From assembly GCA_963931865.1 (NCBI GenBank), contig OZ007512.1, forward strand, positions 248,001-312,000: DNA of 64,000 nt, given 5' to 3'. Position 1 is the stretch's first letter. Every line of letters starts with the position of its first letter. Under the pieces are notes generated by a model, which made no database searches, had not been told where the DNA came from, and saw only the letters and a program-made list of their open reading frames with translations. The stretch is from Axinella damicornis (lineage: Eukaryota; Porifera; Demospongiae; Axinellida; Axinellidae). Of the stretch, positions 1-64,000 are shown piece after piece. The position numbers were made by a program, and so were the translations under genes.

Positions 1-617
1 TTGGCGGGGGGTTTAATTTGGCGATTTGGCGGTGCAGGAAAAAATCGCCAAATTAAATTCCGCCAACATTAAACGCCACCCCAGCCGGCCAGCCACTCGG
101 GTATACGCGCGCACATTAGTCATACGTACATGGTAGCGCTGTACCAGTATTTCAGAAAAGATTCAGCTGCTGTATACTCCCAAGAGAACGCAACATCGGG
201 AATTCCTCTCTCTCTGGGAAGGAACTACAAGCGAGTGTGAGGGATGTGGCCAACAATTGCGCTCGAGCGCATAGCCACCACAGCGCACTGATCCAGTCGC
301 CGCTCTCGGACGGTGGGGCTCTACACTGTATGGAAAACGTGATGGCCTCTGACACATCCCTCTACTTCGAAAGTCTCCATGGTTAGCTGGTAACTATTAA
401 ACTAGTCGCACTCGATCGATACATGTACAGTTCACACTAGCACGGAGCGCTTGTACTGTACGGCCACGCGCACGCTGAGGCTTATGTCATTGCCGTTTCG
501 TCATTTGTGTCGAGGATCGAAATTGCCAAATTTAAAATTCGCCAAATTTTAAAAATACAGCGTTTTGGCTGAAATCGCCAAATTTAATGCCCGCCAAATT
601 TTCCCGCTATACGGTAA
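1..617. repeat. AT-rich MITE-like element, cut by the window start
   Basis: The first 90 bases and bases 515-617 are built from the same short words (gccaaatt, ttggcgg, aattcgcc) in both orientations, as in the ends of an inverted-repeat element. The right end runs into cgctatacggta, which resembles the cggta ends of other elements here. I see no coding potential between the ends. Confidence 0.45.
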
Positions 618-624
618 ATCAGGA

Positions 625-930
625 CAATGAATATTCACTCATCCATACAGCACTCAGCCATCACAAGTGCATACTAACTACACACACTCAGCTCTAGCTA
701 GCTAGATAGATACAGGAGCTTATGTGCTCCTGATAGATAATTTCTGAAAGAATTGGCCAAGGTGTTGTCTAGGTCCATTTATGAATTAAAACAGCCCACC
801 TGGCTCTGACTAAACATCAAGCCCAGACACGACCATACTGCTTTCACCCTTTGGGTGAACATTCCCACCTCACCCTGACCCACCCCTTTCTCACACAAGG
901 ATATTGACGCTGACTTAAACTGAAAGTCTC
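625..930 (+). repeat. Dispersed repeat, copy 1 (second copy at 35685-35915)
   Basis: The stretch from the cactcatccatacag word through gtccatttatgaattaaaac and agcccagacacgaccatact recurs at 35685-35915 in the same orientation. A more diverged relative of its end lies at about 40070-40150. The copies differ by substitutions and small indels, so this is an interspersed repeat or an old segmental copy. No function can be assigned. Confidence 0.6.
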
Positions 931-1142
931 ATAGCTAACAGGTTTTGCAGTCATAAAGGGTTAAACAGCTGCCATGACCTCTGCATGATTCTAGCTGATA
1001 CCAAGTCGTGCCGAGACACATCAAGTCTTTTTAAAGACTCACTTGTTACACTTGTTTACCTCATTTTTGTGCAGCTTACTTGATATCATTCACTCCGCAC
1101 ACAGAACACAATTTTGAGTTTAAAGTTCAAAGTTGCTCTACG

Positions 1143-1468
1143 AATGCGCACATATGAAGAAAATGGCGTCACACATGAAGCCACAGTTATTGAGTGGGCG
1201 GTTTCAAGCGCCTCGTGAGACTTCGAAGTTGTCAAAAAGCGATGGGGTTGTGCACTGCTCAGTGTAAAATGCTGCTGTTTTGTGCAAACACCGTCGTGAG
1301 GGAGTCAGCCAAATTTGAACTAGCCCGTCTGAAGAAAGAAGAAGAAGAAGAAAACCAATTTTGGCGGTTTGGTGTCTTTTTGGCGCGGTACTTTCGCGAT
1401 GGTTTTTCACGACACTGGGAGTCTTCTTGGCCAGGAAAACACTCGAAGATGAATAGTAAGTTGTCATA
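1143..1468 (+). pseudogene. Degenerate inverted copy of the D-gene signal-anchor exon
   Basis: This plus-strand stretch is homologous to the first exons of the Ig-Death genes at 29993-30167 and 32835-33009, here in inverted orientation. It keeps the ANTVVRESAKFELA core and the acidic run after LKK. Two net single-base insertions (one near 1350, one in the T run near 1402) break the frame that encodes the membrane segment in the other copies. I read it as a broken exon copy carried with the surrounding repeat, not as an active gene. Confidence 0.55.
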
Positions 1469-1469
1469 A

Positions 1470-3240
1470 AGGCTTATTTGCTGCCCGTTTTTTGAGATTT
1501 CGAGAGATTTGAATTTATGATAGTGAGTCTGACCACTCAGACAGGCAGAAACAGCATGTTTACACTAGTACTCGTTTGAACAGGAGCACATGAGCCGCCG
1601 AAGGAGTGTCAAACTCAGCCCTAGCGCCGCTAGTGGAAGTGGTAGGTATTCATGCGACCAAACGTTAAACTTATGCGGCAAGAGGCCATTACGTAAAAGG
1701 GTGAAAGACAAATTGGCGTTTGTGCGGTCCCGCAAAGGTCTTCCATATAAGGTATGACCGACCGTAAGGTGTGAGGGCGCACAACATGTCTACACTAGTT
1801 CGATGCTCCTTCGCCCCCTCCAGCGGCTCATGCACTCCTGGTTTAAAGTCATGCTTTTCGCCACGTGGTTATGGAATTTTTGGTCTGCATTCCGTGCAAA
1901 TAACTCAGAAACTGCCTTCAGATCTGACCCCATTTCCACATATTGTATAGTCCTATTCCTGCTCTATTGAATGGTACCGGTTTTGTGCTGCTCAGAGGGG
2001 GCAAACAAAAATGTGCCAAGAAAATGTGCACCGATTTAAGATGAGGCCGATTGAACCATCCGGCCACAACAGCTTCCCCGGGCCAAGCGGGTAGAGGTTA
2101 CCACTTGAAACGTGGGTTGTGGATAGTAAAGGCATATAGATGTATAAAACCGCTGGAAAACCACGCGCATACAGCTGCTCCATTGGTGGATATAGCCCAT
2201 ACAAACTCACCAGAACTTGCGGTGACACGTTGGAATGTGCTTGCATTTTGACCAATAATACCCATATACTTGTCACTGGCGGAACAACTGCGACTGTTCA
2301 AATAATAGACTAAGAATTTCAAACGTGGGTGTTCAAACTTCTTGGAATACAGCATTTTTCTTGGAAAAGGGGGGTGTTTGAAATTCGAATTAATAGAGCG
2401 TTCAGATTATCAGTCACTATCACGTCACGCAAGAAAACGGTCTTATGTACTGCAACTACAGCAAGCAGGTAGTTTCGTGGCAGAGACTAGCTGGTACTGC
2501 CTAGTTTTGTGCTGCTGATTTAGATCTTAGTACTTCCGAAGTCGTAGTTGAACTCGTCCACACAGTCACGCACCCCGTCTGGAATGGACCGTACAGATGC
2601 CATACTTGCTGCCAGTTCTCGTTGTGGCTCCACCTTAGGTTTCGTACGCAGGCCTTCTCACCCCAGCGTTTGTAGCTTGCCATATATACTAACGCAAAGG
2701 GTTGAAACCAAAAATGAAAATATTGTCATCTAGCAAGCTATGGTAACGCACATTCACTACGTTCATTGGTAGAGGAACATGCAATGAAATTCCAGGTTTG
2801 TATGATAAAATCTGTATGACCATAGTACCAAGCTATACCGGAAAATATCATGATTTTGTTGCCGTAGTATTGTTACGACTATTGGCACAGGCTCAGTCCT
2901 GCAGCACTTGGGCTCAATGACATACGGCCCTGCACTCATGCTAGTACCTGTATATACTCTGTCTTCAAGAACAGGGGTAGGATCCCGTGTAATCCCTTCT
3001 GGATTGAGAGTGACAAACACACAGATGATAAGATATGATGGCTACATTTTACTTTCCGCAAATGGCTGCAAACATCACGCACAAACTTCTATCGACTTTC
3101 TCTACAGTTTAGCTGGTCAAAAGTCGAGAAATAATATTCAACTTCCAACACATCCAATAAGTCCAAGTGCTAACGTTTCTAATCATGCGTCGAAATTTGT
3201 CACAGTTTGGCTGACTGAATTTCTATTGTTGCGTTGCATT
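1470..3240. other. No supported gene
   Basis: Nothing here is recognised. Imperfect inverted copies of a ctacactagt...gagccgc word pair lie near 1557-1620 and 1788-1850, suggesting a small inverted-repeat element. Near 2300-2390 a tttcaaacgtgggtgtt word recurs near 25230 and 52010. A short minus-strand open frame at 2763-3020 has splice-like borders but no domain and no phase match to Gene 1, so it is not called. Confidence 0.4.
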
Positions 3241-3292
3241 TCAAAAATAATAATTTTTTGAGCGATGCATAATTAGAGCGCCTACGGTAATT
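3241..3292 (+). repeat. Right-end fragment of the 52305-52804 MITE family
   Basis: The bases leading to gagcgatgcataattagagc and gcctacggta match the right end of the complete element at 52305-52804. The left end is not recognisable here, so this is a truncated or diverged copy. Confidence 0.55.
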
Positions 3293-3555
3293 CAGATAAT
3301 ATAGCTATCTATGTTCAAAGACAGTAGCCATGGACAACAGTTATTGTTTTAGCAGCCAGTCTTGCAAATCATTTCTCAATGTCTAATTCTATTGCAATGG
3401 TTACCTGACAGTGTACTTCCTCTTGCAGTAGAAGTTGGTCCGGGTCCAGCTATATTGCTGGCTGCTACTTGAACTCTGTAAGTTATATGTTTGTGTGTGT
3501 GCATTTGTATGTACATGCACAATTATGCACTTGTGTGGGCATTTTGATATGTATA

Positions 3556-4055
3556 TACCATACTCTCACGAAAGAGCGCCCACCCTTAAAAGAGTGCCAA
3601 CCCCCCACTTTTGGCTCAGTTACTTGTATAGGGTCTACGTTTACTCGAATGAGTGCCCACCCTTCCGCTAGCCTCATGCCTTATACGACAGACAATGGAG
3701 CGCATTTATGAGATGCTCTACGCGCATCTGAGGTAAGCAATTTTGCTCACAGAAAGTCACTATGAGTCTGTGTATCCGTATCCGTCTATGTGTGTTGGCT
3801 TGCCTGTGACCGTCACGGGACCTCAGCGAGTGCTTGAAGGCAGTGAAGACCATGCGGTAGGCAGCTAGTGAATCCAGTGATGGGAGGGCTCTGAAGCACG
3901 CGCGCTTGCTGCTAGCTGCTGCTTGTTTTTGGTGTACGTAAACAAAGCTGAGCGCTCTTTTGGGGTTGAGTGCAGAAACACTTGAAATAGTGCCCACCCT
4001 GTTCGGCAAGCATGTAAGGGTGCTGCCCATGGGCGCTCTTTGTGAGAGTACGGTA
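3556..4055. mobile_element. MITE-like element with terminal inverted repeats
   Basis: The left end taccatactctcacgaaag is mirrored at the right end by gtgagagtacggta, followed inward by imperfect copies of a gagcgcccaccctt word. The roughly 500-bp interior has chance ORFs on both strands but no recognisable transposase. The gcgcccaccct theme is shared with ends near 35220-35330. Confidence 0.6.
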
Positions 4056-4260
4056 CATACATGCACATATACATTCGAGTGTGTACGTATATATAGATGC
4101 AAATGTCCATATGTGGGAGTCCCGGGTAGATTATTATTATTTTTCATTACTCTCTAGCAACCATTGTACAACAACTAGAAACATAGGACAAACTGTAGCA
4201 GCAAGATGGATCCCTTGTCTAAGAAATAACCACGTCTGAAGGATAACAGAATAAAGAGAG

Positions 4261-4843
4261 TAGCCTCGTTCCCAGGCCATCTGTCAGTCGCGCGCGCATC
4301 GCATACGTGACCTTTGAACCCTTGTCAGATAGCTGGCAGAAGGCCTGGTACCACTCCTACGTCAATTACAAGCAAAGTGGACACGGTTATGAAGCAACTC
4401 GACTACAAGTATGCTTTCGAGTTTATATTGATACCACGAAGACACCAACTTGATGCCAACTCAGCGCTAACGTTTGACTACTCAGGCGTACCAAGCGCTT
4501 GGTAAGCTACTGTAGATGTAAGCTATTGTAGTTACCTAGGCTACTACAACTGTACAACAAGGAGTTCCATACCTGACATATGATATGCCTCCAGCGGTCC
4601 ACCACAGTAGTGTAAAAGCCAACAATAACTCGCTAGGAAACCTCCGTTAGCCCGTGAACTTCCGGCACGTAGCCATTTTACATGAAACCGTGTCCACTAC
4701 GTCATAACCGTGTCCTGCATGCCATGCTAGCGCTTGTAAATGACGTAGGAGTGGTACCAGCTTCTGCCAGCTTATCTGACAAGGGTTCAAAGGTCACAGA
4801 TGCGATGCGCACGCGACTGGCAGACGGCCTGGGAACGAGGCTA
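4261..4843. mobile_element. MITE with long inverted repeats and a 9-bp target duplication
   Basis: Both ends carry tagcctcgttcccaggcc (inverted at 4826-4843), continuing into about 120 bp of imperfect inverted repeat that includes the tgacctttgaacccttgtca word. The element is bracketed by the direct repeat taaagagag (4252-4260 and 4844-4852). A 9-bp duplication with long inverted repeats is typical of Mutator-like elements. There is no transposase, so it is non-autonomous. The tagcctcgttcccagg end recurs across the window. Confidence 0.75.
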
Positions 4844-4936
4844 TAAAGAGAGCACAGTAAGCGTTATAACATTAACAGTACAATGTAGACGTACCGTTGA
4901 TCCGCGATCTAACACTCAGTGCGTAGGCGCTGTTAC

Positions 4937-5011
4937 CTGCTTTGTTTCATAGGTGCTTCTGCTTTAGACAAAGGATCCCTCTCAATGTTGATGTTTGACC
5001 CGTGTTTGTAG
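4937..5011 (-). CDS. Gene 1 candidate exon 5
   Basis: The open stretch lies between an acceptor (..ccgttag) and a strong donor (AGCAG|gtaacagc). Its phases (2 in, 2 out) fit the phase-2 end of the FN3 exon. It would encode about 25 residues, including YKHGSNINIE, that could close the FN3 fold, but the match to a G strand is weak. Confidence 0.4.
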
Positions 5012-8000
5012 CTAACGGTTGAATCTTGCCATTTATTTGTATTAGGATTTACAAAATAATGCGTCAAGCAGTACTTACTCGTAAACTGCGTTCTTAGTGA
5101 GATGAAAGTTGTGGCTGTCCCTAATGCTGTAGATGAAGTGTACTTGGGAACTTTCGACAACTGGTAACGGTGTCAGAGTAGCAAAGTCAGTAGCTGTTTC
5201 GATCTCCACTACCTCACGGATCTGTACAGTATAGCTCAGCACCGGATGTCCACTGTTATCTCTGGGAGCATCCCATGAAACCTTGAGAGCAACTTCACCA
5301 ACAACCACTTCAACCTTGAGGTTCTGTGGCATGGTAGGGGCTATGCATGAGAAGGAAGGGATTTCACCAGCAAATTGATACACAAAATTCAACATACTGG
5401 GGGCCACACAACAACCTCCTCTCAAAACATAGTACACAATTCTACACTCAAGATGGGGAAACGTTTCGCCTTCAGTCCATGCCATCCAACAAGGTAAAGT
5501 CAGCCATCTCATGATCAAGTGAGTTACAATGATATAATACCGGAAATTATTCAACTACTCTCATGCAGTGTAAGTGTTTCAACTTGTCGTTGCTGGTTTT
5601 CTGCCAAGCTAACGAACAGTGAAGCCCTGGCTATGCTTGCTATTCGAAGGAAACTAGAGAAACCAGAGGGCGGACTGTCAGAAGCCAAGTCATTCATCGA
5701 TTGTCTTAAAACTGTTTATTTGCCATGTTCTCTTCTCAACACCTACCGTATATCTTCTAAAAGTTCGGCAGGTTTTTATTAATTATTCATAAGCCTTGCC
5801 AAAATAATTAGAAGTAAAATCGCAAAATTTGTACCAAAATACAGAAGTGCCGAATAATTAGAAGTGTTACCCACGGTCGGTCGGTCGGATTTTTTCCACT
5901 CAAGATTCAAGTCTCAAGATCGAGCAGCTATACCGGTGGGGCGTCTTTCCTCTTGGCTAGCACCTGCGTCGGAATTGTCGGCGTACGAAGCGAACTGTGC
6001 GGCTGCAGGCTGTACGATCGATACCCCCCGGAACTCACCCCGCGTCGTTCTATGTTCATCTGTGTTGACTCTCAGGGTCAGGGCAAGACTCGCGAGTGTA
6101 CTTCAGCGCAGGGCTTTCACTCGAACTGGTCAACGTGGCACGTACATCGAATGCGATCGGTCGACTTCCAGGGGCTCGTGTGCATTGGCGACAGCTAGCT
6201 CAGTGGAGCTTTCACCGCTTGAGGCAGCACCGAACTCACCGATCTCTCTCCTGGCTGGCTCTGGGCTTGTATAAGCCTCTCGGACAGGACGGCAAGCTGC
6301 CGAAAAACCCATTACATTAAATTCCAAAATATTTGGGAATTCCCTTGCCGAAATTTTTTCCCATTTGCGTGAAGGGGTGCCAAATAATTAGGGATGCCGA
6401 ATTTTTAGAAGATATACGGTAGAAGTAGTACACTTCTGTTTGAAGACTAACCTGACAGCGACAGCAATTTTGAGAATTTGTGGTGTGTACGAATATCTTC
6501 AATATATATTGAAACACCAAGGTATTGGGGGTTCAGGTCAACTACACACCCCATGACATTTGTATGTCACAAGTACCAACCAAAGAGGGTGTAGCTACTT
6601 CCTTAGAGTCACATGATACTACTCACTGGGCCCTGGGTTGGATTCAACATCGCCAGCCATCATCAGCAGCATTTCGTTCACCAAACCACCACACTCCGTC
6701 AGTGTACAGAAAATCGCTGATTTCAAGATAGCAGAGTAGCAACACCAAATAGTTCTTGCCTGATGGAAACAAGATGGAGTAGCTAATAATAATATCAAGG
6801 GCGTATCGAGTCGCCGAAGGCGGCAAGAGGGCATGTAACTCTGCAAACAGCAAAATCCAAATCGATTCTATTTATAGAAATCACGTTCTACATTATTATT
6901 TTTGAGATCCACTGGTCTGACATGCTAACCAGGGGAGTCACAGCCACTGTTCCTAAAAATATCCATCCTCTAGTAAGTCAATAAACATTTAATCTAAACT
7001 CACTGCTGTTACCCTGGACGGCGTTTACCACTGCCTTCTCCTTGCCTCAGTTTCGCTAGCAAACTCCGACAAACCGTGTCATTCAGTGGAGACGGTCCTG
7101 AGCGAAGCCTACGGCACCTGCGTGCAATGGCTGCCTCATGTAGGACGGACAGGCACGTTGATTCCAGCCGTCAAAACTTTGATGGCGTCCACTCATCTAC
7201 TCTACGTGCTCTGGCCTGCTCTGCGATATTCCGCCGTTTACATTGTGATTACGAGAGTTACATGCCCTCTTCTCTTTAGGGTAGATGCACCCGTGATATT
7301 ATGAAACACAACATGGTATACACACACAGGCATAGGAATGGCCATGGTCCTCCTCTACATAAGGCAACGTTGGCCCCCGTTCATTGCTATATGCATAGGT
7401 ATAAGAATGGGGGGGGGGGGGGGGGGGGGGCAGAGGGGGAGGGGGGAGTGTGAGGAAGGGGGAGTGGGAGGAAGGGGGAGGGGGAGGAGGGGGGAGGAGG
7501 GGGAAGGGGGAGGGAGGGGGAGGGGGGAGGGAGGGAGGGAGGGAGGGAGGGAGGGAGGGAGGGAGGGGGGAGGAGGGGGAGGGGGGAGGGAGGGGGGAGG
7601 GAGGGGGGAGGGAGGGGGGAGGGAGGAGGGAGGGGGGCATTCAATATCATTTAACTGCTACATTCTTGTGTTCAGACCAATGAGAAATATAATCTCCAAG
7701 GATACCACTGAGTTTGTGCACAAATGGCATAGCTATAAAACTGTCATCAGGAGACATTAATTGAGTAATCTACTCGGTGAGCAGTTAAGTCCTGATGTAC
7801 CCCCAGCACATACAGTGAATTGACCTACCCTTGATTTTCACTTGACAGTCAACAAGGCACAAATTACAAGTAACTTGGGGTTGTGTACTGCTCAGCGTAC
7901 ATGTATGTTGCATGCTGTTTAAAGTGAAAAGCCCACCTTATTTGGTAGCTTGGCATCTTTCTGACCTGGAGTCATCGCGGATTGCGTCTGGAGTCGTTTG

Positions 8001-11000
8001 TGTCCGGTGGACGTGATCCGCTAGCCAATTATGTCCGCTAGCGGATTGCGTCCACCCAGATTAATGGAAATGGTCCGGATTCGCGGATTCTGTCCGTTCA
8101 ACCGTCCAATGAACAGCCTGACGTTCGGAGGCGGGAGAGCTAGCCTGATGGGGATGTGTATGCACAGGCTCGTGCTGACCTAGCCTCGGCCCCAGACCCA
8201 AACCCACCCCAGCACGGATCGCATCTATAGTATCACGCGATCATACTAGATGCGATCTGTGCTGGGGTTGGTTTGGGTCTGGGACCAAGACTAATGCTGC
8301 CCTGGATGAATTCGTTTGCCACCTACTCAGTCAAGTGCCATGCACGTTGGAAGCTCTCGTGGACTGTTCAGTTGGAGCCACCAACAGAAGAGAACTGCAA
8401 TTGTAGTTCGTGTAGGTAGCTAAGTGAGTGTCATAGCGTGACTATGCCTCTTATAACTGAGTCAATCCCATCAAGACAATTAATAACTGAACGTACATGT
8501 AAGGGAGGACACCAGCGGCTAGCTGATAGTGTCTGAGCGGACATCATATATGCATCGCTAGCAGATAGCGTCCAGGCGGACACCATCCGCTAGCAGATGG
8601 AGTCCGGGCGGACACCATCCGCTAGCAGATGGAGTCCGGACGGACACCATCCGCTAGCAGATGGAGTCCGGACGGACACCATCCGCTAGCAAATAGTGTC
8701 CGGGTGGACACCACCCGCTAGCAGCTACCGTCTGCACTCCGGACACTATATCCGCGAAAACGGACACAAACTGCTAGCATATCGGGTCCGGGGCGGACAC
8801 TATCCACGGCCGGACGCGATTCGCTGTGACACCGGTACTTCCTCCATGCTTTTTCGTGATACTAATAGTCTTCATGGTCTGTCCGCACTAACCCTTATGA
8901 TACTGAGCTCAAAGCAAATTTTCAATATCTGTACAGCCTTGTTATACAACATGTGAACCCCCCACCTCCAGCAGGTTGGCCCATACTATTCACTCAGTGA
9001 AAACTCACGGTCCTGATTCCATAAGTGCACAGGATCCCAATCAGTATCCGGGGGAACACAATCAACAGAGGCACTCCACAATAGCTTCGATGAATTTGAA
9101 TTTGGATACGAAAATGAGCATGATTCGCAGTTCTTGCCAGCCACTTACCAGAACCTGCAAGAGGTAACCTAGAGAGACAGGAATGCAGATCAGAGAGATA
9201 GAACTTCACATTTCACAACTCATCAATCAAGTTGCAAAAATTGGGTGAGCCTGAAAAGGCTTCATGCAGTTGTGAAGATGGGAAGAGGCAGACCACCTCT
9301 TAGGGATTCCCTTAGAAGTACAGAATCAAGGGTGCTTCCCCCGCCTATTGCGGCACAGTGCCCCCTCCTATTACAGCACAGTGCCCCCTCCTATTGCGAC
9401 ACAGTGCCCCCTCCTATTGCGACACAGTGCCCCCTCCTATTGAGGTACAGTGCCCTCTCCTATTGAGGTACAGTGCCCCCTCCAATATTGCGGCACAGTA
9501 CCCCCTCCTATTGCGGCACAGTGCCCCCTCCTATTGCGGCACAGTGTACCCTCCTATTGCGGCACAGTGGCCCCTCCTATTGCGGCACAGTGCCTCCTCC
9601 TACTGCGGCACAGTGCCCCTTCCTATTGTGGCACAGTGCCCCCTCCTATTGTGACACAGTGCCCCCTCCTATTGCGGCACAGTGCCCCCTCCTATTGTGG
9701 CACTGTGCCCCCTCCCACTGTGGCACAGTGCCCCTTCCTATTGCGACACAGTGCCCCCTCCTATTGCGGCACAGTGCCCCCTCCTATTGCGGCACAGTGC
9801 ACCCTCCTATTGCGGCACAGTGGCCACTCCTATTGCGGCACAGTGCCTCCTCCTACTGCAGCACAGTGCCCCTTCCTATTGTGGCACAGTGCCCCCTCCT
9901 ATTGCGACACAGTGCCCCCTCCTATTGCGGCACAGTGCCCCCTCCTATTGTGGCACTGTGCCCCCTCCCACTGTGGCACAGTGCCCCTTCCTATTGCGAC
10001 ACAGTGCCCCCTCCTATTGCGGCACAGTGCCCCCCCCCTATTGCGGCACAGTGCACCCTCCTATTGCGGCACAGTGGCCACTCCTATTGCGGCACAGTGC
10101 CTCCTCCTACTGCGGCACAGTGCCCCTTCCTATTGTGGCACAGTGCCCCCTCCTATTGCGACACAGTGACCCTCCTATTGCAGCACAGTGCCCCCTCCTA
10201 TTGTGTCAAAGTGCCCCCTCCTATTGTGGCACAGTGCCCCCTCATATTGCGACACAGTGACACTCCTATTGCAGCACAGTGCCCCCTCCTATTGCGGCAC
10301 AGTGCGCCCTCCTATTGCAGCACAGTGCCCCCTCCTATTGTGTCAAAGTGCCCCCTCCTATTGTGGCACAGTGCCCCCTCATATTGCGACACAGTGACAC
10401 TCCTATTGCAGCACAGTGCCCCCTCCTATTGCGGTACAGTGCCCCCTCCTATTGCGGCACAGTGACCCCTCCTATTGTGGCACAGTGCCCCCTCCTATTG
10501 TGGCACAGTGCCCCCTCCTATTGCGGCACAGTGACCCCTCCTATTGCGGCACAGTGCCCCCTCCTATTGCGACACAGTGCCCCTCCAATTGCGGCACAGT
10601 GCGCCCTCCTATTGCGGCACAGTGACCCCTCCTATTGTGGCACAGTGCCCCCTCCTATTGCGACACAGTGCCCCCTCCTATTGCGACACAGTGACCCTCC
10701 TATTGCAGCACAGTGCCCCTCCTATTGCGGCACAGTGCGCCCTCCTATTGTGGCACAGTGCCCCCTCCTATTGCAGCACAGTGCCCCTCCTATTGCGGCA
10801 CAGTGCGCCCTCCTATTGTGGCACAGTGCCCCCTCCTATTGTGGCACAGTGCCCCCTCCTATTGCGGCACAGTGCCCCCTCCTATTGTGGCACAGTGCCC
10901 CCTCCTATTGCGGCACAGTGCCCCCTCCTATTGCGACACAGTGCCCCTCCTATTGCGGCACAGTGCGCCCTCCTATTGCGGCACAGTGACCCCTCCTATT

Positions 11001-11860
11001 GTGGCACAGTGCCCCCTCCTATTGCGGCACAGTGCCCCCTCCTATTGCGACACAGTGACCCTCCTATTGCAGCACAGTGCCCCTCCTATTGCGGCACAGT
11101 GCGCCCTCCTATTGCGGCACAGTGCGCCCTCCTATTGTGGCACAGTGCCCCCTCCTATTGCGGCACAGTGCCCCTTCCTATTGCAGCACAGTGCCCCTCC
11201 TATTGCGGCACAGTGCGCCCTCCTATTGCAGCACAGTGCCCCTCCTATTGCGGCACAGTGCCCCCTCCTATTGCGACACAGTGACCCTCCTATTGCAGCA
11301 CAGTGCCCCTCCTATTGTGGCACAGTGCCCCCTCCTATTGTGGCACAGTGCCCCCTCCTATTGCGGCACAGTGCGCCCTCCTATTGCAGCACAGTGCCCC
11401 TCCTATTGCGGCACAGTGCCCCCTCCTATTGCGGCACAGTGCCCCCTCCTATTGCGGCACAGTGCCCCCTCCTATTGCGGCAAGGTGCACCCTTCTATTA
11501 CGGCACAGTGCTCCCTCCTATTGTGGCACAGTGCCCCCTCCTATTACGGCACAGTGCTCCCTCCTATTGTGGCACAGTGCACCCTTCTATTACGGCACAG
11601 TGCTCCCTCCTATTGTGGCACAGTGCCCCCTCCTATTGCGGCAGAGTGTTGGGGACTTGAGCATGCCCTCATGTTACATGATACATCTCTTACCTGGCTG
11701 TTAGATAAGGGTAGAAAGTGTTGCTCAGAATTCTGTTTGAATCTCCCCCCTCCTCCGGTCCTGTTGTTCTGTGGCCATATTGGAACACAGCCATCAAGAC
11801 AGCCAGGGCTTGGAGTAGGACCAACCTCTTCCTCGTCTTCACGTTCCACATTCTGACAGG
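4937..11860 (-). CDS. Gene 1: signal peptide - basic exon - 2A - FN3 gene, 3' end not resolved
   Basis: Exons read on the minus strand are 11694-11860 (X; ATG at 11849-11851), 9009-9168 (Y), 6627-6759 (2A), 5079-5340 (FN3) and probably 4937-5011. Coding lengths and phases fit throughout: X ends in phase 2, Y ends in phase 0, and the 2A exon ends in phase 1. The 2A motif ends at about residue 150. The downstream product would start P-T-P-T-M-P and enter an FN3 domain. The X-Y intron holds the 9340-11645 minisatellite. The reading frame is open after 4937 but I could not find the next exon, so the 3' end is missing or lies outside the window. FN3 modules bind partners but have no single function. 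The architecture is seen directly; skipping activity is inferred. Confidence 0.65.
5079..5340 (-). CDS. Gene 1 exon 4: fibronectin type III domain
   Basis: The exon starts after ctcatgcatag and ends at TACGA|gtaagtac. It encodes MPQNLKVEVV, then KVSWDAP and NSGHPVLSYTVQIRE. These are the FN3 B-strand tryptophan, the P-x-x-N-S-G turn and the C-strand tyrosine. The start phase (1) joins exactly to the base left after the 2A proline codon, giving NPGP-T-P. The C-terminal strands are diverged, so the domain is clear only in its first two thirds. Confidence 0.75.
5744..6421. mobile_element. MITE-like element in Gene 1 intron
   Basis: The left end taccgtatatcttctaaaag is mirrored at the right end by tttttagaagatatacggta, and cggaattatt/aataattag words recur just inside both ends. 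The element is about 680 bp, with no transposase. It sits in the intron between the 2A exon and the FN3 exon. Confidence 0.7.
6627..6759 (-). CDS. Gene 1 exon 3: 2A-like ribosome-skipping exon
   Basis: The exon has the acceptor ttgtttccatcag|GCAAG and the donor GGGCCCA|gtgagtag. It encodes 44 residues with a hydrophobic middle and ends in MAGDVESNPGP, a canonical D-V-E-x-N-P-G-P motif. In this family the ribosome fails to form the G-P bond and releases the upstream chain. Paralogous exons lie at 38378-38531 and 55715-55868. This copy is seven residues shorter and more diverged upstream of the motif, while the motif itself is unchanged, which suggests selection on it. Confidence 0.85.
7408..7637 (+). 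repeat. G-rich polypurine tract
   Basis: About 230 bases of almost pure G and A (runs of G, then gga, gggagg and ggga words), within the Gene 1 intron between exons Y and 2A. The strand transcribed as Gene 1 pre-mRNA would be pyrimidine-rich here. The proline-rich and glycine-rich ORFs in it are low-complexity artefacts. Confidence 0.9.
8174..8295. repeat. Inverted-repeat hairpin element
   Basis: The arm with ccagacccaaacccacccca and gcacggatcgcatcta is mirrored by agatgcgatctgtgc and ggggttggtttgggtctggg, around a short centre near 8233. A related foldback lies near 42420-42690. It is probably a small MITE. Confidence 0.7.
8505..8830. repeat. 32-bp tandem repeat (ccgctagc family)
   Basis: Units of about 32 bp containing ccgctagcagatggagtccg followed by gacggacaccat repeat with decay toward both ends. 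The ccgctagc / gctagcgg word also occurs near 8025-8050. The repeat lies in the Gene 1 intron between exons Y and 2A. Confidence 0.8.
9009..9168 (-). CDS. Gene 1 exon 2 (Y): basic linker upstream of the 2A exon
   Basis: The acceptor is cctgtctctctag and the donor is AGGACC|gtgag. The one-base start completes the AG left by exon X to give Arg, and the exon ends in phase 0 to match the 2A exon. It encodes 53 codons starting LPLAGSGKWLARTA. The copies at 38825-38996 and 56710-56881 are 57 codons and more basic, with an RRRRTH run. Another frame is open in this copy but carries a stop in the 38.9-kb copy and has the wrong end phase. Confidence 0.7.
9340..11645 (+). repeat. 23-bp minisatellite array 1, about 100 copies, in X-Y intron
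   Basis: Tandem units have the consensus attgcggcacagtg followed by ccccctcct. Units differ mainly at the CG (cg, tg or ca), at the first base after cagtg, and by loss of one C. The unit contains ggcac-a-gtgcc, a short inverted repeat. The 23-bp unit has no stop in any plus-strand frame, so three overlapping long ORFs with a 23-residue period appear. They are not genes. The array lies inside the intron between exons X and Y of Gene 1. Confidence 0.95.
11694..11860 (-). CDS. Gene 1 exon 1 (X): start codon and signal peptide
   Basis: After the acceptor tgatttatttgcag comes CCTGTCAGA and then ATG at 11849-11851. The frame gives MWNVKTRKRLVLL, then the hydrophobic ALAVLMAVF, then a polar stretch, a typical basic-plus-hydrophobic signal peptide. 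The exon ends GCCAG|gtaagag in phase 2 and joins exon Y to restore Arg. The paralogue at 41290-41456 has identical coding length (158 bases). The exon is too short to stand out as an ORF. An acidic second frame is also open but does not fit the splice phases. Confidence 0.7.
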
Positions 11861-12332
11861 CTGCAAATAAATCAGTTGGACTGACGATCATCAACAGAAT
11901 AGAAACTGTCGTTGAATATTTACAGACGTTCCAACTCTCCCTCATTACGAGGTCGAGGGCGACACCTTCATTTTGCAGTGGTTATGCACTCACCCTCCTA
12001 GAACACGTTATCACTACTTGATGTAACATGAGTATTTATACCATCACATTTTGGGCCAAATATAAGTCCTCTTCATGTGTCTATCAGAGACAATGACATC
12101 ATCGACGATGATTGTATGCCAGATACTAAGATATGGAAAATGCCAACATTCATGCAGCATGACGATCGGAAACACCAGACATTGACGAGGCTGAAGCAAG
12201 ACATGGACAAACAGAGCAGGGGCTCATAGCTCTCCTGAGGCGTTCAGTCCACACATACACAAAACATTTCTTCACTATTCATGTTGTTACATTGGTATGT
12301 GGGATATGCCCCTATACATAACTTTTCCCTAA

Positions 12333-12540
12333 CAAGGGGGTGGGGTTATTGTCAAGGGGGTGGGGTTATTGTCAAGGGGGTGGGGTTATTGTCAAGGGGG
12401 TGGGGTTATTGTCAAGGGGGTGGGGTTATTGTAAAGGGGGTGGGGTTATTGTAAAGGGGGTGGGGTTATTGTCAAGGGGGTGGGGTTATTGTCAAAGGGG
12501 TGGGGTTATTGTCAAGGGGGTGGGGTTACTGTCAAGGGTG
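12333..12540 (+). repeat. 20-bp tandem repeat
   Basis: About ten near-identical 20-base units (caagggggtggggttattgt) with single-base variants such as gtaaagg. They are G-rich on the plus strand. The region from 11861 to 12332 shows nothing else except probable 5' noncoding sequence of Gene 1. Confidence 0.95.
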
Positions 12541-12972
12541 CGTATGTGAAGACCTGAAGTAATCAAACACCATCCACCAGGAATATTGAGGCTAAGATAT
12601 ATTGCTGAGCTCTACCCACGATCGTGAGTTTTCCCCGCATCCTCCTCGTTCCCAAGCGGCCTGGGAATGAGGAGGCTAAGGGTTGTTCCAAGGTCACTCC
12701 CCAGCTCATCATCACTTGCAGTACCTCAAAAGTGGGAGGGTCTAGTACGTAGCTTTAATTGGGCATGATGTAATCAAGTAAGTTTCACAACAGAAAGGCG
12801 ACCGTTCAGCACTTGATATGTAAGAAGACCTGTTAGCTAGTTACGTGTTGTAAGCTCCTGGTATACCTTCGTTCCTCTTGCTGGTCTGAGTTCTGTAGTA
12901 CCTATGCACAATCAGACCATCCGTACATCGCCTATATGCACTGCCTTCGGCAGCGTTCAATTGTGCTATTAG

Positions 12973-13009
<37 letters not shown>

Positions 13010-13010
13010 A
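12973..13010 (+). repeat. Poly-C tract
   Basis: A run of about 37 cytosines followed by acccccc. Length in an assembly is unreliable at such runs. No gene is seen from 12541 to 13200. A small inverted pair (ctcctcgttcccaagcggcc and ggcctgggaatgaggag) lies at 12643-12675. Confidence 0.9.
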
Positions 13011-13204
13011 CCCCCCCTTACAAACCTATATCCGCCACTGTTTCATGCCATCAAATATCTTTCAAACACACCATTCCTATGTTTCAGGGATTACGTTTTT
13101 AAGAACAAAACATTATGCGTCCGAGTATCAGCAGCAGTGGTGTAGCTGGGGCGGGGTACACTGCTGGCAACCGGGGGCTGTGCCCTACCATCGGAGGTAC
13201 GCAC

Positions 13205-13300
13205 TAGCCTTATTCCCAGGCCTTCTACACCTCCAGTTTCTTTGTGGATACTGTAAGCAATCAGAAACTGGGAGGTGTAGGGAACGAGGCTAGGTGCACC
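13205..13300. repeat. Short hairpin of the tagcctcgttcccagg family
   Basis: The arm agccttattcccaggccttc and tacacctccagtttct is mirrored by agaaactgggaggtgta and gggaacgaggct. It is a small foldback related to the ends of the 4261-4843 element. Confidence 0.6.
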
Positions 13301-13349
13301 TGGCAATAACTATTATATAGTGAGGCCCCAACAATATAGTTCCAGCATA

Positions 13350-13831
13350 GATAATATAAACCGGAGGTGGATGTGAAACGGTATGCATCCGCGGAGAGTA
13401 CACGGAAATACATTGAAACAATCATTGCAGCAGGTATATCGGACTATTATATGGAAAACTGCCAGTCCGCTGGCCAACTGGAGCACCTTTGAGCACTGTC
13501 AAGGTTCGTTGGACATTTTTACCCAGTAGCTGCTGTGTAGCTGGATAATGAACGAGCAGCTACGACCAAGTACACTAAGCAACCACTGCGTCTATCTAAC
13601 ACAAACCCTTATTACGGCGACGGAGGAAGGCAGCTGGTTGTTGACGATAGTTCTCAGCTTCAGAAACCACGGAGCACTGGGAGAAAATAGTTTAACTCGC
13701 CCTTTCCCCACGAAAGAACGGAGCAGACCAGCAAACTTCCATAAACTAACCGTTACACCCGCTGCAATGAGTGTTTCACGCAAAATCAAATAAACGGAAG
13801 CATTTCACATCCACCTCCGGTTTATATTATC
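13350..13831. mobile_element. MITE-like element with 29-bp terminal inverted repeats
   Basis: The left end gataatataaaccggaggt and ggatgtgaaa is mirrored exactly at 13803-13831. The interior is about 425 bp, with no recognisable protein. It abuts the long palindrome at 13856-14062. Confidence 0.8.
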
Positions 13832-13855
13832 TATGGTTCCAGTTCGTTATTAAGG

Positions 13856-14062
13856 TAAGGCGGGGCTATTCCGACTGTGGGGTAATCCCGATAGTTGGCT
13901 GCCTTTGTTACCAGACGAAGTTTGGTAATTCTTCTGTGGTACCGCAGGGTAGGTTGATACTCAACCTACCCTGCGGTACCACAGAAGAATTACCAAACTT
14001 TGTCTGGTAACAAAGGCAGCCAACTATCGGAATTACCCCGCCGTCGGAATAGCGCCGCCTTA
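13856..14062. repeat. Near-perfect palindrome with about 100-bp arms and almost no spacer
   Basis: The left arm (taaggcggggctattccgac ... gcagggtaggttga) is mirrored by the right arm with about five mismatches. The centre is near 13959 (ttgatactcaa). No coding frame fits. It could be a foldback element, or two copies of one repeat inserted head to head. Confidence 0.85.
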
Positions 14063-14275
14063 CTTTACTGCAAGCGACAAACACTGGGGTGAGAAGGCCT
14101 GGGAACGAGGCTACACATTCCCAGCTGTTGCATTTTGTCAGAAGCAACCTCAGTCCTGAGGCTCAAAAATTGAAAGTTATTTGGGGGGTTGGGGGGTTAG
14201 TAGCCTCGTAGGAGAGAGCCTGGGACAGAGGCTAGGGGGTAGGGGGTGCTGTGGACGGGCAAACTTGCTGCTTGG

Positions 14276-14600
14276 GGTGCGCGGTGGTGTACTGGTAGAG
14301 TGAGAGTCTCCAGTGTGCAACTCAGGCTCTGTCCTGAGTTCGAATCCCACTAAAGCCCTTGGTTTTTCTGTTGAAGGGTGGTTCACCTTGAAAAAAGGAA
14401 TTTGCCCTTTGCCCTTCCAGAAAAACAAGTTTGAGCAATGCCGTTTATGGTAACTCAAGCGAGTTCAGTGATGATGTCATCACCATCATCCCCCATTAAT
14501 GGGGCCCAGGACCTGCATGAAAACCTTCTGTACTGGAGATGCGGCATTCCTGGGTTATCAAATCAAAATGAACTGAACTAACTGAACTGAACTGTCCTTG
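14276..14600 (+). mobile_element. tRNA-derived SINE
   Basis: The 5' part carries pol III promoter words: an A-box-like tggtgtactggtagagtgag and a B box gagttcgaatccc, spaced as in a tRNA. The sequence does not fold into a complete tRNA with a matching acceptor end and continues into an unrelated body. It ends in a degenerate gaactgaact tail of 5-base units. That is the layout of a tRNA-headed SINE, not a tRNA gene. Confidence 0.7.
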
Positions 14601-14689
14601 CTACTGTTCAGCAAGTTTGAGTTCTTGTTCTGGATACACAACATTTGTACTCTTAAGAACCCTCTGGCCGGTCTTGGGTATTAAAATTA

Positions 14690-14870
14690 TATGTGCTACC
14701 CAGCCAGCCAGAGGGTTCAGGATTGAACTTACCTATGGGCTATGATTGGTAGCAGATCGAGTCAACGACGGCAGCATGGTAGCTCTCTCGGCTACCATAT
14801 GGTAGCACGAGTAACTGGAAGTAGTACAATATCAGGACGCTGTGCAGACAGTGTGCAGCAGCTAGATAAT
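14690..14870 (+). repeat. Dispersed repeat paired with 41850-41985
   Basis: The sequence tgaacttacctatgggcta, then atggtagctctctcggc, then gagtaactggaagtagtaca recurs with substitutions at 41850-41985. Both copies lie in intergenic DNA. No coding content is seen. Confidence 0.6.
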
Positions 14871-15463
14871 TTTACACGGAGCTCGCCCCTTGTTTTGCCC
14901 AACTTTAGTAGGGCCATTATACGCATGCATGCGCATTAGGCCTAGGGTTGAGTAACTCCCTACTCGTTTACTAGTTCAGCGGATGATCAAACGACCCGAG
15001 CATAATAATCGGCTGGTTTGGTCAGTAGTATTTGCATACTATAGCTAGTATTTTAACAGCATTTCTACTATCTGATGCCAAGAGTAAGCTGTCAGTTGCA
15101 GAAGTTTTTGGACCTCCTTGATGTTGACTGGAATTACTCATGCGACCTTGTTTACTTCTATTTTAGTCCAAATTCTGCTTCCTTAATTGGAACTAGTAGT
15201 GAGTGGCAGCTGGCTCTGTTTGGTGCTGCCTCTTCTGAGTTCCATCCAAACTGCAAACTGTGTATATTATGCACAAGCAATTTGTCTTCTCATACAAGAG
15301 GTACTGAGCTAGCTTCCCGCATGCAATGCAACAGCTTGAGAAAGGTAAGTTTGCAACAGTCTACAAGTGTTGTAAATGCTAGTGTACAAGGCAGTTTACA
15401 AGTTTGTAAATGAACCCCTGTATGTAAGCAATAGGAGTTCATTTACAAACTTGTAAACTGGCT

Positions 15464-16060
15464 TGTTTTTTTTTTTTTTTTTTTTTTTTTGTTTATAAAA
15501 GTTTATGCAATAAGTGCATAGGATACACAATAGCAAGTGAAAGCTAATATAAAGTGTACCCAGAAGATAAGATTATTACAGTACAAGTTTGCTCTTAAAT
15601 AAAAACAATGATTGAGCTGATACAGTAGACCAGGGCAGGGAATTCCACATGGATATAGCATGAGGTACAAAAGAGTACTGGAAAGAGTTAGTGTAAGCAT
15701 GAGGTTGATGGAATTGGAGAGGGTGGCTTGTACGCTGACTATAGTTTGCTCGGGGGACCAAAATACCAGAAGGGAAGGAACACAAATTATAAACAATTTT
15801 GTATAACGTACACAGTTTTAGGTGTAACCGGCGGGTAGCTAGGGAGGGAATACCTGTCAGCTCGAGGAGCTCCTGATAGCCCAGATCCCATCTTCTGGTT
15901 GCAATTTTGCATGCAAATTTTTGAATGTCCTCTAGCTTGTTTCGGTTTTTCTGGGTATGAGGGTCCCAAACTTCAGAGGCATATTCCATGTGAGGGCGAA
16001 CAAGGGATTGTACACTTGCATTTACAACACTTGTAAACTGTTGCAAACTAGCCTTTCTCA
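15464..16060 (-). mobile_element. LINE 3' end: reverse transcriptase C-terminal remnant
   Basis: Minus-strand frame with ASVQSLVRPHMEYASEVWDP, KLEDIQKFACK, LLELTGIPSLATRRL, and the classic C-terminal tail MWNSLPWSTVSAQSLFLFKS. These are the thumb and terminal regions of non-LTR retrotransposon ORF2. The poly-T run at about 15464-15491 is the element's A tail read from the other strand. A short inverted fragment of the same LINE (LRKVSLQQ) lies at 15330-15390. The 5' part is missing, so it is dead. Confidence 0.85.
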
Positions 16061-16317
16061 AGCTAGTGCGCACGCGCGCATGCAAGTTCTGTAAACTGCA
16101 CCAATTGACATTCTGAATGTGCAGTGACCACGTACACATTTGATGTTTGTGTCAAGCACTACAGTTTAAAGTTCCTAAAATCAAAAGTTTTGCTCTCTTG
16201 CTCTGTTGCACTGTATAATAGAGTTGCCCAGCACTGTGAGGAAGCACAGTCTACCTGTGAGCTCAGACTAGCTGCTCATGTGATCTCTGAAAGTTCCCGG
16301 ACGCGGTGTTCTTCCTC

Positions 16318-17180
16318 GTGAAGGGAGTGGACCTTCAGACAGTCACTCTGGCTCACAACAGCCTGACCAAGATACCGGCCAAACTGGGAGCCAAGTTCTC
16401 TACCATTACCAGTGAGTGGTGCCAGTCACATGCTATAATCATTAATCTGCTGAAGAGTACCTGCAATGGTGGGTATCCCAGTTAGTACTTCATCTTGCGG
16501 GTGTATATCCTACATCTCCGACACAGTGACAACTCATGTGACATGGTAACTAATCTATAACCCACAAATTCAGCTGCTCCTAATGAAGCCAAACCATGCA
16601 TGTAACGTTCTAGCCTCGAACCCAGGCGCACCTGAGTTCGAGGCTAGTAACGTTCATGCAGGGACCAATAGCATTTGTACTGCTGACTACTGCTGTATAT
16701 ACACTGTAGAACTTGAACGTGTATCTACGTGCATGTGATAATGTTATGAGTACGTAGACTACACTCAGAGCAGTCACACAAAGACAGCTGCTTCATGTCA
16801 CTACACACACACACACACGCACGCACACAGTGCCACACACACACATCATACACACAGCCCTGGATCTCTCCCACAATCATGCAACTATCCTCCCTCCCGG
16901 ATGACCTCTCCCTCCTCCACCCCCTGCAACCTCTCCTCAAACCTCTTCCAGACCTTCCCCCCTGCCCTGCGCGACTGATGCCTGCCCTTGTCACTGTGGA
17001 CCTGAGCTCCAACAGGCTCGCCGAGGTGCACGCTGAGGACCTGACTGCACGCGTGCTGAACTTGGAGAGTGTGGACTTGATCGAGGGGGAATCCCCTCAG
17101 ACCTGAGGTGAAGGTACGTACTGCTACAGTCGAGTGAAAGTGAATCTGAAGATCCGGAGGAAGAACGATGACGACCTATA
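16318..17180 (+). pseudogene. LRRC20-like leucine-rich repeat gene remnant, copy 1
   Basis: Plus-strand segments encode LVKGVDLQTVTLAHNSLTK (16325-16409, donor gtgagtgg), then LDLSHNH, VTVDLSSNRL and, in another frame, RGNPLRPEVK. The order of repeats and the closing N-P-L-x-x-E-V-K stretch resemble the small LRR protein LRRC20. The second exon (from about 16860) changes frame at least twice and meets early stops, so the copy is broken. A parallel remnant at 43027-43826 lies in the same place relative to the next Death exon. Family assignment is from memory and moderate. Confidence 0.6.
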
Positions 17181-17734
17181 ATATATAGTAGTTTGTGACA
17201 ATCAATCTTATAATTATAGCTGTATATGTACAATCAATCACAATAGTTGCAGTTACTGACTACAGTACAAACTTGGGGAGAGTCGACTTGAGGGCACTGC
17301 TGTACAGTGTATACGCATACGTATTTGGTCAAAGTGCATGAAAGATATAATAATCAAAGAACAATTTACAATCTACCTGTAGGTTATGAATTTGACTGTG
17401 CATGCATACTGCTATATACATGTGCGCTGCTTGTAGTTGGTCAAAGATTCATATGAACGCAACAGCTAGAAGCTTAGTATAGTGATTATGGTACAACAAG
17501 TTACAGCAACTGTGTGCGTGAAGGTTGTCAGCTGGTACCTAATAGATCAAGAAATAAAATGTCTTAAACAGCTACACAGATATATATAGCTGGCTAGTTA
17601 TAGCTGTGAGTCACATGACTGGCAAGTATACATTTGTACACAATTCTAGTGACATCAGAATTTGCTGCTAGCATGGCTTACTAGCTATCTCCATATACAT
17701 GCTATATATAGACGATTGGAATAGACCTATATAA
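17181..17734. other. Noncoding spacer shared with 43830-44382
   Basis: No gene is seen. Short stretches (gtacaatcaatcacaatagttgca, acaaacttggggagag, gattcatatgaacgcaacag) recur in the same order at 43860-44130. The spacer belongs to the larger duplicated block and is not a separate element. Confidence 0.6.
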
Positions 17735-18048
17735 TCATCGATCAGTTTCCACACCTCTTTGGCCTTGAAACTCCTCTTCCAGCTTGTCTGCCACTCCAGC
17801 TCCTCCAATAATTTCATTGTCTTCTCTCAAGGCTTGACAGAGTTCTTCAAGTGTGGGATGTGACCTATCAAGCCACCTGTGGAGAAGGTCCCTCAGGAAA
17901 GCTGGTGGACGAGTGTTATCAGGAGTATTCCGAATAGTAGGCACAAGTGATGTCATTCCAAGCTGATCAGCAAGTGCAATCCAGTAGGCAGCAACAGGTT
18001 GAATCAACCGTTTCAGGACCCCCAAGTCATCAAGTTTGAGCAGGGTTG
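17735..18048 (-). CDS. Spare terminal Death-domain exon of Gene B
   Basis: The acceptor is aatatctaactgcag. The frame TLLKLDDLGVLKRLIQPVAA runs through AFLRDLLHRWLDRS and ends ..RGVETDR-stop at 17735-17737. Length (314 bases) and acceptor match the terminal exon at 18422-18735. It has the Death-domain pattern of spaced Trp/Leu positions and the EELCQAL helix. It could be an alternative last exon of Gene B, or the leftover of a duplication with the linker at 18201-18251. Confidence 0.65.
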
Positions 18049-18200
18049 CTGCAGTTAGATATTTATATACACATGATTATGGTGGAAATCGTTACATGCA
18101 ATAAAATGACTAAGTGTTCCAGTGAAATCCAATAGGAAACATTTTATGCCAGCAGTTGGAATACAGTACTCCTGGGACTCCGGGGATCCGAGAAAGTTAC

Positions 18201-18251
18201 CTGTTGCTTGGGGTCGGAGAACTTGCAGATCACATGCGACATCACCAGCTC
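18201..18251 (-). CDS. Spare linker exon beside the second Death exon
   Basis: A 51-base stretch lies between ctttctctatgcag and ACAG|gtaact. In phase 1 it reads AGDVACDLQVLRPQAT, clearly related to the Gene 3 linker GDGAVACDPQVPQPQAT at 44987-45044. However, the Roc-COR exon ends in phase 0, so splicing from it would read a different frame. It may be non-functional, or used only behind a phase-1 exon. Confidence 0.45.
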
Positions 18252-18421
18252 CTGCATAGAGAAAGATATACGTATGTATAAGTTAATAGGCTTATATCTT
18301 AACTTATAGTTGAGCAAGTTGAAAAGCTCGTCAGCAAGAGGGTTAAATTTTGCTGCTGGCACAGCTCACTAGATATCTCCATACATGCTGCACATGTAGA
18401 CGATCGGATTATTCCTATAGT

Positions 18422-18735
18422 TTAACATCCAGTTTCTATACCTTTTTGGCTTCGAAACATCTCTTCCAGCTTGTCTGTCACTCCAGCTCCTCCAATGATT
18501 TCCTCGTCTTCTCTCAAGGCTTGACAGAGTTCTTCAAGTGTGGGACGTGACCTATCAAGCCACCTGTGGAGAAGGTCCCTCAGGAAAGCTGGTGGACGAG
18601 TGTTATCAGGAGTATTCCGAATGGTAGGCACAAGCGTTGTCATTCCAAGCTGATCAGCAAGTGCAACCCAGTGAGCAGCAACAGGTTGAATCAACCGTTT
18701 CAGGTCCCCCAAGTCATCAAGTTTGAGCAGGGTTG
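18422..18735 (-). CDS. Gene B terminal Death-domain exon
   Basis: The acceptor is tatctaactgcag, and the first codon is completed as Ala from the linker G. The frame has LLKLDDLGDLKRLIQPVAAH, then WVALADQLGM, RDLLHRWLDRS and TLEELCQALRED. It ends ..GIETGC-stop. This is a six-helix Death domain. It is about 90 percent identical by eye to the spare exon at 17735-18048 and closely related to 44383-44747. Confidence 0.8.
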
Positions 18736-21700
18736 CTGCAGTTAGATATTTACGTACATACAAAATTAAATTGGAAGTTCACAAACCATTTTGGCCAAGG
18801 CTATAGGCTTGAGTCAAGAGCGCATGATGACATCATTGTTTTTTTCACGGCGTGAAAAAACAATGGGTCATCATGCGCTCTTGGCTTGAGTAGAGTACTA
18901 CAAGTATAATAGGAAATGCAGATATTAATGATCTACTACATCACTCATATTCCCAAAAATGGAGCAAAATAAGGAACCCATGAGCTAGCCAGTACTATCA
19001 CGGTGTCCCTGAGATAACAGGTACAGTTCTGATAGCTATATAGCTGGTTTGTGTGCTGGCAACAGCTTGTGGGCATGGTGTGGGTGTGGGAAGAGTCCTG
19101 TTGGCACTTCCACAGTAGAATTTTGTTATATATACCTTCATGGTCAGACGGAGCGGTTCCTACTTGGGGTGCAGAACTTTCTTCTATAATATTATGTTCC
19201 TGTACAATAAAAGTACACAATAGATAATTACTTCACTCCTATGCTTTCTCCACCAGGGCTTTATCTAGTGGGTGTGACCCCACCAAAGCAGGTACATGCA
19301 GATCAAACCCAAAGAGTAAGGTAAAATTATAGCTGCCATGCAGAGAAGACCTCTCATGGCACTTCAATTTAGAAATTTTCCTGGGGGGGGGTGATAAGCA
19401 CATGCCCACACAGAGGTTCCCACTCCACCCAAATTCGAAACCATGTCCACACTTACGGTAAGGTATACTATATATGTACCTGCCAATTGTCAAACCAGAT
19501 GCCATAGCTTTCAAGCTGCTGTATCTCACTGTAGTAGTCTTCACAGGCCGGGTTGTCGCAGAACACTGCGGTAGGTTTGTCATAAACTCCTGGGTCATAG
19601 CATCCAATAAAATGTTGACAAACTGATGAGTCTTTGCTGCCACGATTAGGGCAGTAAAAGCCAAGCTGAAACTGTGCTTTAGCAGTATGCCTATGTGTGT
19701 CTCTCATTTCCTTGAGGGCACTGACAATGGTCTCACGAATTTTAGTGCACTTTTCGTGTGCTTTACTACGATTACTAAACGCAGCATGGGTCACTTGAAG
19801 TTCAAGGTGCGAAGTACGAACAATAATGTCAGCCGGAAAAGGGGTGATAAATCTCACGTGGTTTCTGTAGCGCCATTTTTCAATCAATTTCCAACCCTTG
19901 GATACTAGTGCAACAATTAGAGCTGAGAAAAGACCAAGAGGAATGTGCCCCCACTTAAACTTAATAAGGAGAGGCGATGGAGCTCCAGCTGATTCCTCGG
20001 GAGTGCGAACAAGAGAGCCTTGCTGTGGGAAAGATTCTTCTGGTTCTGGCTTGAGAAGGCATGCTAGAAAGTATCCTTCAGACTCTGGCACTTTCACCAT
20101 GACCTTCAGGTATTTGAGCAGTGCAATTAGATACTTCGAATTCCCGTTACTACCTCTTTCAAATTCCATTATACGATCATCTGGAACAATACCTGTTCTT
20201 CGAATATGGTCATTGGCATCACCACACCCACTTTTACCAGTAAAAGATTTTGCTATCAAGTCAGCAAGAGCGTGGAATAGGACATTGAGATCAGATATTA
20301 CTACATTGCTCAACTCAGACTGCGAACCATAGTACAGCAGCGTCCCCAGATTGCGGTGAATGTATGTCAAGACTCCCGGTACATCTTCTTTGTTGATATA
20401 GCAACCTTCTGCAAGGGCTTCACACTCTAGAATTGTAAGTACCCCACCTGGCTGCTTCCTGAGGGCAATATGAAAAATCAACCAAGACTTTGGAAGTCCT
20501 TCAACCGGTCTAAAGTGATTGCGAATGAGGCTTGATAATTCATTACGAAAGCCACGCATTTCTTCTTCATCTCCGTGCATGTTGTCGATAGGAAAGAATT
20601 TTTTATCCTGGGATTCAGGACCCCTGAGAAAATCCTTTTCTGTTAGGAAGTCACAGTCAGTGATGGATTTGCTAAACCTTCTATCAATCTCTTCAATCTT
20701 TTCACTCTTATCTTTAGGAGTTTTTCCAAGTCGGTCCTTGTGTGTACCAACCAGTACAGCTACTGAGCCAGCAGAATGCGCCTCAGTTTCCATACATTTC
20801 AGGGAGTAAAGACTAGAAAGAATTTGGTGAATCATATCTATTGATGTGTAGTGTGATTCATAGCATATGTCAGCGTCTTTACCAGTCGGCCCACAGAATC
20901 GTATGGTCACACGTTCATCAAGATCCTGGTCAAGGTTGAACACCACGACGTGGAGAGCAGGACCTTGAAGAATTAACGGGAGGATGTCATGGCACTCTGG
21001 CTGACCTCCTGTATCAAGGAGATATAGCATTGTGATATTCTCAGGAGGAGCTTGATCACTCCTTTGCACACTCCTTTGCACAATTTGCTTGTAAAGATCT
21101 CGCCCTGCTTCTTTCAGCATTGAATATTTGTCTGGTATTTTGGAGTGTGCTGAAACAAGCATGGCAGTGTCATCGACATCAGACAGGGGTAATGGATGGG
21201 ACTCTTTTGGCAGCATATTGTCTGACGACCCGGGGGTTGGTCGGTTGTTCTGCTGCTCTCGTGGTTGTGGTTGGGTACGTTCTGTAAGGTTCACTACAAT
21301 ACAGCCCTCATCTAACAGCTCATTTAAAGACTTCCACTCATCATCTGAAAGCATTTGAGACCCAGTCTGAGTCTGTTCGAATATGGGTACAGTACAGCCA
21401 TCCATAGTGGTGCTTTGACTTGGCAGGTCAGCACACTCTCCGATGTTTACAATTTCTTTCACAAGTCGCCTCTTGACAGTGGTTTTTCCAACACGTGGTG
21501 GGCCACTAAAGATGCATTTTACAGCTTTGAAATTAACCTTTCCTCCCATTCTATCTCTGTATTTCTTCAGTAGTTCCATTTCGTCATCAGCACCTGATTC
21601 AGGTTGAAAAGTTTATAAAGCCAATAAAATTTGTCTTCCGAAAATTAGCCCATGGAATACGCACTGCAGTGTCTTCTTGAAGAGGTGGGTGATTGACAGT

Positions 21701-24657
21701 CATTTTTGTCAACATGTTATAGTTATACTGCCAGCTGCTGTGGTTTATCAGGAATACACGAGGCGGTTATTCAATTAGAAGCCCAGGCGAAGCCCAGGCG
21801 CTTACGGTTGCGTGTAAAACGCGGAACGTGGAATGGAACGTGGTACGGATGTAAAATGTCCTAATAAGTCTAATAAGCGTGTTAATTAAGGTGGGCGTTA
21901 ATTGGGCTGGCGTGAGCGTAGATAGGCAGTGAAAGAGTCGAGTCAAGGCTGTGCTGCTATGCTGGCCCACTCACGCTTATTCGTCTCTCGAAGACAAGGG
22001 TAGCTAATTATAGCCCCTGCTTCACTCGGATGGCATAGTCATCTTGTTGTCTACTGAGAACTTCTCACATCCAGGGCATACAACCTGCCTAGGCTATATA
22101 GGCCGAGCTCTCTCGCGCGATATGATTGTCACCATGACTCGACTGCGCGATACTCGCTCCAATTAATGCCAACCTTAATTAACATGCTTATTGGACTCAT
22201 TACAACATTTTACATCCATTCCACGTTCCTTGTCACTGTTTACAGCAACCAGCGCTTACTGCGCAGTGTGTTCCTGATAAACCACAGCAGCTTGTACTAC
22301 AGTGGCTACTAGGGGTATACAACTCCATCTAACATACCTTTCCACATAATATATGAGAAAAGTATGTAGGGTGTTGTATACTGGGTTTATTCCCATTTGG
22401 TCAATTCCCACTTCGTCAATTTCACTTCGTCAATTCCCACTTTGTCAACTTCCCACTTTGTCAATTCCCACTTCGTCAACATTGACCAAGTGGGAATTGA
22501 CAAAGTGAGAAATTGACAAAGTGGGAATTGACGAAGTGAAATTGACGAAGTGGGAATTGACGAAATGGGAATTGACCAAATGGGAAGACACCCTAGAAAC
22601 ATAGTGCATACCGGAAGCATCACTTGCTGTATTGACACTTGTGCCTGTGGCACTCATGAAAATACCCGGTATGGCAACAGACTCGTGATATTTCCAGTAC
22701 ACACTGTAATTATGAGACCCTTCTTACTAGGAATACGTATCCGCATAATTGCCTCGCGCGCACGCCGCAGCCGCATGCGCAGCCTGACCAGCTAAGTGTG
22801 AATTTGCGAGTGTGGAGCTGAGATAAACATGTCGATTACACTCACTGTTCGACTCCACATGTAGCTGCTTTAGCTCTGCAAGCCCTGAAGGCCCCGCTCG
22901 CTTGTACCCTAGCCTCTGGCTACGCAAGACTATTGTGGAGTTGCGGTATAAACAGATGTCGACTGTTTGACTCCATATGTAGCTGCTCCAGCTCTGCAAG
23001 CCCTGGAGTACCGCACGCTCGTCCACTGATCTGTTTCTCAAGATTGTAGTTATCGCACCGTCGAGCCCTCGCAGCAAATAAAACTCAATTGGCCGGCAGG
23101 AAACCCTCAACATTCCTATCAACATTCCTGAGTGTGACATATTCCGTATGCACGTACGTACATACGCATATATATAGTGAGAAATAGATCCCCCATTCAG
23201 AGCCTCGTGCTACTGCGCTCAGCAATAACCATTCACTGCACTACAGCTGCATCAGGATCAAGTCCAGACGTATTTGCTGTGGTTCTAGGGCAGAACGTGA
23301 CCTCATTGCATGCGGTAACATGCTATCCATACTACCGTAGTGTCCCGTTAATACGCCCCCCATTTTGTACACTACATCCAGCCCAAAGTGGGGAGGGGGC
23401 GTATTTTCGAATATGCAATTAGTCTTGACTATACGCCCCCTCAAAAAGTTTTAGAGCGGTTGCAATTACGTCACAAAACCATGTGACTGAGTACTTCTGC
23501 ATGGCAAAAGAACATATGTACGTAAAGTACTTCATAAGCTCCGAGCTGCTTGCGTTTCTAAGATCACTGTACTTTTTGCCATACAGTCTTGAGAGAAACA
23601 GAGTATAACGGAGGGCGTTTCGGTTGTTTTACGGCCGGTGACGTCAATTGCAAGTGCTCTATTATGACACTGCCAAGGTTCTCATGTTCAGTTACAAAAG
23701 TACAAACGATCGCCAGTACTGTTCGTGGACATCATGCGTGGTCTCCCTACATCGGTGAGAAGAGCTGCACTTCAACGCGAGGGCCATAACATTCACGATA
23801 ATTTCGCTGTAGCTATCCTCAAGAACAGCAATACTGTCGGTCATGTACCACGGGACATTTCCTGGTATTCCTTGCAGAAGAGTGGCAGCGAGGTGACTTG
23901 TATCGTCGACGTCAACAGTGACTAGATCTGAGAGACGATCGCGCGCACATGTAGTTCAGAAGACGCTCACCAGGGAGATTTATAACGAGTCAAACTGTGC
24001 AGAACCTTAGGCGAAAAAGAGAGGGGGGGGGGGGGGGGGGGGGGGGGGGCGTATTTTCGAAGGGGGCGTATTAGCGGGACACTACGGTATGTACAACCAC
24101 CTCACCTAAATTTGTGAGATTCTAGAAACTGCAAATTCACTGCCTGTGTAATCCCCATCCTACTGCAGGTTTAATGTTTGACTACTTTGGAATGGCCTAC
24201 AAAGATTCCGACTACACCATCGTGATCGTTATCGGGCAGTGACCCAACCGTACCATTTTGGTGCTGAAACTCACCTTGGTGATAGAGATACAAGCGCCTT
24301 TGTCATGCCGTCGGCTGCCATCGTCGTTCTATACATGCCAAAACTCACTGTGCTGGCAAAGTTGTGAGCACTGTAATAATTTCTAGTCTTCCTTTGGCCG
24401 CCATTGCCAACTCAATATCGACTGAGCATGGTCCTCACGTGACATGTGCATTAATTGGAATGAGCTGTAACACTTAGCTTGCATTACCAGCGAGTTGCAA
24501 TGGCAACCAGGAGAGCGGTTGCCCCTCGTTGATACGAGGAAACTAAGTGCAGAAGGTGGACACGTAAAAAAGATTGAACAACCTCTAGCCCATTCATCTA
24601 ATAGCATGACCAATACTGTAGACCAACATAACATTAACCGTGTTTGTGTGCATGTGT

Positions 24658-24706
<49 letters not shown>

Positions 24707-25681
24707 CCTTGTGCAAATCCTGACTGTGGCATATCCATCCCTAAAAGATGAGAGAAAGAGAAAAGCACTGGACATAGAGAGCTATGTACAGCTAGGTAAC
24801 ACTATATTACTGCAGTATGTTTGAACTCTATGCAATATGTACAGTTTTTCCTGGTGTTCGAATATCTTTTTTGAAACTACGGTTACAAACACTGAATATC
24901 AAGAGATTATGCCACAGACCAGGTATAGTATTGTGGATGTGATGGTGGTGCAGCAAGAGGTCTGAACACTGATCTACTTACTAATAGCTTTGTTTCCATT
25001 GATAGCATCCCTTGTTAATTCAAATACCATGTGACTTTTACCAATTATTGCATTCCACGTTGCAACAGAATATGGCCCAGAGACACCAGACTCTTTTTCC
25101 CCTCTGCGCTTCCGGCCACACCCCCAACAGGAAAAAGCATCTGGCCTGCGAGACTACACTTAAGTATTGTGAGCGTAAGTGGGTGGTTTCTGGCCTATAC
25201 CTGACACTATTCGAATGATTAATTTCAAATGTGGGTGTTTGGATACAAAATTGTGGGTTTTTGGAAAAATTAAGGGTTTGAAAATTTGTGTGTGTTGAGA
25301 GGAGTTGTTAGTCATGGTTGCAAGATGCATCCATCCCTAAGAGATGAGAGATAGGAATAAACTTGATCAGCTGCATCCAGCTAGGATGCATTGTATAATT
25401 ATTCGTTTTGCATGGCTCACCGTATTTCTTGCAAAGGTGGTCTGCTTCCCTCAAATCACCCAGTGCAACCAGGGCTTGGACCAGCTGCCTGTACGAGGGT
25501 TGTGGGCAGATCGTCAGCCACGTCCTGAACATGTCTCGCTTGCAATCATCCTGATCTTGTGGGTTGTCACATCTGATGATTTGCAGGTCGTCGTCATCAA
25601 TGTCCAACTGCAGTCCGAGGTCGTACCACCTCTTAACCTTCACAGTCACCAGCTCCTTCAGGACAGGCTTGGGGACTGCAA
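18422..25681 (-). CDS. Gene B: Death - linker - Roc/COR - linker - Death protein
   Basis: Exons on the minus strand are 25421-25681 (Death), 22612-22644 (short linker), 19480-21593 (Roc-COR), 19136-19199 (linker) and 18422-18735 (Death, stop at 18422-18424). Phases run 1/1, 1/1, 1/0, 0/1, 1/stop without conflict. Roc is a Ras-like GTPase domain and COR its dimerisation partner. Death domains assemble signalling complexes in apoptosis and immunity. The layout matches the C-terminal part of Gene 3, whose block is duplicated here. No 2A cassette or start exon is found between 25682 and 28011, so the 5' end is unresolved. No kinase domain is present, unlike DAPK or LRRK proteins. Confidence 0.7.
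18815..18883. repeat. Palindromic element in a Gene B intron
   Basis: The arm caagagcgcatgatga ... tttttcacg is mirrored by cgtgaaaaaa ... catcatgcgctcttg, with an ignorable spacer. It is a small foldback in the intron between the last two Gene B exons. Confidence 0.8.
19136..19199 (-). CDS. Gene B linker exon
   Basis: Between ttttattgtacag and GAAG|gtatat, 64 bases encode EHNIIEESSAPQVGTAPSDH and one more Glu. Phase 0 at the start matches the Roc-COR end (..FDNWQ), and phase 1 at the end matches the Death exon. It is acidic, Ser/Pro-rich and likely a flexible tether. Confidence 0.6.
19480..21593 (-). CDS. Gene B Roc-COR GTPase exon
   Basis: A single 2114-base exon encodes about 704 residues, starting after caacctgaatcag. 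Counting from the Met at 21579, the P-loop GPPRVGKTT lies at 26-34, the switch II DTGGQPE at 189-195 and the G4 motif THKD at 279-282. This is followed by a COR-like region (SWLIFHIALR, then YIHRNLGTLLYY and VISDLNVLFHAL). A long Ser/Gln-rich insert separates the P-loop from switch II. The nucleotide-binding motifs look intact, unlike in Gene 3. It ends DNWQ|gtacat. Read-through would add only three residues before a stop. Confidence 0.85.
21734..22291. mobile_element. MITE-like element with long inverted repeats
   Basis: The left end gctgctgtggtttatcagga is mirrored at 22272-22291. Further inward, ggaacgtggaatggaacgtg, atgtaaaatg and the ttaattaaggtggg word also have inverted partners. The arms are about 160 bp with gaps. 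No protein is seen. It is inserted in the intron upstream of the Roc-COR exon of Gene B. Confidence 0.7.
22391..22585. repeat. Inverted array of 15-18-bp units (tgacaaagtgggaat)
   Basis: Five or so units of cccacttcgtcaatt on the left are followed, after a centre near 22485, by the same number of inverted units (tgggaattgacgaagtg). The whole block can fold on itself. Units vary at cttcg/ctttg. No coding frame is plausible. Confidence 0.85.
22612..22644 (-). CDS. Gene B micro-exon linker (tentative)
   Basis: A 33-base stretch between tgagtgccacag and TTCCG|gtatgc reads TSVNTASDAS in phase 1/1, matching its neighbours. Gene 3 has a phase-1/1 linker of 66 bases at the same position (50354-50419). 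Such a short exon is easy to imagine by chance. Confidence 0.4.
23333..24089. mobile_element. DNA-transposon-like element with a short open frame
   Basis: The left end taccgtagtgtcccgttaat then acgccccc is mirrored at 24062-24089, and a gggggcgtattttcga word repeats inside both ends. The interior has a plus-strand frame with REGHNIHDNFAVAILKNSNT and GHVPRDISWYS. A shorter copy at 45460-45973 keeps the same stretch (LEGHDNFVVAILKNSNT). The G run at about 24022-24049 lies in the right end. The frame resembles a small domain that is common in invertebrate repeats, but I do not assign a function. Confidence 0.65.
24380..24540 (-). repeat. Inverted fragment of the 26490-27022 MITE family
   Basis: The words ggagagcggttgcccctcg, ttgcaatggc and cacgtgacatgtgcattaat are the reverse of the left part of the 26490 element. 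The right end is not found, so this is a fragment. Confidence 0.5.
24650..24703 (+). repeat. TG microsatellite followed by poly-G
   Basis: A (tg)n run of about 20 bases leads directly into about 32 G. It lies in the intron between the first Death exon and the micro-exon of Gene B. Confidence 0.9.
25030..25235. other. Conserved intron block shared with 51790-52005
   Basis: The sequence cttttaccaattattgcatt, then aacagaatatggcccagaga, then gtgggtggtttctggcctat occurs at both sites with few differences. Both copies lie a few hundred to 1300 bases downstream of the paralogous Death exons (25421-25681 and 53114-53386). This supports duplication of the whole block. It could also be a shared insertion. 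Confidence 0.65.
25421..25681 (-). CDS. Gene B first visible Death-domain exon
   Basis: The acceptor is cttgtcccttacag and the donor is AAATACG|gtgagcc, with phases 1/1. The frame includes PKPVLKELVTVKVKRWYDLG, LQLDIDDDDLQII, RDMFRTWLTICPQPSYRQLV and ALGDLREADHLCKKY. These are Death-domain helices with the helix-1 Trp and the helix-5/6 region. It is closest to the second Death exon of Gene 3 (53114-53386), which ends with the same CRKYG/CKKYG motif. Confidence 0.8.
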
Positions 25682-25939
25682 CTGTAAGGGACAAGTAGGA
25701 GAGATATTGGTACTCAGATATCAATAATCATACCACATCACAAACGCCTTCAGTTCACGTCCACATGAATATTTGTTACAAACCCAAAACTTTCCTGATG
25801 TATGGTACATCGTTCATGAGTTCATAGTACACTGCATGTGTACAAATCATTTGTAGAGCAACAGTGCATGACCCCAGCAAACAAGAACATGGGAAGAATC
25901 CATGCCTCAAATTCACACAACAATTTTAAAATTGGACGG

Positions 25940-26062
25940 ATCACAGTCCCTAACACGAGGCACGAGTATGTAGAGTTGTCAGGTAGCAGATGGTGAGAGC
26001 AGCTGCTATAAGACTCGCCCATCTCTGCGTGAAGTTTATCTGACTGAACGGTTGCTAACTGC
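25940..26062 (-). other. Conserved block upstream of the Death exon (pair at 53845-53970)
   Basis: About 120 bases, including ctaacacgaggcacgagtat, gtagagttgtcaggtagc and gactgaacggttgctaactg, are about 90 percent identical to 53845-53970. Both lie roughly 0.3-0.5 kb upstream of paralogous Death exons. On the minus strand both copies keep an ATG-led frame (MGESYSSCSHH versus MGKFCSSCSHH, then LPDNSTYSCLVLG). It could be an alternative first exon or a control region. No donor with a fitting phase was found. Confidence 0.45.
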
Positions 26063-26189
26063 AAATAGAAAATCCTGTGGGAAGGTCCACAGAGCAGAGA
26101 ATCTGACTATACAATCATGACGGCCATAGTCTGTTGGCGTTTTCGTACAATGATTGAGCAGAAACTGGTGGAGTGATGTGTGTGTTATT

Positions 26190-26275
26190 GCTAGCCTCGT
26201 TCCCAGGCCTCTGCCCAGATTTTTTATCTCGCAGCCGTGGAGAAAAATCGGGAGAAGGCCTGGTGAAATTTATCA
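26190..26275. repeat. Short foldback of the tagcctcgttcccagg family
   Basis: The sequence tagcctcgttcccaggcct, then ctgcccagattttttatctc is mirrored imperfectly by gagaaaaatcgggagaaggcct. It is a small hairpin copy of the end family seen at 4261. Confidence 0.55.
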
Positions 26276-26489
26276 CGTGATGTCTGCCACTGACATCATG
26301 ACGACACCAAACGATAAGTGCCAAACTTCACGCATGTGCCCGGCAGTACGTAGCTGGTGACTGCATGTTGCTTTAGTATAGTTCTCCTGCTTGATCTGCA
26401 GAATTTACTGATTATGAAATCATGAAAGACGTGAACCACTCAACATCAAGACTTGGTGCAGAGCTACGTACTATTATTCCATTCCATTT

Positions 26490-27022
26490 CGAGGGGCAAC
26501 CGCACTCCTGGTAGCCGCGTTGCAACCGGCCGGTTGCGACTCGACGGTAGCGCAAGCTAGGTATTGCAACTCATTCCAATTAACGCACATGCCACGTGAG
26601 GACCGTACGTGCTCGGTCGTCGATGTCAACGTCGATCAATTGAGCTGAGTCAGCAATGGCGGCCAAGGAGAAGACAAGAAACTGTTACAGCGCTCACACC
26701 TTTGCCAGCACGGTAAGTTTTGGCATGTTAGCGTCAGTGAACGACAGCGATCACGGCCGTGTGGCCAGAATCTTCGTGTGCCTTTCCTAAGAACGGTACT
26801 GCCACCGGAAGTCGAAGAGAGCGCCCAAGCAATGGCAGCCACAGCGAGACAGTGCTCATATCTCCACCACCAAGGTGAGTTTCAACACCAACTTTTTACA
26901 TTCAGGTCAGGGCATGATAGCGATCACAGCGGTATAGTCAGTGTAGGCCAAGCCTAAGTACTCAAACATTATTATATCGGATTATTTACGCGGCACAATT
27001 TTTTCCCTACCAGGAGTGTAAC
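26490..27022 (+). mobile_element. MITE-like element (cgaggggcaaccgcactcctgg family)
   Basis: The left end gcaaccgcactcctggtag is mirrored at the right end by ctaccaggagtgtaac. The interior has recurring words (gtattgcaactcattccaat, cacgtgaggacc, accaccaaggtgagttt). Copies lie at 29182-29665 and 32013-32507 and in a truncated form at 63427-64000, with fragments at 24380 and 35918. No transposase is seen. Confidence 0.75.
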
Positions 27023-27292
27023 ATTCCATTCAATTTCATGTTCCATAGATTCGAGTATGCCCTTTGGGAATATATCGGTACACCTATGGTACAAAGGTGA
27101 ACCTCAGAACTGTCCTTGTGTGGCACCAGAGGTGCAACAAAAACCAGCGAAACATACATTCCAAGGTTGTACCGACACGCCATACATTAGGAACAGGGTG
27201 GCATGCGCGTTTCCAGTCCAGTTCCCGTGCTCTGTTATCGTGCAGCACCATAGTTCTCCATAAATGGTCTCCTTAAACCCTTTAAGCCCCAT

Positions 27293-27310
27293 TGACGTCT
27301 ATAGACGTCA
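27293..27310. repeat. Perfect 18-bp palindrome with two half CRE-like sites
   Basis: tgacgtctatagacgtca is an exact palindrome containing tgacgt and acgtca. It sits in otherwise unrecognised intergenic DNA between Gene B and D1 (27023-28011), followed by a C-rich stretch near 27430-27475. It may be part of a repeat end rather than a regulatory site. Confidence 0.4.
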
Positions 27311-28011
27311 TTTAGACCTATGCACTTGTAGGGCTTCTCGTCAGTCCAAAAAGAGACCAAAAAGGCTTCAGAGGGCCTAGGGACGACTTCGAGGGACGAA
27401 CTCAAAAATTTGGTCAGATTTCAGCGCACACCCCCCACTAAACGTAGAAGGGGGGGTATTGGCCCCCCTTCGCATTTCGTGGGCGTTTTTTGATTTTAAT
27501 GAGATTCATTGACCCGAGGATTTTTGATATTCATAGACTCCAACCAGGGCCTCAAGAAAACATGCAAATCGGTGGTGTAAGGTGTGCCATCAGTCAGATG
27601 TGGCCAAGTTTAGGGAAATGCTGGGCGAAAATCCGGCTGACATCCACCTTTGACCTCCGATTGCTGGGCTTGTGGGGGGTCATGAATATCATTAACAGTA
27701 TTGCCAGAGGGGTCTCTCCATGTGTGCGGGCCCCACCAAGTTTGGCCGCTGAGGAGCGAATGCTGTGGGACCTACGAAAGTGGTGTGCGCTGAATGCATG
27801 AAAATGTGTTGTCTTGGTGGGAAGAATTCGGTGGTTAAAGAGGACAATACCCCCCTATAGCCCCAGCCTATAACTACACAGTCTGAGAGAGGTAAGTTCC
27901 TCGCCCAGTGTAGAGCCAGCATGTGACATACGCACATTGACACTGCTCTGAATGAGGGAGTACATTTGTAGCTATCACACCATCCTTCAGAACATACTGT
28001 CTTTGCAACAC

Positions 28012-30167
28012 TTAGCTTATATTACTTGTTCTCAAGGTTGCTGCTGTACTGGACTCCTCGAAGATATCATCATCTGGTAGCTCTGGCAGAATTCCTGAGT
28101 TTAAAGATAGTACAAAGGTGCTATAATACAAGCATATTCTTTATGAAACAGACGTGCACGTACTATGATATCCAACTAACCATGCTTTTGTGCTAGCTCG
28201 GAAGCAAGACTCCTCATCCCTATCCCACTCAATGCCCGGACAACAGCTGGCCATGTGGTGATCACATTCTTCTGCCACTGATAGAGCATCTGGGTACGTC
28301 GCTCCCCAGTGGTCTGATAATCTATTTGGATGGCTTTCAGTTCTGGCATTTTAATTCCCAGAAGAAGGCCAAATGGTACCCAGTCAATAACATCGTCAAG
28401 TTCGCTCACCAGGTCAGCAAACTCAGCAGCTGGTATGGAAAAACACATTAACAGCATGAGTATATATACTATCACAGTGTTGCTGATACAAAAATGTACT
28501 GTAGGCATGATTAATACATAAGCTTACCAACAGTGAGTCTGGCAGGCTCTGACATTACACTTCCAGCAGAGTTGGAGACCACACACCGATAGTCCCCTGC
28601 ATTGCATGCCTGGACACCAGCAAGCTTCAGTCCACCTTCCACCTCTTGGAACATGCTGTTGTCGAGGGTGAAGTTCTGCCACTCATCCTGCGCAGTCCCC
28701 TTCCCAGCTGGTTTCCACTGCCATTGGTAGTTCAGCTGCTCTGTTCCAATGGCCTCAATCGTAAAGGTGGTTGGCTTCCCTGGTAAAAGATCTTTCTTGT
28801 CTGTTGGCTGCGACATGATTTGAGGAGGCTTAGCTGCATGAATGGATAGAGCAACTTGAAAATGTACTTGGAATAATCAAAACAAGTTATATGTCAGTTT
28901 ACCAACAGTGAGTCTGGCAGGCTCACTATATGGTTATCAGAAAACATGTCTACTAAATTTTAGGGAGTCCAAGAAAATTTGAGTCGGTAGACTCTATATG
29001 CAGCGAATCTAGGATACGACAGACACGCAGTATAGCTATATGCCAATACAAAATATTTCCCAAAAATCTCGAAAATGGTAAACCTCTATGACAATGTACT
29101 GAACACACTCCTAGGTCACAAAAACCATTGCGAAAGTACCAAACCAGAAACTCACAAAACGGGCAAATTATACCTCTTTACCGAGGGGCAACCGCACTCC
29201 TGGTAGCCGGTTACAACTCGCTGGTTGCGCAAGCTAGGTATTGCAGCTCATTCCAATTAACACACACGACACGTGAGGACCATGTTCGGTATACGTGGTA
29301 CGGTCGATCGAGTCAGCAACGGCGTCCAAAGGGAAGACAAGAACTTATTACAGCACTCACAACTTTGCTAGCACGGTGAGTTTAGGCATGTGAGCGTCAG
29401 TGGACGACAGCGATCACACCTGTGTGGCCAGAATCTTTGTAGGGCCTTCGTAAGAGCTGTACTGGCGACGAACTTCGAAGAGAGCGATCGAGCAATGGTG
29501 GCCGGCCAACGGCAGTACATAAGCGCTTGTATCTCCACCACCCAGGTGAGTTCAGCACCAAAATTGTCCGGTGAGGACAGTGCATGATATCAATCACGAC
29601 GGTGTAGTCAGAATCTTTGTGCGCCATTCCTATCACTGGAACCCCTACCAGGAGTGTAATATTACAGAAAGATACGTACATGCCTAGCAGTTCAGTTAGA
29701 AGATATGATATAGCGCTATATACCTTAGACAATGCAGGAATTGATTATTACAGTGGGGAAGTTAGTGTCGCGTAGATATTACTTCCCAAATTGGAAGCAG
29801 GAAATAATGCTACACTCCTGGACCATGGTAAGGGAAAAATTGTGCTGCAAAAATAGACTCGGTAGAGTCTATATGTAGGGATAGAGTGGACACGCAATAT
29901 ATGCTAATAGCTACATGTACAAACAAAATCTTCTCAGTCTCAGTGCATGGATGTGTTGTGGAGGTATTTGCTCTTCCGTGCATTATACGTACTAGAAGCA
30001 ATCCTGGCCAAGAAAACTCCCAGTGTTGTGAAAACCGTCGCAAAAGTAACACACCAGAAAGTTGCCAAACCGCCAAAAATCTTTTCTTTCTCTTCTTCTT
30101 TCTTCAGATGGGCTAGTTCAAATTTGGCTGACTCCCTCACGACAGTGTTTGCACAAAACAGCAGCAT
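28012..30167 (-). CDS. D1: signal-anchor - Ig - Death protein, 270 residues
   Basis: Exons are 29993-30167, 28528-28833, 28181-28429 and 28012-28094, and their 813 bases are exactly 271 codons including stop. Exon 1 gives MLLFCANTVV, a charged helix (LKKEEEKEK) and a membrane span (GLATFWCVTFATVFTTLG). Exon 2 is an Ig fold with YQWQW and DYRCVVSN. Exon 3 is a Death domain. Exon 4 is an acidic tail ILPELPDDDIFEESS. All internal introns are phase 1. Ig plus Death recalls MALT1-type adaptors, but there is no caspase-like domain. It is likely a membrane-tethered Death adaptor. A short upstream ORF (MGSCTAQ-stop) ends one base before the start ATG. Confidence 0.75.
28181..28429 (-). CDS. D1 exon 3: Death domain
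   Basis: The acceptor is gtttttccataccag and the donor is AAGCATG|gttagtt, phase 1/1. The frame has DLVSELDDVIDWVPFGLLLG, then ERRTQMLYQWQKNVITTWPA and VVRALSGIGMRSLASELAQ, with Death-domain helices in order. The W of helix 2 and the YQW of helix 4 are the usual core positions. Confidence 0.8.
28528..28833 (-). CDS. D1 exon 2: Ig-like domain lacking the first disulfide cysteine
   Basis: The acceptor is atccattcatgcag and the donor is CACTGTTG|gtaagct, phase 1/1. The C-strand Trp is in NYQWQWKPAG and the F-strand DYRC is present. The B-strand position that normally holds Cys reads FTIEAIG. The domain therefore cannot form the standard disulfide, which would suit a cytosolic location. Confidence 0.8.
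29182..29665 (+). mobile_element. MITE copy inside D1 intron 1
   Basis: Same ends and interior words as the 26490-27022 element (cgaggggcaaccgcactcct ... ctaccaggagtgtaat). It has been duplicated along with unit 1. Confidence 0.75.
29993..30167 (-). CDS. D1 exon 1: start codon, charged helix and membrane anchor
   Basis: The ATG at 30165-30167 opens 58 codons plus one base, ending GCTTCTA|gtacgtata in phase 1, which joins to the Ig exon. The amphipathic charged helix followed by about 20 hydrophobic residues predicts a membrane anchor. The same sequence can also be read past the donor as a 75-residue ORF. A broken inverted copy lies at 1143-1468. Confidence 0.65.
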
Positions 30168-30835
30168 TTCACTGAGCAGTGCACGATCCCATCGCTTTTG
30201 ACTACTTCGAAGTCTCACGAGGCGTTTGAAACCGCCCACTCAATAACTATGACTTCATCTGCGACGCCATTTTCTTCATTTGTGTGCATGCGTAGAGAGC
30301 AACTTTGAACTTTGAACTCAAAATTGTGTACTGTGTGCGACAAGTGTGCTGCTACAAAATGAAGTAAACAGGAGTGTAAAAAATTATGGAGATGTAGGGA
30401 TAGCAGAACAGCAAAAAGTAAGAAAACAAGCAGGGATGATGGCATAAAACAGTTCAATGGGACGAGCCTGAGCGAGCCCCACATAGACGAGTTTGCTGTG
30501 TAAGCAGTGTTCATTCAGCTAACAGTGATAACATCATTTTATGCCTAAATAACATGACAGGATGGCTTTATTGTAAAATCTGAGACATTTCAAAAGTTTT
30601 GCTCTCTTGCTCTGTTACACTGTATCTGTCGTACGTCCGTACGTCCTGCTGTAAATCGCTTCCTGCTCGTATTTTGCGTGTGATTGTGTCATGCATTAAC
30701 AGTAACTTTCTGAGGTAAGCTCCTCGCCCAGTGTAGAGCCAGCATGTGACATACGCACATTGACACTGCTCGTATACGAGGGAGTACATTTGTAGCTATC
30801 ACACCATCCTTCAGAACATACTGTCTTTGCAACAC

Positions 30836-33009
30836 TTAGCTTATATTACTTGTTCTCAAGGTTGCTGCTGTACTGGACTCCTCGAAGATATCATCATCTG
30901 GTAGCTCCAGGAGAATTCCTGAGTTTAAAGATAGTACAAAGGTACTAAGTATAAGTATAATACAAGCATATTCTTTATGAAACAGACGTGCACGTACTAT
31001 GATATCCAACTAACCATGCCTTTGTGCTAGCTTGGAAGCAAGACTCCTCATCCCTATCCCACTCAATGCCCGGACAACAGCTGGCCATGTGGGGATCACA
31101 TTCTTCTGCCACTGATAGAGCATCTGGGTACGTCGCTCCCCAGTGGTCTGATAATCTCTTTGGATGGCTTCCAGTTTTGGCATTTTAATTCCCAGAAGAA
31201 GGCCAAATGGTACCCAATCTTTAACATCGTCAAGTTCGCTCAACAGGTCAGGTAACTCAGCAGCTGGTATGGAAAAACACATTAACAGCATGAGTATATA
31301 CTATCACAGTGTTGCTGATACAAAATGTACTGTAGGCATGATTAATACATAAGCTTACCAACAGTGAGTCTGGTAGGCTCTGACATTACACTTCCAGCAG
31401 AGTTGGAGACCACACACCGATAGTCCCCTGCATTGCATGCCTGGACACCAGCAAGCTTCAGTCCACCTTCCACCTCTTGGAACATGCTGTCGTCGAGGGT
31501 GAGGTTTTGCCACTCATCCTGTGCAGCCCCCTTCCCAGCTGGTTTCCACTGCCATTGGTAGTTCAGCTGCTCCGTTCCAACGGCCTCAATCGTAAAGGTG
31601 GTTGGCTTCCCTGGTAAGAGATCTTTCTTGTCTGTTGGCTGCGACATGATTTGAGGAGGCTTAGCTGCATGAATGGATAGAGCAACTTGAAAATGTACTT
31701 GGAATAATCAAAACAAGTTATATGTCAGTTTACCAACAGTGAGTCTGGCAGGCTCACTATATGGTTATCAGAAAACATGTCTACTAAATTTTAGGGAGTC
31801 CAAGAAAATTTGAGTCGGTAGACTCTATATGCAGCGAATCTAGGATACGACAGACACGCAGTATAGCTATATGCCAATACAAAATATTTCCCAAAAATCT
31901 CGAAAATGGTAAACCTCTATGACAATGTACTGAACACACTCCTAGGTCACAAAAACCATTGCGAAAGTACCAAACCAGAAACTCACAAAACGGGCAAATT
32001 ATACCTCTTTACCGAGGGGCAACCGCACTCCTGGTAGCCGCGTTGCAACCGGTTACAACTCGCTGGTTGCGCAAGCTAGGTATTGCAGCTCATTCCAATT
32101 AACACACATGACACGTGAGGACCATGTTCGGTATACGTGGTACGGTCGATCGAGTCAGCAACGGCGTCCAAAGGGAAGACAAGAACTTATTACAGCACTC
32201 ACAACTTTGCTAGCACGGTGAGTTTAGGCATGTGAGCGTCAGTGGATGACAGCGATCACACCTGTGTGGCCAGAATCTTTGTAGGGCCTTCGTAAGAGCT
32301 GTACTGGCGACGAACTTCGAAGAGAGCGATCGAGCAATGGTGGCCGGCCAACGGCAGTACATAAGCGCTTGTATCTCCACCACCAAGGTGAGTTCAGCAC
32401 CAAAATTGTCCGGTGAGGACAGTGCATGATATCAATCACGACGGTGTAGTCAGAATCTTTGTGCGCCATTCCTATCACTGGAACCCCTACCAGGAGTGTA
32501 ATATTACAGAAAGATACGTACATGCCTAGCAGTTCAGTTAGAAGATATGATATAGCGCTATATACCTTAGACAATGCAGGAATTGATTATTACAGTGGGG
32601 AAGTTAGTGTCGCGTAGATATTACTTCCCAAATTGGAAGCAGGAAATAATGCTACACTCCTGGACCATGGTAAGGGAAAAATTGTGCTGCAAAAATAGAC
32701 TCGGTAGAGTCTATATGTAGGGATAGAGTGAACACGCAATATATGCTAATAGCTACATGTACAAACAAAATCTTCTCAGTCTCAGTGCATGGATGTGTTG
32801 TGGAGGTATTTGCTCTTCCGTGCATTATACGTACTAGAAGCAATCCTGGCCAAGAAAACTCCCAGTGTTGTGAAAACCGTCGCAAAAGTAACACACCAGA
32901 AAGTTGCCAAACCGCCAAAAATCTTTTCTTTCTCTTCTTCTTTCTTCAGATGGGCTAGTTCAAATTTGGCTGACTCCCTCACGACAGTGTTTGCACAAAA
33001 CAGCAGCAT
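30836..33009 (-). CDS. D2: signal-anchor - Ig - Death protein, 270 residues
   Basis: Exons are 32835-33009, 31359-31664, 31015-31263 and 30836-30918, again 813 bases with all phases fitting. The first exon is identical in protein to D1. The Ig exon differs by a few residues (EAVGTEQ, PTRLTV). The Death exon has AAELPDLLSELDDVKDWV. The tail reads ILLELPDD through a 3-base change. The upstream short ORF (MGSCTAQC-stop) ends directly before the start ATG. It was duplicated in tandem from D1 or D3. Confidence 0.75.
32013..32507 (+). mobile_element. MITE copy inside D2 intron 1
   Basis: Near-identical to the copy at 29182-29665 but with a 13-base stretch (gcgttgcaaccgg) present here and missing there. 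This shows small changes since the tandem duplication. Confidence 0.75.
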
Positions 33010-33680
33010 TTAACACTGAGCAGTGCACGATCCCATCGCTTTTGACTACTTCGAAGTCTCACGAGGCGCTTGAAACCGCCCACTCAATAACTATGACTTC
33101 ATCTGCGACGCCATTTTCTTCATTTGTGTGCATGCGTAGAGAGCAACTTTGAACTTTGAACTCAAAATTGTGTACTGTGTGCGGACAAGTGTGCTGCTAC
33201 AAAATGAAGTAAACAGGAGTGTAAAAAATTATGGAGATGTAAGGATAGCAGAACAGCAAAAAGTAAGAAAACAAGCAGGGATGATGGCATAAAACAGTTC
33301 AATGGGACGAGCCTGAGCGAGCCCCACATAGACGAGTTTGCTGTGTAAGCAGTGTTCATTCAGCTAACAGTGATAACATCATTTTATGCCTAAATAACAT
33401 GACAGGATGGCTTTATTGTAAAATCTGAGACATTTCAAAAGTTTTGCTCTCTTGCTCTGTTACACTGTATCTGTCGTACGTCCGTACGTCCTGCTGTAAA
33501 TCGCTTCCTGCTCGTATTTTGCGTGTGATTGTGTCATGCATTAACAGTAACTTTCTGAGGTAAGCTCCTCGCCCAGTGTAGAGCCAGCATGTGACATACG
33601 CACATTGACACTGCTCGTATACGAGGGAGTACATTTGTAGCTATCACACCATCCTTCAGAACATACTGTCTTTGCAACAC

Positions 33681-34506
33681 TTAGCTTATATTACTTGTTC
33701 TCAAGGTTGCTGCTGTACTGGACTCCTCGAAGATATCATCATCTGGTAGCTCTGGCAGAATTCCTGAGTTTAAAGATAGTACAAAGGTACTAAGTATAAG
33801 TATAATACAAGCATATTCTTTATGAAACAGACGTGCACGTACTATGATATCCAACTAACCATGCCTTTGTGCTAGCTTGGAAGCAAGACTCCTCATCCCT
33901 ATCCCACTCAATGCCCGGACAACAGCTGGCCATGTGGGGATCACATTCTTCTGCCACTGATAGAGCATCTGGGTACGTCGCTCCCCAGTGGTCTGATAAT
34001 CTCTTTGGATGGCTTCCAGTTTTGGCATTTTAATTCCCAGAAGAAGGCCAAATGGTACCCAATCTTTAACATCGTCAAGTTCGCTCACCAGGTCAGGTAA
34101 CTCAGCAGCTGGTATGGAAAAACACATTAACAGCATGAGTATATACTATCACAGTGTTGCTGATACAAAATGTACTGTAGGCATGATTAATACATAAGCT
34201 TACCAACAGTGAGTCTGGTAGGCTCTGACATTACACTTCCAGCAGAGTTGGAGACCACACACCGATAGTCCCCTGCATTGCATGCCTGGACACCAGCAAG
34301 CTTCAGTCCACCTTCCACCTCTTGGAACATGCTGTCGTCGAGGGTGAGGTTTTGCCACTCATCCTGTGCAGCCCCCTTCCCAGCTGGTTTCCACTGCCAT
34401 TGGTAGTTCAGCTGCTCCGTTCCAACGGCCTCAATCGTAAAGGTGGTTGGCTTCCCTGGTAAGAGATCTTTCTTGTCTGTTGGCTGCGACATGATTTGAG
34501 GCTTAG
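33681..34506 (-). CDS. D3: Ig - Death gene copy without its first exon
   Basis: Exons are 34204-34506 (Ig, one Pro codon shorter at its start), 33860-34108 (Death, AAELPDLVSELDDVKDWV) and 33681-33763 (tail, stop at 33681-33683). All splice sites are intact. The expected signal-anchor exon is reduced to a 5'-truncated fragment at about 35040-35137 that lacks the ATG and the charged helix. D3 may be a pseudogene, or use another start outside the duplicated unit. Confidence 0.6.
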
Positions 34507-34559
34507 CTGCATGAAAGGATAGAGCAACTAGAAAATGTACTTGGAATAATGAAAACAAG

Positions 34560-35330
34560 ACAGTTTACCAACAGTGAGTCTGCTAATTGGTTATCAGAAA
34601 ACATGCCTACTAAATTTTAGGGATGTCCAAGGAAATCAATTAGAGTTGGTAGACTCTATATGCAGGGAATCCAGGGATACGACAGACACGCAATATAGCT
34701 ATTATGCCAATACAAAAGTAAAATGGTAACCCCCTATGACAATGTACTGAACACTCCTAGCGTCACAAAAACCGTTGCGAAAGTACCAACCAGAAACTCA
34801 CAAAACAGGCAAATTATTCCTCTTTAGTATAGCTATATTACAGAAAGATACGTACATGCCTAGCAGTTCACAAATATACTAGGTAGACGATATATTACTT
34901 CCCAAATTGGAAGCAGGAAATAATGCTACACTCCTGGAAAAATTGTGCCACATATCATAGACTCGGTAGAGTCTATATGTAGGGATAAGAGTAGACACGC
35001 AATATAGCTAATACAAAAATCTTTCAAATCTCTCAACACGGGCAGCATATACATACATCTTCAAGTGTTTTCCTGGCCAAGAAGACTCCCAGTGTCGTGA
35101 AAAACCGTCGCAAAAGTACAACACCAGAAAGTTGCCCAGCCCTTCTACACGCGCCCCCGCGGTAGGAGTGAACGTGTGGGCACGAGACTAATTCAAGTGC
35201 TTTCCTGTTCAAGCTAATAGGGTGGGCGTATACTTTCAAGTAATAAATGACCCTTTGCAACAACTTGTCGCAAAAAAGGGGGGTGGGCGTATTTTTGAGG
35301 GTGGGCGTATTTTCGAGAGACGACGGTATG
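34560..35330. other. Decayed end of the D tandem unit plus repeat ends
   Basis: Shortened copies of the D intron words (gttatcagaaaacatg, cagacacgcaatatag, cttcccaaattggaagcag) run through to about 35030, with internal deletions that remove the MITE. From 35220 to 35330 a gtgggcgtatttt word repeats, ending acgacggta, like a MITE end. Confidence 0.6.
35040..35137 (-). pseudogene. Truncated D-type signal-anchor exon fragment
   Basis: The minus strand retains only the membrane-span half (gcaactttctggtgttgtac ... gagtcttcttggccagg). The 5' half with the ATG is replaced by unrelated sequence. The frame is shifted by an extra T relative to D1 and D2. Confidence 0.6.
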
Positions 35331-35684
35331 AGAGCAGCTTAGCAGGAGAGATTGGCAGCTGAGACTGATGAACAAAGAGATGCCAGACTGGAGAGTATGA
35401 AACCACTTCAAGCCATCTCGCACTTGGGCAAACCGTGAGCAGTCTCAGAGCTACCTGCTCGATGGTGACGACAAAGATGGACACCTACCTATTCATTAGT
35501 TACTGTGTGGCCATAGTTGCTACACTGCTACTTGAGTACTTGTTGCGTTTGAGATCATGCAGTTTATGACCATGCATCCTGTTTTCAAGTCGCTCAGTTC
35601 AATGGTTTGTGACCATTCCGGGGTCACAAACCATAAGTTTTGCTTGGCTGCTCATGAATCTACTTACCGTGACTGCACCTACGG

Positions 35685-35915
35685 ACTATGAATACTCACT
35701 CATCCATACACAGTGTACCATTCAGCATGCACTCAGCCATCCCAAGTACATACAGGACTCTAACTATACACCCACTCAGCTCTAGCTAGCTAGCTAGATA
35801 ATTGCTGAATGAATTGGCCTTCAGCAAGGTGTTTTCTAGGTCCATTTATGAATTAAAACAGCCCACCTGGCTCTGACTAGACATCAAGCCCAGACACGAC
35901 CATACTGCTTTCATG
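35685..35915 (+). repeat. Dispersed repeat, copy 2 (first copy at 625-930)
   Basis: Shares cactcatccatacac, gctctagctagctagc and gtccatttatgaattaaaac with the first copy in the same order and strand. Directly after it (35918-36095) is an inverted fragment of the 26490 MITE family. Confidence 0.6.
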
Positions 35916-36427
35916 ACGTAAAACTTTGGTGCTGAAACTCACCTTGGTGGTGGAGATATGAGTGCTTTTGTCTGGCGTTTGGCTGCTGTTGCTTGAGCGC
36001 TCTCTTCGACTTCCATTGGCAGTACAGCTCTTAGGAGAGGGAAAGGCACACGAAGATTCTGACCACGGCCGTGATCACTGTCGCTTACAGGCCATCACAG
36101 CCAATCAAGAGTCGGATTTGGAAATTACCTGCGTGAGTTTGCTTAGTGTCACCAATAGTGATGGACCAATGAGATAGATGACCAATGTTGAAACTGTCAC
36201 ATTCAGAGATACGGTATTCATCACATTCCTCTAGGAATGCCAGAATATTCAGTTGTTTCGATCCTGATTGAAGATTTCCATGATGTGGTTTCATTGCATT
36301 GGTTGGGACAGAAGATTCTGAAAATCAGGGAGATGAAGCTAGTGACAAGGTCACCCAAGAAGGATTGGGGGCACTGGCTCTGGCTAGGAGGAGCGTCCTT
36401 GCTAGCGAGTCTTCATCAAGATTAAGA

Positions 36428-36720
36428 AAATTAATCAAGAAAATTCAACTTGCGCTGGTGGATGAGTAGTGCAATGTTGCTGCTGCCTACAAGAGAAGTA
36501 AGAGCTGAATAACGGCAATGGAGAGGGAGACCTTGGATAGCACGAAAAATTTTGCAGTGCACTCGCTCAAACATGTTCAGTTCCACCTTGCTGTTGGTCC
36601 ACAGTTCAGCTCCATAGAGTAGAATTGGAATACAAAAGGACTGATATAGGGTCAGAGGGTGAGGGCCAAATCTAGAGCCGACGGAGTTCAGTGCCAGGAA
36701 AGCACTTCTCCCCAAAGTGC
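36428..36720 (-). mobile_element. LINE reverse transcriptase fragment
   Basis: The minus-strand frame ALNSVGSRFGPHPLTLYQSF, then CIPILLYGAELWTNSKVELN and MFERVHCKIFRAIQGLPLH is the thumb region typical of non-LTR retrotransposon ORF2. It lacks the catalytic part and any flanking ORF1, so it is a dead fragment. Confidence 0.8.
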
Positions 36721-37548
36721 ATCTTTCAGTAGTGCGGTGATTAGAAGTTTTTAAAAAACTGTACGGAGGATACCAAGACGGTGATACTCATCAGTTTCAT
36801 GGCTAATGGCCTTAGAAGAAGAGATTATACAACATCAGCGAGGATGTATTTTATGTGTTGGACTTCAATTCTACAAAGAAAGGGGCAGGGTGGCTCGAAA
36901 GGTTTTACCAAGATAAACGAGCTGTTTGTGAGACACTGTACATCATACTTGCATGATCAGTGCAAAAATCGAATAGCTTTGTGGTATGAATGACCATCAC
37001 TCATTTTTCCAACGGCAGCGAAGCAAGCCCACTCCGAGCCGCCCTCCACTCACTTGAAAACTTCCATGGATGCTGCCAAGCTGGTCTGTTAGCCCTTTCT
37101 TCTGACGTCAAGTTCACCAACTCGACCTCAAACTTTGTTGCCACTGCCTACGTTGGCATGTTGTACTCAAGCGCTAAGATCATACCAGCTAGAAGGTACT
37201 CATATTTGCTGTTATACATCATTTTTGTTGCATGTCTCTAGCTAGTTCCTGTGCGGAGGGACAAAGTAGCATGTACGTACGCTATGAATATTAATGAGCA
37301 CACGGTAGTCGCTTAATCTACTGTACAAAGTTTTAAATTCACCAGGTGCCAGCTTCAGCTCCATGGGTGATCGTGGGTGCATGCTGCATAGTGCCTACAA
37401 TTTCCAGTATCACCCACTGGTCTTCAGTCATGGCTTGGTTGGGGTACATGCATAACCATATTATAAACCAGCTCAACAAAACAGTGTCCGGATGCAGTGC
37501 AAACCTTGTTACCCCCCACATGCAACTAAAAGTTCAAAACAAAGATAG
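36721..37548. other. No supported gene
   Basis: Several short ORFs on the plus strand (36781-36993, 36990-37241) show no domain and no shared copies elsewhere in the window. A minus-strand frame at 37339-37521 is also unrecognised. This is the 3' flank of Gene 2. Confidence 0.4.
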
Positions 37549-37850
37549 TTAATGCAAACCTCTTCGGCCTTGAAACGCCTCTTCCAACTTTCTGGCCACA
37601 CCAGCTCCTCCAATAATTTCACCATCATCTCTCAGTGCTTGACAGAGGGCCTCGAGGGTGGGTGAAGGGTGCTCCCTAATGAGCCACCTGTGCAGTAAAT
37701 CTCTCATGAAGGTTGGGGGAGTGGGTGTACTCTGAATGATAGGAATCTGTGAGGCCATTCCAAGGTGATCAGCGATTGAAACCCAATGGGCCGATACAGG
37801 TTGAAGTAATACCTCTAGGCCCCTCAGATCGTCAACTTCAAGTACGGTTT
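37549..37850 (-). CDS. Gene 2 exon 4: Death domain
   Basis: The acceptor is ctgttttgttaacag, phase 1. It contains EVDDLRGLEVLLQPVSAHW, VSIADHLGM, TFMRDLLHRWLIREHPSPTL and EALCQALRDD, ending RRGLH-stop. It belongs to the same Death subfamily as the terminal exons of Gene B and Gene 3 but here sits directly behind the 2A. Confidence 0.85.
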
Positions 37851-39972
37851 CTGTTAACAAAACAGCAAAACAAACTTCTGTCAACAAACAAGGAAAGTAT
37901 AACTGTCTGTGGAAAAGGGAATGAGCCTTTCAAGCAACTCTCTTTCCCATACACCACTGAATTAAGCTTGAGGGCCGGCTTCAAATACAGTACAATATTG
38001 GAGTAGCTACGTATTGGTCAATTTGAGTGGTGAACTCATCGGAGGAGTTGGTATGGAGTTTGTCTTGTTTGCCCAATAAGAAGCGGATTTTGATATAGAG
38101 ACTCAGAGAATGAGAAACAAACGCATGGAAAAACCTACAGCTAGGGAATTGACTTACGTACATCGTAGTGCCTGAAACCTAACCAACAGAAAAGGATGAA
38201 TAGAGAAACATGCTTTGCTAACTAGAATAGTTTGGGTGTGTTCTACATGGAATTTTACTGTGCGTAGCAAACTGTTGGGGGAGATTGAGCTATGTTTTGA
38301 GGGTGTGTTTCCCTAGAGTCACATGGGAAGAGGTACTGGGTGAGTTTAGGGTTGTATGACATACGATTAGTACTCACGGGGTCCTGGGTTGGATTCAACG
38401 TCACCGGATATCATCAGCAACATTTCATTCACCAAAGCACCATACTCCGCCAGTGCATAGAATACCACCGACCTCAAGATCAGCTGGTAGAGGTAGAGCT
38501 TATGAGAGCAGTAGCACCAAACACCTCTTGCCTGAAGAGGAGTATGCATATATAATAACATAGCACAACCTTCCGACCCGTTTGATAGAAGGGGCCTACA
38601 AGTTTGGGAGGGGTACTAACATGTCTACCTCATACTGACAATTGGATACCAGGGAAGTAACCTGTAAAATGTTAAAGCTTCCCCCCCTTACAATAAATCG
38701 TGAGGTAAAAAGTTACACAATTTAGGCAGCACTGTTACTTACATACATCAATACAAGCAGGGTGGTCCATTCTATGCTTTGACTAACAGTGCTAACTTTG
38801 TAGTGAAAACACAGAATAGCTCACCGTCCTATTCCCAGAAGTGTACAGGATCTGAATGAGTAGGAGGAGCATCTTCCGCAGTGGCATTCCACGATACCTT
38901 TGGTGGGTTCGTCGACGACGTACACAAATACGAGCACGATTCATACGAGCAGTTGCTGCCAGCCACTCACCAACAGCAGAACCGGCAAGAGGTATCCTAG
39001 AGAGAGGAATGAAGAGTATGGGCACAGAGTTTCATGACGACACTGAGACTGTCGCAGCAACAGTGGAATGACATACTTGGTTCAGGATGGAAAGCTAATT
39101 AAGTTAATAGGGCCCAAATTCTTCTCTAGGTCATTTTCAGTCTATAGAATACCCTAATTCCTGTTCCCTGGCGTTGCTGGGCTCGAAACTGCTCACACAG
39201 GTAATTTCAGCTATACTAAGCATATGCATGACTTAACCACACCCACCAATTAACGAACTTGCAATCAAGTCTCCCGAGAAATGGCAGGTTGCCATAGCTG
39301 AAAAATGGGCCATGTACATGTATGCTGGAAATGGAGGCCCTACAAAGCCAGACGGCTACTTTCTTTTTTTTTTTTGTAACCCTTTATCCTTCACTGTATT
39401 TTTTGTTTTTTGTAACCCTTTATCCTTTACTGTATTTTTGTTTTTTGTAACCCTTTATCCTTTACTGTATTTTTGTTTTTTGTAACCCTTTATCCTTTAC
39501 TGTATTTTTGTTTTTTGTAACCCTTTATCCTTTACTGTATTTTTGTTTTTTGTAACCCTTTATCCTTCACTGTATTTTTTGTTTTTTGTAACCCTTTATC
39601 CTTTACTGTATTTTTGTTTTTTGTAACCCTTTATCCTTTACTGTATTTTTGTTTTTTGTAACCCTTTATCCTTTACTATATTTTTGTTTTTTGTAACCCT
39701 TTATCCTTTACTGTATTTTTGTTTTTTGTAACCCTTTATCCTTTACCGTATTTTTGTTTTTTGTAACCCTTTATCCTTTACTGTATTTTTGTTTTTTGTT
39801 TAGTTCGTAATGTATGAAGGCATAGTTATTGGCTCTGTTACCTTTTCTTGTTTTTGTCTTAGGATAGCCTTACCTGGTATACTGTATTGTGCTTCTGTAT
39901 TGTACGTATCCAGGACCTTCAGGAAAACCGGCATACTTGCCGATGAGGCATTTCCTGTTGCAAATTAAAATT

Positions 39973-40015
<43 letters not shown>

Positions 40016-41456
40016 ACCACATTTATGCCAAAATCGATGGAAATTGCCGAGCAAGACCTTTCTACTGTGGAGCCCAGACACGGCCATGCTGTTTGCGCCC
40101 TCTGGGTACACCCACCCACCTCCCTTGTCCCGCCCTTTCTGCTGTCGCAGAACCTATCTCCCAAGGACATTGCCGGAAGTCACATGACGAAGCTGAAAGT
40201 ATTATGACGACATTTGGCGCTATGGGCCCTAAATGGTTAAAGCAAAATATCACTACACCTATTGTTGAGAAACCTCACTAGGTTGGTGTGTAAATGGGAC
40301 GAGTTTGAACAAGCCACATGCAGTCATGGAAATACGAGGACAAGCACCCACTAATAGCATCACAGAGCCCCCTCCTATTGCGGCACAGTGCCCCCTCCTA
40401 TTGACACAGTGCCCCCTCCTATTGACACAGTGCCCCTTCCTATTGCGGCACCATGCCGCCTCCTATTACGGCACAGTGCCCCCTCCTATTGTGGCACAGT
40501 GCCCCCTCCTATTGCGACACAGTGCCCCCTCCTATTGCGGCACAGTGCCCCCTCCTACTGCGGCACAGTGCCACCTCCTATTGCGGCACAGTGCCCCCTC
40601 CTACTGCGGCACAGTGCCCCCTCCTATTGCGGCACAGTGCCCCCTCCTATTGTGACACAGTGCCCCCTCCTATTGCGGCACAGTGCCCCCTCCTATTGCG
40701 GCACAGTGCCCCCTCCTATTGCGGCACAGTGCCCCCTCCTACTGCGGCACAGTGCCCCCTCCTATTGCGGCACAGTGCCCCCTCCTACTGCGGCACAGTG
40801 CCCCCTCCTATTGCGGCACAGTGCCCCCTCCTACTGCGGCACAGTGCCCCCTCCTATTGCGGCACAGTGCCCCCTCCTATTGCGGCACAGTGTCCCCTCC
40901 TATTGCGGCACAGTGCCCCCTCCCATTGCGGCACAGTGCCCCCTCCCATTGCGGCACAGTGCCCCCTCCTATTGCGGCACAGTGCCCCCTCCTATTGCGG
41001 CACAGTGCCCCCTCCTATTGCGGCACAGTGCCCCTTCCTATTGCGGCACAGTGCCCCCTCCTATTGCGGCACAGTGCACCCTCCTATTGTGGCACAGTGC
41101 CCCCTCCTATTGCGCCACAGTGCCCCCTCCTATTGCGGCACAGTACCATCTCCTATTGCGGCACAGTGCCCCCGCCTATTGTGGCACAGTGCCCCCTCCT
41201 AGTGCCAAGCTCTGTCTGTGTGTGTCAGTTCATTTACTTTGGAGAAATGCATGTCCAATGTTTCATATATTAGGTAGCACGACTCTTACCTGGCTGTTAG
41301 AGAGGGGTGGAAAAAGTTGCTCAGAATCCGGTTTGAATCTCCTCCCTTCTCCTGTCCTGTTGCTCTCTGGCCATACTGGAACACGGCCATCAGGACAGCC
41401 AGGGATTGGAGTAGGACCAACCTCTTCCTCATCTTCACGTCCCACATTCTGACAGG
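37549..41456 (-). CDS. Gene 2: compact signal peptide - 2A - Death gene, 261 residues
   Basis: Four exons are 41290-41456 (X; ATG at 41445-41447), 38825-38996 (Y), 38378-38531 (2A) and 37549-37850 (Death, stop at 37549-37551). Coding lengths 158+172+154+302 make 786 bases, exactly 262 codons. Phases 2, 0 and 1 all match. The 2A proline is residue 161. Skipping would release a 160-residue signal-bearing peptide and a 101-residue Death protein starting P-Q-T-V-L. It is the smallest complete member of the family here. The X-Y intron contains the 40368-41210 minisatellite and the 35-bp repeat. Without skipping, the Death domain would stay fused to the secretory part. Splicing is inferred from sequence alone. 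Confidence 0.75.
38378..38531 (-). CDS. Gene 2 exon 3: 2A-like exon
   Basis: The acceptor is atactcctcttcag|GCAAG and the donor is GGACCCC|gtgagtac. It encodes 51 residues: ARGVWCYCSHKLYLYQLIL, then hydrophobic sequence, then LLMISGDVESNPGP. The donor again sits one base after the final Pro codon. Confidence 0.85.
38825..38996 (-). CDS. Gene 2 exon 2 (Y)
   Basis: The acceptor is ttcctctctctag and the donor is AGGACG|gtgagc. The frame IPLAGSAVGEWLAATARMN, then VRRRRTHQRYRGMPLRKM and LLLLIQILYTSGNRT is fixed by the phases on both sides. It combines an Arg-rich patch with a hydrophobic segment. Confidence 0.7.
39375..39795 (+). repeat. 35-bp tandem repeat, about 12 copies
   Basis: The unit gtaaccctttatcctttact followed by gtatttttgtttttt repeats almost without change. 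It lies in the Gene 2 X-Y intron, beside the 23-bp array. Confidence 0.95.
39796..40016 (+). mobile_element. Retroelement 3' end with ATCT microsatellite tail
   Basis: After the tandem repeat the sequence runs through ccgatgaggcatttcctgtt and gcaaattaaaattttatcta into (tcta)n. The layout is a unique 3' end followed by a short-unit tail, typical of LINE or SINE copies. No ORF is recognised. The stretch 40020-40260 is a relative of the 820-930 repeat. Confidence 0.55.
40368..41210 (+). repeat. 23-bp minisatellite array 2, about 37 copies, in the Gene 2 X-Y intron
   Basis: Same unit as array 1 (attgcggcacagtg, then ccccctcct), more homogeneous, with two short units lacking the cgg part near 40405-40430. 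The array ends at gtgccaagctctgtct and tcagttcatttactt, a flank also found after array 3. The intron is spliced out of Gene 2, so the array is transcribed as its G-rich complement. Confidence 0.95.
41290..41456 (-). CDS. Gene 2 exon 1 (X): start codon and signal peptide
   Basis: The acceptor is tgatttatttgcag, and nine noncoding bases precede the ATG at 41445-41447. The frame MWDVKMRKRLVLLQSLAVLM, then AVFQYGQRA has a basic start and a hydrophobic core, a textbook signal peptide, followed by a polar tail to LTA. The donor is GCCAG|gtaagagtc. The coding length is the same as in Gene 1. Confidence 0.7.
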
Positions 41457-42955
41457 CTGCAAATAAATCAGAATATTATTAAAACAGACTAGGAACTGCC
41501 ATCAGAGACGGAATAAATCTTCTATCACTGTCTCTAACGACATCACCGTAGCCATTCAAGTTAGCTTTGTGAGTGGTCTCCTTCCATGTTGTGGTCATCA
41601 AGGAGGTCGACTGGTCATTGCTCGTACGCTACACGGAAACCTGCCTAGGTCTCTAGTGACCAGACATTATTTCTCCTGTGAGACTAAGGATGTATTCAGC
41701 CCTGCCCCAAAAATTCAGAAGGGATACTTTCGTGTCCTTCGAAGGGGACATTATGCTGTCGGTCCAGGGTGGACCTGGTTTAAACACGCTCTGCCTGCTC
41801 TAGGCCCTCGTTAGCCACCATAATTAAACCCCTCACTGGCCTCAGGGGTAGTTAAGACTAGAGAGTTGAACCTACCTACGGGCTAGGCAGAATGGTAGCT
41901 CTCCCGGCCACCATACGGTGGCGCAAGTAACTGGAAGCGGTACAATCTGTCAATCATATGCAGCCACATTTGAAACTATATACATTGTATAAGGCTCGCC
42001 CCCTTTTTATTTATCGTTACGTAATGCTAACTTAACGTAAACACATAAACGTACGAGTACGGGCCAGCACGGTAGGCGTGGCTGCCTGGTATCCGGCTAG
42101 TGCTCAGAGCTATTTCAGCGGTCTAACTGACTGTAATTGTTGTGGGTTACTTTACCCTCCTACACTTCAGTGCTGGAGACTGTTCAGGAGATTGAGACAC
42201 GACATATCCTCCAGTCAGTACCAAAATGAAGTGCAGCAGAACAAGACTGACAGACTCAGAGCAATTGGGTGGGTGTGCTGAGTGAGTTATGTTCAGTTGT
42301 AGCTAACTGATTCATTCACTATGCATGTTTGGCAGCATGGTTTTCAACTTTCCTAGCCCCCACATCCAGTGGCCTGTAGGCTGTATATGCAAACGCCTAG
42401 TACAAGATAATGTCAATCTCAGTCCCAACCAACCAGCGTGGATCGCTTCCAGTATCACACACAGGGTAGGAGGGTCTGGTGACTCTCCTAGCTCCTTCCC
42501 AGTGTGTGATACTGGAAGCTGGGGGGTGGCCTATACTATAGGATATGCATTCGTAGGAAAGAAGCGGCAAGAGCTAGTGCAAGTAGTGTAGAATCACCAG
42601 ACCCTCATTCCTAGACCCTCATTCCTGTGTATGCTATCTGCACTAGCTAGGGTTGGTTTGGTCTGGGAACAAGACTAGTAGTGGGTCCACATAATTATAG
42701 TCTCTGGCTATTGGGACCAACTGTACCCTTCATCCTAAGATGGTCAGTTTCATTTTTTTTAAAATACAGCTCTTCTCAGGGCGGCAGCCTCACATAATAT
42801 TTATAGAATCCCTCAAAGACAGAACATTGGTGGACCAATACACAGGCATGGGGTGGAGTAGTTGGCCAATTGACTGTTCCCTTTCCTCCCTGCATGTGCT
42901 TGTCTTGCTGTTAGGTCCCATCTAAGCCAGACATATGGCAGAGCAGTCAGCTATA
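41457..42955. other. Intergenic repeats: no supported gene
   Basis: Contains probable 5' flank of Gene 2, the repeat copy at 41850-41985 (pair of 14690-14870), an inverted-repeat-rich stretch at 42420-42690 (agtatcacacacagggtagg mirrored near 42510), and a LINE 3' end at 42702-42752 (ggtcagtttcattttttt, as at 49915). A frame at 41569-41814 has no recognisable domain. Confidence 0.5.
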
Positions 42956-43026
42956 TAGAGTTGCCCAGCACTGTGAGGAAGCACAGTCTACCTGTGAGCT
43001 CAGACTAGCTGCTCATGTGATCTCAG

Positions 43027-43826
43027 GAAGTTCCCGGACGCTATGTTCTTCCTCGTGAAGGGAGTGGACCTTCAGACAGTCACTCTGGCTCACAACAGCC
43101 TGACCAAGATACCGGCCAAACTGGGAGCCAAGTTATCTACCATACCAGTGAGGAGTGTGCCAGTCACATGCTGTTGCTGAATAGTAGCTACAATGGTGGG
43201 TATACATCCCATGCAGTTAGTACTTCATCTCGCGGGTGTATCTCCGACACAGTGGCATCTCATGTGACATGATAACTAATCTAACCCACAAAATTCAGCT
43301 GCTCCTAATGAAGCCAAACCATGTAATGTTCATGCAGGGACCAATAGCATTTGTACTGCTGACTACTGCTGTATACACTGTAGAACTTGAACGTGTATCT
43401 ACTGTGATAATGTTATGAGTACGTAGACTACACTCAGAGTAGTCGCACAAAGACAGCAGCTTCATGTCACCACACACACATCCATACACACAGCCCTGGA
43501 TCTCTCCCACAATCAACTACCCTCCCTCGATCGACCCTGATGACCTCTCCCTCCTCCATCTCAACCTCTCCTCAAACCTCTTCCAGACCTTCCCCCTGCC
43601 CTGCGACTGATGCCTGCCCTCGTCACCATGGACCTGAGCTCCAACAGGCTCACGTACCGAGGTGCACGCTGAGGACCTGACTGCATTGCCAAATTAACTT
43701 GGAGAGTATGGATTTGAGGGGGAATCCCCTCAGACCTGAGGTGAAGGTACTGCTACAGTCGATGGTCAGAGTGAGGGTGACTACTGAATTCGAAGATCCA
43801 GAGGAAGAACAATGACGACCTATAGT
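43027..43826 (+). pseudogene. LRRC20-like leucine-rich repeat gene remnant, copy 2
   Basis: The acceptor catgtgatctcag leads to KFPDAMFFLVKGVDLQTVTL, then AHNSLTKIPAKLG and a donor at 43148. The second exon (from 43492) holds LDLSHNQLPSL, LSLLHLNLSSNLFQTF, VTMDLSSNRL and RGNPLRPEVK, ending VTTEFEDPEEEQ-stop near 43826, but in three different frames. One base lost before the donor also breaks the phase. It is a decayed gene, homologous to 16318-17180. Confidence 0.65.
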
Positions 43827-43829
43827 AAT

Positions 43830-44382
43830 TTGTGACAATCAATCTTATATAGCTGTATACGTACAATCAATTACAATAGTTGCATGGATGGAACGTGGCA
43901 TAATACTGACGACAGTACAAACTTGGGGAGAGTAGACTTGCATGCATGAGCGGGCCTGATTGAGGTGAAGGGCACTGCTATACAGTGTAATATATGTATT
44001 TGGTCAAGTGCATGAAAGATATAATTATAATCAAAGAACGATTTACAATCTACCTGTAGGTTATGAATTAGACTGTGCATACATGCACTGTTACATGTGC
44101 ACTGCTTGAAAGATTCATATGAACGCAACAGCTAGCTATATATAACTCAAATATAGTATAGTCATATAACAACCAACTGTAAAGACGTGTGCGTGAAGGA
44201 GAGGGGAGTACTTCACTTCAGGATGTCAGCTACGTAGTACCTAATAGATGAAGAAGTACAATGTCTTAAACAGCTACACAGATATAGCTGTATCATTCAG
44301 AGCTAGTTATAGCTGCAAGTAGTATGACTGGCCAGTCAAATAATTTTCCTGGTGACATTAATTGTGCTGCTGGCATGGCTTA
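43830..44382. other. Noncoding spacer shared with 17181-17734
   Basis: No gene is seen. Homologous words appear in the same order as in the spacer next to Gene B. This is the 3' flank of Gene 3. Confidence 0.6.
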
Positions 44383-44747
44383 CTACTTATCTCCATACAT
44401 GCTATAGACGCTGATACGTAGATGCTCCAAGTTTAACATCTGATCAGTTTCCACACCTCTTTGGCCTCGAAACTCCTCTTCCAGCTTGTCGGCAACTCCA
44501 GCTCCTCCAATTTCAACATCTTTTCTCAAGGCTTGACAGAGTTCTTCAAGTGTGCGATGTCCCTTCATTAGCCACCTGTAGAGGAGGTCCCTCAGGAAAG
44601 CTGGTGAAGTATTATTATGCGGTGTGCTCTGAATAGTAGCCACAAGCGATGTCATTCTAAGCTGATCTGCAAGTGGGACCCAGTGAGCAGCAACAGGTTG
44701 AATCAACTGTTTCAGGTCCCCCAAGTCGTCGCATGTGAGCAGGGTCG
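44383..44747 (-). CDS. Gene 3 exon 8: terminal Death domain
   Basis: The acceptor is cacatctaactgcag, phase 1. It contains TLLTCDDLGDLKQLIQPVAA, HWVPLADQLRM, AFLRDLLYRWLMKGHRTLEE and LCQALRKD. After VETD it runs 18 residues longer than Gene B because the stop is lost, ending SMYGDK-stop. The Gene B stop position reads Gln here. Confidence 0.8.
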
Positions 44748-47700
44748 CTGCAGTTAGATGTGTGCATAACACATGATTGTAGTGGAAATCTGAATAAGCA
44801 TTCTAGTGAACCATTGGACAACAACATCAGATGACAACATCAGATAACAACAAGATGCCGATGACAGCAACACCACATGACAACAACATTAGATGACAAC
44901 AACATCAGATGACAACAAAATCAGAAAGCTATGAAATGAGAGCAGCATGGAATACAGTGGCCTGGGAGAAAGGATAGGTTGGTTACCTGTTGCCTGGGGT
45001 TGGGGAACTTGTGGATCACATGCAACAGCACCATCTCCTTGGTCCTGATCGAATGAAAGAGAACGCAATACTATAACCACTGTGATACATAATCAGTAAT
45101 TTTCAACCTCTCGAAGAAGCTAAGAAACAAGGAGAATGCTATTAACCAGGCTCAGTCCCATCCCATCCCTATAAATTCTACATACATTATTTCAATGGGA
45201 TGGGACTGAGCCTGGTTAATGGCATTCTCCTTGTTTCTTATATCTTTTTCGAGAGGTTGAATAATTCCGAATGTGACAGGTCATCACTAAATCCTTTTTA
45301 ATTTTTGGGAGAAAATTTTTTACCTCTAGTACTATATATGTACCTGCCAATTTATACCTCATCACCACGTGGTTGCTAAGATTGTAGACATATAGCCACT
45401 CTTCACACCTGATAGGCGTACGTAGTCACAGTTCACACCTGATACAGCTCTTCCAAGGCATGTCACCTATTTTGTACACTACATCCAGCCCAAAGAGTGG
45501 ATGGGACATATATTTTCGAGTACACAATTAGTCTCGATTATATGCCCCCTCAAAAGTTTTGCTACATTTATGACACTGCCAAGGTTCATGTTCACAGTTA
45601 CAAAAGTACAAACGATCGCCAGTACTGTTCGTGGTCATCATGCGTGGTCTCCCTACATCAGCAAGAAAAGCTGACACTTCAGCTCGAGGGCCATGACAAC
45701 TTCGTTGTAGCCATCCTCAAGAACAGCAATACTGAACCATGGAACATTTCCTGGTAAGAGTGGCAGCGAGATGACTTTTACCGTTGGCGTCAACGGTGAC
45801 TACTCGATCTGAGAGACTATCTGCAAAGAGTTGCGCACGTGCAGGTTAGATATTCCAGAAGACGCTCACCAGGGGGCGTTATAACGAGTCAAACTACCCT
45901 GTGCAGGAAATTCGGCAAAAAAGAGGGGGAGGGCGTATTTTCCAAGGGGGCGTATTAGCGGGATACTACGGTATAAGTCTTCTATAGTCTTAGCAACCAC
46001 CTAGCAACGGGCTATAACTGTACATATGGGACTGCATAGACGGCTCTATCATCGTCAAATTTGCTCTGGGACCATGCCGTTCGTACCCCTGTTCAGGTCC
46101 GTTGAGGGACCACTTCAGATTTGAATACTGCGTTATTTCCTGTGTAGACTACACCAATGGGCACTCCTCTACGCAGGAGAATTGGCAAAAAACCAAATAC
46201 AACTTCAAGCGGTCCCACCATGGGCGAGCAAGCCATGTGGACACGGAGCAACCAGTCCCATATCTACAGGTGGTTTTTCCTGTGTCATCCAATTCACTTT
46301 GCATTAGGCAGTATTGCATGAATAGGAATAACACCCACAAGCAGTAGCCACTATAGCTACGTATTACTTCCATGAGCTAACCTTGAACCAGCTCTTGTGC
46401 TTGACTTCAAGGAGGAAGTCCTCCCCTTTGCAATGTGGCTTATGGAAGCATTGCATATCCACTGGTGCAGCTTCCACCATCTCTTCCTTCGTCAGGCAGA
46501 CAGCAGAGTGTGGCTGTCCTCCAGGCTGCAGACCACCAGGACAGTAGAAGCCAAATTGCCAGACAACATCTCTCATGTGGGGGTACTCAGAAGACACCTT
46601 ACATAGAGCTTTCCATAGCTGCTGGCGACAAGAGTTCAAGATGCTGAAATCCGTCACCTGTGGTGCTACCATAGGACTTGCTGGAAGGAGACGGAGCTCA
46701 AGGTAGCTAGGATGCTGACGAAGCTCCACCGACCTAGTTTGCTTGCGTGTTTGAATGACTCGAAACTGGATTCTATTACTAAACCGTTCTTCTTCTTTCA
46801 AGTCCCAGGTGTCAGACATCTTGACCACCAGTGCTGGAAACAGACCAAGAGGGACATAGCCAGTGGAGCGAGGGACAAACAGGAGGGGGGCGGGGTTGAG
46901 AGAAGAGAGAGCAGTAGGGTTACAAGCTTCACTGACCACAGAGGAGTCAGGTTGCAGAAGGCAAGGCATGAAGTATCTTCTGGTACCTGCTGCATTACGG
47001 ACACTCTTGTAGAGAATGTAGCAATCCTGGAGAAGAGCTACAATCTCTGATGTAGGGATGGGGTCAGTAGATTTAGTGGCACAGATGGTCTTCATTAGGT
47101 CATGGGGGATTTCCCCAGTGGCTCGAATTGACTTTGCAGTCTGAATGTGGCCGGGATTGCAGGCAAAGGCGAAGAGGAAGGTTCTTGTGACAGGGTGTAA
47201 GATGATGTTTGGGTCACAGATGACCTTGTCACAGAGACCTGGTACTGTAGGGTAGTACAGTAGAGTACCGTAGTGCTTGTGGATATAGCGAAGGATGCCA
47301 TCTTCCCACAGTAGCTCCTCCTTCCCTAGTAGCTCTTCCGTTTTGATGCCACAAGCCACTGCTACCTTCACACACTCCTCCACAGTGCACCATCCTGGCT
47401 CTCTCTCGTACTTGGCACGGAGGAGGAGGTGAATCAATAGCCATGCAGTTGCTATAGGCTCTGGCTGGAACCTGGTCTCGATGACGGTAAGGATGACTTT
47501 CCGTAGCTCATCAATATCCCCTTGATCCTCACTCATGTTGTCCAGAGTGGCTATGTACTTCCCCTCCTCAATTTGAAAGAGAATGTCACTCGCAATGAAG
47601 CTTTCTAAAGCTTCCTGAACAGATCTTTCGAGAGTAAGGACAGCTTGCTCTTTGGTCTGGTCAAGGTATGTCCCTACGAGCAGTGCGACAGGCTTCTCCT

Positions 47701-50700
47701 TGTTAGCTCCGGACTGGAGTGATGAGATACTGCAGAGTATGCACTGGAGGACCTCCCTTGCAGTGAACACTGACTCATACTTAATGGAGCTAGGACCCTC
47801 CCTCCCTCGAAACACAACATTATACGTCTTGTCAAGGTCATGGGTGAGGTTGAGGAAGATAAGATTGAGTGCTCGTCCTTCGAGCAGTAAGGGGAGGATC
47901 TCATGGCACTCGGGGTGACCTCCACAGTCCATCATATGGAGGATAGTCATGTCCTCAATTACCTTTAGCTTCTCCCTGACACTGTCCCAGTCTCGTGCCT
48001 TGACTAGGCTGGTCAGAATAGCTTGTTCTTCATCGAATGCAGACAATTGTGAAGTCAATACATTGTCATCTTGCTCTTGAGCAGCATCGCCGCTATCTAC
48101 ATCAAACTGGGAGGAACTGGAGGCCATGACAAGAGAGGCTGTGTTGTTAGAGGATGACTTGAGAATGCGACTATACAGATCCTGTCCCTGTTGCTCAAGA
48201 TCCTGGTACTTCCACTCAGGTTTTCCTCCCACACCGGTACCAGTAATCATCACCGACTGTTTCACTGTCGTTTGGTAGACTTCAACTGTCAGTGGTTTTT
48301 CAAAACCAGTGCTGGGGATTGGGGGATCACTTTGGTCAAGACACCGTAACTGGTTGGAGAGACGTAGCATTGTAGCGGTCTTCCCTGTACAGGGGAGGCC
48401 ACAGAAGAGCATCTTGAGTGAGTTCATTTTCAGACTACCTTGTTGCTGAATGTGTCGCTGGATCAGTCTTCTGTCCCTAGCAGCAACTGTAGGTGTAACA
48501 CACACGGCACACTAACACAGCAGTAGCAGATATTAGGTGAGTACCAATATGTGATCCGCACAGAAATTAGCATACAGCCTGCATTGCTACGTACTATTCA
48601 TAGCAAATGGCGACATTTGAAGCTGTCCTGTAGCTTCTGTCCGTTTCACTCCATCGACCTATTATAGCTTTCAACCGGATGAGTCACAAGAAGGGAGGCT
48701 AGCTAGCTAAAGTTATGTACTGAACACGTATGGGTACTCACAGTACACTGGAGGACAGGTAACATAAATAGAATCTCGCGTTTTCTGCGTGCTGTGTTTT
48801 GGCAACTGGATAACCGATTGCTTTGAAAATTGGTATGTGGCAAGTTTAACGTCTAAGCTAATAATATTTTGTAAAATCAGGAGCACATAATGACGTAGCG
48901 AGCGGAAGGAATGAAGGAGCATGAAACAACCACGCGAAAGATTAAAAATGGAAAACTTTCCCACGGTAGTTCTTCGTTACTATTTTTAGCATGGACGTGT
49001 ATCGTTGTTTTTCTGTGATGCCACGGGCCAAATCTCGATGGGAGAGAGAGAAGATAGTGTCCGTAAGTGTCGCGGGGTGTTTCCCAGCAGTCATGAACTC
49101 CAGAAAAGCAGAAGGGGTCGGAGACTCTACACAGTCAATTTGAAATGACCTCTCTCATCAAAAGACGACAGTACTTTAAATTATTGACTACTTTTAAATT
49201 CCTTAAAGGTTTCTCTTATTTTCCCGGTGGTTTTGTTATAGTTAGACTATGGCCTTGAGTGGTTTATGGGAAATAACCACGAGAGGCTGTTTATTTAGAC
49301 CACGAGGCGCAGCCGAGTGGTCTAAATGAACAGCCTCGAGTGGTTATTTCCCATAAACCACGAAAGGGCATAGTCTAACTGGCTTAGACTATAGCTACCT
49401 GAATTAGAGATCCTTGCACGCTCCAACACTCCAGAATGCGCTGAGCCATGGTCTAATTTCCATAAACGCTGAGTCATCATGCTCCAATTTCTATAAACCC
49501 ACAGCTGTTGCACGGCTGCATGGCTTCGGAATATAAACCACAGGCGGTGCCTTTGATTTGTATGGCTGCTATAGTCTAATTTGTACTTAGATTGTCTCCT
49601 AACCTTAGAACCTCTAATTGTTTTCAACTGTTACAACCCTTTGCTAAGTGTTCGTCTTTTTATAATTCTTTTTTTGTACAGTCTGTTTGTTTGTGGAATT
49701 CGTTGTCTAGTGATGTTGTTTGTAGCAGTAGTATTAGTACCTTTAAGACTAAAATTAAATCAATTTACTTATAGGTCTTGTGTAATTCTTTTTTGTTTGT
49801 GCCTTTTTTCCCCTTTTTTTGTTTGTGCCTTTTTCCCCCTTTTTTTTCTTTGTTCTTTTTTTTCGAAGTCCCCTAGATTAGCCTTGGGCTATGGGACCGA
49901 CTGAGCTCCTTCCCTTGTTGGTCAGTTTCATTAACAAAAAAAAACAAACAAACAAACAAAAAAAAAAAAAGGGGCGGTTATTTCCACTAGTCGAGACGCC
50001 CGCTTGACTGTGTGAAGCATCGTCATACAGCACTTTCTCGAGGTCTGTCACTATACCAGTATGTCATCCCCCTGCCTCACTACCATTGGAGTCTTGATAC
50101 TGGCCTTTTCTCTGTCTTCTAGTAGTCATCCTTTGTGAAGTCTCCGTATGTGTGTGAGCTAAAAATAGTAATGGGACTACCATGGAAAGTTTTCTATTTT
50201 TAATCTTTTGCGTGGTCGTTTCACGCTCCTCCCTTCCTTCCACTCTCTACCCCATTATGCGTTCCTGCTGGATATGTCGTCAGCGGGGCACCTATATTTG
50301 TATAAGTACATGTAGTGTGTGCAGGTAGGAAGAGAATTACTCGTGTAGTTCACCTTGTGAGAGCTGCTCTGATGTTTGTGGTGCTGGAGGATCACTAGAT
50401 AACGACGGGTTTTCCACACCTGCAGATGATATAAAAGGTATAACCTTGAGATGTATTATAGAAGAGTGTGAGATACAGTAAGAGGTGCATGTAAAAGCTA
50501 TTTGAAGATCTGGTTCATTGCCTACTGCAGGCTTGCTTTAGGTTAAAAGGTAGTGTTCCACCTACTGAGATTTTCTGATTCCAAAATATGTTTGCACAAG
50601 GATGACAGTTATTACAGGTGTGCCCAGCAATAAAAGGTTGGGGGGGAGAACATTGGCGGCAAAGTACGGAGGCGCGCAGCGGCCGCAAAACAGCCGCGGG

Positions 50701-53700
50701 GTGTTGATCAGTATTATCATAACTAAGTTACTTTGACTGACTGACTGACTACACAATAAACTGCTGCTTTAGAGGTAAGTCTTGACTCACAGTTGATAGC
50801 TAGATCAACTTGAAGACCTGCCTCTATATAGACAGTGTACATTCATGTAGTCTACGTACGTTTAATTTTCCTAGGGCGGTGTTGCCCCCCCCCCCCCCCC
50901 CCCCCCCAGTACCGCCACTGACAGTTATAGCACAAGGGCTATAATTCAGGGGTAAGTAGGATTAGGGAGAGTTGCACTCCATATCAAGACATGTATACCA
51001 TGACTCATTCTGAGTGTCCAAAATGTCCCCTGGTATTAGCCTCGTTCCCAGGCCGTTGTTAGCAGCCGCATACGTGACCTTTGAACCGCCAAGACCAAAA
51101 CGAGGCTACCCTGGGGACTACCTGCTCAAGTTATGAGGTCCACTACTACGTACTAGTACTAGCTACTACTAGTGGAATGTGTGACATTGTGGGGCGAGCG
51201 TGAGTGAGTGCATGTGTGAAATTAGCTACGTGGAACAGTTGTAGCTACGTACAAGACTGTCATCAGAATGTGACATGAGAACAGCTCAGGTCACAGAATA
51301 TCACACCAAAAGTACACTGTCGCATATGCACAACACAGAGTGAGGCTAGCTGAAGTAGTCTAGCTGCGATATGGATATGGCAGGTATTAAACACAAAACC
51401 TATAGCTCAGTATGCATGCTGCGCACTGGTCCAGCACACCATGTGCTCTGCAGGACACGTACACGTAGCTACAGCTCTGAAGTCAATGAATAGGTAGGTC
51501 CACCAGCGGTGTTCGTCTTTGCTGTCGCCACTGGGGAGGTACAGAGGTAGGTAGGTCACGATCAATCTGTATCTTTGTTGTCGCCATAGTCTCGGTGCCA
51601 GACTCTCGCGCATGGCGGAGATTTACGGTACGACGTCCGGAAATGAATGCATGTACGTTATATTGCACGCGCCGGATTTACGGTATGGGAGACAGATCGA
51701 CATACATAATTATACGTTGTACAGCGCCATATAGCGCCGCACGCGAGACTACGACTAGTGTGGGGCTCGCTCACGCTCACCCAGTTAACAGTTTTTCCTG
51801 GTGTTCTGACTTTTACCAATTATTGCATTCCACATTGTAACAGAATATGGCCCAGAGACACCAGACTCTTTTCCCCCTCTGCGCTTCTGGCCACACCCCC
51901 AAACAGGAAAAAGCATCTGGCCTGCGAGACTACACTTAAGTATTGTGAGCGCAAGTGGGTGGTTTCTGGCCTATACCTGACACTGTTCAGATAATGAAAT
52001 AGTAATTTCAAGTGTGGGTGTTTGGAAAAATTTATGGACGCATTACCATAATGTCCCAATAGTCTGCCCACCATCAAAACTAACCCCACTCCCTTTTCGA
52101 GACATGTCAGTGAATGTTGCTCAAAAGTATGCCCCACCCTATTGCATACCTCAAGAGGTGGAATAGGTCTTGAATTTGAAGAAGTACAGTGAATGAGGTT
52201 AGAGTAACAAAGCACTCAGTCCTGTACCAGTGTGTAACATGCACACATCATGTGCTCTACACGTTTCTATCTTTTGTGTGCAATAACCTAGTACAATATT
52301 ATAGTACTGTAGGCGCTCTAATTATGCGTCCTTTCTAATTCTGTGTCAAAATTCAATATCTCAAACCAGGAGCGCTCCTGCTCAAACCGATAATTTCCAA
52401 TAATGCATCACACGATTATAACGGCAGCATGGCAGCTAGCTTGAAGCACATACCGTTGAATGGCGAAGAGGGCTCATCACATCACTGCCTGTGAACGGTG
52501 ATGTAAAAAGACACAGTTGCGATATGGCTGGGACATCAATAGAAATTTGGTCAGCCAAACGGCGACGAACTTCGACGCATGATTAGAAAACACCTCGCAA
52601 GGTACTAAAGTCAGACGAGTGTAGACAAGGCTATTGCATAGCGGTTGTGTTTGTTCCCGGTTGTCAGACTGTCGCTGCCTTTTCTCCTACATGGGGCGTC
52701 CATATCCTGGGGCACAGAATACATAAGTGAGTTGCTGTCTCGTACCTTTGCATTTCAAAAATAATACTTTTTTTGAGCGATGCATAATTAGAGCGCCTAC
52801 GGTAGTGCACACACTACAGATTTCTGTGATTGGCAAGTCCTGAAAATGGTCTGCATGCTCCACGTCATTCAAGCACTCCTGCTGTGTCTTGTTTGCTGTT
52901 CCTGCAGCTACTCACCCAAAGAGAGTGTTACTGCTGACTACAAAATTTGATCAGGGAGCAGTGTTAGCGCCGTTACATCAGCCTTGTACAGAGTACAACA
53001 TTTTGCATGAGAGTATAATCCCAAAACTATGTATGTAAGCCAACCCCCTTGTTGAATAGCCACAAAAGTTCTTGCCGATGAGCACACTATCAGTATTTGC
53101 TTGCATGACTCACCATATTCTCTGCGAAGACCATATTTCCTGCAGAGGCGGTCTGCTTCACTCATATCACCTGACTGAAGCATGGCTTGGACCAGCTGCT
53201 GGTATGATGCTTGTGGACAGTTCATCAGCCACGTACTGAACATTTCTAGCTTGCAACGTTCCTGATCTCGTGGGTGACTCCTTTCGATGGTATAGAGGTG
53301 GTAATCTTCAATGTCCAATAGTAGTCCCAGGTTATGCCAGCTTTTCACTCTGACCTTAACCAGATCCTTCAGGGTTGGCCTGGGGGCTGCACAAACAAGA
53401 AATGCATAATCATCTATGGATGCAACGATGTTGGATAGTGCTAGCAATAGGAACAGAACATTATGTCATTCACTTGAGGACTCCTGTTTATCAGTACGTC
53501 TACTAGAGGCAAAAACGTTTCTCCGAAAAATTAAAAAGGATTTAGTGATCACATTCGGAGTTAAACTATACTTCAATGAAATAATGCAATCTGATTGGTC
53601 AATTGAAGGGGTTTAAATCACTTATTACCCTTGCAATTTCACTTATACACCTGTAGTTTCTGTAGTTGTAGCATTGTAGACCATGCCTGTATAGGGCGCA

Positions 53701-56700
53701 AGCGTCTTGCACGCTAGCGCTGGAGCCAGACGAGTACATGTAGAGTGGAGCTAGACTTCGTTGTCTACTACGCATAACGTCTCACCTCCGTAAGTGTCAT
53801 GGGGCAGGGCGTATTTGGTGCAATCCCAGACTCTGGTTCCGCTTCGGAATCACAATCCCTAACACGAGGCACGAGTATGTAGAGTTGTCAGGTAGCGGAT
53901 GGTGAGAGCAGCTGCTACAAAACTTGCCCATCTCTGCGCGAAGTCTTTTCTGACTGAACGGTTGCTAACTGTTTTGGTTGCTACTTGCTAATACAGACAG
54001 CGATTTGATTGGCTGCAAGCTGTATAGAATAAATACCTTAAACGATGAAACCCTTGGGGCCTACGGGATTTAGATTCCCTTGGAAAACCTATAAACACCC
54101 TTGCGCTTCGCCCCCGGATGTCTATATAGTTTCCATGGGTCTCTAAAACCTGTAGACCCCTCGGTTTCATCGTTTAACTCCACCTCTCAAAAAAGAATTT
54201 AGCTTCATTCTGTTCCCATTATTCCATGCATTTTTGATGTTGCTGTTGTGATCAATGTTTATTGTCTTCGCAGACGAGGGGGGGGGGGGGGGGGGGGGGG
54301 GGGAATTCACCCTTCATCAGATCAGAGAGCTCGATGGCAGTCGTGTAGGTCATGTTAGGTATATCCAGTGTAACGAGAGAAGCATGACAAAGAATGATGT
54401 CATTCAGCTACGGACTAACGTCTTGGAGAGAGGTCAATTACCATTGAAAACCATCCTTGGTCAATCTTGCAGTATTTAAACCCCATCCAAATACTATGAC
54501 CAATGGAAAGACCTTTGAACCCTAAAGTTAAGGTCCAGGCCAATAACCAAATTGAGAGTCCGAATTCACTCACCATCCACAGGTGGCTGTGCATTGGAGC
54601 AGTATTTCCGCTGTAGTTCCATTGCCAGTCGGACCTCCCCAATGAAAGGGCTCTTAAGGGCTTCGACCAGGGCCTCCCATGTGGGATTATCACTAGTTGT
54701 CAACCAGGTCCTCAGGAGCTCCCTAAGCAGGTCACCATGGTCATTGTACTGGACCATAAAGGAGTCCAAAGTCCCCACGTCCACTCGGAGCTGGAGACTG
54801 AGGTCATACCATTTGGCACGACATGGGAGAGTGTCCTTGAAGACTGTAGGAAGGTCACTAAGGCTCAAACCTGAAACAGTAGATGAGAGGAAACAGTTAC
54901 TGATACAAGCACACACGCTGGTTAACCAAAAGTGAAACTGTGCAATATAAAGAGTAACAGGACTACCGTGGGAAGGTTTTCAAAATGTAATCTATTACCG
55001 GTAATGGTCATTGCATGCTCCTTGCCTTCCTTCTGCTCTTTACATCATCATGCGCTCCTGATACTATAGTATAATGTTTCTAAATTGAGACAGAGAAGAA
55101 TTACTGTATACCGTAACGCTAATAATTTATGAGAGTAATAAATTAAGCCTTTTTTGGGGCACTAATGGAATTTGTAATAATAATATGCAATACTATTGCC
55201 TGAAACAACATTTTCCTGTGAACAGTATTAGAGCTGGAACCATGTTCGCCAGCATATCGGCCAATAGCAACTCTCTGCTCGCTGCTGGAGACAGTATAGC
55301 CTTTTCGTTCACACTGTCCTCTGTTGTGGTCGCTCTGTCGGTACCTGTGATACAGCTGCATAGGCTCCTCTCGCACGTGACTAATTCGCTGATTCCAGAG
55401 TATTGCACTGCGTAGAGAGCTCTTGAGGAGTGCCACAGTGAAGTGCTTTTGACTCCACGGCAACATAAACGTCAGGCACTGTAAGTCACATAGACTCCAC
55501 ATAAGCATATACACACATATCACTATGGTTACCGTACACTTGGAATACTTTGGGTGTGCTCTACTTGGAATTACATACTTTGCACTTGTAGCGCATGCAT
55601 AATAGAAGTGTTGTGGGAGAGCTTTGCCATGAGGGTATGCTTCCTCAGAGACACCAGAGAAGAGGTACTGGGTGAGTTTAGTGTTAATGGTATGATACAT
55701 GTACAAGCACTCACCGGGTCCTGGGTTGGATTCAACATCTCCGGATATCATCAGCAACATTTGATTCACCAAAGCACCATACTCCGTCAGTGCATAGAAT
55801 AGCACCGACCTCAAGATCAGTTGGTAGAGGTAGAGCTTATGAGAGCAGTAGCACCAAACAGCTCTTGCCTGATGGAAACAGAGGTGTAGCATAGTTCACC
55901 TTTGTTACACAGCTATCATTTATGTCACTGCAACTTCTACTGCCACAAGCGCCTTTTGATAGAAGAGGCCTACAAGACTTCATAATGGCTTGGGAGGGGT
56001 ACTCGCCCATAACATGTGCACTGCCAATCAACTACATACTGACATTGGGTACCAATCATATTGGCAGGAACTAACTTTTGAACATTGGGATCAAGTCTCA
56101 AGGGATACTAGTGCATACGTGGTTGACCACGCAGAGATGCCTCGCGGGAAGCTTTGATACAATTTGGCAGTTGCAGAACATAACCACGAGCGATAGCGAG
56201 TCTCTGTGAACGGTGAACGTCAACTTCAATATGCCTTCCTAGTCTCTTGCGATCAGCCGCTCTCGCAGTCTCCCTCCTCGCCTCATCAGTTCTCCCTCGA
56301 TGTCGCTGCACTCTTTGCCTTGTCAATCGTCGTCTCCTGTCAGAAACCGACTCCTACTCATCCATTTTGTACACCAGTGACAAATGACAAAGGTGAGATC
56401 ACATGGTGCGCGTGCGGGTTGCATACGTAATTTATGTGCTGGGCCACAATGCGTTACAGACGAATATATATAGTCGCACTAGCCCAGATTCGACCTCCAC
56501 ACTGCACAATTAGTTGCCTCACTTCCCGCTCAGCAATCATGCCATACCCGGCATATCACTAGTGCTGACCCACCATACCCAAACCCCAAACAAAAAATTA
56601 TGATGTCAAAAGTTACTTCCATACAGAGCAAATCAATACAAGCAGGGTGGCCCATTCTACGAAATGACTAATAGTGTTAAAATTGTAGTGAAAACACAGA

Positions 56701-56881
56701 ATAGCTCACGGTCCTGATCCCAGCAGTGTACAGGATCCGAATGAGTAGGGGGAGCATCTTCCGCAGTGACATTCCACGATACCTTCGGTGGGTTCGTCGA
56801 CGACGTACACGAATACCAGCAGGATTCATACGAGCAGTTGCTGCCAGCCACTCACCAACAGCAGAACTGGCAAGAGGTATC
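44383..56881 (-). CDS. Gene 3: 2A - Death - Death - Roc/COR - Death gene, start exon outside the window
   Basis: Exons are 56710-56881 (Y), 55715-55868 (2A), 54574-54870 (Death 1), 53114-53386 (Death 2), 50354-50419 (linker), 46382-48486 (Roc-COR), 44987-45044 (linker) and 44383-44747 (Death 3 with stop). The 3490 bases give 1162 residues after the split first codon, with every phase fitting. Exon X is expected beyond 64000, after the 57073-63358 minisatellite. Skipping at NPG-P would free a cytosolic receptor-like protein with three Death domains around a Roc-COR GTPase, a plausible oligomerising signalling hub. Roc-COR and Death functions are family knowledge; the role here is inferred. The G4 motif is degenerate. 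Confidence 0.78.
44987..45044 (-). CDS. Gene 3 exon 7: linker
   Basis: Between tctttcattcgatcag and ACAG|gtaacc, 58 bases encode DQGDGAVACDPQVPQPQAT. Phase 0 in and 1 out match the Roc-COR and Death exons. The homologue is the spare linker at 18201-18251. Confidence 0.65.
45103..45260. repeat. Palindromic element in a Gene 3 intron
   Basis: The arm tcaacctctcgaagaagcta, then agaaacaaggagaatgctat is mirrored by atggcattctccttgtttct and tcgagaggttga around a centre near 45180. Mismatches are few. Confidence 0.8.
45460..45973. mobile_element. Diverged copy of the 23333-24089 element
   Basis: Shares ttttgtacactacatccagc, the AILKNSNT coding stretch and the right end gggggcgtattagcggga then tactacggta. 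The left end is eroded. Confidence 0.65.
46382..48486 (-). CDS. Gene 3 exon 6: Roc-COR GTPase with an altered G4 motif
   Basis: The acceptor is tgtgttacacctacag and the donor is GGTTCAAG|gttagc. The 2105 bases encode 701 residues. The P-loop GLPCTGKT is at 48377-48400. Switch II reads DCGGHPE (47909-47929) where Gene B has DTGGQPE. The G4 position reads GTYLD (47660-47674) where Gene B has GTHKD, so the usual Lys that packs on guanine is gone. The COR-like part keeps WLLIHLLLRA, YIHKHYGTLLYY and VICDPNIILHPV. Nucleotide binding may persist, but guanine specificity or hydrolysis may be altered. Confidence 0.85.
49241..49379. repeat. Palindrome with about 63-bp arms
   Basis: gttagactatggccttgagt, then ggtttatgggaaataaccac and gctgtttatttagaccac are mirrored by the right arm with a few mismatches, around a centre of about 14 bases. 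Confidence 0.85.
49580..49971 (+). mobile_element. LINE 3' end with A-rich tail
   Basis: The plus-strand frame from 49592 contains FYNSFFVQSVCLWNSLSSDV and SISTFKTKIKSIYL, the conserved last residues of non-LTR ORF2. It continues through a 3' UTR to ggtcagtttcattaac and an A-rich tail (49937-49970). Only the 3' end is present. Confidence 0.75.
50354..50419 (-). CDS. Gene 3 exon 5: Ser/Pro linker
   Basis: 66 bases between ttatatcatctgcag and TCACAAG|gtgaac, phase 1/1, encode VENPSLSSDPPAPQTSEQLS plus flanking residues. It joins Death 2 (ending REYG) to Roc-COR (starting VAARDRR). It is too short to stand out as an ORF and was found from its splice borders. Confidence 0.6.
50886..50907 (+). 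repeat. Poly-C tract
   Basis: A run of about 22 C in a Gene 3 intron. From 50420 to 51780 there is otherwise only an eroded tagcctcgttcccagg foldback at 51038-51107 and no coding signal. Confidence 0.85.
51790..52005. other. Conserved intron block shared with 25030-25235
   Basis: Same sequence as near 25.1 kb (cttttaccaattattgcatt, aacagaatatggcccagaga, gtgggtggtttctggcctat), in the equivalent intron of the paralogous gene. Confidence 0.65.
52305..52804. mobile_element. Complete MITE with terminal inverted repeats
   Basis: tactgtaggcgctctaatta then tgc at the left is mirrored by gcataattagagcgcctacg then gta at the right. The element is 500 bp with no transposase. A right-end fragment occurs at 3241-3292. 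Confidence 0.8.
53114..53386 (-). CDS. Gene 3 exon 4: second Death domain
   Basis: The acceptor is cttgtttgtgcag and the donor is GAATATG|gtgagtc, phase 1/1. It contains PRPTLKDLVKVRVKSWHNLG, LLLDIEDYHLYTI, LEMFSTWLMNCPQASYQQLV and SGDMSEADRLCRKYG. It is closest to Gene B's exon at 25421-25681. Confidence 0.82.
53845..53970 (-). other. Conserved block upstream of Death 2 (pair of 25940-26062)
   Basis: Strong similarity to the block upstream of the Gene B Death exon, including the minus-strand frame MGKFCSSCSHH then LPDNSTYSCLVLG. Its preservation, when most surrounding intron sequence has diverged, is notable. Confidence 0.45.
54279..54303 (+). repeat. Poly-G tract
   Basis: A run of about 25 G in the intron between Death 1 and Death 2 of Gene 3. 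Length is uncertain, as in any assembled homopolymer. Confidence 0.85.
54574..54870 (-). CDS. Gene 3 exon 3: first Death domain, directly after the 2A
   Basis: The acceptor is catctactgtttcag and the donor is GTGGATG|gtgagtg, phase 1/1. Joined to the 2A exon it reads NPGP-G-L-S-L-S-D-L. It contains RAKWYDLSLQLRVDVGTL, LRELLRTWLTTSDNPTWEAL and VEALKSPFIG, ending in a Gln/Pro tail. There is no counterpart in Gene B. Confidence 0.82.
55715..55868 (-). CDS. Gene 3 exon 2 (of those visible): 2A-like exon
   Basis: The acceptor is ctctgtttccatcag|GCAAG and the donor is GGACCCG|gtgagtgc. The 51 codons read ARAVWCYCSHKLYLYQLIL, then hydrophobic sequence, then LLMISGDVESNPGP. It is nearly identical to the Gene 2 exon. 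Reading through the donor gives a longer chance ORF to 55143. Confidence 0.87.
56100..56700. other. No supported gene (Gene 3 intron between Y and 2A exons)
   Basis: A minus-strand frame at 56108-56326 is Arg-rich (TRQRVQRHRGRTDEARRETA), possibly a transposon-derived fragment, but I cannot place it in a family. Nothing else is recognised. Confidence 0.35.
56710..56881 (-). CDS. Gene 3 exon 1 (of those visible): exon Y
   Basis: The acceptor is ttcctctctctag and the donor is AGGACC|gtgagc. The 57 codons start IPLASSAVGEWLAATARMN, then VRRRRTHRRYRGMSLRKM and LPLLIRILYTAGIRT. Phase 2 at the start requires an upstream exon like X, which is not in the window. An in-frame ATG lies just upstream in this copy only. 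Confidence 0.7.
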
Positions 56882-57072
56882 CTAGAGAGAGGAATGAAGA
56901 GCATAGGCACAATTTCATGACGACATTGAGAATGAAAAAAAACATTCTGTGTGCTGCAACAGTGGAATGACCTAAATGTACCTAGTCCAAGACGCAAAGT
57001 TACAGTCACTAGGTTGATGCTTGAACAAGCGGTTGGAATAGCCTGGGAACAAGGCTACGGCATGCAGTCACG

Positions 57073-60000
57073 GCCCCTTCCTATTGCAGCACAGTGCCCC
57101 CTCCTATTGTGGCACAGTGCCCCCTCCTATTGCGGCACAGTGCCCCCTCCTATTGCAGCACAGTGCCCCCTCCTATTATGGCACAGTGCCCCCACCAATT
57201 GTGACACAGTACCCCCTCCTATTGCGGCACAGTGCACCCTCCTATTGCGGCACAGTGCACCCTCCTAGTGCGGCACAGTGCCCCCTCCTATTGCGGCACA
57301 GTGCCCCCTCCTGTTGCAGCACAGTGCCCCTCCTATTGTGGCACAGTGCCCCTCCTATTGCGGCACAGTGCCCCCTCCTGTTGCAGCACAGTGCCCCCTC
57401 CTATTGCGGCACAGTGCCCCCTCCTATTGCGGCACAGTGCCCCCTCCTGTTGCAGCACAGTGCCCCCTCCTATTGCGGCACAGTGCCCCCTCCTATTGCG
57501 GCACAGCGCCCCCTCCTGTTGCGGCACAGTGCCCCCTCCTATTGCAGCACAGTGCCCCCTCCCATTGTGGCACAGTGCCCCCTCCTATTGCGGCAAAGTG
57601 TCCCCTCCTATTGCGGCACAGTGAACCCTCCCATTGCGGCACAGTGCCCCCTCCTATTGCGGCACAGCACTGCTACCTATTGCAGCACAGTGCACTTTCC
57701 TAGTGCGGCACAGTGTCCCCTCCTATTGCGGCACAGTGCCCCCTTCTATTGCAGCACAGTGCCCCCTCCTATTGCGGCACAGTGCCCCCTTCTATTGTGG
57801 CACTCCTATCGCGGCACAGTGCCCCCTCCTATTGCCGCACAGTGCCCCTTCCTATTGCGGCACAGTGCCCCCTCCTATTGCGGCACAATGCCCCCTCCTA
57901 ATGTGGCACAGTGCCCCCTCCTATTGCGGCACAGTGCCCCTTCCTATTGCGGCACCGTGCCCCCTCCTATTGCGGCACAGTGCCCCCTCCTATTGTGGCA
58001 GAGTGCCCCCTCCTATTGCGGCACAATTCCCCCTCCTATTGTGGCACAGTGCCCCCTCCTATTGCGGCACAGTGCCCTCTCCTATTGCAGCACAGTGCCC
58101 CCTCCTATTGCGGCACAGTGCCCCCTCCTATTGTGGCAGAGTGCCCCCTCCTATTGCGGCACAATGCCCCCTCCTATTGTGGCACAGTGCCCCCTCCTAT
58201 TGTGGCAGAGTGCCCTCTCCTATTGCGGCACAGTGCCCATTCCTTTTGCGGCACAGTGCCCCCTCCTATTGCGTCACAGTGCCCCCTCCTATTGCGGCAC
58301 AGTGCCCCCTCCTATTGCGGCACAGTGCCCCTTCCTTTTGCGGCACAGTGCCCCCTCCTATTGCGTCACAGTGCCCCCTCCTATTGCGGCACAGTGCCCC
58401 CTCCTAGTGTGGCAAAGAGCCCCCTCCCATTGCGGCATAGTGCCTCCTCCAAGTGTCCCCTCCTATTGTGGCACAGTGCCCCCTCCTGTTGCAGCACAGT
58501 GCCCCCTCCTATTGCGGCACAGTGCCCCCTCCTATTGCGGCACAGTACCCCCTCCTGTTGCGGCACAGTGCCTCCTCCTATTGCAGCACAGTGCCCCCTC
58601 CCATTGTGGCACAGTGCCCCCTCCTATTGCGGCAAAATGTCCCCTCCTATTGCGGCACAGTGAACCCTCCCATTGCGGCACAGTGCCCCCTCCTATTGCG
58701 GCACAGCACCGCTTCCTATTGCAGCACAGTGCACTTTCCTAGTGCGGCACAGTGTCCCCTCCTATTGCGGCACAGTGCCCCCTTCTATTGCAGCACAGTG
58801 CCCCCTCCTATTGCGGCACAGTGCACTCTCCTATTGCGGCACAGTGCCCCCTCCTATTGTGGCACTCCTATCGCGGCACAGTGCTCCCTCCTATTGCCGC
58901 ACAGTGCCCCTTCCTATTGCGGCACAGTGCCCCCTCCTATTGCGGCACAATGCCCCCTCCTAATGTGGCACAGTGCCCCCTCCTATTGCGGCACAGTGCC
59001 CCTTCCTATTGCGGCACAGTGCCCCCTCCTATTGCGGCACAGTGCCCCCTCCTATTGTGGCAGAGTGCCCCCTCCTATTGCGGCACAGTGCCCCTTACTT
59101 TTGCGGCACAGTGCCCCCTCCTATTGCGTCACAGTGCCCCCTCCTATTGCGGCACAGTGCCCCCTCCTAGTGTGGCAAAGTGCCCCCTCCCATTGCGGCA
59201 TAGTGCCTCCTCCAAGTGTCCCCTCCTATTGTGGCACAGTGCCCCCTCCTATTGTGGCAGAGTGCCCCCTCCTATTGCAGCACAGTGCCCCCTCCTATTG
59301 CGGCACAGTGCCCCCTCCAATTGTGACACAGTGCCCCCTCCTATTGCGGCACAGTGCGCCCTCCTATTGTGGCACAGTGCACCCTCCTATTGCGGCCCAG
59401 TGCCCCCTCTTATTGCGGCACAGTGCCTCCTCCAAGTGTCCCCTCCTATTGCGGCACAGTGCCCCCTCCTATTGCGGCAGAGTGTCCCCTCCTATTGCGG
59501 CACAGTGCCCCTCCTATTGCGGTACAGTGCCCCCTCCTATTGCCGCGTCACAGTGCCCCTTCCTATTGCGGCACAGTGCCCCCTCCTATTGCGGCACAGT
59601 GCCACCTCCTATTGCGGCACAGTGCACCCTCCTATTGCGGCACAGTGCACCCTCCTATTGCGGCACAGTGCCCCCTTCTATTGCGGCACAGTGGCCCCTC
59701 CTATTGCGGTACAGTGCCCCCTCCTATTGTGGCAGAGTGCCCCCTCCTATTGCGGCACAATGCCCCCTCCTATTGTGGCACAGTGCCCCCTCCTATTGCG
59801 GCACAGTGCCCTCTCCTATTGCAGCACAGTGCCCCCTCCTATTGCGGCACAGTGCCCCCTCCTATTGTGGCAGAGTGCCCCCTCCTATTGCGGCACAATG
59901 CCCCCTCCTATTGTGGCACAGTGCCCCCTCCTATTGTGGCAGAGTGCCCCCTCCTATTGCGGCACAGTGCCCCTTCCTTTTGCGGCACAGTGCCCCCTCC

Positions 60001-63000
60001 TATTGCGTCACAGTGCCCCCTCCTATTGCGGCACAGTGCCCCCTCCTATTGCGGCACAGTGCCCCTTCCTTTTGCGGCACAGTGCCCCCTCCTATTGCGT
60101 CACAGTGCCCCCTCCTATTGCGGCACAGTGCCCCCTCCTAGTGTGGCAAAGTGCCCCCTCCCATTGCGGCATAGTGCCTCCTCCAAGTGTCCCCTCCTAT
60201 TGTGGCACAGTGCCCCCTCCTGTTGCAGCACAGTGCCCCCTCCTATTGCGGCACAGTGCCCCCTCCTATTGCGGCACAGTGCCCCCTCCTGTTGCGGCAC
60301 AGTGCCTCCTCCTATTGCAGCACAGTGCCCACTCCCATTGTGGCACAGTGCCCCCTCCTATTGCGGCAAAATGTCCCCTCCTATTGCGGCACAGTGAACC
60401 CTCCCATTGCGGCACAGTGCCCCCTCCTATTGCGGCACAGCACCGCTTCCTATTGCAGCACAGTGCACTTTCCTAGTGCGGCACAGTGTCCCCTCCTATT
60501 GCGGCACAGTGCCCCCTTCTATTGCAGCACAGTGCCCCCTCCTATTGCGGCACAGTGCCCTCTCCTATTGCGGCACAGTGCCACCTCCTATTGTGGCACT
60601 CCTATCGCGGCACAGTGCTCCCTCCTATTGCCGCACAGTGCCCCTTCCTATTGCGGCACAGTGCCCCCTCCTATTGCGGCACAATGCCCCCTCCTAATGT
60701 GGCACAGTGCCCCCTCCTATTGCGGCACAGTGCCCCTTCCTATTGCGGCACAGTGCCCCCTCCTATTGCGGCACAGTGCCCCCTCCTATTGTGGCAGAGT
60801 GCCCCCTCCTATTGCGGCACAGTGCCCCTTCCTTTTGCGGCACAGTGCCCCCTCCTATTGCGTCACAGTGCCCCCTCCTATAGCGGCACAGTGCCCCCTC
60901 CTAGTGTGGCAAAGTGCCCCCTCCCATTGCGGCATAGTGCCTCCTCCAAGTGTCCCCTCCTATTGTGGCACAGTGCCCCCTCCTATTGTGGCAGAGTGCC
61001 CCCTCCTATTGCATCACAGTGCCCCCTCCTATTGCGGCACAGTGCCCCCTCCAATTGTGACACAGTGCCCCCTCCTATTGCGGCACAGTGCGCCCTCCTA
61101 TTGTGGCACAGTGCACCCTCCTATTGCGGCCCAGTGCCCCCTCTTATTGCGGCACAGTGCCTCCTCCAAGTGTCCCCTCCTATTGCGGCACAGTGCCCCC
61201 TCCTATTGCGGCAGAGTGTCCCCTCCTATTGCGGCACAGTGCCCCTCCTATTGCGGTACAGTGCCCCCTCCTATTGCCGCGTCACAGTGCCCCTTCCTAT
61301 TGCGGCACAGTGCCCCCTCCTATTGCGGCACAGTGCCACCTCCTATTGCGGCACAGTGCACCCTCCTATTGCGGCACAGTGCACCCTCCTATTGCGGCAC
61401 AGTGCCCCCTTCTATTGCGGCACAGTGGCCCCTCCTATTGCGGCACAGTGCCCCCTCCTATTGCAGCACAGTGCCCCCTCCTATTGCGGCACAGCGCCCC
61501 CTCCTATTGCGGCACAGCGCCCCCTCCTATTGCGGCACAGCGCCCCCTCCTATTGCAGCACAGTGCCCCCTCCTATTGCAGCACAGTGCCCCCTCCTATT
61601 GCGGCACAGTGCCCCCTCCTATTGCGGCACAGTGCCCCCTCCTATTGCGGCACAGTGCCCCCTCCTATTGCGGCACAGTGCCCCTTCCTATTGCGGCACA
61701 GTGCCCCTTCCTATTGCGGCACAGTGCCACCTCCTATTGCGGCACAGTGCCCCCTCCTATTGCGACACAGTGCCCCCTCCTATTGCGGCACAGTACCCCC
61801 TCCTATTGCAGCACAGTGCCCCCTCCTAGTGTGGCAAAGTGCCCCCTCCCATTGCGGCATAGTGCCTCCTCCAAGTGTCCCCTCCTATTGTGGCACAGTG
61901 CCCCCTCCTATTGTGGCAGAGTGCCCCCTCCTATTGCAGCACAGTGCCCCCTCCTATTGCGGCACAGTGCCCCCTCCAATTGTGACACAGTGCCCCCTCC
62001 AATTGTGACACAGTGCCCCCTCCTATTGCGGCACAGTGCGCCCTCCTATTGTGGCACAGTGCACCCTCCTATTGCGGCCCAGTGCCCCCTCTTATTGCGG
62101 CACAGTGCCTCCTCCAAGTGTCCCCTCCTATTGCGGCACAGTGCCCCCTCCTATTGCGGCAGAGTGTCCCCTCCTATTGCGGCACAGTGCCCCTCCTATT
62201 GCGGTACAGTGCCCCCTCCTATTGCCGCGTCACAGTGCCCCTTCCTATTGCGGCACAGTGCCCCCTCCTATTGCGGCACAGTGCCACCTCCTATTGCGGC
62301 ACAGTGCACCCTCCTATTGCGGCACAGTGCACCCTCCTATTGCGGCACAGTGCCCCCTTCTATTGCGGCACAGTGGCCCCTCCTATTGCGGCACAGTGCC
62401 CCCTCCTATTGCAGCACAGTGCCCCCTCCTATTGCGGCACAGCGCCCCCTCCTATTGCGGCACAGCGCCCCCTCCTATTGCGGCACAGCGCCCCCTCCTA
62501 TTGCAGCACAGTGCCCCCTCCTATTGCAGCACAGTGCTCCCTCCTATTGCGGCACAGTGCCCCCTCCTATTGCGGCACAGTGCCCCCTCCTATTGCGGCA
62601 CAGTGCCCACTCCTATTGCGGCACAGTGCCCCCTCCTTTTGCGGCACAGTGCCCTCTCCTATTGCGGCACAGTGCCCACTCCTATTGCGGCACAGTGCTT
62701 CCTACTATTGCGACACAGTGCCCCATTCTATTGCGGCACAGTGGCCCCTCCTATTGCAGCACAGTGCCCACTCCTATTGCGGCATAGTGCCCCCTCCTAT
62801 TGCGACACAGTGCCCCCTGCTAATGTGGCACAGTGCTCCCTCCTATTGTGACACAGTGCCCCCTCCTATTGTGGCACAGTGCCCCTCCTATTGCAGCACA
62901 GTGCCCCCTCCTATTGCGGCACCGTGCCCCTCCTTTTGAGGCACAGTGCCCCCTCCTATTGCAGCACAGTGCCCCCTCCTATTGCAGCACAGTGCCCCCT

Positions 63001-63358
63001 CCTAATGTGGCACAGTGCTCCCTCCTATTGTGACACAGTGCCCCCTCCTATTGCGGCACAGTGCCCCTCCTATTGCAGCACAGTGCCCCCTCCTATTGCG
63101 GCACCGTGCCCCTCCTTTTGAGGCACAGTGCCCCCTCCTATTGTGGCACAGTGCCCCCTCCTTTTGCGGCACAGTGCCCCCTCCTATTGCGGCACAGTGC
63201 CCACTCCTATTGCGGCACAGTGCCCCCTCCTATTGCGACACAGTGCTCCCTCCTATTGTGACACAGTGCCCCCTCCTATTGCGGCACAGTGCCCCTCCTA
63301 TTGCGGCACAGTGCCCCTCCTATTGCGGCACAGTGCCCCCTCCTATTGCGGCACCGTG
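57073..63358 (+). repeat. 23-bp minisatellite array 3, about 270 copies with higher-order structure
   Basis: Same unit as arrays 1 and 2. Marker variants recur at long intervals. A caaagtg ... cgcctccaag-type block (gcggcatagtgcctcctcca) sits near 58430, 59190, 60165, 60930 and 61855, and many segments repeat after about 1.73 kb (58673 and 60407; 59354 and 61088), with others after about 0.95-1.04 kb. All long plus-strand ORFs here are by-products of the stop-free unit. The flank at 63356-63420 matches that after array 2, so the array probably fills the X-Y intron of Gene 3. Confidence 0.95.
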
Positions 63359-63426
63359 CCAAGCTCTGTCTATTTGTGTCAGTTCATTTACTTCGGACTG
63401 AGAAATGCAATGTTTCCTGTGTAAAT

Positions 63427-64000
63427 CGAGGGGCAACCGCACTCCTGGTAGCCGCGGTTAAACGGTAGCTCAAGCTAAGTGTGACAGTTCATTCCAATTA
63501 TCACACATCACATGAGTACCGTGATAGCTATAAACAGGGAAGATCAGAAATGATTTAGAGTGCTCTCAAGTACCATTCATAAAGTAGCCGCGCTGCAACC
63601 TACCGTATCGCGTAGCGCTGTATTCAGTGTATTGCAATACGTTCCAATTAACGCACGTGCCACGTGCAACCACGCTCAGTCGATCGCGAGCAATGCATGG
63701 CGACCAAAAGGAAGACAAGACATTATTACAGCACTCACAACTTAGCCAGCACGGTGAGTTTCGGCATGTAAGCATCAGTGAACGATAGCGATCACGGCTG
63801 TGTGGTCAGAATCTTTGTGGGGCCTTCGTAAGGCTGTACTGGCAACCAACGTCGAAGACAGGGATCGAGCAATGGCGGCCGACGGCACGACAAAAGCGCT
63901 TGTATCTCCGCCACCAAGGTGAGTTTCAGCACAATTATTTTGATTTTGTGTCACTGCATCATAGCGATCACGACGGTGTAGTCAGAATCTTTGTAGGCCA
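63427..64000 (+). mobile_element. MITE of the 26490 family, cut by the window end
   Basis: Starts cgaggggcaaccgcactcct then ggtagccgcg and continues with family words (attccaattaacgcacgtgc, ccaccaaggtgagtttcagc, gatcacgacggtgtagtcag). Part of the left end is repeated at about 63585-63670, so this may be two overlapping copies. Confidence 0.7.

Follow-up and report, generated by a model that had tools for sequence, protein, structure and literature searches.

A duplicated exon cassette ending in a 2A motif and predicted to head Death-domain proteins in the sponge Axinella damicornis

The genome of the sponge Axinella damicornis carries a duplicated 5′ cassette of three predicted exons, here termed X, Y and 2A, which a phase-1 splice is predicted to join to different Death-domain proteins of immune type; in our reading, held with moderate confidence, it likely splits their translation into a leader and a cytosolic protein. 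Exon X resembles a signal peptide, and the last exon ends with the 2A motif, a known ribosome-skipping signal. Splicing, the dual products and secretion are all inferred here from DNA.

The window (the whole stretch of DNA analysed, 64,000 nucleotides) contains exactly three in-frame NPGP sites; all are on the minus strand, and their ends lie at 6628, 38379 and 55716. This bears out an earlier sequence-only reading, which proposed three minus-strand genes with a 2A exon. At the eight splice junctions named in that reading AG or GT is present at 16/16 positions, and the phases agree as it claimed: X exits in phase 2, Y enters in 2 and exits in 0, the 2A exon enters in 0 and exits in 1, and the payload exon enters in 1. 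The parts of the three genes are as follows.

Gene 1
11694-11851, minus: exon X, signal-peptide-like, beginning MWNVKTRKRLVLLQALAVLMAVFQYG; donor GTAAGA at 11694, phase 2 out
9009-9168, minus: exon Y, phase 2 in and 0 out, among the 18 loci aligned in frame; acceptor ag at 9168, donor GTGAGT at 9009
6627-6759, minus: 2A exon, ending in LLMMAGDVESNPGP, then one nucleotide and the donor GTGAGT at 6627; acceptor cag at 6759
5079-5340, minus: candidate first payload exon, weakly FN3-like; phase-1 acceptor tag at 5340, donor GTAAGT, phase 2 out

Gene 2
41290-41447, minus: exon X; donor GTAAGA at 41290
38825-38996, minus: exon Y, aligned in frame; acceptor ag at 38996, donor GTGAGC at 38825
38378-38531, minus: 2A exon, ending in LLMISGDVESNPGP with NPGP; acceptor cag at 38531, donor GTGAGT at 38378
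37552-37850, minus: first payload exon, Death-like (PF00531), 3′ end not fixed; phase-1 acceptor cag at 37850
28179-34506, minus: region of three tandem Ig + Death units, two from Pfam Ig_3 and Death, the third from tblastn
34204-34506, 31359-31664 and 28528-28833, minus: Ig exons of these units, phase 1-1
33858-34108, 31013-31263 and 28179-28429, minus: Death of these units (Pfam or tblastn), 3′ ends not fixed
25421-25681, minus: Death exon, phase 1-1; PF00531 29.4 bits
19471-21612, minus: Roc-COR exon (open frame); COR-A E 0.0047, below cut-off
17738-18778, minus: two Death exons, 18425-18778 from tblastn and 17738-18076 from Pfam (PF00531 25.9 bits)

Gene 3
64224-64381, minus: exon X, outside the window
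56710-56881, minus: exon Y, aligned in frame; donor GTGAGC at 56710
55715-55868, minus: 2A exon, ending in LLMISGDVESNPGP with NPGP; acceptor cag at 55868, donor GTGAGT at 55715
54574-54870, minus: first payload exon, Death, phase 1-1; acceptor cag at 54870; PF00531 23.3 bits
53114-53386, minus: second Death exon, phase 1-1; PF00531 29.8 bits
46367-48486, minus: Roc-COR exon, phase-1 acceptor, 3′ end not fixed; fold from an AlphaFold model
44386-44802, minus: last Death open frame; PF00531 25.4 bits

The sequence-only reading had seen exon X in two genes, which is right for genes 1 and 2; gene 3 has one too, beyond the window end, and a gene 3 lacking a signal exon was therefore rejected. The last proline of NPGP is residue 161 in gene 3, whose leader of ∼160 residues has a computed pI of about 11.

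That reading had also assigned the three genes three different modules in one locus (FN3, Death, and Death-Death-Roc/COR-Death), which proved too simple. Gene 2 carrying Death alone was rejected: downstream of its first Death-like exon (PF00531 E 5.2e-4, 20.5 bits, under the cut-off of 22.6), the same strand carries three Ig-Death units, a Death exon, a Roc-COR exon and two more Death exons. None of the genome-wide 2A exon copies lies between the 2A exon of gene 2 and gene 1, and the payloads of genes 2 and 3 therefore seem to be of one kind, both running into Roc-COR and Death. For gene 1 the phase-1 acceptor holds, but the FN3 match is weak (fn3 23.6 bits, Pfam cut-off 25), and the exon is not phase 1-1 (1 in, 2 out). 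A three-frame Pfam scan of the region downstream of gene 1 found no FN3 and no Death, just weak COR-A and AAA_18 matches in a known Roc-COR exon; two Roc-COR exons lie ∼6-13 kb past the FN3-like exon. Payload variety is thus smaller in the window than was claimed; it was found on other chromosomes.

Across the window, PF00531 matches exceed the cut-off at 17738-18076, 25311-25727, 31013-31300, 44386-44802, 52941-53465 and 54569-54979, and fall below it at 28182-28523 and 37552-37929; no NACHT was found in the payload exons tested. In the gene 3 Roc-COR exon Pfam gave COR-A under the cut-off and no Roc match. The AlphaFold model of this exon (pTM 0.81) has LRRK1, CtRoco RocCOR and LRRK2 as its best folds; on this model it has the ROCO arrangement, a Roc GTPase followed by COR. 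The gene 2 Roc-COR exon is 28% identical to it in alignment.

The genome contains 29 strong copies of the 2A exon (36 matches, minus L042, which overlaps gene 2, and six weak ones), which form tandem clusters; a family limited to one locus was rejected. Exon X lies upstream on the same strand in 27 of the 29, and each of the 27 full X exons (35 matches minus eight short ones) has a 2A exon downstream, the pairing having been made by reading both lists. Of the 29 loci, eight had no exon Y match in the fetched DNA and three were set aside (L018 spurious, L022 partial, L032 broken), leaving 18 for alignment. With acceptors picked under no frame condition, the frame is kept in 29/29 2A exons and 18/18 aligned Y exons; it is also kept in 14/14 X exons; one copy, C8:1532509, has lost the Y frame. 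In every 2A exon a GTGAGT donor stands one base past the codons for NPGP, so that the exon ends in phase 1. A degenerate 2A DNA pattern matched the genome 108+101 times, as against 1+0 for the reversed pattern; chance as the source of the three window motifs was rejected (209 matches against a control of 1). Some other 2A motifs of the genome sit in a tandem repeat array, and C6 has an orphan 2A exon with no X, near frames resembling a mobile element by eye.

Three payload classes were seen among the loci read: Death with Roc-COR, a Death-type exon with ankyrin (3/3 loci read on C3) and Death with NACHT (4/4 loci read of the NACHT clade, on C10). The phase-1 exit of the 2A exon is the phase of those Ig and Death exons of the window measured at both ends (the three Ig exons and Death 54574-54870, 53114-53386 and 25421-25681; 3′ ends of the other Death and the Roc-COR exons are not fixed). 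Phase-1 acceptors stand at the next Death-type exon in the nine C3 loci for which this exon was read, as well as in the C8 genes. On C10 the payload exons are 5-16 kb from the 2A exon, and the link is by strand and order alone, as in gene 1. For the C2 copy, Death, a ZU5-like domain (20.0 bits against a cut-off of 21) and a second Death lie 10-14 kb downstream as a candidate payload. Among the C1 and C6 copies, the long frame of L056 gave no Pfam family and L049 had no match to the domain set. There is thus good support for the proposal that a modular 2A cassette has been used repeatedly: it has 29 copies, 27 of which include a signal exon, it always exits in phase 1, and it precedes three classes of payload among the loci read.

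The 2A motif itself is largely canonical. The core (D/G/C/N)(V/I)ExNPGP is present in 21/29 copies, all three window copies included, and the octapeptide D(V/I)ESNPGP, with the canonical Glu at position 14 (p14), likewise in 21/29; the other copies have Gln (7/29) or His (1/29) there. The seven copies of the NACHT clade all depart from the usual Glu, with Gln in six and His in one. All 29 exons have the hexapeptide LLM(M/I/V)(S/A)G; p12 is D, and 22/29 have S at p15. This agrees with the upstream context required in the available part of PMC12846837, an L-rich hexapeptide ending in (A/S/C)G, and together with D at p12 it fits L-rich motifs 2 and 6 there, a StopGo class with published activity. 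The cassette thus shares octapeptide (in 21/29 copies), hexapeptide type and D at p12 with the viral L-rich class, and differs from it in its spliced genomic setting, with an exon border one base past the motif, and in the Q or H at p14 of some copies. The same source reports that activity drops to 56% or 26% with E14Q but stays above 95% with His at p14.

Selection is concentrated at this end of the cassette. The last 19 codons of the 2A exon have a pN/pS of 0.21 (bootstrap 0.09-0.56), indicating purifying selection, whereas the rest of the exon, counted without those codons, has 1.04 (0.72-1.65); the constraint therefore sits on the StopGo element. Exons X (0.79) and Y (0.85) and this rest of the 2A exon show no significant purifying selection, so the leader peptide may be without a function of its own.

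In known proteins the cytosol is where Death, NACHT and Roc-COR domains act, and this, like the strong purifying selection confined to the last 19 codons and the canonical octapeptide in 21/29 copies, speaks against little or no skipping in vivo, which would leave a single fused secretory or membrane protein with Death domains and further modules behind a signal peptide. We consider such a fused protein unlikely while granting it some weight: an intact signal-like exon precedes 27/29 2A exons, p14 is Q or H in eight copies, and the fused form might dominate because an upstream context engaged with the translocon can inhibit 2A (PMC2978324, in the part available).

The leader could also be a separate short gene or isoform, its transcript ending or retaining the intron after the 2A exon (several copies would read NPGP-SE-stop), with payload exons under their own promoters. 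Genes 1 and 2 and some relatives do meet a stop within a few codons past the donor, the join of 2A exon to payload is predicted from DNA, and the C10 distances are long. We nevertheless judge this quite improbable. GTGAGT is kept at the same base in 29/29 copies, the phase-1 acceptors on C3 and C8 await it at the next Death-type exon, and it is hard to see what purpose a skipping motif would serve if the peptide stopped there. Of 114 relatives of the 2A exon in a protein database, 112 have NPG(P/Q), and in 90 of these (G/S/R)(E/K) follows, as expected from a donor in that position. In one relative, P0125, the end of Y runs in frame into the 2A exon exactly where the junction was predicted. A point against our main reading is that the cassette part of gene 3 matched none of 901 candidates, although the database they came from looks like single-frame gene calls, in which spliced genes would be missing.

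Retrotransposons also carry 2A motifs. It is very unlikely that the cassette is a decaying mobile-element fragment, segmentally duplicated beside immune genes and functionless: tandem clustering, the C6 orphan, the motifs in the repeat array and near-neutral evolution over most of the leader would suit this, but the intact frames of 29/29 2A, 18/18 aligned Y and 14/14 X exons, the low pN/pS at the 2A end and the donor kept in 29/29 copies argue against it, decay being exemplified by the broken-Y copy C8:1532509.

Two products from one mRNA would be in keeping with the motif, with the pattern of selection and with the behaviour published for signal-plus-2A proteins (PMC4981915, PMC2978324, as far as the available parts describe it). 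The exon X signal peptide would dock the ribosome on the ER. Some 130 residues on, the L-rich tract and D(V/I)ExNPGP would block the glycyl-prolyl bond; the basic leader of ∼160 residues would be released into the secretory route, and the same ribosome would continue with a Pro-starting cytosolic protein of Death domains with Roc-COR, ankyrin or NACHT modules. Chains that do not skip would remain fused and go into the ER, so the signalling domains of one gene would end up in two compartments. How often skipping occurs probably depends on the payload, given Glu in 21/29 copies against Gln or His in the NACHT clade. A more speculative possibility, which we put forward tentatively, is that Death-domain receptors with NACHT, Roc-COR or ankyrin modules captured the cassette as a two-compartment switch: ER docking would set skipping, so that the mRNA reports translocation, with a fast-evolving basic leader outside and a death-fold protein inside, and p14 would set the inside/outside ratio per receptor class.

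The closest precedent is the sea-urchin SpNLR2A (Roulston et al. 2016), in which the skipped product is reported to be cytoplasmic and the fused product exocytic, and which likewise has a StopGo-type motif N-terminal on innate-immunity proteins (PMC4981915, available part). There one 26-residue sequence on NLRs is both signal and 2A. Here no single N-terminal oligopeptide does both: the signal has its own exon, a middle exon intervenes, the 2A end comes ∼130 residues later, and the payloads are Roc-COR, ankyrin and NACHT, the last seen in the C10 clade and not in the payload exons tested in the window. The polyproteins of de Felipe et al. (2010) resemble the cassette in placing a signal-led protein, 2A and a signal-less protein in series; they are artificial, and some upstream contexts inhibited their 2A (PMC2978324, available part). 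With the ROCO proteins LRRK1, LRRK2 and CtRoco the gene 3 exon has the Roc-COR fold in common; gene 3 differs in its Death modules and 2A leader, gene 2 also in its Ig, and the parts of gene 3 that were tested showed neither a kinase nor an LRR. The sponge Death-NACHT receptors (NLRD) share the expansion of Death with NACHT in an early animal genome (PMC12909245, available part), and the main text of that paper lacks the terms ‘NPGP’, ‘StopGo’ and ‘signal peptide’. Among the literature matches listed, whose titles and abstract openings were compared, none describes sponge, ROCO or ankyrin proteins headed by a 2A leader; the family could be mentioned by Rao et al. 2025 (Cell Rep 44, 115822), who, from the available part, surveyed viral and cellular proteomes for 2A motifs.

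Cellular genes are said to use ribosome skipping only rarely (PMC12846837, available part). New with respect to the sea-urchin precedent are the signal peptide and 2A as separate exons, on several payload classes; one StopGo-type cassette is common to three immune-type protein classes, and exon phase accounts for this sharing. Should the cassette function as proposed, it would be a native system in which signal peptide and 2A compete on one nascent chain, and its phase-1 exit one base past NPGP would offer a simple route to two-compartment expression of a new receptor.

Genes 1, 2 and 3 of the window share a 5′ cassette consisting of a signal-peptide-like exon X, a middle exon Y and a 2A exon ending in NPGP; its product is here termed the leader, and the exons predicted downstream the payload. 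A sequence scan finds three NPGP sites in the window, all on the minus strand. The splice positions proposed by the sequence-only reading have AG or GT at 16 of 16 sites, with matching phases. That reading had exon X in only two of the genes; inside the window gene 3 indeed has none, but its X lies at 64224-64381, just beyond the window end. Downstream of this X is a partial second copy of the X 3′ end (L009:1110-1172, window 64110-64172), reading SRILSSNFLPYLTA. Common to the three X-Y introns is a 23-bp minisatellite, CCCCCTCCTATTGCGGCACAGTG:

9338-11648, minus-strand gene 1, minisatellite in X-Y intron
40361-41205, minus-strand gene 2, minisatellite in X-Y intron
57073-63360, minus-strand gene 3, minisatellite in X-Y intron

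Translated frames of this minisatellite are also present near the cassette copies on contigs C2 and C6. Between genes 2 and 1 (15576-16151, minus), an open frame resembles by eye the terminal part of a reverse transcriptase from a non-LTR retrotransposon.

Searching the 226 Mb genome that holds the window with the 2A-exon protein yielded 36 matches, including 29 strong ones (C3, 13; C8, the window contig, 7; C10, 6; C1, C2 and C6, one each). Predicted introns alongside Death, Ig, FN3, NACHT and Roc-COR modules suggest that the genome is animal, and expansions of this sort would fit a sponge. A separate exon X search gave 35 matches, 27 strong; when both lists were compared by reading, all 27 strong X exons had a same-strand 2A exon downstream, and 27 of the 29 2A exons had an X. 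The exceptions are C8:1532509, where part of the upstream stretch is N, and C6:13972875. The latter orphan (L049) adjoins frames resembling, by eye, a mobile element. Eight short relatives of exon X (C13:6687630-6944153, C12:10111650, C7:5306359) are in no case paired with a strong cassette-type 2A exon; to judge from sequence, the cassette signal peptide may be common to another gene family.

In all 29 copies a GTGAGT donor closes the 2A exon one base past the NPGP codons. When the acceptor is taken as the best polypyrimidine-AG site irrespective of frame, the frame is kept in 29/29 2A exons and in 18/18 alignable Y exons, the latter a favourable sample because they were found by protein similarity; a further Y, at C8:1532509, is broken. 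The 14 X exons found in the DNA examined all keep frame. Across the 29 copies pN/pS is 0.21 (bootstrap 0.09-0.56) for the last 19 codons, LVNEMLLMxxGDxExNPGP, whereas it is 1.04 (0.72-1.65) for the remainder of the 2A exon, 0.85 (0.67-1.12; 18 loci) for exon Y and 0.79 (0.53-1.34; 14 loci) for exon X; for exon Y in the C10 group it reaches 2.37 (1.12-11.83), from five loci with few synonymous differences. The skipping element is therefore kept, while the leader drifts or diversifies in frame.

The terminal octapeptides are DIESNPGP (14 copies), DVESNPGP (7), DIQPNPGP (6), DIQSNPGP (1) and DIHPNPGP (1), with Ser at motif position p15 in 22 of 29. DIQP or DIHP characterizes the C10 clade, seven copies with C8:1532509 among them; the eighth departure from the usual Glu at p14 is DIQS, at C8:358669. 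According to PMC12846837, an L-rich motif 6 example is active, His at p14 is >95% active, and cited values for E14Q activity are 56% or 26%.

Payloads are varied. That of gene 3 runs Death, Death, Roc-COR, Death, and that of gene 2, up to gene 1, runs Death, three Ig-Death units, Death, Roc-COR, Death, Death, some Death scores being below the Pfam cut-off. At 28179-34564 a ∼2.8 kb unit comprising one Ig and one Death exon is present in three nearly identical tandem copies, whose Ig exons show 96–98% identity to that of the middle copy. For the Roc-COR exon of gene 3, Pfam scores fall below cut-off and profile searching against PDB sequences yields only weak LRRK2 and Rab matches; a model of this exon (pLDDT 77.5, pTM 0.81, from 38 sequences) finds structural matches in LRRK1, Chlorobium Roco and LRRK2. 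C8:358669 is followed by Death (21.4 bits, just below cut-off), Death (31.6) and FN3 (46.1), with a Roc-like frame at 19.1, below the cut-off of 27. All 13 C3 loci have a same-strand Death-type exon match downstream (Pfam Death score 16.9, below cut-off, at L044), with a phase-1 acceptor in 9/9 loci where read and ankyrin repeats in all three read further. Death and NACHT occur in the four C10-clade loci read, out of seven. Only 6 of the 65 Roc-COR matches listed genome-wide, in five places, fall inside the C8 cassette cluster, so most Roc-COR genes seem to be without a cassette.

In the 2A-exon tree gene 1 joins the C6 and C2 copies (98/91), the C10 set and C8:1532509 make up a clade (100/100), and the five remaining C8 cluster genes make up another (99/100). 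At least three payload changes are required on this tree, with labels for 26 of 29 rows assigned by cluster and only partly read; any tree with three classes needs at least two. Both ends were measured for the Ig exons and for three Death exons, and all of these are phase 1-1. Since the cassette exits in phase 1, one base past NPGP, such a module can follow with the motif intact; from these predicted phases we infer that payload exchange took place via phase-1 borders.

Screening 1541 candidates with a profile built from 18 of the 29 2A exons detected 114 database proteins at E ≤1, 44 with E <1e-7. (G/S/R)(E/K) follows NPG(P/Q) in 90 of 112 relatives and, as judged by reading, in all of the best 44; this tail is what read-through by a gene caller at a putative N|GTGAG or N|GTAAG gives. 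Some relatives look like this genome's own cassette copies. P0125 (JGI contig, 1,360 bases) crosses the predicted junction without interruption, the exon Y end leading directly to the 2A exon, as expected of either a spliced or an intron-less copy. The full gene 3 cassette as query matched none of 901 candidates, a weak negative because the database hits examined look like single-frame gene calls. Five proteins (P0171, P0174, P0178, P0183, P0197), from other, mostly large contigs, carry a related 2A exon with its own start, MKKRVAEAMTWAQDQLCSLRGRTAVRLGVLAVFVNEMLLMMAGDVEPNPGP, which is by its predicted sequence a StopGo end of the same kind on a different leader.

In sea-urchin NLRs one 26-residue sequence is signal and 2A together (PMC4981915); the window cassette differs in having separate signal, middle and 2A exons and several payload classes. 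The sea-urchin type seems also to be present in this genome: C4:4237584-5236105 (L050, L051) is a 1 Mb stretch with 46 2A motifs, of which 40 have a same-strand Death match ≤7 kb downstream among the matches listed, and NACHT frames lie within the same cluster. The two C4 loci read have a hydrophobic, sea-urchin-like signal-2A, MVVGVILLLLVLSGD(I/V)ETNPGP, with the donor 4 bases past NPGP. The window cassette family is distinct from this one. On C1 (5419195-5425713, L001-L008) eleven 2A motifs form a tandem array, mostly at ∼690-base spacing, with frames resembling by eye a retroelement protease region.

The gene 3 leader has 160 residues up to NPG and is basic by computation (pI near 11); its hydrophobicity maximum (15-residue stretch) is at residues 10-24, placed as a signal peptide would be. 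The signal peptide would bring the ribosome to dock, and the 2A end, judging from motif and selection, would halt and restart translation. By analogy with yeast and sea-urchin results reported in PMC2978324 and PMC4981915, the leader would be secreted and the payload left in the cytosol; failed skips would enter the ER as a fusion. Whether the translocon inhibits 2A varies with upstream context (PMC2978324), so the skip ratio may depend on docking.
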